36,994 bases of DNA from Oscillospiraceae bacterium (GTDB lineage: Bacteria > Bacillota > Clostridia > Oscillospirales > JAAYXM01): positions 1 through 36,994 of the forward strand of contig JAFSEA010000081.1 in NCBI GenBank assembly GCA_017435965.1, written 5' to 3'. How positions within the stretch are numbered: the stretch's first letter is position 1; every line of letters starts with the position of its first letter. The notes below the pieces were generated by a model. It saw nothing but the letters and a program-made list of their open reading frames with translations. It was not told the DNA's origin and made no database searches. Below are positions 1 through 36,994 of this stretch, one piece after another. The translations under genes were made by a program, and so were the position numbers.

Positions 1-253
1 CAAACGTTGCGATATGATGCTTATGGTATATCGTGTACTCAAGGATTCGGACACCCTTGTAGGGGCGGATATCATCCGCCCGCAATACGCGGATTTCGAC
101 TCCGTTCCCGATTACGCCAAAGAAGCAGTCTCGGCACTTATTTCCGCAGGTCTTGTCAACGGTAAGAACAACCTCATCGCACCGAACGACAACACAACAA
201 GAGCAGAGGTTGCAGTTCTCTTAAAGAGAGTTCTCGAATTTGTAGAAAAATAA
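1..253 (+). CDS. C-terminal end of an SLH-domain surface protein (5' truncated)
   Basis: The window opens inside a gene: codons are readable from base 2 (K-R-C-D-M-M-L-M-V-Y-R) to the TAA at 251-253. The peptide covers the end of the second and all of the third S-layer homology repeat, with VPDYAKEAVSALISAGLV and the closing TTRAEVAVLLKRVLEF signature. SLH triplets bind secondary cell-wall polymer and anchor exported proteins to the surface. It is nearly identical to the C terminus of the giant lyase at 11654-20749, so the missing upstream part may be another large surface enzyme, but that is inference. The residues VGADIIRP are encoded by a palindromic repeat at 58-82. The protein ends EK, without the extra RAE seen in the 11654 gene. 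Confidence 0.9.
   Translation, partial: KRCDMMLMVYRVLKDSDTLVGADIIRPQYADFDSVPDYAKEAVSALISAGLVNGKNNLIAPNDNTTRAEVAVLLKRVLEFVEK
58..82. repeat. REP-like palindrome inside SLH coding sequence
   Basis: Begins TGTAGGGG and folds as a hairpin with stem GGGCGGAT/ATCCGCCC around a 3-base ATC loop. It is translated in frame as VGADIIRP. The same element occurs at the equivalent place at 20545-20569, although the codons just before it differ (SDTL here, KF there). Confidence 0.8.
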
Positions 254-272
254 AACGTAACGGCATAAACAA

Positions 273-292
273 GGCTCCCTCCCGGAGGGAGG
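273..292. repeat. Intergenic palindrome of a different family
   Basis: A GC-rich inverted repeat (CTCCCTCC / GGAGGGAG) lies 20 bases after the SLH stop codon. It lacks a T-run, so it is not a typical terminator. It resembles the GGCTCCCTC-type intergenic repeats of Clostridia genomes. This is the only copy I see in the window, so the family assignment is tentative. Confidence 0.4.
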
Positions 293-340
293 CATTTGCC
301 TCACGCCTCTACGAAGCGAGAACACAAAGAAAATCAAGTA

Positions 341-382
341 CAAAAAAATCCGTTCAGGAAATTTCCTGAACGGATTTTTTTC
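341..382. terminator. Bidirectional intrinsic terminator
   Basis: A perfect 10-bp stem (CCGTTCAGGA/TCCTGAACGG, 350-373) with a 4-base loop is flanked by an A-tract on the left and a T-tract on the right. It can therefore end transcription of the SLH gene (plus) and of the lnt operon (minus). The lnt stop codon lies inside the stem. Confidence 0.85.
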
Positions 383-1799
383 TGCATTTTGTTATTATTA
401 TACTCAGCGTTGCAATCACTATAAGTCCTGCGCCTAACCACCAATCGCCCCAAAGGAGATACAGGGTGTCCACGGGCTTCATACTCACTTTTCCATAGAG
501 AATTCCGGGATTTCCCGTGTCAAGGGCGGCAAGAACTTTTCCATCTGAATCAATTATTGCCGTTGCACCGTTAAGTGCCGACTGGACGAGGTATCTCCCC
601 GATTCAACGGCGCGGTAAACACCGTGGGCAAGGTGGAGATTCTGTGCAAGAGGGGTGGTGAACCAACAGTCATTTGTGACAACACAGAAGGCCTCTGCGC
701 CGTTTAATGCGTGAGTTCTTGCAAAAGAGGAGAACATACTTTCATAGCATATCATAATTCCGAGTTTTCCGGATTTTGCCTCGATGGGCGGTTCGGGAGG
801 CTCTGAAGTCCAGCGGAAGGGAGCATTTACTCCGTTTTCAAAAAACGGAACTTCGAGAAGCTTTTTTCTCATATCCGTGAGATTTCCTTCAGGGGTGAAG
901 TGATAAACAACGGAATGATTGTTTCGGAGTCCGCAGGCAAGCATTGAGCCTTTTGCGGTGAAGGAAACCTCGCCCCAGGGATAGAGGTTTGTGGGTTCGC
1001 CTTCCGCAAAAGTGCCGGGAACCGAGCTTTCCGGGAGCACGATGAGGTCGGGATTTGTTTTCGCCGCTATATCGGCAAGCTCACGGGATTTTCGGGAAAT
1101 TTCCGATTGAGAATATCCATCCACCAGATTGTAGCCTGTTTGCACAAGGGCAACAGAGGTATCTGCCTTTTCGGCAGAGGGGAAGAAAAGTGGACAGACG
1201 ATATTCAGGATAAAGACAACGAGAGCAACCGATGCGGCTTTTGAAGCCGCTTTTGTTGTTTTACAGCCTATCGCTCTTGAAAGGAGGTAGTTTACCGCGA
1301 TTATAACGGCACTTACAAAGAGCTGACCGAAAAAGCGTGCGCTTCCGAAAAGGAACGGATATTTCCATATTGCAAGGCTCAGTCGCAGAGTAGGCCAGGC
1401 AAAAGCACCGTATCCGAGAAGCCATTCTGCACCTGCCCACAAAAGTGCTACATACAAAGGTCTCAAATATTTTTGCGAGGGAAGCCGGAGTCCCATAAAG
1501 AGAGCAAAGGTAAGGACTGTTCCGTGGACAAGACAGATTATGGCAAAGACTGCAAGATTGAGTGAGAAGTTTGTTTGTGGGTCAAATCCGGCATCTATAG
1601 AGAACGCCGGGAAATATCCGACCATACAAAGGGCGAGGACGAAAGTGAGACAATAGCGGATTTTCAGGTGTTTGCGGAGTATGGCAAATGCAGGAACGGC
1701 AGTTGCGAATACGAGAAAACCCAATGAAGGCAACATAAGGCAGGCACCGGTTGCGGCACCGCTTGCAAAGCACAGAAGAAAGTTCATATACTTCTTCAT
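354..1799 (-). CDS. lnt: Apolipoprotein N-acyltransferase (Lnt-like)
   Basis: A 481-aa membrane enzyme expected to add the third acyl chain to the N-terminal cysteine of lipoproteins. The N-terminal ~190 residues are a chain of hydrophobic helices. The C-terminal half is a nitrilase/CN-hydrolase domain starting VALVQTGYN. The catalytic triad is visible: E257 in VLPESS, K313 in RKKLLEVPF and C351 in ICYESMF. A final hydrophobic helix follows near the C terminus, as in the family. The ATG at 1799 is chosen because GGAGG sits 8 bases upstream; the in-frame GTG at 1814 is part of that ribosome-binding site. It is last in a minus-strand set, 24 bases after the MATE gene. Lnt is typical of diderms and Actinobacteria; many Bacillota use other N-acylation enzymes, so its presence is notable. 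Family call is firm, exact acyl acceptor is inferred. Confidence 0.88.
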   Translation of the reverse strand: MKKYMNFLLCFASGAATGACLMLPSLGFLVFATAVPAFAILRKHLKIRYCLTFVLALCMVGYFPAFSIDAGFDPQTNFSLNLAVFAIICLVHGTVLTFALFMGLRLPSQKYLRPLYVALLWAGAEWLLGYGAFAWPTLRLSLAIWKYPFLFGSARFFGQLFVSAVIIAVNYLLSRAIGCKTTKAASKAASVALVVFILNIVCPLFFPSAEKADTSVALVQTGYNLVDGYSQSEISRKSRELADIAAKTNPDLIVLPESSVPGTFAEGEPTNLYPWGEVSFTAKGSMLACGLRNNHSVVYHFTPEGNLTDMRKKLLEVPFFENGVNAPFRWTSEPPEPPIEAKSGKLGIMICYESMFSSFARTHALNGAEAFCVVTNDCWFTTPLAQNLHLAHGVYRAVESGRYLVQSALNGATAIIDSDGKVLAALDTGNPGILYGKVSMKPVDTLYLLWGDWWLGAGLIVIATLSIIITKCRKKSVQEIS

Positions 1800-1823
1800 A
1801 TTGTTTTCCTCCACAAGAGAAAG

Positions 1824-3209
1824 TTATATTTGATTTCTCATTTTATTTTTCCATTTGCCGAAGCGGAAGGCAGTTATTGATATTAACATACCGAGAGACC
1901 AGCTTATGAGAAGCGAAAGGAAGAGAGCATAGGGCGCACCGTGTGGAAATTCCGGAGTTTTGGAGAAATGCGCGATGATATATGCTGCCGGCACACGAAG
2001 AAGAACGGTGGAGATAATGGAAATCCACATAGGAGTGACAGTATCGCCTGCACCTCGCATAACACCGCCGAGAATTTGTGTTACCGCTACACAGAGATAG
2101 CCTGCGGCTAAAATCTGCATCATATTTACCGCAAGGTCAATGAGCTCACGGGTATCGGTGAATATTTCAAAGAGATATTTTCCGAAGAAGAGAAGAATGA
2201 CGGTTATGACAGCGGAAAATCCGAGACCCATAAAAAGACCCTGACGTGTTCCTTCGCTTACCCTGTCAAATCTTTTTGCACCTACGTTCTGTCCTGCAAA
2301 AACGCTCATTGCCTGACCGAAGGTCATATTGGGAAGCATTGCAAAGCCGTCAACACGCATTATGATAACGTTGCAGGCAACCACCATTTCGCCCATGTGG
2401 TTGGTAAGTGACATTACTACCATACCTGACATTGCGAATATGCCCTGTGTGATACCGGAGGGAACACCGAGCTTTATAATCCGCTTTGTATTTGCTCCGA
2501 CAAGCTTTAAGGTTTTGAGATTCAAGTCAAAAATATTTCGCATACTCATAAGCTTTAAATAGCAGAGGACTGCTGAAATGGCCTGGGCAATAACCGTTGC
2601 AAGCGCAACGCCGCTTACACCCTCCATACCGAGCTTTGCGACAAAGAGAAGGTCAAGAACAACGTTGAGTGCTGCGGAAATCAAAAGGAAAACGAGGGCA
2701 GAAAAGGAATCGCCGAGTCCGCGGAGGATTCCCGAAAGCATATTATAGAAGAAAAAGCCTGCTATTCCGATGAAATAGATGTTGAGATATGTAGCACACC
2801 ATTCATATATTGATGGCGGAGTGCTGAGCAGGGAAAGCAGAGGTCTTGTTACAAGAGGACCTATAATCATAATTAAGACAGTTGCAATTCCGGCAAGAGA
2901 TATGCAATTTCCGATATTGACGGAGAGGCCTTCTCTGTCCTTTGCGCCGAAGCTTTGGCTTATGACGATACCTGCACCCGTTGCAATACCTACGAAGATT
3001 GCAAGAAGGAGATTGAGAATAGGCATCGCGCTTCCTACGGCGGAAAGTGCATTGTCACCGACATAGATTCCGACGATGACGGAGTCGGCGGTATTATAAA
3101 GCTGTTGTGCAATATTTCCGATAAGCATCGGAATTGCAAATTCCGCAATTCTCTTCCAGGGACGACCTTCTGTCATATCCCGGGCGGAAAAAAGTTCTTT
3201 GATTTTCAA
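1824..3209 (-). CDS. MATE family multidrug efflux transporter
   Basis: A 461-aa integral membrane protein with about 12 hydrophobic segments, the usual MATE length. The N-terminal bundle carries PMLIGNIAQQLYNTADSVIV and GDNALSAVGSAMPI, and the second half repeats the pattern with GITQGIFAMSGMVVM and FAGQNVGAKRFDRV. These are hallmarks of the MATE antiporters that export cationic drugs or metabolites using Na+ or H+. The start is uncertain: the GTG at 3221 lies inside the likely ribosome-binding site (GAGGTGA), so the in-frame TTG at 3209 (MKIKELFS) fits better. The gene lies 36 bases after hepT and 24 before lnt, suggesting one transcript. Substrate unknown. Confidence 0.88.
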   Translation of the reverse strand: MKIKELFSARDMTEGRPWKRIAEFAIPMLIGNIAQQLYNTADSVIVGIYVGDNALSAVGSAMPILNLLLAIFVGIATGAGIVISQSFGAKDREGLSVNIGNCISLAGIATVLIMIIGPLVTRPLLSLLSTPPSIYEWCATYLNIYFIGIAGFFFYNMLSGILRGLGDSFSALVFLLISAALNVVLDLLFVAKLGMEGVSGVALATVIAQAISAVLCYLKLMSMRNIFDLNLKTLKLVGANTKRIIKLGVPSGITQGIFAMSGMVVMSLTNHMGEMVVACNVIIMRVDGFAMLPNMTFGQAMSVFAGQNVGAKRFDRVSEGTRQGLFMGLGFSAVITVILLFFGKYLFEIFTDTRELIDLAVNMMQILAAGYLCVAVTQILGGVMRGAGDTVTPMWISIISTVLLRVPAAYIIAHFSKTPEFPHGAPYALFLSLLISWSLGMLISITAFRFGKWKNKMRNQI

Positions 3210-3245
3210 AGTAAAAGTCACCTCGCGAAAATAGAATGAATATTT

Positions 3246-3584
3246 CTAACCTATAAAACTCTGACAGTATTCTTTGAGCAGAGGAATGTCACTTGTTGCG
3301 GTTTCCCATAGAATATCTATATCAATTTCACCATAATTATGTGCCGCAATGTTACGCATTGCTTTTATCTCACGCCACGGCATTTTATTGTTTACAGTTT
3401 TGAATTCTTCGGAAAGCTTATTAACCAGTTCTCCTATCTGAAGAATGCACATAGAAATCGCATTCCGGGCAACAAAATCCTCCGCAAATGTTTGCTGTGT
3501 CAGACTGAAACGTGAAATCGTTGCGTCAATTTCATCAGAGTATTGAACGATTTTCTTCAAAACAATAACATCTTTACTGTTCAT
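3246..3584 (-). CDS. hepT: HepT-like HEPN toxin (DUF86), RNase of an MntA/HepT pair
   Basis: A 112-aa, mostly helical HEPN protein. The family signature RX4HXY is complete as RNIAAHNY (the stretch MRNIAAHNYG). In characterised systems HepT acts on RNA and is neutralised when the MntA partner AMPylates the Tyr of this motif. The ATG overlaps the end of mntA by 11 bases, so the pair is translationally coupled, antitoxin first, in the usual order for this family. All residues of the motif are present, so an active toxin is plausible. The MATE gene follows after 36 bases. Confidence 0.87.
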   Translation of the reverse strand: MNSKDVIVLKKIVQYSDEIDATISRFSLTQQTFAEDFVARNAISMCILQIGELVNKLSEEFKTVNNKMPWREIKAMRNIAAHNYGEIDIDILWETATSDIPLLKEYCQSFIG

Positions 3585-3870
3585 ACAGAACTACCTCGTT
3601 TTTTACAGAATCACGGATAAGTGAACGCTCAAGTGTTGAGTACGTTATAACATCAACATTCCGGTCAAGCCTTTCACGAAGAGTATTGACAAAGCTGTTG
3701 AACATAAAAAGACCTTTGAGCTCGCCTTTGTCAATGAGCAAATCAATATCGCTTTCCGGTGTTTGTGTGCCGGTTGAATAAGAGCCGAATAAAGCCACTT
3801 TCTTAACGCCGTAGCGGCAGGCAACATCGCCTACAATCACACGGAGTTCATCAATAGAATATACAGACAT
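3574..3870 (-). CDS. mntA: MntA-like nucleotidyltransferase antitoxin
   Basis: A 98-aa minimal nucleotidyltransferase. The catalytic signature GS-X10-DXD is seen as GSYSTGTQTPESDID, followed by a VDVITY strand that could supply the third acidic residue. In studied pairs MntA transfers AMP to HepT and silences it. The ATG has AAGGAGG 7 bases upstream. A candidate promoter lies immediately upstream on the minus strand (3889-3917). With hepT it forms a self-contained module heading the transcript that continues into MATE and lnt. Stand-alone MNT/HEPN pairs are often mobile, but no mobility signs are visible here. Confidence 0.87.
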   Translation of the reverse strand: MSVYSIDELRVIVGDVACRYGVKKVALFGSYSTGTQTPESDIDLLIDKGELKGLFMFNSFVNTLRERLDRNVDVITYSTLERSLIRDSVKNEVVLYEQ

Positions 3871-3888
3871 GTTCCCACCTCCTTATAT

Positions 3889-3917
3889 AAGATAACATAT
3901 TATTTTAAAGATTTCAA
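3889..3917 (-). promoter_or_regulatory. Candidate sigma-A promoter for mntA-hepT
   Basis: On the minus strand TTGAAA (3912-3917) is followed by a 17-base spacer and TATCTT (3889-3894). Spacing is ideal, but the expected transcription start would fall at the ribosome-binding site, giving a very short leader. Confidence 0.35.
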
Positions 3918-3942
3918 CTATCACGTTTTACCGAACATTTAA

Positions 3943-4044
3943 CGGACAAACACAAGAGCTTTGAGATTATACTTTGGTGGAGATATTTGCTAAAATATAA
4001 GAAAATATGTCATGTTTTTATTTACTGTGACATACATTTGTCCG
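3943..4044. promoter_or_regulatory. Nested inverted repeats between divergent mntA and Mor-like genes
   Basis: An outer pair CGGACAAA (3943-3950) / TTTGTCCG (4037-4044) encloses an inner pair TATGTCA (4006-4012) / TGACATA (4028-4034) in the AT-rich divergent intergenic region. Such arms could be operator half-sites for the adjacent Mor-like DNA-binding protein. No binding evidence is available. Confidence 0.3.
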
Positions 4045-4107
4045 ATACTTTGAGTATAGTATATGCAAAATATAAAGTGTGGGGCAGGTGGACATAGGGT
4101 GGTGCGG

Positions 4108-4365
4108 ATGTCAGAGATTGATTTGGAACTTCTTAACACAGTTTATCGTGAAATAGCTGATAAGATGGGGATAGAAGCCGCTGTCGGAATATACGAAATG
4201 TTTCGCGGACAACAGATTTGTTTTCCTGTGCGCTTTTATAGCCATGAAAGTCTAAAAAAGGAAGTCATTAAGGAGTATGACGGAAAAAACATCCGAGCAC
4301 TTTCCGTGAAGTACAACTATTCGGAAAAAACAATACGGAGAATAATCCGTGAAAATAAAGAATAA
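4108..4365 (+). CDS. Mor-family-like transcriptional regulator, small HTH protein
   Basis: About 85 aa resembling the Mor transcription-activator family of small DNA-binding proteins. An N-terminal helical part (DLELLNTVYREIADKMGIEA) is followed by the typical ICFPVRFYS segment and a C-terminal helix-turn-helix (IRALSVKYNYSEKTIRRIIRE). ATG 4108 is preferred because GGGTGG precedes it; an in-frame ATG at 4063 would add 15 residues unlike the family and overlaps possible promoter elements (TTGAGT at 4050, TAAAGT at 4073, 17-base spacer). It ends 14 bases before the AIM24 gene and probably heads that operon. In phages Mor drives middle or late genes; isolated copies in Bacillota chromosomes have no defined role. 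Inverted repeats upstream may be its operator. Confidence 0.65.
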   Translation: MSEIDLELLNTVYREIADKMGIEAAVGIYEMFRGQQICFPVRFYSHESLKKEVIKEYDGKNIRALSVKYNYSEKTIRRIIRENKE

Positions 4366-4379
4366 AGGAGAAAATAATT

Positions 4380-5243
4380 ATGGCAATCAGAATGAACGGA
4401 TGGATGAGCGACAACCGCAAGGTAGTGGCGGAAGCAGGTATGTTCAAGGTAATTGAGCATCAGAAGGATTTGAGCGTGAGCTATCCGAGAGCAACAGCCG
4501 CATATTTTGCAAGTCAGATGAACGTAAAGCTTCGTCAGGTAGAGATAAATCTCGACGGAACAAAGGGCGTTAAAACTCAGGCAGGTGCTATGCAGATGAT
4601 GCTCGGAAACGTTTCGATGGAAACAGGCATCAAGGGCGGTGCAAAGGGCTTTTTGGGCTCAATGGTAAAGGCGGCGGTTACAAACGAAACTGCGGTAAAG
4701 CCTGAATACAGCGGAGTAGGTCAGGTAATCCTCGAGCCTACATATAAGCATATTCTCCTTCAGGATGTTGCAAGCTGGGGCCCCGGCGGTCTTGTAATTG
4801 AAGATGGAATGTTCCTTGCAAGCGAAGGCGGCGTTGAACATTCGGTCAAGCAGATTTCCTCAAGTCTCAGCACAGCTCTTCTCTCCGATGAGGGTGTATA
4901 TAACCTTTGCTTCACCGGAAGCGGCATTGTTGCGCTTGAGAGCTATGTGCCCCTTGAAGAGCTTGTTGAAATAGAGCTTGAAAACGATACAATAAAGCTC
5001 GACGGAAGTATGGCTGTTTGCTGGAGTGGCTCTCTTGAACTCGGTGTGGAAAAGGCAACAAAGGGACTTCTCGGCTCTCTCGTCAGCGGAGAAGGCTTTG
5101 TGAATGTATACAAGGGTACAGGAAAGATTTGGGTAAGCCCTGTTGCCGGAACAAAGGAAAGTGCCCCGAAGCAGATGTCAACAGGTGCAAATGAAACAAA
5201 GGAAACCACAGGCGGCGGACTTCTCGGCGCAATATTCGGTTGA
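4380..5243 (+). CDS. AIM24 family protein (TIGR00266/DUF124-like)
   Basis: A 287-aa beta-rich protein of the AIM24 family, whose fold resembles the TRAP RNA-binding protein. Recognisable parts are FKVIEHQKDLSVSYP near the N terminus, the glycine-rich GVKTQAGAMQMMLGNVSMETG stretch, SGVGQVILEPTYKHILLQDV in the middle, and FTGSGIVALES...GSMAVCWSGSLEL toward the end. The C terminus is a low-complexity tail ending GGGLLGAIFG. The ATG has AAAGGAG 9 bases upstream. No signal peptide or membrane helix is seen, so it is probably cytoplasmic. Bacterial AIM24 proteins have no settled biochemical function. It sits between a Mor-like regulator and a small membrane protein, all on the same strand. Confidence 0.85.
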   Translation: MAIRMNGWMSDNRKVVAEAGMFKVIEHQKDLSVSYPRATAAYFASQMNVKLRQVEINLDGTKGVKTQAGAMQMMLGNVSMETGIKGGAKGFLGSMVKAAVTNETAVKPEYSGVGQVILEPTYKHILLQDVASWGPGGLVIEDGMFLASEGGVEHSVKQISSSLSTALLSDEGVYNLCFTGSGIVALESYVPLEELVEIELENDTIKLDGSMAVCWSGSLELGVEKATKGLLGSLVSGEGFVNVYKGTGKIWVSPVAGTKESAPKQMSTGANETKETTGGGLLGAIFG

Positions 5244-5291
5244 TCTGAGGAAAAACCTCTTTTCAAACTCAATTAAAGGAGGTGAATCGGA

Positions 5292-5801
5292 ATGGAATTT
5301 GTGAAGAAGAACATAATCGCAGTTCTTTGTGTTCTCTCTATTCTCACTTTGGTTTTTACCTGGGGAGAGTTTACGACAACGGCAAATGTTGAGATGGCAG
5401 GAGTTGAAGCTTCAAGCAGCGCATCCCAGAGCTTTGGAGGTTTTGCGGCTGCTATGAACACCATATTCGGCTATTTCCTCATAATCGGACCGGTAGCTCT
5501 TATTGCAATGAACTATGTAAAGCAGCTTGAAGAGAAAAAAGGACTTCTTGCAATTGCAGTACCTGTACTTTGCATCGTTGCATGGATACTCGTTGTTATC
5601 AATGCAGACAGCATCGCAGCCGCAGGAAGTGCTGCAGCCGCAGGTGCAAGCGTTGAGACAGAAGTAAGTCTTTCTCTCTGGGCATACGCTGCCCTTGTGT
5701 CTTATATTGCAACAGGAATTGCAGGAGCACTTACTTTCCACGGTGCGAAGGTAAAAGCACTTAAGGAAAAAGGCGAAAGCTTTGTTAAAAAAACAAGATA
5801 A
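5292..5801 (+). CDS. Small four-helix membrane protein, function unknown
   Basis: 169 aa with four hydrophobic segments at about residues 7-25, 55-75, 83-103 and 128-150, and a basic C-terminal tail (KVKALKEKGESFVKKTR). The loop between the third and fourth helices is rich in Ala (AAAGSAAAAGAS). I do not recognise a family. A very strong ribosome-binding site (AAAGGAGGTGA) precedes the ATG. It follows the AIM24 gene by 48 bases and a terminator follows it, so it is the last gene of the Mor-AIM24 operon and may work with AIM24 at the membrane; that link is inferred from position only. Confidence 0.75.
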   Translation: MEFVKKNIIAVLCVLSILTLVFTWGEFTTTANVEMAGVEASSSASQSFGGFAAAMNTIFGYFLIIGPVALIAMNYVKQLEEKKGLLAIAVPVLCIVAWILVVINADSIAAAGSAAAAGASVETEVSLSLWAYAALVSYIATGIAGALTFHGAKVKALKEKGESFVKKTR

Positions 5802-5826
5802 GAACAACTTTAAAACAAAACAGACC

Positions 5827-5859
5827 AAAACCTCGCAGTCGAAAGGCTGCGAGGTTTTT
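5827..5859. terminator. Intrinsic terminator between convergent genes
   Basis: A 12-bp stem (AAAACCTCGCAG/CTGCGAGGTTTT) with an 8-base loop, ending in T5. The left arm's A-run also allows termination of the minus-strand zinc-ribbon gene that ends at 5876. Confidence 0.85.
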
Positions 5860-5875
5860 ACCATATAAATTAAAT

Positions 5876-6715
5876 TTAAGATTTGTAGGCTTTGTTTATC
5901 CGTGTGCAGACAACGGCAAGGACGATTGCCGAGACAACTGCGAGGAATGCAAGAATTGAGGGAGACATTGAGAATCCGAAAAGTGCCGCAAAGATTGCGG
6001 TGAACACGGCGCTGACAGTACTCTTTAAATAAGCGGAGAGGAATGCAAAGCCGATAATCATAATGGTTATAAAATAAAGTGTGATTATAACAACGTTGTA
6101 GAGTCTTGGTGCCCATGCAAATTCATCGGATTCGGCGAGAATACCTGCACGTTTCTCGGTTTCGTCTATCAGAGTTCCCACATTATTGATAGTGGGATCT
6201 TCTGCGAATTCCATATACATATCAAGCTCGTCCATACGACTTTCGTATTCTGCGGAAGAAATATACCCTGCATCTCTCATTGCACGATAATTTGCCTCTT
6301 CGGCTTCTCTGTCTTCAACTTCTTCTTTCCACTCATCCTCAATGTCTGTGCCTAAGGTGTCAAAGACAACGGAGAAAAGGGGAAGATCATAGAAGGGAGT
6401 TGTGAGTGCCGAGAAAAGACAAAGCCCTGCAAGAATTGCGGCGACCGCAAAAATGAGATAAGTTGACTTTGCAAGTTTTTTGATATTTTCGGGAGCTTCG
6501 GTTTTGAGATACTGGTTTTTGCTGAGTCCCCTTGATTTTGCCGAAGAGCCGTAAGAACGGGTTGATACGGGACGGGGTGCTGTGGGGTCATAATTAGGAG
6601 TGTCGATTGAAGGTGCACCGGGACGGGATGCTGTTGCAGATGATACCGAAGAACCACAACCCGGGCAGAATGCAGACGCATCAGGAACATTTGCACCACA
6701 TTTCGGACAGAACAT
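5876..6715 (-). CDS. Zinc-ribbon membrane protein
   Basis: 279 aa. The N terminus is a zinc ribbon with two CXXC pairs (FCPKCGANVP ... FCPGCGSSV). A flexible Ser/Pro linker to about residue 70 follows, then a membrane helix near 87-108. Next comes a long acidic, probably coiled soluble region of about 90 residues (EDEWKEEVEDREAEEANYRAMRDAG) and three more hydrophobic segments at the C terminus. This is a common but uncharacterised architecture in Clostridia; the ribbon would lie in the cytoplasm and may mediate protein contacts. The start has AGAAGGT 8 bases upstream and a good promoter (6746-6774). It is divergent from the glycosyltransferase gene. Confidence 0.82.
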   Translation of the reverse strand: MFCPKCGANVPDASAFCPGCGSSVSSATASRPGAPSIDTPNYDPTAPRPVSTRSYGSSAKSRGLSKNQYLKTEAPENIKKLAKSTYLIFAVAAILAGLCLFSALTTPFYDLPLFSVVFDTLGTDIEDEWKEEVEDREAEEANYRAMRDAGYISSAEYESRMDELDMYMEFAEDPTINNVGTLIDETEKRAGILAESDEFAWAPRLYNVVIITLYFITIMIIGFAFLSAYLKSTVSAVFTAIFAALFGFSMSPSILAFLAVVSAIVLAVVCTRINKAYKS

Positions 6716-6745
6716 AAAATATACCTTCTTTACATTTTTTGTACA

Positions 6746-6774
6746 AGTTTATCACATTTTGGAAGAAAGGTCAA
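6746..6774 (-). promoter_or_regulatory. Sigma-A promoter of the zinc-ribbon membrane gene
   Basis: Minus strand: TTGACC (6769-6774), 17-base spacer, TAAACT (6746-6751), with a TGA extension just before the -10 box. Expected leader of about 24 bases. Confidence 0.6.
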
Positions 6775-6789
6775 GATTTGAAAAGTATG

Positions 6790-6818
6790 TTGAACTTATT
6801 GAAATGATGTAGTAAAAT
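6790..6818 (+). promoter_or_regulatory. Sigma-A promoter of the glycosyltransferase gene
   Basis: TTGAAC (6790-6795), 17-base spacer, TAAAAT (6813-6818), followed by about 50 bases to the ATG at 6869. Confidence 0.5.
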
Positions 6819-6868
6819 GAAAGTAACGACAAACAACAGTTTTTAGGATAAAGAAGGGAGAGGATAAA

Positions 6869-7558
6869 ATGCAATATGAGCTTACTATCCTTATGCCTTG
6901 CTTAAACGAAGAAAAGTCCATTGCTTTTTGTATAAATGAAGCGAAAGAATACATTTTGAAATCGGAAATAAGTGCTGAAATACTTGTTGCCGATAACGGA
7001 AGTTGTGATAAATCCGTGGAAATTGCGGAAAGTCTCGGTGCGAGAGTGTGTCATATAAAAGAAAAGGGCTACGGTGCGGCACTTCGTGGCGGAATAGAAA
7101 AAGCAATGGGGAAATATATAATAATGGGCGATTGTGACGGAAGCTATGACTTTCTCAACCTCGATGGTTTTGTTGCAAAGCTTCGTGAGGGGAACAAGCT
7201 TGTTATGGGAAACAGATTTCTCGGCGGAATAGAAAAAGGTGCAATGCCTTTTCACCATAAGTATTTCGGTGTACCCTTCCTCTCTTTTTTCGGGCGGCTT
7301 ATGTCCGGGGCAAAGGTGGGTGACTTCCATTGCGGTCTCCGCGGTTTTGAAACGGAAGCGGCAAGGAGGCTCGGTCTTTCCTGTCCCGGTATGGAATTTG
7401 CAAGTGAGATAATATGTAAATTTGCAAAATCGGGAGCAAGAATTTGCGAAATCCCCACCCCTCTCCGTTGTGACAGAAGAGAAGGGAAACCACACATACG
7501 CTCTTTCCGTGATGGCTTCCGTCACATGAAATATCTTGTGAAAGTAAGAAAAAAATGA
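6869..7558 (+). CDS. Family 2 glycosyltransferase (polyprenyl-phosphate sugar synthase type)
   Basis: 229 aa with a GT-A fold. The start reads LTILMPCLNEEKSI, the nucleotide-sugar site continues with ILVADNGSCDKSV, and the metal-binding acidic motif appears as GDCDGSYDF. GLRGFETEAA and the FASEIICK segment match dolichol/undecaprenyl-phosphate mannosyl- or glucosyl-transferases. Such enzymes move a sugar from a nucleotide donor to a lipid phosphate on the cytoplasmic face. It lacks the C-terminal membrane helices found in many relatives, so it is probably peripheral. The ribosome-binding site GGGAGAGG is close to the ATG. It is a single-gene unit with its own promoter and terminator; donor sugar and acceptor cannot be told. 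Confidence 0.85.
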   Translation: MQYELTILMPCLNEEKSIAFCINEAKEYILKSEISAEILVADNGSCDKSVEIAESLGARVCHIKEKGYGAALRGGIEKAMGKYIIMGDCDGSYDFLNLDGFVAKLREGNKLVMGNRFLGGIEKGAMPFHHKYFGVPFLSFFGRLMSGAKVGDFHCGLRGFETEAARRLGLSCPGMEFASEIICKFAKSGARICEIPTPLRCDRREGKPHIRSFRDGFRHMKYLVKVRKK

Positions 7559-7591
7559 GTCTTCTCCGTGGTGGAAGGCTCATTTTTTTTT
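7548..7591. terminator. Bidirectional terminator between glycosyltransferase and AraC genes
   Basis: Stem AATGAGTCTTC (7554-7564) / GAAGGCTCATT (7574-7584) with one G-T pair and a 9-base loop, A-run before and a run of nine T after. It overlaps the glycosyltransferase stop codon and serves both converging genes. Confidence 0.85.
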
Positions 7592-7593
7592 GT

Positions 7594-8589
7594 TTATAAA
7601 TCAAATTCCAAATTTAATCTCTCCACCGTGTCGTGGTCGGCTAAGAAAAACGGGTAGTTATGCCTGTTTTTTTCCTGCCCCGTCCTTTCTTCACGTATTG
7701 TGTAGCCAAAATACTTTGTAAAAAGCTTTGACATATATGTTCTGTCACAAAGCCCACAGATATCGGCGATATAGTCGAGGGAATATCTCGAAAAAACAAT
7801 AAAATATTTTGCCATCTGCACACGGAGCTGACGGAGGTACAGGGTAAATGTAGTTCCGCAGACGATTTTAAAATACTTGAAGAAGTCGGAATAGCACATT
7901 GCGGAAACGGAGCAGAGCTTTTCGCTGTCTATCCGTGAGCCGAAATTTTTGTTCATATAAAGAAGCGAATCCATTATGGGAAAGAGCTTCATTTTTATAA
8001 TTTTCTCCGCCTGCGTTTTTTGCTTTTCGGAGAGAGCAAAGGTGGGAAGGTGAAAAAGCTCACAAAGCTTTTTGCGTATGGAAAGAATATTGGGAAGTGT
8101 TTTTGTGTAGTCATACTTTGCAAGCTGAAGGAGAGTGGATTCAAAGACCTTTCTCTCTTCTCCCGAAAGCTCAACGAAAAGCGGCGGTTGAAATTTGAGT
8201 TCATTTGCAAAGGAGTGGAGAAACAAGGCTGTTACAGCATCGGTGCGAAGCTCCTCGGGAGCACTGCGGAAAAAGAAGGCTGTGGCTTCAATGCAAGCGA
8301 GAACAACGTGATCCTCTTTTCGGATTATGAAGTTGTGTCCCACTCCGGGTGGGACTACAACAAAAGAGCCTTCCTTGCAGTAATATACTTTGTCTCCCAC
8401 AAAGTGGATATACTCCCCTTCCACACAATACCACGCCTGCACAAAGTCGTGGCGTTGAAGTTTTAAACCGTTATGTTCACCAAACGGCTTTGCGACAATG
8501 CAGAAAGGGTATTTATATATGTCGAAAACACGGCGTGCAAAGGCAAATTCCATAGGGAAATATTCACTTAACGGTGCAAATTCTTGCAT
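7594..8589 (-). CDS. AraC family transcriptional regulator of locus 1
   Basis: 331 aa. The N-terminal half is a cupin-like sensor domain (EGEYIHFVGDKVYYCKEGSFVVVPPGVGHNF) that normally binds a small sugar or related inducer. The C-terminal ~100 residues hold the two AraC helix-turn-helix units, with LDYIADICGLCDRTYMSKLFTKYFGYTIREE as the second. A 30-residue tail follows the HTH. The ATG has AAGGAGG 8 bases upstream. It is divergently transcribed from the secreted companion gene at 8765, so it very likely controls that gene and the giant lyase downstream in response to a glycan fragment. This control is inferred from position and family behaviour. Confidence 0.87.
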   Translation of the reverse strand: MQEFAPLSEYFPMEFAFARRVFDIYKYPFCIVAKPFGEHNGLKLQRHDFVQAWYCVEGEYIHFVGDKVYYCKEGSFVVVPPGVGHNFIIRKEDHVVLACIEATAFFFRSAPEELRTDAVTALFLHSFANELKFQPPLFVELSGEERKVFESTLLQLAKYDYTKTLPNILSIRKKLCELFHLPTFALSEKQKTQAEKIIKMKLFPIMDSLLYMNKNFGSRIDSEKLCSVSAMCYSDFFKYFKIVCGTTFTLYLRQLRVQMAKYFIVFSRYSLDYIADICGLCDRTYMSKLFTKYFGYTIREERTGQEKNRHNYPFFLADHDTVERLNLEFDL

Positions 8590-8618
8590 ACCCTTTTCCT
8601 CCTTTGCGGTATATATTC

Positions 8619-8647
8619 AGTTTATCATCCGGCACCCTTGAAGTCAA
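8619..8647 (-). promoter_or_regulatory. Sigma-A promoter of the locus 1 AraC gene
   Basis: Minus strand: TTGACT (8642-8647), 17-base spacer, TAAACT (8619-8624), with a TGA extension before the -10 box. Confidence 0.65.
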
Positions 8648-8757
8648 CAGAAAAAAATTAAAAAAACATACGATTTTTCACAAATGGAATATATGTAATG
8701 ATAGAATTAAAATGTATAGTTAAATACTTTTGTAACATTTATAAAATTCAGGGAGGA
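8648..8757 (+). promoter_or_regulatory. Probable AraC-controlled promoter region of locus 1
   Basis: An AT-rich stretch ahead of the companion gene. A -10-like TATAGT lies at 8715-8720 with no recognisable -35, as expected for an activator-dependent promoter. The ribosome-binding site GGGAGGA is at 8751-8757. No clear AraC direct repeat could be picked out by eye. Confidence 0.3.
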
Positions 8758-8764
8758 TACAAAA

Positions 8765-11527
8765 ATGAAAAGATTTTTAAGTATGGTTTTAACACTTGCA
8801 CTTATCTGTACAATGCTGCCGACTGTGTTTGCATCGGAAGGAGAGGCTGCGGAAGCTCCGGCAGAAATAACCCCTCTTAAATACAACTTCGGTTATGAAG
8901 CTTACGGTGCAACAAGCGATATCCCGATGAAAACAAATTTCACGCAGGATACTGCGGCTGTGGGCGATGAGGGATATGTTGCAGATACCGTATCAATTGC
9001 ACGTTATTCTCTTGATAAGAAGCTTGCAACAGTAAATACTTCTCCGTGGTTTTTTGCGGGCATGAAGTATGTCTATGATTCCGCAATAAAGTCCGGAGAG
9101 CTTTGGGTTCAGGCTTATCGGACAAGAACTACGGTAACAACCTATGGCTTTATGATAGCAATTGATGTTCCTGTGGCAGGAGAATATATTCCCACGCTCA
9201 ATTATCAGGCCTTGGAAAAAAGCTACATAAATAATATTCTTCTTGTTCCGGAGGACGATTCACGACTTGTTGAAAAGATAACAAATAAGGGCGGAATTGG
9301 TTTCTGGAGAACAGAAAACGAAAGCTGTGAAGGAACTGATGGGGTTTCTGTGTACCTTCGCGACCTTCGTGATGTTGACCGTGAAAACTATCAGCTTGGA
9401 ACTCTTGATATGCAGGAGACTGTTTTCGATGAAGAAATTGAGACAAAAACATTTGACAGCGTGACTCTCCAAAAGAAAAGATACTATCTTATTTTTGATT
9501 GCGACGGACAGACAGTGGATTCGGAAAGCACTTTAGGTAAGGGAAATAAGATAGAGATATCCCTTCGCTCTTTTGAGCTGAATCTTCCCGTACTCGAAAC
9601 CGTTGATGTGTCATTTGGCAGTAATTCAATTTATGTTAATGAGGCAGCCAAAGCAAAGCTTGCACTCAAATTTGATACCGGAAAAGAATTTACAGACGAG
9701 TATACTGTTGCATACGAAAGTATGAATGATTGTGCTACGGTAGATTCAAAGGGTATTGTTACCGGTGTAAGCGAAGGTACTGCAAAAATCAAGGTTACCG
9801 TAACTCCGAAAAATTATGGAGATCCGATTTCTGTTGAAGCCACAATTCCTGTTGTGAAAAGAAGTGCCGATGAAGCAATAAAGTATAACTTCGGCTACGG
9901 TGCTTATGGTGTATCGGATGTTATTCCAATGGCTACCACAGCGGCAGCCGATACTGCGTCGGTTGGCGGAGAAGGCTATGTTGCAGACACCCTGTCTCTT
10001 GCAAGATTTGATACTGACGGGAAGTGGGCGAATATCGGAACTGCACCGTGGCGTGTTGACGGTATGCACTATGTCAATACTATGCAGTTAAAGGAAAACG
10101 AGCTTTGGATACAGGCGTGGAAAATACGCCTTCCTCTTACAAGCTACGGTTTTATGATGATGATAGATGTGCCGGTAGCGGGAGAGTATATCCCCACTCT
10201 TGAATATCAGGCACTTGCAAACGGTTATATAAATAACATCATCCTCATTCCCGAGGACGATCCTTTTATAAAGGAAAAAGCAGGCACAAGCTCTCCGATC
10301 GGATTCTGGAATACAGCCAAAGATCCTGCAGTTCTTGAAGGTACTGCAGGCGCAACAGCTGTTTTGCGTGATATGGGTACGACAATCAGAGACAAGTATC
10401 AGATAGGAACCGTAGATATGCAGGAGGTAACTCCCGATGATGAGAGCGAATACAAGGAATTTAAGGCCGTAACTTTGGAGAAGAAGAGATACTGCCTCTT
10501 TATTGACTCGGCAGAGACCCAGACCACGGACTCATCGGGAAACTATATAGAGCTTGCTCTTCGTTCCTTTGAGCTTGACCCGGTAACTGTTTCGGAAAAA
10601 GTAGAGAAGGAATTCGACTACACCGAAGAGGAATTTATCGGCGGTGGTGCAACACTTCGTGCCTTTGCGATTTACGGAGCCGGTGGCGAAGATTCGGAAG
10701 AAGATATAATTGAAACAAGAGAAATCACCCTTGGCGAAACAGTTTCCGTATCAGCACCCGTGAGTGTGACAAGAGGCGATAAAACATATAACTTCCTCTA
10801 TTGGGCAAAGGGCGCAACAAATAAAAAGCAGATAGTTTCATACAATGCCTCCTTTACATACAAGGCATATGCAGAAGCAAACAATCTTATCGCAGTATAT
10901 AAAGAAGCAGGTGCAGAAAGCTCGGCAAAGGAATATTACAACGCAAACGGTCAGCTTATGGACGGTGACACACTCCCGAGCCTTCCGGGCTACGGTCAGG
11001 CAACAGGCTGGGCAGATGCAGGAAACGGCGTTTACGTTGCAGAATATGCACCCCTCCAAAAGAATATAAAGATAACCGTAAACGGTGCAGAGGAAAGCTA
11101 CGCATACGGCGACAATGTTGTATGTACTGCAAATGCTCCCGAGGGCAAGGTATTTATGTATTGGACAAAGAACGATGAAATCGTTTCAACAGAGAGCACA
11201 TATACCTTCTCGGCCTGGGAGACCGCAACAGTCACAGCTGTATACGGCGATAGTGCTCCCACCCTGGGAAAGACAATGAGAAAGATTCTCCTCGGCACAC
11301 TTCCTGCAGGAGAAGATACCGCTGTTATGGCAGAGTTTATCGGATTTTCCGATGCAGTTGAAAAGGGAATCATATTCGGCGGCAAGAAAATCCCGATGCT
11401 CACAGATAAGAGCCAGTTTACACTCACAAACGATACCGATGGTACGGTTGAAGTAACAGGCTATGCAATAGTGAGTGACAACGGAACATTAAAAGAGGTT
11501 TCCGACGGAAGCATTTCCGTTGAATAA
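8765..11527 (+). CDS. Secreted modular companion protein, locus 1
   Basis: 920 aa with a signal peptide (MKRFLSMVLTLALICTMLPTVFA), so exported. Two ~235-residue modules of an unrecognised type (called module I here) begin with K-Y-N-F-G-Y and end with LRSFEL, at about residues 38-272 and 372-604; each has the features of a beta-sandwich carbohydrate-binding domain. A BIG2-like Ig domain (CATVDSKGIVTGVSEGTAKIKVTV) separates them. Residues ~615-840 hold InlB/Flg_new-like beta repeats (FMYWTKNDEIVS). The last ~70 residues form a small domain (EKGIIFGGKKIP) shared with the locus 2 companion at 26888. There is no catalytic domain, SLH repeat or sortase signal, so it is probably released or held by a partner. 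The giant lyase with the same modules follows after 126 bases. A glycan-capturing role is inferred. Confidence 0.8.
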   Translation: MKRFLSMVLTLALICTMLPTVFASEGEAAEAPAEITPLKYNFGYEAYGATSDIPMKTNFTQDTAAVGDEGYVADTVSIARYSLDKKLATVNTSPWFFAGMKYVYDSAIKSGELWVQAYRTRTTVTTYGFMIAIDVPVAGEYIPTLNYQALEKSYINNILLVPEDDSRLVEKITNKGGIGFWRTENESCEGTDGVSVYLRDLRDVDRENYQLGTLDMQETVFDEEIETKTFDSVTLQKKRYYLIFDCDGQTVDSESTLGKGNKIEISLRSFELNLPVLETVDVSFGSNSIYVNEAAKAKLALKFDTGKEFTDEYTVAYESMNDCATVDSKGIVTGVSEGTAKIKVTVTPKNYGDPISVEATIPVVKRSADEAIKYNFGYGAYGVSDVIPMATTAAADTASVGGEGYVADTLSLARFDTDGKWANIGTAPWRVDGMHYVNTMQLKENELWIQAWKIRLPLTSYGFMMMIDVPVAGEYIPTLEYQALANGYINNIILIPEDDPFIKEKAGTSSPIGFWNTAKDPAVLEGTAGATAVLRDMGTTIRDKYQIGTVDMQEVTPDDESEYKEFKAVTLEKKRYCLFIDSAETQTTDSSGNYIELALRSFELDPVTVSEKVEKEFDYTEEEFIGGGATLRAFAIYGAGGEDSEEDIIETREITLGETVSVSAPVSVTRGDKTYNFLYWAKGATNKKQIVSYNASFTYKAYAEANNLIAVYKEAGAESSAKEYYNANGQLMDGDTLPSLPGYGQATGWADAGNGVYVAEYAPLQKNIKITVNGAEESYAYGDNVVCTANAPEGKVFMYWTKNDEIVSTESTYTFSAWETATVTAVYGDSAPTLGKTMRKILLGTLPAGEDTAVMAEFIGFSDAVEKGIIFGGKKIPMLTDKSQFTLTNDTDGTVEVTGYAIVSDNGTLKEVSDGSISVE

Positions 11528-11550
11528 TAGAGGAAAAACAAAACCGCTGC

Positions 11551-11572
11551 GGAACGACACACAGGTCGTTCC
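11551..11572. repeat. Intergenic hairpin repeat (GGAACGAC type)
   Basis: Perfect 8-bp inverted repeat GGAACGAC / GTCGTTCC with a 6-base loop. It lies directly before the GTAGGGG composite palindrome, between the companion gene and the giant lyase gene. There is no T-run, so it is not an obvious terminator. Confidence 0.6.
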
Positions 11573-11578
11573 CTACCG

Positions 11579-11628
11579 TGTAGGGGCGGATATTATCCGC
11601 CCGTGGGAAGATAATATCTTCCCCTACA
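11579..11628. repeat. Composite REP-like element with two nested hairpins
   Basis: The 50-base element begins TGTAGGGG and ends CCCCTACA, so its ends pair. Inside are two further hairpins, CGGATA/TATCCG and GGGAAGATA/TATCTTCCC. It ends 26 bases before the start codon of the giant lyase, in the leader between the two genes of locus 1. Confidence 0.75.
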
Positions 11629-11653
11629 ATTGTCCCTGAAAGGAGAAGCGAAA

Positions 11654-14600
11654 ATGAAAAGAATTTTAAGCTTTGTCTTGTCTCTCTGTATGCTCATATC
11701 CTTTATGCCGCAAATTGCATTTGCAGAAGAGAGCACGGAAAGACAGTCGTATAAATATAATTTCGGCTACGGTGCATTCGGAGCATCAAGCGTTATCCCG
11801 ATGAGCACCACGGCAGCGGCAGACACAGCGGCTGTGGGAGAGGAGGGCTATGTTGCAAACACCCTTTCCCTTGCACGTTTTGCAACGGACAAGACCTTTG
11901 CGACCACAAACTCTGCCCCCTGGCTTGCGGCAGGTATGCACTATGTCCTTGATATGAAGCTCAAGGAAAATGAGCTCTGGGCGCAGGCATACAACATACG
12001 CCTTACCCTTACAAGCTATGGCTTTATGCTTATGATAGATGTGCCGGAAGCGGGAGAATATACCCCCGTTCTTGAATATCAGGCACTTGCAAACAGTTAT
12101 GTAAATAACATCATCCTCATTCCCGAGGACGATTCATTCATAACCTCCAAAACCGCCACAAGACCCGTCGGCTTCTGGAATCTTGACAAAGACCCTGCAG
12201 TTCTTGAAGGTACTGCAGGTGCAACCGCTGTCTTCCGTGATATGGGTGAGGCAACACGTGAAAAATACACTCTCGGCACTCTCGATATGCAGGAAGTAAC
12301 CCCGGATGATAAGAGCGAATACAAGGTATTTAATAATGTAACCTTGGAGAAAAAGAGATACTATCTTATTTTCGACTCGGCAGAAACGCAGACCTCGGCT
12401 TCATCGGACAATAAGATAGAGCTTGCTCTTCGCTCCTTCACGCTTGCAGTACCCGGAACTGTTGAAGTTCCTTCCCTCAAAACAGTTGAAGCTTCTCTTT
12501 CAAGCGATGTAATCGCTCCGGGAAGCAGCGCAACGGTAGCGCTTGCACTTAAATATGAAGACGGCTCGGAATTTTCAGACCCCCACACCGTTGCATATGA
12601 AAGCCTTGATGAAAATGTTGCAACGGTAGATGCAAACGGCGTTGTCACAGGTGTTTCCGATGGCAAAGCAAAGATAAAGATAACCGTAACTCCAACAGTT
12701 TCGGGCTCTCCCGTCACAACAGAGGTGGAAATCACCGTTGAATCGGAAAAAGAGCCTCAAAGCCTTCATTATAACTTTGGTTATGAAAGCTACGGACTGA
12801 ATAGCGACATTCCGATTTCCACAAACTTTGCCGAGGACACAGCGGAGGTTGACGGTGAAGGCTATGTTGCAAACACAATTTCAATCGCACGCTTTGCAAA
12901 GGACAAAAAGCTTGCAACGGTAAATTCTGCTCCATGGTTCTTTGCAGGTATGAAGTATGTGACCACTTCGGCTCTCAAATCGGGAGAGCTGTGGATACAG
13001 GCGTGGGAAACAAGAGCCACGGTGACAACCTTCGGCTTTATGATAGCCGTTGATGTGCCTGTTGCCGGCGAATATATCCCTGCTCTCAATTATCAGGCAC
13101 TTGCCACGGGATATGTAAACAATATCCTTCTCGTTCCCGAGGACGATGCGAGATTTATTGAAAAAACATCCGGAGGAATAGGCTTCTGGAGACTTGACAA
13201 TCAGGTGCTTGAGGGGCAGAGCGGAGTTTCTCTCTATATCCGTGACCTTCGTGATGTTGACCGTGAAAACTATCAGCTGGGAACGGTTGATATGCAGGAA
13301 GTAACCCCCGATGAAACAACAGAACGCAAGGTATTTGACAAGGTAACATTGGAGAAGAAGAGATATTATCTCGTTTTTGACTGTGACGGTCAGAATATAT
13401 CCTCTTCTGCCTCAGGCTCAAACAAGATAGAGCTTTCGATCAATTCCTTTGACCTCTTCCTCCCGGGTGAGGTTGATATCCCCGTGCTCGGAAGTGCAGA
13501 TATAAGCTTTGACAATTCTGAAATTTATATCGGCGAAACTGCGAATGCTTCCCTTAATCTTAAGTTTACAGACGGACAGATTTATACAGAAAAGTATACT
13601 GCGGTATATGAAAGCCTTGATGCGAATGTTGCAACGGTAGATGCATCAACAGGTGTTGTAACGGGCGTTTCCGAAGGTAAGGCAAAGATAAAGGTAACGG
13701 TAACTCCCGAATATGGCGATGCTGTTGTGGGTGAAGGCGAGATAACCATTGCAAAAAAAGTTCCCCTCACCGCAAAAATATATAAATTCGGATATGGTGC
13801 ATACGGTGCAGCCGAGGATATTCCGATAAAAACAAACTTCATACAGGACACAGCGGAGATTGACGGCGAGGGCTATGTTGCAGATACCTTGTCTCTTGCA
13901 CGTTTTTCAAAGGATGATAAGTTTGCGGAGAATAATACATCACCCTGGCTTTATAAAGGTATGAAGTATGTTCTCGATTCAAAGCTCTATGCGGACAGTC
14001 TCTGGATTCAGTCCTACAGAACACGTGTTACCCTTACAAGCCACGGTTCAATAATGATGATTGACGTGCCGCAGAAGGGAACATATACTCCCGTGCTTGA
14101 ATATCAGGCACTTAAAAACGGATATGTAAACGACATTCTCCTTATCCCTGCAGACGATGCACGGTTTACCGGCAAGAGCTTCGGCTTCTGGAGACTTGAC
14201 AATCAGGTGCTTGAGGGTACAGGAGATGTGTCGATACTTCTTTCAAAGATAACCGATGCAGACCGTGAGAAATACCGTCTCGGAACGGTCAATATGCAGG
14301 AAGCAAACCCCGATACCACAAGCGAATACAAGGTGTTCCCCGAAACTACTCTTGAAAAGAAGAAGTATTATCTTATCATTGATACGGTTGGTCAGAAGAT
14401 AGATTCCGAAAAGGAGCTTGCTGCCGGAAACAAGATTGAGCTTTCTCTTCGCTCTTTCCGTCTTGAAGTTCCGGGAACTGTTGACGTTCCGGTGCTCTCT
14501 TCTGTTGAGTTGAGCTTCGGAAAGCAGTCACTTCCCATATCAAGAACAACAAAGGCAGTTCTTTCGATGAAGTATGATGACGGCGATACCTTTGTTGAGG

Positions 14601-17600
14601 ACTGCAACCTTTCCTTTGAGAGCCTCAATGACCATGCAACCGTTGATGATGAAGGCAATATCACGGCGGTAAACGAGGGTGTTGCAAAGATAAAGGTAAC
14701 CGTAACTCCGGAATATGGTGAAGCCGTATCTGCAGAAGCAGAGCTTCCCATAACATCAAAGCCTGTCCTTGATTCCTTCAGATTCACGGAAGCTGAAATA
14801 AATCTCCTTCGTGATGATGCAGTTCGCGGAAAGTATGAAACAAGCATAGTTGCGGTTATGTCCGACGGTGAGAAAGAAAGCGCAGAACCCTTTGAGGTTT
14901 CATATGAAAGCTCCGATGAAAGCATTGCAACGGTAGACGAAAACGGAGTTATCACAGCGGTTTCCGAGGGAAAAGCAACCGTAACGGTTTCGGCAATGTC
15001 CCCCGAGGAGAGACTCTGCACGGGCACAATTTCCGTTATTGTACACGCGGAGATGCCCGGAATATATGTTGATTTCTCAAAGACTGTCTGCAAGCCCGAC
15101 AAATCACTTCCCGACATAACTCCGGGATATAAAATTCTTATAGACGAGAGCCAGTCCGGCTTCAGTCTCGGCACAGCGGTAGATACGGGACTCGGCATTT
15201 TCTTTGCAAACACATATTATTCAAAGTGTTGGCCCGAAGCAAAGGTCAAAAATACAACCTTTGCATTCTCCGTAAATGCAGATATCGAAGGCTGGTATAA
15301 GACAGAGATTATAGGTGCCCTCCACAAGCAGGGCGGTACATACTCCATATACACAGAAGATGATTATGTCGGTGACAGAAGCTTCTGGAACGGCGTTACG
15401 GGAGATGAAAAGTGGAGCACCGCCACAAGCAAGGAAAGAGCTCTCAACACGGTTTATTTAAAGCGCGGCGAAAACAAGATATATATGCGTATGCGAAAGA
15501 CCGGAACGGGCAACCCCTATGTAACTATAAATTCTCTCAACTTTATCCCCGTGGAAAGCGATGTCACACTCGAGAGAATTGATACAACTCTCCCCGATGA
15601 GCTTGCAGTAGGCGAGACCTTCGATGGCGTGGCAGTTGCTTATATGAGCGACGGCACGGTACGTCACTTCAACGATGCTTCAAATGACGGAAGTGAAGAA
15701 ACCGTCCGCGTTATGGGTGCAAACACATCAAACAGCGGCATTTCCGCAGACGGTTTTGCTTATGTAATCGGCGATACCGGCAAGAAGGAATATGTCCTCA
15801 AGGGTGAGACGGCAGGAACAACAACCGTTACGGTTTATGCTACCCTTGGCGATAATAACCGTGCAGAAACAACAAAGGATATCGTTGTAACAAACGACCT
15901 TCTCACCTCAACAAGCCTCACAATGGCGGCAGAGGAGATTTTTGCGGGAGATATGACATATCTCACGGCACATCCTGTAATTGGCGGAAAGAGAATTTCC
16001 TATTCATCCGCAACCACAAATGAGATAACCTCCTCCGATGAGAGCGTTGTTAAGGTTGAAGGAAATCTTCTCCGTGCCGTAAGCGAAGGAAGTGCAACTC
16101 TCACCGTAAAGTCAACCTTTAACGGAAAGAGCGTGGAAAATTCCGAATTTACCGTTGAAGTTCTCCCCGAGGGAATGACGGATATTGACATCACCTCCGG
16201 CGGAAGCTACGTTATCCGCCTTACAGACAATGAGGAAGAGACAATTCCCATGTTTGTGAGTGCAATCTCAAATCTCGGCAATGCCCTTGATATGGGAAAT
16301 GCCACAGTTTCTGTCCGTGCACTCACTCCCGAAATTGCGGATATCATAGACGGAGAAAGAATCCTCCCCGTAGCAGAGGGCGAGGCAAAGTTCCTTGTGA
16401 GAATAGAGCTTGACGGAAGAATAAGAGAAAAGGAATGTTCTCTCAGAGTCGCTTTCGGAAAGTCAAAAGCAACCATTATGACTGCCGAAAAGGCGGCGGC
16501 TGCCCGTGAAAATATGTCAAAGTACGACTGGGCAAAGAAAGAAGCCGAAGGCTATAAGCGCAACGCAGATGCCGTTGTTGACAATGTTGATGTTCTCTAT
16601 GATATGATTCATTCCGAGGGCATTCCCCGTGCGGCAAACGTGGGCTATGGTTCTGATCCTGCAATATACAACTGCCGCTACTGCAATGTTGACCTTCGCG
16701 CAGAATACAGCACCTATCCCTGGGTCCACAATGCCATCATACGTCCGTGGAAGATTCAGTGCCCGGATTGTAAGCGAGTATTCCCGTCAAACGACTTCGG
16801 CTCATTCTACAAGCTCGGTCTTAATGAATACGGCGAATTCTCCAGAGACCGTGCACTTGAGGAGCACGCAAAGCTCTTTGGTGATCCCAATGCCGAGGTG
16901 GGAAGTGATGCCTATTACGGCTATGGTAAGGGATATCTTGAGAATACCCTTTATAAGGATATTGCAGATGAGCCTCGCTTAAACGGCGGTCAGGGACTTC
17001 GTCCGGGCGAGACTGTTGCAACCTGGGGTGTTGACGACGGTTTCGGATATGTCCCGAAGATGCCCGACGGCACACCTTATTCCTACAACAACGGAAAAGA
17101 TATTGAACGCCATAGCTACATTGCGGAATACCTCCACTACGGAGTATGGCGAAACGGTGCAGTGGGCGATGCCATTGAAGACTCGGCTTACGCTTATTTC
17201 TACACAGGCGATAAGCGCTACGGAAGAGTTGCCGCAATACTTCTTGACCGCCTTGCCGACTTCTATCCGGATTATGACATTATGCCCTACTTCACTATGG
17301 TAGGAAATTCCCACGGCGGAGCAGGTCAGGGCAAGATTATCGGCTCTATCTGGGAAACTGGAATTATAACAAAGTATATCACAGCCTATGATATGGTCTA
17401 TGATATGTATGACGACCCGTATGTTCTGAACTACATATCAAACAAGAATAATGTGTGGAAGATGCGTCATTCAAAGGAAAACGCATCACAGATACGCACC
17501 AATATAGAAGACGGAATTCTCCGTGCCGCATTTGAGGGAATTAAAACAGATGCAGTCTCCGGTAACTTCGGTATGGAGCAGAAGGCAAATGCTTATGCCG

Positions 17601-20600
17601 CCGTTATTCTCGACGACTCCGTTGAATCCGTGGAATGGATAGACTTCCTTATGGCAACAGGCTGGGATACTGACCCCAAGACCGGCGGCGGTATCTTCTC
17701 ACAGCTTGTTGACGAGGTTGATGCCGACGGCCAGGGAAATGAAGCATCAAGCTACAACGTTTACTGGCTCGACAATCTCCGCGGAGTGAACGAAGCACTT
17801 GAAGGCTCACGCTTTGAAGACAAGAGCTTTAACAATAACCCCAAGTATATGAGAATGTACTATGCAAACCTTCCCCTTATTGCCGGAACATATTCGCCGC
17901 AGATAGGTGATACGAGCTCAACTGCAGCCGCAGACCATTGGGCAGACATTGATGAGGCGAAAAAGGGCTGGCAGATAACGGGAGACCCGGTATTTGCACA
18001 GGTTATGTATTTCCTTAACGGAAATAGTGCCGAGGGACTTCGCTACGGCATAACGGACAAAAACCCCGAACGCCTTGAAAAAGAGGTAGAGGATATTATA
18101 AGAGAATACGGAGTTTTAAATCTCAAGTCAGAGGCTATGACAAACTTCGGCTATGCAATCCTCCGTGACGGTGGTGACTTCACCGACAGTACAACTCCCA
18201 CGGCAACAGACACACAGAGAAATGCGTGGATGTACTTCGGTTCAAACGGCGGTCACGGTCACAAAGACACATTGAATCTCGGACTCACAGCCTATGGTCT
18301 CAACCTTCTCCCCGACCTCGGTTATCCGGAGCAGACAGGAACACAGCCGAATCGTCTCCAGTGGGTATCCTCAACCATTTCCCATAACAGCGCAACCGTA
18401 AACGGAAAAGAGCAGACAGTGGAAAAAGAAATCCGTGGAAAGCTCCTTCACTTTGACGGCGGAGAAACCGTTCAGGTTATGGATGTATCCACACCTTATG
18501 TCTATAGTGATGTCTCCGAATACAGAAGAAGCGTTATGACGGTTTATGTCGATGACAGCAATTCCTATACCGTTGATTTCTTCCGCATTCTCGGCGGTGA
18601 CGAGCACCTTCTCTCGATCCATGCCCAGAGTAATGAAATCTCGGCAACGGAAGGACTCGACTTCACTCTTGTCGAGGATGAGAACGGAAACTACATTTCA
18701 GGCTCACAGCTTGATGAAAACGGAAACTACAAGGGAACAATGGCAGGTCGTGATGCCACATATGTCAAGGATACGGTAACGGGCAAGGTAAGACTTCCCA
18801 ACCCGGATATTCCTCTTGGCGCAAACGAGGTTGAGCTTCCCGTTGAGTATGGTCAGGACCCCAACTCTCCTGCAGCATGGACATACGATACACTTTTCCC
18901 CAGAGGCTATACATGGCTTAAGAACGTTGACCGCGACGTGAACCCCGAAAACGACGTTGAGGTTGAGTTTAAGATTCGCGACTTTAACGGTGCAATAACC
19001 GACGGAAAAGATATTTATCTCCGTGTTATGATGCCGAATGGCAAAAACGTAGCCTCCGGCGGAGATATGGAAATCTCAATAGCAGACGGACTGCCACCTC
19101 AGGTTGCGGCAAACAAGAAGATAGATAAACTTAAATACCTCCTTGTGAAGAACACAGGTAAGGACCTCGACACAGTATTCACAACGGTCTATGAGCCTTA
19201 TCGCACAAACCGCTACCTCAGCGGTACAGAGGAGCTTGATGTGGCCATAGTTGACGGAACCGAGAATGCTTCCGATGCCGTCCGTGCCCTCAAGGTTTCC
19301 CATGTAAACGGAAGATGTGATTATATCTTCTGGGCAACGAACAACACCGTTACCTATGAGATTCAGGATGGAGACTTAAAGCTTTCCTTCCGTGGATTTA
19401 TGGGAGCTTACACCATAAACAAAAACGGTGAAAACACATACAAGTATCTCCTTGACGGCGATATTTTAGGTGAATCTCTCGGCAAAGCCGCAATAACGGG
19501 TGAGGTTGTAAGCTTTACACAGGATCTTGCCTTTGAAAATGAGATAGTAATAAAGAGTAACAGCGAAGTTTCCGATGGAGAAGTAAAAGCACTTTCCGGA
19601 AAGCTTCTCGTAATCGACAATGGAAAACTCACACGAAGCGGAAGCTATGTCATTGAAAGCGCAGAAAAGACAGGTGAAAATATCACTCTGAATGTCGGAA
19701 ATACAACTACAATCAGAAAACTCAAAAACAGTATGGACTTCTCACAAGGCTATGAGTATATGATAGAGGTGGGACAGCCGGCAAAGATTTCTCTTGTACA
19801 TTGCGAAGACTTTGCTCCCGTATTTGATGCAGTTGAGGATATGACGGCAAGCGCAGGAAGCCACGTTAAGCTTTCGGTATCCGCAAAAAGTCTCCTTGAC
19901 GGCGTTTCAGTCACCTACAAGCCAACACTTCTCCCTCGAGGTGCAAATCTTGACGAGGAAACCGGTGTTGTAACGTGGAATCCCACATCAGGTCAAATCG
20001 GAGATAACCACTTTGCAATAACCGCAATAGACGATGCGGGAAGACAAAGCACAATTCACTTCTATGTTACTGTTTACGGTTCGACCTCCGGCGGCGGTGG
20101 CGGTGCAACAAGCACAACAAAGCCCGAAACACCCGACAAAGAGGATACAAATAAACCCAATGTAGGGGAGGATATCATCCTCCCACCCGCAGAGTCAGAT
20201 GTCCGATTCACCGACCTCGCCTCCCATGCTTGGGCAGCGGATGCAATCAATTCACTTGCCGATAAGGGAATAATAAAGGGCACAAGTGAAACCACCTATT
20301 CACCGGCAAACAACATAACAAGAGCAGATTTTGCAATTCTCCTTGTGAGAGCCTTTGAGAAGGAAAGCGACAACACCGAAAACTTCTCAGACGTAAGCGA
20401 GTCCGATTACTTTGCAAAAGAACTTGCGGTCGCCCGAAACACAGGACTCGTCGGCGGCATAGGCGCGAACTTGTTCGCACCGAGAGATAATATCAAGCGT
20501 TGCGATATGATGCTTATGGTATATCGAGTCCTCAAGGACAAATTTGTAGGGGCGGATATCATCCGCCCGGATTACGAGGACTTCGACACCGTCCCCGATT

Positions 20601-20749
20601 ACGCAAAAGAAGCAGTATCAGCCCTCATAGGTGCAGGACTCGTAAACGGTAAAAACAACCTCATCGCACCCAACGACAACACAACAAGAGCAGAAGTAGC
20701 AGTTCTCCTACAGCGAGTTCTTGAATTTGTGGAAAATCGGGCGGAGTAG
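11654..20749 (+). CDS. Giant SLH-anchored heparinase II/III-like polysaccharide lyase, locus 1
   Basis: About 3,031 aa. ATG 11654 is chosen because AAGGAG precedes it; the in-frame TTG at 11630 has no such site. Order: signal peptide (1-25); three module I copies (~32-266, 369-603, 708-939), each followed by a BIG2 domain; a fourth BIG2; one module II (~1134-1303); three Ig-like domains; lyase region (~1603-2713); He_PIG-type Ig domain (~2716-2811); Gly/Thr linker; three SLH repeats (~2846-3028). The lyase part resembles the heparinase II/III alpha-toroid plus beta-sandwich enzymes that cleave uronic-acid glycans by beta-elimination. It holds a Cys4 knuckle (C1674, C1677, C1703, C1706), a candidate catalytic Tyr near Y2034, a GHGHKDTLN motif (H2201, H2203) and ISHNSATVNG (H2244). 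Two palindromic repeats are translated inside the linker and SLH3, and a third gives the stop. Substrate unknown. Confidence 0.85.
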   Translation: MKRILSFVLSLCMLISFMPQIAFAEESTERQSYKYNFGYGAFGASSVIPMSTTAAADTAAVGEEGYVANTLSLARFATDKTFATTNSAPWLAAGMHYVLDMKLKENELWAQAYNIRLTLTSYGFMLMIDVPEAGEYTPVLEYQALANSYVNNIILIPEDDSFITSKTATRPVGFWNLDKDPAVLEGTAGATAVFRDMGEATREKYTLGTLDMQEVTPDDKSEYKVFNNVTLEKKRYYLIFDSAETQTSASSDNKIELALRSFTLAVPGTVEVPSLKTVEASLSSDVIAPGSSATVALALKYEDGSEFSDPHTVAYESLDENVATVDANGVVTGVSDGKAKIKITVTPTVSGSPVTTEVEITVESEKEPQSLHYNFGYESYGLNSDIPISTNFAEDTAEVDGEGYVANTISIARFAKDKKLATVNSAPWFFAGMKYVTTSALKSGELWIQAWETRATVTTFGFMIAVDVPVAGEYIPALNYQALATGYVNNILLVPEDDARFIEKTSGGIGFWRLDNQVLEGQSGVSLYIRDLRDVDRENYQLGTVDMQEVTPDETTERKVFDKVTLEKKRYYLVFDCDGQNISSSASGSNKIELSINSFDLFLPGEVDIPVLGSADISFDNSEIYIGETANASLNLKFTDGQIYTEKYTAVYESLDANVATVDASTGVVTGVSEGKAKIKVTVTPEYGDAVVGEGEITIAKKVPLTAKIYKFGYGAYGAAEDIPIKTNFIQDTAEIDGEGYVADTLSLARFSKDDKFAENNTSPWLYKGMKYVLDSKLYADSLWIQSYRTRVTLTSHGSIMMIDVPQKGTYTPVLEYQALKNGYVNDILLIPADDARFTGKSFGFWRLDNQVLEGTGDVSILLSKITDADREKYRLGTVNMQEANPDTTSEYKVFPETTLEKKKYYLIIDTVGQKIDSEKELAAGNKIELSLRSFRLEVPGTVDVPVLSSVELSFGKQSLPISRTTKAVLSMKYDDGDTFVEDCNLSFESLNDHATVDDEGNITAVNEGVAKIKVTVTPEYGEAVSAEAELPITSKPVLDSFRFTEAEINLLRDDAVRGKYETSIVAVMSDGEKESAEPFEVSYESSDESIATVDENGVITAVSEGKATVTVSAMSPEERLCTGTISVIVHAEMPGIYVDFSKTVCKPDKSLPDITPGYKILIDESQSGFSLGTAVDTGLGIFFANTYYSKCWPEAKVKNTTFAFSVNADIEGWYKTEIIGALHKQGGTYSIYTEDDYVGDRSFWNGVTGDEKWSTATSKERALNTVYLKRGENKIYMRMRKTGTGNPYVTINSLNFIPVESDVTLERIDTTLPDELAVGETFDGVAVAYMSDGTVRHFNDASNDGSEETVRVMGANTSNSGISADGFAYVIGDTGKKEYVLKGETAGTTTVTVYATLGDNNRAETTKDIVVTNDLLTSTSLTMAAEEIFAGDMTYLTAHPVIGGKRISYSSATTNEITSSDESVVKVEGNLLRAVSEGSATLTVKSTFNGKSVENSEFTVEVLPEGMTDIDITSGGSYVIRLTDNEEETIPMFVSAISNLGNALDMGNATVSVRALTPEIADIIDGERILPVAEGEAKFLVRIELDGRIREKECSLRVAFGKSKATIMTAEKAAAARENMSKYDWAKKEAEGYKRNADAVVDNVDVLYDMIHSEGIPRAANVGYGSDPAIYNCRYCNVDLRAEYSTYPWVHNAIIRPWKIQCPDCKRVFPSNDFGSFYKLGLNEYGEFSRDRALEEHAKLFGDPNAEVGSDAYYGYGKGYLENTLYKDIADEPRLNGGQGLRPGETVATWGVDDGFGYVPKMPDGTPYSYNNGKDIERHSYIAEYLHYGVWRNGAVGDAIEDSAYAYFYTGDKRYGRVAAILLDRLADFYPDYDIMPYFTMVGNSHGGAGQGKIIGSIWETGIITKYITAYDMVYDMYDDPYVLNYISNKNNVWKMRHSKENASQIRTNIEDGILRAAFEGIKTDAVSGNFGMEQKANAYAAVILDDSVESVEWIDFLMATGWDTDPKTGGGIFSQLVDEVDADGQGNEASSYNVYWLDNLRGVNEALEGSRFEDKSFNNNPKYMRMYYANLPLIAGTYSPQIGDTSSTAAADHWADIDEAKKGWQITGDPVFAQVMYFLNGNSAEGLRYGITDKNPERLEKEVEDIIREYGVLNLKSEAMTNFGYAILRDGGDFTDSTTPTATDTQRNAWMYFGSNGGHGHKDTLNLGLTAYGLNLLPDLGYPEQTGTQPNRLQWVSSTISHNSATVNGKEQTVEKEIRGKLLHFDGGETVQVMDVSTPYVYSDVSEYRRSVMTVYVDDSNSYTVDFFRILGGDEHLLSIHAQSNEISATEGLDFTLVEDENGNYISGSQLDENGNYKGTMAGRDATYVKDTVTGKVRLPNPDIPLGANEVELPVEYGQDPNSPAAWTYDTLFPRGYTWLKNVDRDVNPENDVEVEFKIRDFNGAITDGKDIYLRVMMPNGKNVASGGDMEISIADGLPPQVAANKKIDKLKYLLVKNTGKDLDTVFTTVYEPYRTNRYLSGTEELDVAIVDGTENASDAVRALKVSHVNGRCDYIFWATNNTVTYEIQDGDLKLSFRGFMGAYTINKNGENTYKYLLDGDILGESLGKAAITGEVVSFTQDLAFENEIVIKSNSEVSDGEVKALSGKLLVIDNGKLTRSGSYVIESAEKTGENITLNVGNTTTIRKLKNSMDFSQGYEYMIEVGQPAKISLVHCEDFAPVFDAVEDMTASAGSHVKLSVSAKSLLDGVSVTYKPTLLPRGANLDEETGVVTWNPTSGQIGDNHFAITAIDDAGRQSTIHFYVTVYGSTSGGGGGATSTTKPETPDKEDTNKPNVGEDIILPPAESDVRFTDLASHAWAADAINSLADKGIIKGTSETTYSPANNITRADFAILLVRAFEKESDNTENFSDVSESDYFAKELAVARNTGLVGGIGANLFAPRDNIKRCDMMLMVYRVLKDKFVGADIIRPDYEDFDTVPDYAKEAVSALIGAGLVNGKNNLIAPNDNTTRAEVAVLLQRVLEFVENRAE
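20161..20184. repeat. REP-like palindrome translated in the linker before SLH1
   Basis: Begins TGTAGGGG with stem GGGAGGAT/ATCCTCCC around ATC. It is read in frame and contributes VGEDIILP to the linker. It is the same family as 58-82 with a paired C-to-A / G-to-T change in the stem. Confidence 0.8.
20545..20569. repeat. REP-like palindrome translated in SLH3
   Basis: The same 25 bases as at 58-82, read in frame as VGADIIRP, between the RVLKD end of SLH2 and the DFDTVPDYAKEAV start of SLH3. Confidence 0.8.
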
Positions 20750-20764
20750 AACCCCGCCCCTACG
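20738..20764. repeat. REP-like palindrome spanning the lyase stop codon
   Basis: Inverted orientation of the family: CGGGCGGAGTAG on the left, CCCCGCCCCTACG on the right, forming a GGGCGG/CCGCCC stem. The codons CGG GCG GAG TAG inside it give the last three residues (RAE) and the stop of the giant lyase. Confidence 0.75.
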
Positions 20765-20802
20765 AGGTTTGTTGCAATTTGCGGAAATCCACATAACCCA
20801 CC

Positions 20803-20832
20803 TGTAGGGGAGGATCTCCGTGCCCTCCCACG
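20803..20832. repeat. REP-like palindrome, intergenic variant
   Basis: Begins TGTAGGGGAGG, with the complementary CCTCCC arm ending in CACG; the loop differs (ATCTCCGTG). It lies 71 bases after the palindrome at the lyase stop and just before the promoter of the zinc-ribbon gene. Confidence 0.65.
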
Positions 20833-20866
20833 ACCCATATGGCGTAACCGGGATTCCCTCCACCTT

Positions 20867-20895
20867 TTGACATCCAATCCCCGTTGTGGTACAAT
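20867..20895 (+). promoter_or_regulatory. Strong sigma-A promoter of the small zinc-ribbon gene
   Basis: Perfect -35 TTGACA (20867-20872), 17-base spacer, TACAAT (20890-20895) with a TGG extension before the -10 box. The ribosome-binding site begins only 5 bases after the -10, so the leader would be very short. Confidence 0.6.
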
Positions 20896-20914
20896 CCTAC
20901 GGAGGAAAACTTAT

Positions 20915-21037
20915 ATGTGGATATGCGAAAAGTGCGGGACTCGGAATAATGACAAATTCTGTGCCGAATGTGGTGTGCCGAGACCTGTCGATTCAGATGC
21001 AGACAGAAACGGCAAAACAAAGCAGAATAATCAATAA
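20915..21037 (+). CDS. Mini zinc-ribbon protein (40 aa), possibly the first half of a broken gene
   Basis: 40 residues read from ATG 20915 to TAA 21035-21037. GGAGG lies 9 bases before the ATG and a near-consensus promoter precedes it. Two CXXC pairs (ICEKCG ... FCAECGVPRP) form a zinc ribbon of the type found at the N terminus of many small Clostridia proteins. A polar tail (DSDADRNGKTKQNNQ) follows and then the stop. The same frame stays open after this TAA to 21334, which suggests that the stop interrupts a longer gene of about 139 codons. It may equally be a real mini-protein; both readings fit what is visible. Confidence 0.6.
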   Translation: MWICEKCGTRNNDKFCAECGVPRPVDSDADRNGKTKQNNQ

Positions 21038-21334
21038 ATCCGTGCAAATGCAAATTCCGGCGGATTGACAGCGGAACAGGCATTGGCGGAATTTGTGGCG
21101 GCTTATGGAGAGAGTGTTACTTACAAAGCAAGTGGAAAATCTTGGTATGCCGCATCCATGATGAAGAACGGAAGAAGTCTCTATCGTAAGTTTTTTGCTA
21201 CCGAGGACAGCATATACTGTGTAGATTTTGGAATGAATGCAAGCGATATGGAAAAATACAGCCCGTATATTGAATATATGGAAGATAATTTCGGCAAAGC
21301 AGACATAGAAAAAAACCGCACCCATAGTGATTGA
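21038..21334 (+). pseudogene. In-frame remainder of the zinc-ribbon gene after a stop codon
   Basis: From 21038 the frame of the mini zinc-ribbon protein continues without interruption to TGA 21332-21334. It encodes IRANANSGG and then a folded-looking segment (LTAEQALAEFVAAYGESVTY ... YCVDFGMNASDMEKYSPY). A TTG at 21065 could start an 89-aa protein, but I see no convincing ribosome-binding site there. The simplest reading is one gene, ribbon plus a ~90-residue C-terminal domain, split by a TAA at 21035. Alternatives are a separately translated second cistron, readthrough, or a sequencing error. Function unknown. A terminator follows directly. Confidence 0.5.
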
Positions 21335-21346
21335 GGGTGCGGTTTT
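21312..21346. terminator. Bidirectional terminator
   Basis: Perfect 12-bp stem AAAACCGCACCC / GGGTGCGGTTTT with an 11-base loop that contains the stop codon at 21332. It separates the zinc-ribbon gene (plus) from the membrane gene ending at 21354 (minus). Confidence 0.8.
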
Positions 21347-21353
21347 GATTATA

Positions 21354-21950
21354 CTATGAAATTGCGGTGAATTGCTCTTTGCATTCGTGGCAGGTTACGG
21401 TGATTCTGCCTTTTCCTCCGGGCACTTTACACTTTGCGCCGCAGAAGGTGCATTTGCAGGTTACGACTCTCTTTGAGGATCCGTTTTTCATATTTACGGG
21501 TGTGTCTGCACCGGGGATTGGTCTTCCGAGTTTTACTGCGCGCATCACGTCTTTTGCATCATCGGCTGAAAGAGAAATATAATAGCGCACATCGTTTGCG
21601 TTCACACATATAAAAGAACGTTCAAGAGTGACTGTGTATTTTGTTCTGCTGTCGAAATGGAAGCTATGACCGAAAAGCCCGCCCTTTCCGCAAGTGCCGA
21701 CACCTTCGATTTTATCGTCGTATATGGTGATATAGGTCTTTGAATAGCTTTTTGCCGTGAGGAAAAAGAAGATAGCGGTACAGCTTGTGATAACGGGTGC
21801 GATTTTCAAAACAAATTTTGCGGTGTCATCTCTTGTGAAAGCTTCTTTATCGGTGAGGAAAAGCCATATGCCGATAATTACAAAAAGAAAGCCTGCAAAT
21901 ATAAGAGAAAGGGGTGCTTTGCCCTTTTTCGAGACAAGTATTGTGCCCAT
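21354..21950 (-). CDS. Two-helix membrane protein with a C-terminal zinc ribbon
   Basis: 198 aa. Two hydrophobic helices near residues 15-35 and 48-66 form a hairpin. A PH-like beta domain follows (YITIYDDKIEGVGTCGKGG ... YYISLSADDAKDVMRAV), and the C terminus is a zinc ribbon with pairs TFCGAKC and TCHECKEQF. This inverts the ribbon-first order of the 5876 protein. I recognise no named family; the domain pattern suggests a cytoplasm-facing membrane sensor or assembly factor, which is a guess. AGAGGT precedes the ATG by 6 bases and a strong promoter lies at 21983-22010. It is divergent from the protease gene. Confidence 0.8.
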   Translation of the reverse strand: MGTILVSKKGKAPLSLIFAGFLFVIIGIWLFLTDKEAFTRDDTAKFVLKIAPVITSCTAIFFFLTAKSYSKTYITIYDDKIEGVGTCGKGGLFGHSFHFDSRTKYTVTLERSFICVNANDVRYYISLSADDAKDVMRAVKLGRPIPGADTPVNMKNGSSKRVVTCKCTFCGAKCKVPGGKGRITVTCHECKEQFTAIS

Positions 21951-21982
21951 GAATATACCTCTTTAAAAAGTGTGTTGAAAAT

Positions 21983-22010
21983 ATTATATCACAAAACAGA
22001 AACTTTTCAA
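21983..22010 (-). promoter_or_regulatory. Sigma-A promoter of the zinc-ribbon membrane gene at 21950
   Basis: Minus strand: TTGAAA (22005-22010), 16-base spacer, perfect TATAAT (21983-21988) with a TGA extension. Confidence 0.7.
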
Positions 22011-22053
22011 CTGTGAACGAGGCGTAAAAAACATAAAGATTTACCGAATTTTA

Positions 22054-22082
22054 TTGAAAAAGGAAAAAGAATGTAATATAAT
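22054..22082 (+). promoter_or_regulatory. Sigma-A promoter of the protease gene
   Basis: TTGAAA (22054-22059), 17-base spacer, perfect TATAAT (22077-22082). The in-frame TTG at 22054 is therefore the -35 box and not a start codon. Confidence 0.75.
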
Positions 22083-22119
22083 AAACAAAAGATACGATGA
22101 ATTTTTAGGGGTGACAGGT

Positions 22120-23793
22120 ATGTGTTCTTGTTTGAAGCGTATTATATGTCTGGTGTGTGCGATCTTTATTATTTCGGGATGCATCACCGCATTTGCGGCA
22201 AAAGAAGAAAAGCTTTATGAAAAATTTGATTTTGATGAAAATTATGAGTATTCAAAACAAGAAATAATAACCCGCGGTCTGGAATCCACCGTGCCGATGA
22301 TATTTCATATTGTGGAAGCAAAAGTTACATATCAACCGGTGATTTTCGATGCCGATAAATACCTCGAAGACCTTATAGCGTATTATGAATATCTTCTGCG
22401 GATAAAGACCAAGGAAGAAGCCGATGCCATTATGTATGAGTATATGAGTGAACACATCGACGAATACATAGAATATGGCAAACGAAAAACTGCGGATTCT
22501 GAAGTGAGCTTCACAGGTAGCGGAGTGGTTATCAGCGAAGACGGATACATAGCAACAAATGCACACGTTGTTGAGTTGACGGAAGAGACAAAACAGGAAT
22601 GTTATCTTGAAGCTTTAAATGAAGGGGTTATGGAAGACCTGCAATCCTTGCTGGAAGAAATCGGAGAATATGGGGTAAGCCTTTCCGAAGAGCAGATAGA
22701 GAAGCTTTATTATGCAACCCTTCTGGATGGAATTGAGCGTATGAAGGTAGGGGAAGAGAAAGAGGAATTGTATGTCGTATTCCCCACGGCATCGGGAGAT
22801 ACCGAATTGGAAAACGGTATGGCTTATGAAGCGGAAGTTGTAAAAATCGGCAATCAGGGAGACAAAGAGGGGTATACTCAGGATGTTGCGATTCTGAAAA
22901 TAGATGCGATAAATATGGTCTCGCTGAAGCTGTCAGAATCTTATCCCGAGAAAGGAAGTGAGATTTTCTCGGCAGGTTTCCCGGGGGATTCAACCGAACT
23001 TTTTGAAAACGCAGGTAGTACCGCGGCAACTTTAAGCGCAACCGTGGATTCGGGAAAAGTTGTAAATTTGATTGCAATCAACGATACCGATTACAAGTCA
23101 ATACAGATATCAAGCCTGATTTCAAACGGAAGCAGCGGAGGCCCGTCTGTTGACAGAAGATTTCAGGTAGAGGGACTCAATACCTTCGGACACCAGGAAG
23201 ATAATAGATTTGCGTTTATGGTGCCGGCGGCGTTTGTGGCATATATGGCAGAGGAATATGATCTCATATATTCCGACATTTCAAAAACCTTCTTCACAGG
23301 TCTGCAAATGCTTGAGAAGGGATATGGAATCTCGGCGAAAGAGTGTTTTGAATATGTCAAAAAGCATCAGCCTGACACTCCTTATATCGAAAAGCTGATT
23401 GAAGCTGCAAACAACGCACCGCAAGAGGAATACAAGAAAAGCGCAGAGGTGGAAAAAACGGAGTCGCAAGCTTCAAATGACGAAGCAGATGATGATTCGG
23501 TCGGATTTTTCGAGCAGTATAAAATCATATTCATTATAGCTGCAGCTGCCCTTGTTGTCGTTGTGGGTATCATTGTGATATTCGGTAAATTGTCCAAGAA
23601 GAAAGGTGACAATAAGCTGAAAGAGGGAGCATCATACTATACTCCGACACCGACACCCGAACCAAAACAAGAGACTGTGAAAAGAGAGGAATATCAAGCT
23701 CCTCCATCGGAACCCCAAGAAATTCCCGTTGCAAACGAAGTTCCTCCGAAATCTGAAGAGAATTCATTCTTCAAAAGACCGCAAGACCTTTAA
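22120..23793 (+). CDS. Membrane-anchored trypsin-like serine protease (HtrA/DegP type, no PDZ)
   Basis: 557 aa from ATG 22120, preceded by AGGGGTGA. An N-terminal signal segment (residues 5-26) contains ISGC, which could be a lipobox, and AFA, a signal peptidase I site. The S1 protease domain has all three catalytic residues: H149 in TNAHVV, D255 in QDVAIL and S339 in NGSSGGPS. The His-Asp spacing of about 106 residues exceeds that of DegP-type enzymes because of a Glu-rich insertion. A transmembrane helix follows near 468-488, then a Lys-rich stop-transfer and a Pro/Glu-rich cytoplasmic tail with TPTPTPEP. There is no PDZ domain. It probably cleaves or monitors proteins outside the membrane; the tail may signal or bind partners inside. 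Target unknown. It is a single-gene unit. Confidence 0.85.
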   Translation: MCSCLKRIICLVCAIFIISGCITAFAAKEEKLYEKFDFDENYEYSKQEIITRGLESTVPMIFHIVEAKVTYQPVIFDADKYLEDLIAYYEYLLRIKTKEEADAIMYEYMSEHIDEYIEYGKRKTADSEVSFTGSGVVISEDGYIATNAHVVELTEETKQECYLEALNEGVMEDLQSLLEEIGEYGVSLSEEQIEKLYYATLLDGIERMKVGEEKEELYVVFPTASGDTELENGMAYEAEVVKIGNQGDKEGYTQDVAILKIDAINMVSLKLSESYPEKGSEIFSAGFPGDSTELFENAGSTAATLSATVDSGKVVNLIAINDTDYKSIQISSLISNGSSGGPSVDRRFQVEGLNTFGHQEDNRFAFMVPAAFVAYMAEEYDLIYSDISKTFFTGLQMLEKGYGISAKECFEYVKKHQPDTPYIEKLIEAANNAPQEEYKKSAEVEKTESQASNDEADDDSVGFFEQYKIIFIIAAAALVVVVGIIVIFGKLSKKKGDNKLKEGASYYTPTPTPEPKQETVKREEYQAPPSEPQEIPVANEVPPKSEENSFFKRPQDL

Positions 23794-23816
23794 AATGCAT
23801 GGTTTAATTGAATAAC

Positions 23817-23871
23817 AAAAAGGCGTTGTCCCCGTTGTGTTTAAAACTACATACGGAGGCATGCCTTTTTT
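23817..23871. terminator. Terminator between protease and AraC genes
   Basis: Outer stem AAAAAGGC (23817-23824) / GCCTTTTT (23863-23870) with a partly paired interior. Symmetric A and T runs allow termination in both directions. Confidence 0.65.
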
Positions 23872-24792
23872 CTATTTGCTGTTTTTTATGTGATATTCCG
23901 TGGGTGAGATGCCGATCGCCTTTTTGAACATTTTTGAGAAATTATATGGCTCATAGCCCACTGATGCGGCAACGGTTTTTATCTGAACCTCCGGCTGACA
24001 GAGAAAGTCACAGGCGGCACGCATTCTCGTCTGTATGATGTAGTCATTCACGGACATCCCCACATATTCGCGGAAAAGCTTGAAAAGATAACTCCGTGTA
24101 AGTCCCACGTGGGCGGCAATGCCGTCTACGGTGATATCAAGGGGATAGTTCGTTTCGATATATCTAACAGCTGAATCAATGTATTTTTGTTGTACGGAAT
24201 GTTTTTTCTCCTCGTTTTTATACGTTCCGTATATGTTCATAAGCTCTGAAAGAAAGAGAGAGAAGTATGCCGTCTGCCGGAGTGGTGCTTCATTTGAAAG
24301 GTGGTTTGAAAAATCGGGGTTGGGGTGAAAAGTCACGGCGTGGGAAGTGCTGTCCGGCTTTGTAGACTGATGCTCACAGACCTCGAGGGAGTTTACAAGC
24401 ATATGGAAATAGCTAATGGCACGTTCGTTGAGCTTATATGGAAAAACGAGCTTTTTGTCCGAAAAACCGAGAAGATTTAAATAATGAGGAAGCTTTGCGC
24501 CTTTTGCTCCCACATACACCGTTGAGGTCACGTCTGCGGTAAAGATTTTATACATAGGTGTGTTTGGGGGGATGATATAAAAATCACCCTCCTTTATATC
24601 TGTTGCAACCTCGTCAATATAAAGGGTAAAACCACCTCTGGTACAATAGTCGATTGCATAGAAATCACGCATAAACGGGCCGATGGAAAAGCCCTTCGAA
24701 ATATGGTCAAGATATCCCCCGATATAGACATTTATATCATTCTGTTTTTCGTTTCCCACGGGAGGGAAAGAAAGTATTGGTTTTTTATCCAT
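23872..24792 (-). CDS. AraC family transcriptional regulator of locus 2
   Basis: 306 aa. The ATG at 24792 (MDKKPILS) is chosen because GGAGG lies 6 bases upstream; an in-frame ATG at 24816 would place that site inside the gene. The N-terminal half is a cupin-like sensor (TLYIDEVATDIKEGDFYIIPPNTPMY). The C-terminal domain has both HTH units: LDITVDGIAAHVGLTRSYL and KTVAASVGYEPYNFSKMFKK, ending with the family signature IGISPTEY. It is divergent from the esterase-creatininase-companion-lyase operon at 24920 and very likely activates it. It is only loosely similar to the locus 1 AraC protein, so the two loci probably answer to different inducers. Confidence 0.88.
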   Translation of the reverse strand: MDKKPILSFPPVGNEKQNDINVYIGGYLDHISKGFSIGPFMRDFYAIDYCTRGGFTLYIDEVATDIKEGDFYIIPPNTPMYKIFTADVTSTVYVGAKGAKLPHYLNLLGFSDKKLVFPYKLNERAISYFHMLVNSLEVCEHQSTKPDSTSHAVTFHPNPDFSNHLSNEAPLRQTAYFSLFLSELMNIYGTYKNEEKKHSVQQKYIDSAVRYIETNYPLDITVDGIAAHVGLTRSYLFKLFREYVGMSVNDYIIQTRMRAACDFLCQPEVQIKTVAASVGYEPYNFSKMFKKAIGISPTEYHIKNSK

Positions 24793-24827
24793 ATAAAACC
24801 TCCGAAAATGAAACATAATGACATCTC

Positions 24828-24856
24828 ATTCTAACATATTGATATGGAAAAGTAAA
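24828..24856 (-). promoter_or_regulatory. Sigma-A promoter of the locus 2 AraC gene
   Basis: Minus strand: TTTACT (24851-24856), 17-base spacer, TAGAAT (24828-24833) with a TGT extension. Confidence 0.55.
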
Positions 24857-24888
24857 CGCTAAAATTATAAAATTATACTGAATAAATG

Positions 24889-24894
24889 TATAAT
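24889..24894 (+). promoter_or_regulatory. -10 box of the locus 2 operon promoter
   Basis: A perfect TATAAT stands 25 bases before the esterase ATG. The -35 position (near 24866) is not TTGACA-like, which suits an AraC-activated promoter. The ribosome-binding site is the G-rich run at about 24905-24913. Confidence 0.45.
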
Positions 24895-24919
24895 AGGAAT
24901 AGCAGAGGGGGGAATTGTT

Positions 24920-25957
24920 ATGAATATTCAGAAGGACAGACTGCTTTCACCGCTTCCGCCCATAAATCCGGGGAAGGACACATCGGAATGGGAAGTGCGA
25001 AGAGGTGAGATACTTTCGGAAATAGTTGATTTTGAATACGGCGGATTTCCGCCAAAGCCTCAGAGCATACGTGTTGAAGACCTGCAGTCTCCCGTAACTG
25101 ATTTCAGCATAAAGGTATACATAAACGAAACCTTTAACTTTATGATGAAAATCTTCAAGCCGAAAGAGCTTGAAGCAGGGAAGAAATACCCCATAATCCT
25201 CACCGGTGACGGATGCTTCAGATATTGTAATGAAACGGTCATAAACAATGCCATAGACCGTGGCTTTCTCGTTGCGGTGTTTAACCGTGTTGAGTTTGCA
25301 AAGGACATTGCAGACGGCGGTCGCACAGGCGGAATCTATGATATGTATCCCGGAGAGAAATTCGGTGCGATATCTGCCTGGGCGTGGGGATATTCCCGTG
25401 CAATGGATGCTCTTGAAACATTGCCTTATGTCGATGCGGAAAAGGTTGCCATAACAGGTCACTCCCGTGGTGGTAAGACGGTGCTTCTTGCAGGTGCTCT
25501 TGATACGAGATTTTCCGTTGTGAATCCCAATGACTCCGGCTGTGGCGGCTGTGGATGCTTCCGCTATCGCACAGAGCCGAAGGGGGAATTACGGGGAAAT
25601 GAGAGACTCTCGGAAATTTTAGAAAATTTCCCCTATTGGTTCGGGGAAAAGCTCCGTGAGTATATCGGACGTGATGAGTTTCTTCCCTTTGACCAGCATT
25701 TCTTAAAAGCGGCAGTTGCACCGAGAAAGCTTCTTGAAACAAACGGACGTGAAGATACCTGGGCAAACCCCAAAGGCTCATATATAACATATGAAGCCGC
25801 AAAGGAGGTTTTTGATCTTCTCGGCGTTCCGGATAATATCGCCTATCGGATCCGTGAAGGCGGACATGCTCATACCCCCGAAGATTTCAATGCACTCTTT
25901 GCATTTATTGAGGATGTAAAAGCCGTTACCGACGGATATGATGTGACACCCTTTTAA
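24920..25957 (+). CDS. CE15-like (glucuronoyl esterase-related) alpha/beta hydrolase
   Basis: 345 aa alpha/beta hydrolase resembling carbohydrate esterase family 15. The nucleophile motif GHSRGGK (S182) has the S-R-x-G-K form typical of glucuronoyl esterases, which cleave esters between glucuronic acid and lignin alcohols or methyl groups. The following NPNDSGCGG matches the family's ESGxGG region but has D205 where canonical members have Glu. The base is His316 or His318 in EGGHAHTPED, and an ENFPYWFGEK...LPFDQHFLKA segment is also family-like. There is no signal peptide, so it acts in the cytoplasm, unlike most CE15 enzymes. It is the first gene of the locus 2 operon, 27 bases before the creatininase gene. 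Hydrolysis of an ester on imported uronate oligosaccharides is inferred. Confidence 0.75.
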   Translation: MNIQKDRLLSPLPPINPGKDTSEWEVRRGEILSEIVDFEYGGFPPKPQSIRVEDLQSPVTDFSIKVYINETFNFMMKIFKPKELEAGKKYPIILTGDGCFRYCNETVINNAIDRGFLVAVFNRVEFAKDIADGGRTGGIYDMYPGEKFGAISAWAWGYSRAMDALETLPYVDAEKVAITGHSRGGKTVLLAGALDTRFSVVNPNDSGCGGCGCFRYRTEPKGELRGNERLSEILENFPYWFGEKLREYIGRDEFLPFDQHFLKAAVAPRKLLETNGREDTWANPKGSYITYEAAKEVFDLLGVPDNIAYRIREGGHAHTPEDFNALFAFIEDVKAVTDGYDVTPF

Positions 25958-25984
25958 AAAACGTGATATCGGAGGAGTTTTTCA

Positions 25985-26851
25985 ATGGAAAACGCAATTT
26001 TGTGGGAAAATCTCAAAGCACCTGATTTTCCCGAAGCAATAGAAAAATCAAAGGGCGTTTGTGTTGTCCCCATCGGTGCGATGGAAAAGCACGGCCCCCA
26101 TATGCCTGTAGGAACAGATAATATCATAGCAGAAAGAACTGCAATCCTTGCGGCGGAGAAAGAGCCTGTTGTTATTTTCCCCACCTTCGGCTTCGGAGAC
26201 ATAAACTGTCTCCAGCCTCTTCACGGTTCAATCTGCTTTTCCACAAAGCTTCTCTTTGATTATTTAACGGAGCTTTGTCGTGAGATAGCGAGAAACGGCT
26301 TTAAAAAAATCCTTCTCCTGAACGCCCACGGCGGCAATCCTCCGCTTCTCACAACCTTCTGCAGAAGCAACCGTGAAAAGAAGCTTGATTATGTAGTTAT
26401 GTTCGCAAATTCCTACGGAACAACCCCTGCCGATATGAGAAAGGCATTCAAGGAACGGCGTGAGGAATTTTCCTACATAACGGATGAAGATATTGAGATA
26501 GTTGAGAAATATTTTGAAAAGCCAATGGCTAAAGGTCATGCAGACTTTGACGAGCTTCTCCTTGTCTATAACGAAAGACCGCATACCATTGATATGGAAC
26601 GGATGGGGGATGAGGATGGCAAGGACACCTTTCGCACGGAGCATCTTCGTGAGTTCGGCATATTCAGCGGAGGAAATTTCCTTGCAGACTGTCCAAATTC
26701 CTATTCTGCATCCTATTTTCCTTATGTGAATGAAAGGCTTGCAAGGGCATACACGGATATAAGAGTTGACTACATTGCAAAGATGTTCAAAACCGTCAAG
26801 GAAGATACCGTGCTTTTAGAAGAAAACGAAAAATGGAATCAAAGCTGGTAA
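25985..26851 (+). CDS. Creatininase family metal-dependent hydrolase
   Basis: 288 aa. The metal site of the creatininase/FAPy-amide hydrolase family is visible: E34 and H36 in GAMEKHGPHMPVGTDN, D45 in the same stretch, H115 in LNAHGGNPP, and E190 in GHADFDE. Characterised relatives hydrolyse cyclic or linear C-N bonds (creatinine, formamides, MftE peptides) with two divalent metals. The GHADFDE segment departs from the common GHAGxxETS form, so the substrate may differ. There is no signal peptide; cytoplasmic. GGAGGAG precedes the ATG. It stands between a CE15-like esterase and two surface glycan proteins, so a sugar amide, N-acyl or lactone substrate is possible, but no evidence fixes it. 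Confidence 0.85.
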   Translation: MENAILWENLKAPDFPEAIEKSKGVCVVPIGAMEKHGPHMPVGTDNIIAERTAILAAEKEPVVIFPTFGFGDINCLQPLHGSICFSTKLLFDYLTELCREIARNGFKKILLLNAHGGNPPLLTTFCRSNREKKLDYVVMFANSYGTTPADMRKAFKERREEFSYITDEDIEIVEKYFEKPMAKGHADFDELLLVYNERPHTIDMERMGDEDGKDTFRTEHLREFGIFSGGNFLADCPNSYSASYFPYVNERLARAYTDIRVDYIAKMFKTVKEDTVLLEENEKWNQSW

Positions 26852-26887
26852 AAGCTTTCAGAATATAAAAAACGGGAGGAAAAACTT

Positions 26888-29422
26888 ATGAGAAACAATT
26901 TTAGGAAAAGAATCGCATCACTTATCGTTGCAATATGTATGATTGCAGCATTTGTGCCGTCAGTTTCGGCATCAGAGAAGGAAACGGAGGAGCGCGAATC
27001 CGTTGTTGTACAGTTCGCCAATGTCGGAAGCTCCACGGAAATAGCACAGATAAATCCGGATGCAGCTACAGTCGGACTTGATGTTATAAAGGGGACAAAC
27101 TATGCTACCATAGCCTCAGAAAGTTCTTCTTATACAACAAATCAGATCAAAAACTATGCATTGAATGTCACAAGTGAAGGCACAAAATACTTTATGTTGC
27201 AGGCGGCAACAATCGGAACTGTTTGGACAAAGGCGTATAAGAGCCAGACTGTGGCAAACACAGACGGAGTATGGACCATTGAAGTGGATATGGGAACAGG
27301 AGCTTCCGCAGGCTGGTATAACCTTGACATTCAGGGTGCAAAGTGGTATGTCGGCGGTGTGTATGATGTGTATGTTGACGGAGAAAGAGTCGGCTCATAT
27401 GACTGCAGAAACGCAGGGGGACAGATATTTACGGAACAGGATATTGGAAATGTCTATATTTCCCCCAATTCGGAAGGAAAAACAAAGATAGCCTTTGTTT
27501 TAAAGGAACAGCGGTATAATTCAGCCGAAAGCACAACTCTGAAATCCGACTATGCCCGTGTGCTCATACATAAGCTCACCCTTTCCCCCATTGATGCACC
27601 TGTTGCCACAGCACAGACGGTCAGCGTTGAGCTTTCCTGGGACACTATGTTTTATGCAGACAAATCAACTCCGTCTGCAGATTGGATGACCTATGGTTTT
27701 GAGCTTGCTTTGGACAAAGGCAAAATGACAAGCGATATAAGCAGATATACTGCACAGAGCGAATCAACCCTTACCGGCAAGAAATTCACACAGATTCAGA
27801 CAGGACCTACGGTGTGGCCATATGCAGAAAATGCTATGTTCACAATCAAGAAGCAGGTCAATGTCGAAGGTTGGTATCGTGTGGACGTGCAGGGCATTCT
27901 CAACGTAAGTGCATCGGATTATGCAATTTACGTAAACGGAGAATATGCCGGAGATTATAATTTTGACAACACGGAAACAACTTCAAATAAATTGGGCGAG
28001 AAAAAACAGCTGAACACAGTTTATCTTAATGCCGGAGAAAATGAAATTTCCTTCAGATTAAGAGCGAAGAATTATTCAAGTTCATTGTTTATCCCCTACC
28101 TTGTGGAGCTTGTTCCGGCAAGCAAGCCTGTGATAGACACGGTTTCCACAACCGCTTCTGAAAAAACTCTTGAAAACGGTGCAGAAGAGTCCTTTACGGC
28201 ACAGGTCAGAATGACTGACGGCACATACAGAAGCTTTGGATATAACAATGACGGTTCTGTTCCCACAACAGACGATGTTGTGATTGTAACATCTTCCAAC
28301 GAGGATGTTATTGAGGTTACGGAATGTATAAATGCCAAGACCGTTGCATCATCCGACCTCACATCAACGGTTGACCCCACCACGGTAAGCTACACCATCA
28401 AAGCAGTCGGTTCGGGTACTGCCGATATCACGGTTTCTGCCATTGTAAACGGAGATACAAAGTGTGCAGAAGCTGTTACAATCACCGTTCCCGGAGCAGA
28501 AGAAATAACAGATACAACGGTAAACTTCAAAGCAAGTGCATATGAAGGCGGAAGCGTTTCAAATGCAAATGTTCAGGAAGTCACAATGGGAACAGACGTC
28601 ACGGTTTCGGCAACTGCAAACGAGGGATATACCTTTGCATACTGGAAAAACAGTGCAGGAGTTGTTCTCTCAACAAAGGCGGAAGAGACCTTTAAGGTAA
28701 ACACAAACACCGCAGTCATCGCAGTTTTTGATAAGGCTACAGCCGAGGGCGAAAACATCCCGGTATATTTCTACAACGGAAACGGAATTCCTCTCGGAAA
28801 TACAAGCGTTGCAAAGGATACAACCTTTGGTGATGCAAAAACTGCGGCAGCTATCGGAACTCCGTCACTTACGGGCTTTGCCTTTGACAAGTGGAGCATT
28901 GACGATAATGCTCTCATAACAGCTCTCACCCGTGCAGTTGCACTTTATAAGGATGATGAAACAAAGAGCTACACCGTTAAAAACGGAGATACAACGGTTG
29001 CAAGCGGTCTCAAATACGGCGAGAGCGTAACCGTAAACGGAAGTGATAATTTCACAGCATGGAAGCTTGGGGAGAAGGTCATAAGCTATGATAAGAGCTT
29101 TACCTTTGATGTGTATGGAAACATCACTCTTACCGAAGTAACAGAGACAATGACAAAAGCACCCGTTCTCGTTCTTGACAAGGTTGACGGCAATTACTTC
29201 CTCACATATGATGAAGGAGACTATGAGCTTATCGAGGCAGGTATTCTCTTCGGAAGCGAAGGTGTTACCATCGGAAGTTTTGACGGCTATAAGTCAACGG
29301 CGAAAAAAGGAACAGGTCAGTTTACTGCACTTCCTCACGAGGGAGCAACAGCTGCAACTGTTGCACGGGGCTATATGATTTATAAGGACGGAAGCACATA
29401 CAAGGTGCTTTATGCAGACTGA
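26888..29422 (+). CDS. Secreted modular companion protein, locus 2
   Basis: 844 aa with a signal peptide (residues 1-27, ending SVSA). Two module II domains (~37-236 and 245-410) contain the pattern GWY..DIQG...YDVYVDGERVGSY and GWYRVDVQG...YAIYVNGEYAGDY followed by LNTVYLNAGENEISFRL. These look like beta-sandwich carbohydrate-binding modules. A BIG2-like domain (~415-535), an InlB/Flg_new-like repeat (YTFAYWKNSAGVVLS), further beta repeats and a ~85-residue C-terminal domain (LIEAGILFGSEGV) follow. The C-terminal part matches the locus 1 companion in layout. There is no catalytic domain, SLH repeat or sortase signal. It begins 36 bases after the creatininase gene and ends 44 before the giant lyase. 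A role in binding the lyase's glycan or products is inferred. Confidence 0.8.
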   Translation: MRNNFRKRIASLIVAICMIAAFVPSVSASEKETEERESVVVQFANVGSSTEIAQINPDAATVGLDVIKGTNYATIASESSSYTTNQIKNYALNVTSEGTKYFMLQAATIGTVWTKAYKSQTVANTDGVWTIEVDMGTGASAGWYNLDIQGAKWYVGGVYDVYVDGERVGSYDCRNAGGQIFTEQDIGNVYISPNSEGKTKIAFVLKEQRYNSAESTTLKSDYARVLIHKLTLSPIDAPVATAQTVSVELSWDTMFYADKSTPSADWMTYGFELALDKGKMTSDISRYTAQSESTLTGKKFTQIQTGPTVWPYAENAMFTIKKQVNVEGWYRVDVQGILNVSASDYAIYVNGEYAGDYNFDNTETTSNKLGEKKQLNTVYLNAGENEISFRLRAKNYSSSLFIPYLVELVPASKPVIDTVSTTASEKTLENGAEESFTAQVRMTDGTYRSFGYNNDGSVPTTDDVVIVTSSNEDVIEVTECINAKTVASSDLTSTVDPTTVSYTIKAVGSGTADITVSAIVNGDTKCAEAVTITVPGAEEITDTTVNFKASAYEGGSVSNANVQEVTMGTDVTVSATANEGYTFAYWKNSAGVVLSTKAEETFKVNTNTAVIAVFDKATAEGENIPVYFYNGNGIPLGNTSVAKDTTFGDAKTAAAIGTPSLTGFAFDKWSIDDNALITALTRAVALYKDDETKSYTVKNGDTTVASGLKYGESVTVNGSDNFTAWKLGEKVISYDKSFTFDVYGNITLTEVTETMTKAPVLVLDKVDGNYFLTYDEGDYELIEAGILFGSEGVTIGSFDGYKSTAKKGTGQFTALPHEGATAATVARGYMIYKDGSTYKVLYAD

Positions 29423-29466
29423 TAAGTGCCGGATGGCGGAAAAACCCTTTTTGAAAGGAGTAACTT

Positions 29467-32400
29467 ATGAAAAGATTTATATCGCTGATGCTGACAGCGG
29501 CAATGCTTTTTGCGCTTCTGCCTGTTGTTCCTTCCGCTTCTGCGGAAGTCGGTGATGAAATAGTTGTTGAGTTTTCAAGCGAGACAACTACTCTCGGTGC
29601 AGCCAACGCGGACCCCGAGGACTGGACAAGGCACGATGGCTATGAAGTAATTCAGGAGGAAAGCAACTACACAAGTGCAGGTATGGCAAGCGTTGCGGGA
29701 AGTGTTGAAACTCCCGAAGGCACAAAAAACCTCTTTAAGCTTATAACAAGCGGAGGAACAGCCTGGCCTGCAGGCGGTGCAACCCAGAGAAGACTCTGGT
29801 TTACCTTCAAGTTCAAGGTGGCAGAGGAAGGCTACTATGAGGTAAAGTTTCAGGGCGGAAAATATAATCAGGGAGCAGAATATTTCCTCTATGTAGATGA
29901 CCTTTTTGCCGGTGAATACAGTTGCTTCGATGCAAGTGCATCGGCTGTGAAGCTCGGTGAGGAAAAGAAGCTCAATACCCTTTATCTCACCCCCGACAGC
30001 GACGGATATGTAAAGGCGACATTCCGAACATCCGTCAAAGCACCGGGAAACACAAACTTCTTAATTCCCTATAAGCTCACCCTAACAAAGGTGGAGGAAG
30101 CACCCTCCTTTGTATCTTTTGAGGAAACAATTCCCGAAAGCGTTGAGCAGGGCGAAGAGGTAAAAGTCACCGTCTCCGCAAAAATGAGTGACGGCTCAAC
30201 CTATTCATACCCCACCTACAAGATAGACGGAACAAGCGACAGCCGAGATTCCCTCTCCGTTTCCGTCTCCGGCGATTCAATATTAAAGGATGCCGTTTTA
30301 AAGGACGGAGTATATTCGGCAACCCTCAAAGCAGGAAGTGTGGGAAATACAACGGTTTCAATGCAGGCAAAAATAGGTGGTGTGCAGACTCCCGTTACCA
30401 CAAAGACTGTTGAAATTCTTGATGCAAGCATTCCCCGTGAGGTCTCGGCACTTCTTATCCGTGATAATTTTAAGTTTACCGACAGTAACTTCAGCTATGA
30501 CACGGTGGAGACAAAGGGCTTTACGATAGTCAAAGACAAGAGCACCATAAGAGCACAGAGCCGATGCCAGGACGGACTCAAGCTTTCCATAAACGGCGTT
30601 ATGACAAACTTTGTCGAAATGAATCTCGGCAATAAAAGTGCCGCAAACGTATGGCCAAAGGGAAGCAACGCCACAAAGGGAAGTGTTTTCACGGTAGCGG
30701 TCAATGTTCCCGTTGCGGGAAAATACAGCCTTAAACTTCAGGCGATACAGAGAAATACATCACTGAATTACTATGTGTATGTAAATGACAAATACGCAGG
30801 TGACTATGAGTCCTTCTATGAAAATGCAACCTCGGCTGGACAGTTCCGGCTTTCCGAGGAAGAAACTCTCAACACCTTCTATCTCCCGAAAGGAGAAAAT
30901 GAGATTTCCTTCCGCTTAAAGCAAGCACCCACAAACAGCAACGGCGTGCAGATAATTCCTTATTCAATCCGCTTTGTCCCCGTAGAAGACCAGTCAACGT
31001 CCCTTGAACCGGAGAGTATTTCCGCGGAAATCCCCGAGAACTTAGCTCTCGGTCAGAGTATTGATGTTGATGCAAAAGTCATTATGAACGATGGCTCACT
31101 CCGTCTTTTCGGACTTTCGGGTGACGGAACGAATGATGACAATAACAAGGTTGATATTGAGATTACAAACCCCATTGGCGTTGAGGTTATAAAGGAAGTT
31201 TCCTCCTCCTATGCAGACGGGAAAACAACCTTTAACCTCAAAGCAAATGCCCTTGGAAGTGCAAAGGTAAAGATAACTGCTCTCGTTGATGGAAAACCTG
31301 TTTCCACGGCGGAAAAGGTAATTGATGTTGTTGATATCAAGGCAGTAAATGTGTCCTTTGGAAGAAATCCCCTCCCCGAAGGCTACAGCTCCGCGGCAAA
31401 TCTTGAGATTATCCTTTCAAATGATGATATATATTCGGGAGATTATGATGTGACCTTTGAATCCTCCGATACATCTGTCATAGAGATAGACCCCGAAACC
31501 GGCGTTGCAACGGCTGTTGCAAATAATGGAAGCGCGGAGATTTCTGCCTGTGTAAGCCTTTCGGGGATGGAAAAGACAGGAACTGTAATTCTTTCTGCAA
31601 CAGATGCAATAGCACAGGAAGAGACGGTTGTATACTTCACAGAAAAGACAACCTCAACAAATACGAGTGAGACCTGGGTAAACCCATATCTCTGGACAAC
31701 GGAAGGCTATACCATAATCCGTGAAGAGACATATGAAGACGACGTAAGCGGTGCAGGAAGATACTACGGTGCAAAGCTTCAGACTCCGGAAGGTCCTCTC
31801 AGCATTATGCAGATAAGATCACGTGGCGGAAAGACCTGGCCCTCAACCAACGACAAAACTGTTATGTTCACAATAACCGTGCCGATGAAGGCAAAGGGTT
31901 ATTACAACATAAAATTTCAGGGCGGAAAGGGAAATGCCTTCTCTGATTACTACATATACGCAGACGGAAAGTATGCAGGTGAATACAGCTTCTATGACCC
32001 CGACTTTAGCGTTGCAGTCCTTGGCGAAGAGAAGCAGCTCAACACCCTCTATCTTGATCCGGGCGAAAAGGAATATGTAAAGGTTTCCTTCCGTGTTGCA
32101 AAAACACGCTATTCCTCAACCTATATGCTCCCATATAAGCTGACCTTTACTCCCGTTTTGGAAAAGCCTGTGATTTCGGAGCTTGAAAGCGAAATTCAGG
32201 ATGAATTTGTGCCCGGAGAGGATATGGTGATTGAATCTCGTGTCAAAATGAGCGACGGCTCATATCACTATTTCGGGAAATACGACGGTGACGGAAACAA
32301 TACGGATGTCGGCTTTAATGTTGTATCCGAAGATGATAACACAATCGGTGTCACATCCCCCGTTCTTTCGGCAACCGATTCAAGCCTTTTTACATTCACG

Positions 32401-35400
32401 ATAAAGCCGAAAGCGGCAAAGTCGGAGGCTGTAAGCATCACACAGACGGCAAGCTTTGACGGTGTTGAAAAATCTCTTTCAAAGAGCGTCACCGTTTCGG
32501 ATGATCCTCTTGAGAGAGTGGAGGTAAGTCTTGAAGCGGCGGAGGTTCTTGAAGGTGACAGCACAAGGCTTATTGTGAAAAACATCCTCCAAAGCGGAAG
32601 AGAGCTTGGAAATACTTCCAATGCGGTCACAACCTTTACTGCAAGCGAGGAAACTCTTGATATTGCAGACGTAAGCGGCGATATTCTCCGCACCTACAAG
32701 GAAGGTATGGCAAAAATCAACGTTAAAACTGTCTTTGCAGGTCAGGAAAAGTCTGTTGATTTCATCGTAAATGTTCTTCCCGAGGGTATGACAGAGGTAA
32801 GTGCAACGGCAGGGGGATATGAAAACATCCGCTTTACCGGAAACGGAGACGATTCCGTTCCATTCTATGTGCAGGCAATATCAAACCTCGGTGCGGAGCT
32901 TGATACCTCAGATGCAATTATTGAAGCTACGGCACATAATCCCGAAATTGCAGACCTTAATGAAGCGCGTGATACCATTATCCCGAAAGCACCGGGAAAG
33001 GCAAAGTTCACAGTCCGTGTAACTCTTAACGGAAGAACGAGAGAGACCGAGGCGACCTTTACGGTATCGCCTGCAAAGCGTGGCTTTACATACATAACGG
33101 AAGAAAAGCGTGAAAATGCAAAGAACAACATTCAGAAATACAGCTGGGCAAAGGATGAAGCAAAGAAGAAAATAGCAACTGCAGATAAGTATGTTGACAA
33201 TGTGGATGCTCTTTACGGACTTATAACCTCTCAGGGACTTATGAGAAGTATGGCTGTCGGTGAAGAATATGATGCAAACATTCTTTACTGCCGCTATTGC
33301 GGTGAGAACATCGGTGCAGAAAACGGCACCTTCCCCTGGGTGATAAATCCCATAACACGCCCCTGGAAGGTACAATGCCCGGATTGTAAGAGAGTTTTCC
33401 CTACAAACGATTTTGAAAGCTTCTATAAGCTCGGTCTCAATGAATACGGCGAATTTGACAGACTCCGTGCTCTTGAGGCTCACAGAGAAATGCTTCTTGC
33501 AATGAATATTGATTCCGTAACGGAATCCCTTACAAGCGTGGAAGCACCGGGTAAGGAAAACACAACGGAATGGTATACCTACTACGGCTATGGCGTGAAG
33601 GAAGGTTATCTCTATAATTCCCTTTACCGTGAGGTTGGCGATGAAGGATGCCCGGTACAGCTTTCGGAAAGCGAAACGAAAGAACGCTGGGGCGTTGATG
33701 ACGGTCTCGGCTACTATTCGGGAAAGACAAAGGCATCCAATGGTAACAATGACCGCCATACCTATATAGGCTGCTTTATCGCATCCGGTCTTTGGCGCTC
33801 GGACGGTGCATACGGAAAGGCGATTTCCGAGGCAATACAGTCGTGTGCCTATGCATATGTTTATACGGGCGAGAAGAAATATGGTGTGACTGCGGCGGTT
33901 CTTCTTGACAGACTTGCCGATTTCTACCCCGATTATGACCTCAAGGCATATGACCTTATCGCATATAATGCCCACGGCGGAAGCGGTGTGGGCGGACTTC
34001 TCGGTAATATTGCAGAAGCACAGATTGCACCAATATTCCCCGAAGCATATGATATGGTCTATGATATATTTGACGACCCGACTGTTGTAAACTATATTGC
34101 AAAAAAGGGCGAGAACATAAAGTTCCGCCACGCAAAGGAAACGCCGAATCAGATAAGACATAATATTGAGAACGGACTCCTTCGGGGAATCCTCCGCAAC
34201 ATCACAAACGGAAGAGTGGCAGGTAACTTCGGACTTGCTCAGGAAGCAAATGCCCTCTGTGCGGTGGTTCTCGACTCACAGCCGGAGACAACGGAGTGGT
34301 TAGATTTTCTCTATGCTTCAAATGTCGGCTCAACCACAACAAATGTCACGGGCGGGGGCATTGACGATTATCTCATAAGCAGAATTGACCGTGACGGTCA
34401 GGGCGATGAAGCATCTACCTATAACCAGATGTGGATTGACGGAATGCAGCCCGTTGCAGATGTCCTTGACGGTTATGACGGATATGAGGGCATGAGCCTT
34501 TACGAGCATCCGAAAATGAAGCGTATGTACTATTCGGGAATTGCAATGATGCTGGGTGAATTCTCCCCCACCATCGGAGACACTTCACGAACAGCGCAGA
34601 AAGGACATTGGACGAGCAAGGCAAGAGTTTTAAATGCTTTCCATAAAATAGGCGATCCCATATTCGCTCAGGCGGCTTATGAATTTAACGGAAGAAGCGT
34701 TGAAGGCTTCAACACAGGCATCTGGACGGAAAATCCCGAACAGATTCAGGATGATATTCTTGATGCAATAAAGGAAAACGGTCCGCTTACATTCAGAAGC
34801 GATATGCTTGCAGGCTTTGGTGTCGGAATGCTTCGAAGCGGCGGTGACTACACCGACAGCACAGCGGCAACGGCACTTGACACAAGAAACGCAACCTGGA
34901 TGTATTTCGGAACAAACGGAAACGCATACTCCTCCCACGCCCATAAGGACACGCTGAATATCGGTCTTATCGCCCTCGGTCTTGAGCTTATGCCGGATCA
35001 CGGTTATCCCACAAAGACAGGTCAGGATCCCGAGCGTGTGCAATGGACAAATCAGACCCTTTCCCATAACACGGTAATGGTCAATGAAAAGTCACAGGAG
35101 GCACAGGATTCGAGAGGCGACGCAATCCACTTTGACGAAACCGATATGGTCAGGGTTATGGATGTATCCGAGCCGAATGTATATAACGAGGTTTCCGAAT
35201 ACCGCCGTTCCGTCCTCAACATAAAGATTGACGATGAGAATATGTATATGGTGGACTTCTTCAGAGTCCTCGGCGGCGATAACCATATTTACAGTATCCA
35301 CGTTGTGGCTGACGGTATTTCCGAAACCGTCGGAATGGGAGAAGTGAAACCCCAGACCGACGAGAACGGAAACTATATCGGCTCATATGCAGGTGCTGAT

Positions 35401-36994
35401 GTTCCCTTTGGCGCAGACCCCAATACCAACTCCACAAACTCATCGGTTTTAAAATATCCGAGAGGGTATACATGGCTTGACAACGTTGACAGATACGGCG
35501 ATACAGAGGATAATTTCACCGTTGACTTTAAGATTCGTGACTGGAAAAAATACTTAAAAGACGGAAGTGACCTGTATCTCCGGATGACGGTACTTGACGG
35601 CGAAAACAGAGAAAACGGAGTGGAAACCTCGGTAGCCATTGCAAACGGCTATCCACCTGCAAAGAAGGAAAATCTTGTGATTGACTATCTCAAATACTTC
35701 CTTCTCGAGCACAAGGGCGAAAATCTCGACGCGGTGTTTACAACGGTCTTTGAGCCCTACAAGAAGGAGCGAAGCCTTGAAAAGTCAGAGCCTCTAAAGC
35801 TTGAGATTATAGACGGAAGCGAAAATGCAGATGATGCCGCCCGTGGAATAAAGGTAACTCACACAAGCGGAAGGATTGACTATATCTTCTGGGCAACAAA
35901 CAACACCGTTACATACAAGGCAGAAGATGGTGAGAGAACACTTTACTTCCGTGGCTTTACGGGAGTATACACACTCGGGGAGAAAAACGGAAGCTTGGAG
36001 AATACCCATAAGTATATCCTTGACGGTGATATCATCGGTGAAGCCTTTGAGACTGAAGACGTTGTTTTTGCAGTTACGGGTAAGGTACATTCTTTCACAA
36101 AAACCGTTTCATATGAAAATGAAATGACGGTCGAGACTGATTCGGAGATTTCGGAAGAAACTCTCGCACAGCTTCCCGGAAAATACATTTTCGTTGACAA
36201 CAGCGGCGAAGAATATGCACGAAACGGTGCATATCGAATTGAAAGTGCCGCGATGGACGGAAATAAGCTCACTCTCTCCGTGGGCGAGGTTTCCTTTATA
36301 AGAAAGTATGTGGATTCAAAAAATCCGGAGCTTGGATATGTATTCAACATAAAGGAAGGGCAGGATGTACGCATTCCCCTTTCATACAGCGAGGATTTCT
36401 CACCTGTCTTCGACGAGATAGACGAGCTTTCCGCAAGTGCAGGAAGCGGAGTTTCCTTCACTGTAAAGGCAGAAAGCGAGCTTGGTGAGAAGATAACATA
36501 TTCCGAGAGCGTCCTTCCCCGTGGTGCAAGCCTTAACGGGGAAACAGGTGCAATAACCTGGAAGCCGCAAAGCTCACAGGTGGGAAGAAACCACTTTGCA
36601 ATAACTGCAACGGACGAATCGGGAAGACAGTCAACCCTCCACTTCTTCGTAAACGTCTACGGTTCAACCTCCGGCGGCGGTGGCGGCGGCACAACAGCTC
36701 CCTCTGATAAACCCTCAACCGATGTAGGGGAGGATATCATCCTCCCGCCCGCAGAGCCAGATGTCCGCTTCCGTGACCTCGGAAACCACGCCTGGGCAGA
36801 AGATGCAATAAACGCCCTTGCCGATAAGGGAATAATCAAGGGCACAAGCGAAACCACATATTCACCGGCAAATAATATAACAAGAGCAGACTTTGCAATT
36901 CTCCTTGTGAGAGCGTTTGAGAAGGAAAGCGACAACACCGAAAACTTCGCAGACGTAAGTGAGTCCGATTACTTCGCAAAAGAACTTGCAATCG
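29467..36994 (+). CDS. Giant SLH-anchored heparinase II/III-like polysaccharide lyase, locus 2 (3' truncated)
   Basis: Open from ATG 29467 (AAAGGAG 6 bases upstream) to the window end, about 2,509 codons, with no stop found in my translation. Order: signal peptide (~1-26); module II copies at ~29-211, 335-508 and 717-896, separated by Ig-like domains; further Ig domains to ~1200; lyase region (~1205-2295); He_PIG domain with GASLNGETGAITWKP; Gly-rich linker; SLH1 and part of SLH2 before the end. The lyase carries the Cys4 knuckle (C1275, C1278, C1304, C1307), SHAHKDTLN (H1824, H1826) and LSHNTVMVN (H1867), all aligned with the locus 1 enzyme at roughly half identical residues. It should cut a uronic-acid polysaccharide at the cell surface. 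Unlike the locus 1 enzyme it has no module I. A translated palindrome lies in the linker. Confidence 0.85.
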   Translation, partial: MKRFISLMLTAAMLFALLPVVPSASAEVGDEIVVEFSSETTTLGAANADPEDWTRHDGYEVIQEESNYTSAGMASVAGSVETPEGTKNLFKLITSGGTAWPAGGATQRRLWFTFKFKVAEEGYYEVKFQGGKYNQGAEYFLYVDDLFAGEYSCFDASASAVKLGEEKKLNTLYLTPDSDGYVKATFRTSVKAPGNTNFLIPYKLTLTKVEEAPSFVSFEETIPESVEQGEEVKVTVSAKMSDGSTYSYPTYKIDGTSDSRDSLSVSVSGDSILKDAVLKDGVYSATLKAGSVGNTTVSMQAKIGGVQTPVTTKTVEILDASIPREVSALLIRDNFKFTDSNFSYDTVETKGFTIVKDKSTIRAQSRCQDGLKLSINGVMTNFVEMNLGNKSAANVWPKGSNATKGSVFTVAVNVPVAGKYSLKLQAIQRNTSLNYYVYVNDKYAGDYESFYENATSAGQFRLSEEETLNTFYLPKGENEISFRLKQAPTNSNGVQIIPYSIRFVPVEDQSTSLEPESISAEIPENLALGQSIDVDAKVIMNDGSLRLFGLSGDGTNDDNNKVDIEITNPIGVEVIKEVSSSYADGKTTFNLKANALGSAKVKITALVDGKPVSTAEKVIDVVDIKAVNVSFGRNPLPEGYSSAANLEIILSNDDIYSGDYDVTFESSDTSVIEIDPETGVATAVANNGSAEISACVSLSGMEKTGTVILSATDAIAQEETVVYFTEKTTSTNTSETWVNPYLWTTEGYTIIREETYEDDVSGAGRYYGAKLQTPEGPLSIMQIRSRGGKTWPSTNDKTVMFTITVPMKAKGYYNIKFQGGKGNAFSDYYIYADGKYAGEYSFYDPDFSVAVLGEEKQLNTLYLDPGEKEYVKVSFRVAKTRYSSTYMLPYKLTFTPVLEKPVISELESEIQDEFVPGEDMVIESRVKMSDGSYHYFGKYDGDGNNTDVGFNVVSEDDNTIGVTSPVLSATDSSLFTFTIKPKAAKSEAVSITQTASFDGVEKSLSKSVTVSDDPLERVEVSLEAAEVLEGDSTRLIVKNILQSGRELGNTSNAVTTFTASEETLDIADVSGDILRTYKEGMAKINVKTVFAGQEKSVDFIVNVLPEGMTEVSATAGGYENIRFTGNGDDSVPFYVQAISNLGAELDTSDAIIEATAHNPEIADLNEARDTIIPKAPGKAKFTVRVTLNGRTRETEATFTVSPAKRGFTYITEEKRENAKNNIQKYSWAKDEAKKKIATADKYVDNVDALYGLITSQGLMRSMAVGEEYDANILYCRYCGENIGAENGTFPWVINPITRPWKVQCPDCKRVFPTNDFESFYKLGLNEYGEFDRLRALEAHREMLLAMNIDSVTESLTSVEAPGKENTTEWYTYYGYGVKEGYLYNSLYREVGDEGCPVQLSESETKERWGVDDGLGYYSGKTKASNGNNDRHTYIGCFIASGLWRSDGAYGKAISEAIQSCAYAYVYTGEKKYGVTAAVLLDRLADFYPDYDLKAYDLIAYNAHGGSGVGGLLGNIAEAQIAPIFPEAYDMVYDIFDDPTVVNYIAKKGENIKFRHAKETPNQIRHNIENGLLRGILRNITNGRVAGNFGLAQEANALCAVVLDSQPETTEWLDFLYASNVGSTTTNVTGGGIDDYLISRIDRDGQGDEASTYNQMWIDGMQPVADVLDGYDGYEGMSLYEHPKMKRMYYSGIAMMLGEFSPTIGDTSRTAQKGHWTSKARVLNAFHKIGDPIFAQAAYEFNGRSVEGFNTGIWTENPEQIQDDILDAIKENGPLTFRSDMLAGFGVGMLRSGGDYTDSTAATALDTRNATWMYFGTNGNAYSSHAHKDTLNIGLIALGLELMPDHGYPTKTGQDPERVQWTNQTLSHNTVMVNEKSQEAQDSRGDAIHFDETDMVRVMDVSEPNVYNEVSEYRRSVLNIKIDDENMYMVDFFRVLGGDNHIYSIHVVADGISETVGMGEVKPQTDENGNYIGSYAGADVPFGADPNTNSTNSSVLKYPRGYTWLDNVDRYGDTEDNFTVDFKIRDWKKYLKDGSDLYLRMTVLDGENRENGVETSVAIANGYPPAKKENLVIDYLKYFLLEHKGENLDAVFTTVFEPYKKERSLEKSEPLKLEIIDGSENADDAARGIKVTHTSGRIDYIFWATNNTVTYKAEDGERTLYFRGFTGVYTLGEKNGSLENTHKYILDGDIIGEAFETEDVVFAVTGKVHSFTKTVSYENEMTVETDSEISEETLAQLPGKYIFVDNSGEEYARNGAYRIESAAMDGNKLTLSVGEVSFIRKYVDSKNPELGYVFNIKEGQDVRIPLSYSEDFSPVFDEIDELSASAGSGVSFTVKAESELGEKITYSESVLPRGASLNGETGAITWKPQSSQVGRNHFAITATDESGRQSTLHFFVNVYGSTSGGGGGGTTAPSDKPSTDVGEDIILPPAEPDVRFRDLGNHAWAEDAINALADKGIIKGTSETTYSPANNITRADFAILLVRAFEKESDNTENFADVSESDYFAKELAI
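36723..36746. repeat. REP-like palindrome translated in the linker before SLH1
   Basis: Identical in sequence to the copy at 20161-20184 and at the same place relative to SLH1. It is read in frame as VGEDIILP. Confidence 0.8.

Follow-up and report, generated by a model that had tools for sequence, protein, structure and literature searches.

The closest described systems include the gpPULs of Roseburia/Eubacterium rectale, which are defined in the available text of the source as including a transport system, and for the pan-genome of this group the same text reports one polysaccharide lyase (PMC5320581). In a search of the open-access literature for heparinase with SLH, polysaccharide-utilisation, Oscillospiraceae or carbohydrate-binding, no description of a companion-lyase system was found. 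The window analysed here is the whole contig JAFSEA010000081.1 (36,994 nucleotides) from the 2.65 Mb genome (completeness 88%) of an Oscillospiraceae bacterium (GCA_017435965.1), which belongs to a Gram-positive, Clostridia-type group from the guts of goat and other ruminants. Gene calling in the genome used a simple ORF picker, and the genome was scanned as 80 stretches; an Rfam scan and a tRNA scan gave no match. Contig C84 also contains the 60 bases with which the window begins. The two loci of the window are probably two copies of a glycan-foraging unit, of which ~60 copies occur in a single genus of Clostridia-type bacteria from ruminant guts.

As stated in a preliminary description of this DNA, each locus contains a divergently oriented AraC gene, a companion that is exported and unanchored, and a giant lyase with an SLH anchor; the open reading frames and their coordinates were confirmed. 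Locus 1 has the following features.

7594..8589, minus strand: AraC1, AraC-family regulator with cupin-like sensor and HTH_18 (Pfam HTH_18 2.5e-9, AraC_binding 9.6e-8, above cut-offs)
8765..11527, plus strand: Comp1, exported unanchored companion, 920 aa
8915..9589, plus strand: Comp1 module 1, CBM-like sandwich (top match Giant1 module 2, 359 bits)
9917..10579, plus strand: Comp1 module 2, CBM-like sandwich (top match Giant1 module 1, 352 bits)
11147..11521, plus strand: conserved companion domain at the C-terminus of Comp1, an Fn3/Ig-like sandwich (pLDDT of about 90 or higher)
11654..20749, plus strand: Giant1, SLH-anchored giant lyase, 3,031 aa, ATG start
11789..15556, plus strand: four CBM-like modules of Giant1 (residues 46-267, 383-604, 721-940 and 1155-1301) with Big_2 Ig-like spacers
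16430..19789, plus strand: Giant1 catalytic region, toroid and Hepar_II_III_C sandwich (PF07940, 1.7e-10) with CxxC..CxxC motif
20204..20749, plus strand: Giant1 SLH repeats, predicted surface anchor (PF00395, 3 stretches)

Comp1, from which the AraC1 gene is divergently oriented, consists of a signal peptide, a CBM-like module, Big_2, a second CBM-like module, an InlB-like repeat and the conserved C-terminal domain. For Giant1, a longer open reading frame of 3,039 aa starts with TTG at 11630; the ATG at 11654 is the likelier start, as AAGGAG lies ahead of it and a signal peptide comes after it. In locus 2 the described regulator, companion and lyase are equally present, with two enzyme genes for cytoplasmic proteins between AraC2 and Comp2 that had been overlooked.

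23872..24816, minus strand: AraC2, AraC-family regulator (HTH_18 3.5e-17)
24920..25957, plus strand: glucuronoyl-esterase-like alpha/beta hydrolase without signal peptide (PF22244, 2.8e-45)
25985..26851, plus strand: creatininase-family amidohydrolase (PF02633, 9.4e-39)
26888..29422, plus strand: Comp2, exported unanchored companion, 844 aa, with two CBM-like modules, InlB-like repeat and C-terminal domain
27080..28117, plus strand: Comp2 CBM-like modules 1 and 2 (residues 65-235 and 248-410)
29045..29419, plus strand: Comp2 C-terminal companion domain (5.6e-41)
29467..36993, plus strand: Giant2, giant lyase, 2,509 aa visible, the contig ending after the first SLH repeat
29569..32157, plus strand: Giant2 CBM-like modules (residues 35-210, 332-507 and 724-897)
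33055..36372, plus strand: Giant2 catalytic domain (modelled, pLDDT 89.1, pTM 0.88; nearest PL17/PL40 lyases)
36766..36993, plus strand: Giant2 first SLH repeat, followed by the contig end

The designation of the giant proteins as heparinase II/III-like stands in so far as Hepar_II_III_C is above cut-off in both (5.9e-11 in Giant2) and the match to the toroid-plus-sandwich fold spans about 640 residues, as in heparinase II/III-like folds; as a guide to the substrate it is not supported. The nearest folds of the Giant2 catalytic model are PL17 (Z 36.8) and PL40 (Z 34.5), at 15-19% identity in the structural alignment, and profile matches to PL17/PL40 chains (1.4e-9 to 1.3e-7) cover part of the catalytic domain. 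With the Giant1 catalytic domain, a single-sequence search against solved structures gave nothing useful and a profile was needed; its fold assignment is based on motifs invariant in 59 paralogues and on the modelled fold of the Giant2 homologue. The motif residues Y2034, H2201 and H2244-N2245 are each invariant among the lyase paralogues (59/59) and correspond to PL17 catalytic residues by motif, not by superposition, while a site near the presumed first catalytic His is occupied by D, H or R. Judged from the modelled structure, the catalytic domain is PL17/PL40-like and not specifically a heparinase. It has the toroid-plus-sandwich fold and the HxH..HN core motifs in common with PL17 alginate lyases and the PL40 ulvan lyase Uly1040, from which the extra CxxC..CxxC motif and the giant SLH/CBM architecture set the lyases apart. 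Degradation of heparin/GAG as the default was set aside in view of the fold and of the genome content, which includes one weak sulfatase match and only two GH88 matches.

Two discrete binding modules, I and II, each matched within its own pair, had been proposed. This division was rejected, as iterative profiles seeded with either module gather nearly the same 254-268 copies and the companion of locus 2 does not find its best match in its own lyase. Modules I and II belong to a single family of CBM6/35/84-like sandwiches, within which they have diverged; a lyase carries arrays of 2-6 copies and a companion at most 3. No Pfam family was matched by the shared module. The modelled structure of Comp1 module 2, of low confidence in parts, matches CBM folds, foremost the xanthan-binding MiXBM (7ehg, Z 11.2) and CBM84 of a xanthan lyase (6f2p, Z 10.2), followed by CBM6 and CBM35 (Z about 8; 8.8 to 2cdp), yet with about 14% identity; with this CBM6/35/84 type of beta-sandwich the modules are predicted binders. 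Alternatively, the sandwiches might be protein-protein modules, and the companions might build or decorate an S-layer, pairing with the lyase through like-with-like contacts. Surface layers are indeed formed by SLH proteins, the 2-6 modules per lyase come with Ig-like spacers and companions that lack an anchor of their own would need a holding partner; however, with carbohydrate-binding modules as the nearest folds and glycan-catabolic genes as neighbours, we regard this alternative as very unlikely. The genes neighbouring lyases encode GH20, GH29, GH39, GH78, GH109-like, GH127, PL22 and SBP proteins, which is compatible with a role as polysaccharide locus.

Throughout the genome, 59 giant SLH-anchored lyases of the window type were found (45 intact, median 2,628 aa), together with 56 companion genes and 83 AraC-type regulators. 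The lyases occupy 17% of the genome bases (about a sixth), a lopsided investment of a small genome into a single enzyme family. SLH repeats are present in 55/58 large lyases, the remaining 3 being truncated. Near-identical SLH ends were considered as a general feature and dropped, since among intact lyases the median DNA identity is 70% and none reaches 95%.

A location of the companions mostly away from lyase genes had been set beforehand as the outcome that refutes the pairing; in fact, the C-terminal companion domain is found at most 500 bp from a lyase in 30/56 and at most 5 kb in 43/56 cases. When lyases at contig edges are left out, 44 of 55 have a companion at most two genes away and 11 of 55 do not, and about eight companions stand alone. 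The proposed pairing of companion and enzyme extends to the modules: the N-terminal part of the companion has its own lyase as best match in 25/36 pairs of this genome and in 21/38 pairs from three related genomes, far above shuffles (0/5,000 in either case), and the top non-companion match of 41/61 companion modules is in the own lyase (expected 1.3%). As the plan of the two loci is found repeatedly in this genome and again in related ones, it is not due to chance. In the window, the claim that the lyase shares matched modules with its companion applies to locus 1, where the Comp1 modules score 352-359 bits against Giant1 and at most 52 bits against other lyases, and fails for locus 2, where both Comp2 modules score better against lyases of other loci than against Giant2. 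On sequence comparison, locus 1 has a tightly matched pair of companion and lyase, and locus 2 does not.

Matching of modules might instead have arisen by local recombination, such as gene conversion or tandem duplication, with no functional pairing, the companions being leftover or decoy carriers of modules. Adjacent repeated modules suit gene conversion, some companions match several lyases, and the modules match strongly while the remaining gene parts match weakly, as relatedness of C-terminal and catalytic domains across pairs has an r of 0.09, with 31/2,000 permutations as high. On the basis of this weak correlation, duplication of whole loci as the sole cause of the matching was rejected. 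Neutral leftovers would, however, decay, and the companions are intact, exported, provided with a conserved C-terminal domain and immediately adjoin lyases in four genomes, which argues against neutral leftovers; furthermore, companion and lyase counts climb in parallel within one genus, and sister genera have few or none. Recombination as the full explanation is accordingly considered unlikely.

The companions are exported proteins without catalytic domain, and in the 32 complete ones no LPxTG, lipobox, C-terminal membrane segment or SLH was found. Absence of every tested kind of anchor signal would suit a diffusible protein, a secreted glycan binder acting as solubiliser or scout, which would disperse the polymer or present it off-cell without a role at the surface. 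A simple solubiliser would, however, not need the additional conserved C-terminal domain, which is common to 56/56 companions, found only in companions and usually preceded by an InlB-like repeat, and a purely off-cell role seems quite improbable. Fold searches with this domain, modelled within a larger protein, gave only weak, Fn3-like matches (Z about 7), and docking or anchoring through it is for this reason a guess. Whether lyase and companion dock via the C-terminal domain as a functional SusC/SusD counterpart, repeated ~60-fold with each unit devoted to its own uronic-acid polysaccharide in a specialist for acidic polymers, is a tentative and rather doubtful proposition. In this case, the substrates might be, for example, the diverse capsules and exopolysaccharides that other gut bacteria produce.

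Both regulators belong to the AraC/XylS family, with HTH_18 scores of 37.7 (AraC1) and 62.9 bits (AraC2) at a cut-off of 33.6. Besides this transcriptional regulator, the window loci contain, as do gpPULs, a predicted polysaccharide-degrading enzyme (Hepar_II_III_C with PL17/PL40 fold). No transporter gene was found among the Pfam-scanned genes of both loci, of which locus 2 ends at the contig end, and as a transport system is absent the loci do not locally conform to the gpPUL definition. Elsewhere in the genome at least 5 SBP genes are located beside lyases, and BPD permeases number 7 in the whole genome. The suggested likeness to a PUL is consequently retained with respect to a polysaccharide role, with which the GH, PL22 and SBP neighbours fit, and not with respect to transport in the window. 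A companion in the position of SusC/SusD, as proposed before, is equally not supported, since no transporter is encoded in the loci and nothing indicates a companion role in uptake; no Pfam match to SusC/SusD was found among the window proteins scanned.

In the glycan-foraging unit that we favour, the lyase would be held on the cell wall by its SLH repeats, capture a uronic-acid polysaccharide with its CBM array and cleave it by beta-elimination with its catalytic domain. The companion might coat or cross-link the polysaccharide captured by its lyase and bring it to the cell via the C-terminal domain, in contact with the lyase or another wall component. Oligosaccharides would be imported and subsequently finished by enzymes of the locus, here presumably the glucuronoyl-esterase-like and creatininase-like proteins, and a breakdown product might activate the AraC regulator. 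Each unit may handle a different polymer, and such tuning, as proposed, would explain that companion and lyase modules are matched in most loci.

These units bear on the question by which means, other than SusC/SusD, Gram-positive gut bacteria hold complex acidic polysaccharides and cut them. In a single genome of the genus, as many as about 60 enzymes occur naturally paired with a predicted glycan-binding partner, each pair having modules of its own, so that the choice of partner, the substrate specificity and the inducible control can be tested pair by pair. Equally, attention is drawn to a large number of unassigned CBM-like modules and PL17/PL40-like lyases.

Compared with the gpPULs as covered in the available text (PMC5320581), a degrading enzyme, an AraC-type regulator and accessory glycan enzymes are similarly grouped, in several tens of loci per genome and without SusC/SusD; in contrast, one lyase per pan-genome is opposed to 59 here, the window loci are without transporter, and a companion paired to its enzyme by matched binding modules is not described in that text. 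With cellulosomes and SLH scaffolding proteins, for example of Paenibacillus curdlanolyticus S1 (PMC6823336), the units share non-catalytic, here predicted, glycan-binding proteins that work with surface enzymes; however, no Pfam match to cohesin or dockerin was found in Comp1, Comp2, Giant1 and Giant2, which are thus not assigned to cellulosomes, and SLH is located on the enzyme, not on the companion. Bacteroidetes SusC/SusD PULs are alike in the way of working only, as a two-gene capture unit with a non-catalytic, predicted glycan-binding partner is repeated and multiplied in the genome, whereas here, with no SusC/SusD homologue, an SLH-anchored lyase takes the place of the outer-membrane transporter and the regulators are of the AraC type.

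The window (contig C77) is one of 119 contigs of a 2.65-Mb genome estimated to be 88% complete. The preliminary description of its genes and coordinates was borne out, except that the glucuronoyl-esterase-like and the creatininase-family gene of locus 2 had been overlooked, so that the two loci comprise:

Genes of the two window loci
7594-8589, minus strand: AraC1, AraC-type gene, locus 1
8765-11527, plus strand: Comp1, companion, locus 1
11654 (likely ATG) to 20749, plus strand: Giant1, SLH-anchored lyase, locus 1
23872-24816, minus strand: AraC2, AraC-type gene, locus 2
24920-25957: glucuronoyl-esterase-like gene, locus 2
25985-26851: creatininase-family gene, locus 2
26888-29422: Comp2, companion, locus 2
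29467 to contig end: Giant2, SLH-anchored lyase, locus 2

Between the loci, 22054-23793 encodes an HtrA/trypsin-like protease with a membrane segment. The contig starts with the SLH tail of a further lyase (2-253), and its first 60 bases recur on contig C84. A tandem HepT-like and nucleotidyltransferase (MntA-like) gene pair of toxin-antitoxin type (3246-3870, minus strand) has a second copy on contig C104 (10083-10707, L067).

The system is genome-wide, extending beyond the two window loci. Searching the whole genome with Hepar_II_III_C yielded 59 matches, almost all of them within open frames of 2,000-3,300 aa, and the surrounding DNA was retrieved for all 59 and its genes called. Among the 58 proteins >1,200 aa in these stretches, all possess the catalytic region and 55 have SLH in addition, the remaining three being cut by contig ends. 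The lyases total 453,786 bases, 17.1% of the genome, with a median of 2,628 aa for the 45 with both ends present. As many contigs end inside lyases, the assembly seems to break in lyase repeats and the true number may exceed 59. In a sample of 398 genomes, others of the phylum held at most 11 first-look candidates each, in frames mostly of 600-1,400 aa; the next largest set, up to 11 in frames of 750-1,440 aa, is found in genome G405. First-look candidates number 72, 58, 21 and 3 in four other species of the genus and 2-11 in sister genera, while most of the order is without a match. In SIG704 (SVTV01000001.1, L142), four tandem lyases of ~1,060 aa occur without SLH or companion, which are possibly the compact, ancestral form; a 945-aa lyase on C104 (L010:3586-6423) resembles them.

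The companions are a family of exported proteins. With lyases at contig edges set aside, 55 lyases remain, of which 30 have a companion directly upstream on the same strand, 4 directly downstream and 44 within about two genes. The profile of the C-terminal domain common to companions finds 56 genes (58 profile matches) in the genome, which reside mostly near lyase genes and not away from them, 43 within 5 kb and 30 within 500 bp. Of the remaining 13, two adjoin lyases of which a contig end leaves just the beginning, another two are themselves at contig ends, one neighbours an SLH protein of another kind, and roughly eight are alone. Lyase-less companions, some adjoining AraC genes, were observed on contigs C21, C52, C30, C87, C28, C73 and C57; these may have a partner lyase elsewhere in the genome or function without one. 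All 32 complete companions have an N-terminal hydrophobic core, and none has an LPxTG motif, lipobox, C-terminal membrane segment, SLH or catalytic region. Across five species of the genus companion numbers track lyase numbers (58, 62, 45, 20 and 2 profile matches); one sister genus has four matches, two whose genomes hold 1-8 lyases have none, and elsewhere in the order strong matches are nearly absent.

Furthermore, most partners match in sequence. When the N-terminal part of each companion was compared with the lyases, the neighbouring lyase ranked first in 25 of 36 pairs and among the top three in 29, and 0/5,000 reshufflings reached the observed sum. Applied to loci of three further genomes (SIG480, goat-rectum RGIG3186 and goat-colon RGIG2118), this test placed the own lyase first in 21 of 38 pairs, again with 0/5,000 reshufflings. 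For individual companion modules, the best outside match lies in the own lyase for 41 of 61, versus 1.3% expected. The proposal that each window pair carries its own matched module stands for locus 1, where the Comp1 modules match Giant1 with 359 and 352 bits and the next best lyase with 52, but not for locus 2, where the modules of Comp2 resemble Giant2 less closely than they do lyases on other contigs. Nor are two module types supported: module I and module II belong to a single family of ~264 copies across lyases and companions. Adjacency and module matching recur in four genomes; at the genomic level, the idea that companion and enzyme form a paired unit at the surface has good support, and the system is real and strongly replicated.

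The model of Comp1 residues 365-920 (pLDDT 77.7) places its module by predicted fold among carbohydrate-binding modules, with the xanthan-binding MiXBM nearest (Z 11.2, rmsd 2.9, 121 residues), followed by CBM84 of a Paenibacillus xanthan lyase (Z 10.2), an agarase CBM6 (Z 8.8) and CBM35 (Z ~8); MiCBMx and CBM84 have been described to increase xanthan affinity (PMC10049358). The C-terminal domain of the Comp1 model (pLDDT ~90 or more) matches solely Fn3-like folds (Z ~7). A heparinase substrate is not supported, and the predicted fold of the Giant2 catalytic domain (pLDDT 89.1) is clearly closer to the PL17 alginate lyase Alg17c (Z 36.8, rmsd 3.6, 639 residues) and a PL40 ulvan lyase (Z 34.5) than to heparinases II/III (Z 22-27). 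The Tyr of EAxxYN, the first His of HxH, the HN pair and CxxC..CxxC are invariant in 59/59 paralogues, while the position aligned to the His of NSHGG varies (D 22, H 19, R 12), which, judged from sequence, may reflect different uronic acids. CxxC..CxxC, in the Giant1 catalytic region (16430-19789) and 58 paralogues, looks like a zinc-binding insert.

AraC-type genes number 83 in the genome, and for 43 of the 59 lyases at least one is located within six genes. Genes adjoining lyases include GH20, GH29, GH39, GH78, GH109-like oxidoreductases, GH127, PL22, DUF4838 and SBPs. As several SBP genes adjoin lyases without permeases (contigs C33, C12 and C21) and the genome has 10 SBP_bac_1 versus 7 BPD permease matches, one shared permease likely serves several binding proteins.

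The gene plan and its recurrence, the module matching, predicted folds, motifs and the presence or absence of anchoring signals are evidenced here; a working mechanism would further involve induction, wall attachment in vivo, companion docking and glycan binding, with a putative substrate class. The loci work like Gram-positive polysaccharide utilisation loci (PMC5320581), but differ in that the window loci have no transporter and are therefore not filed as such. They are distinguished from Bacteroidetes loci by the absence of SusC/SusD, for which the companion is not supported as a replacement, and from the cellulosome by the absence of cohesin/dockerin. No description of the companion-lyase pairing was found in the open-access literature searched.
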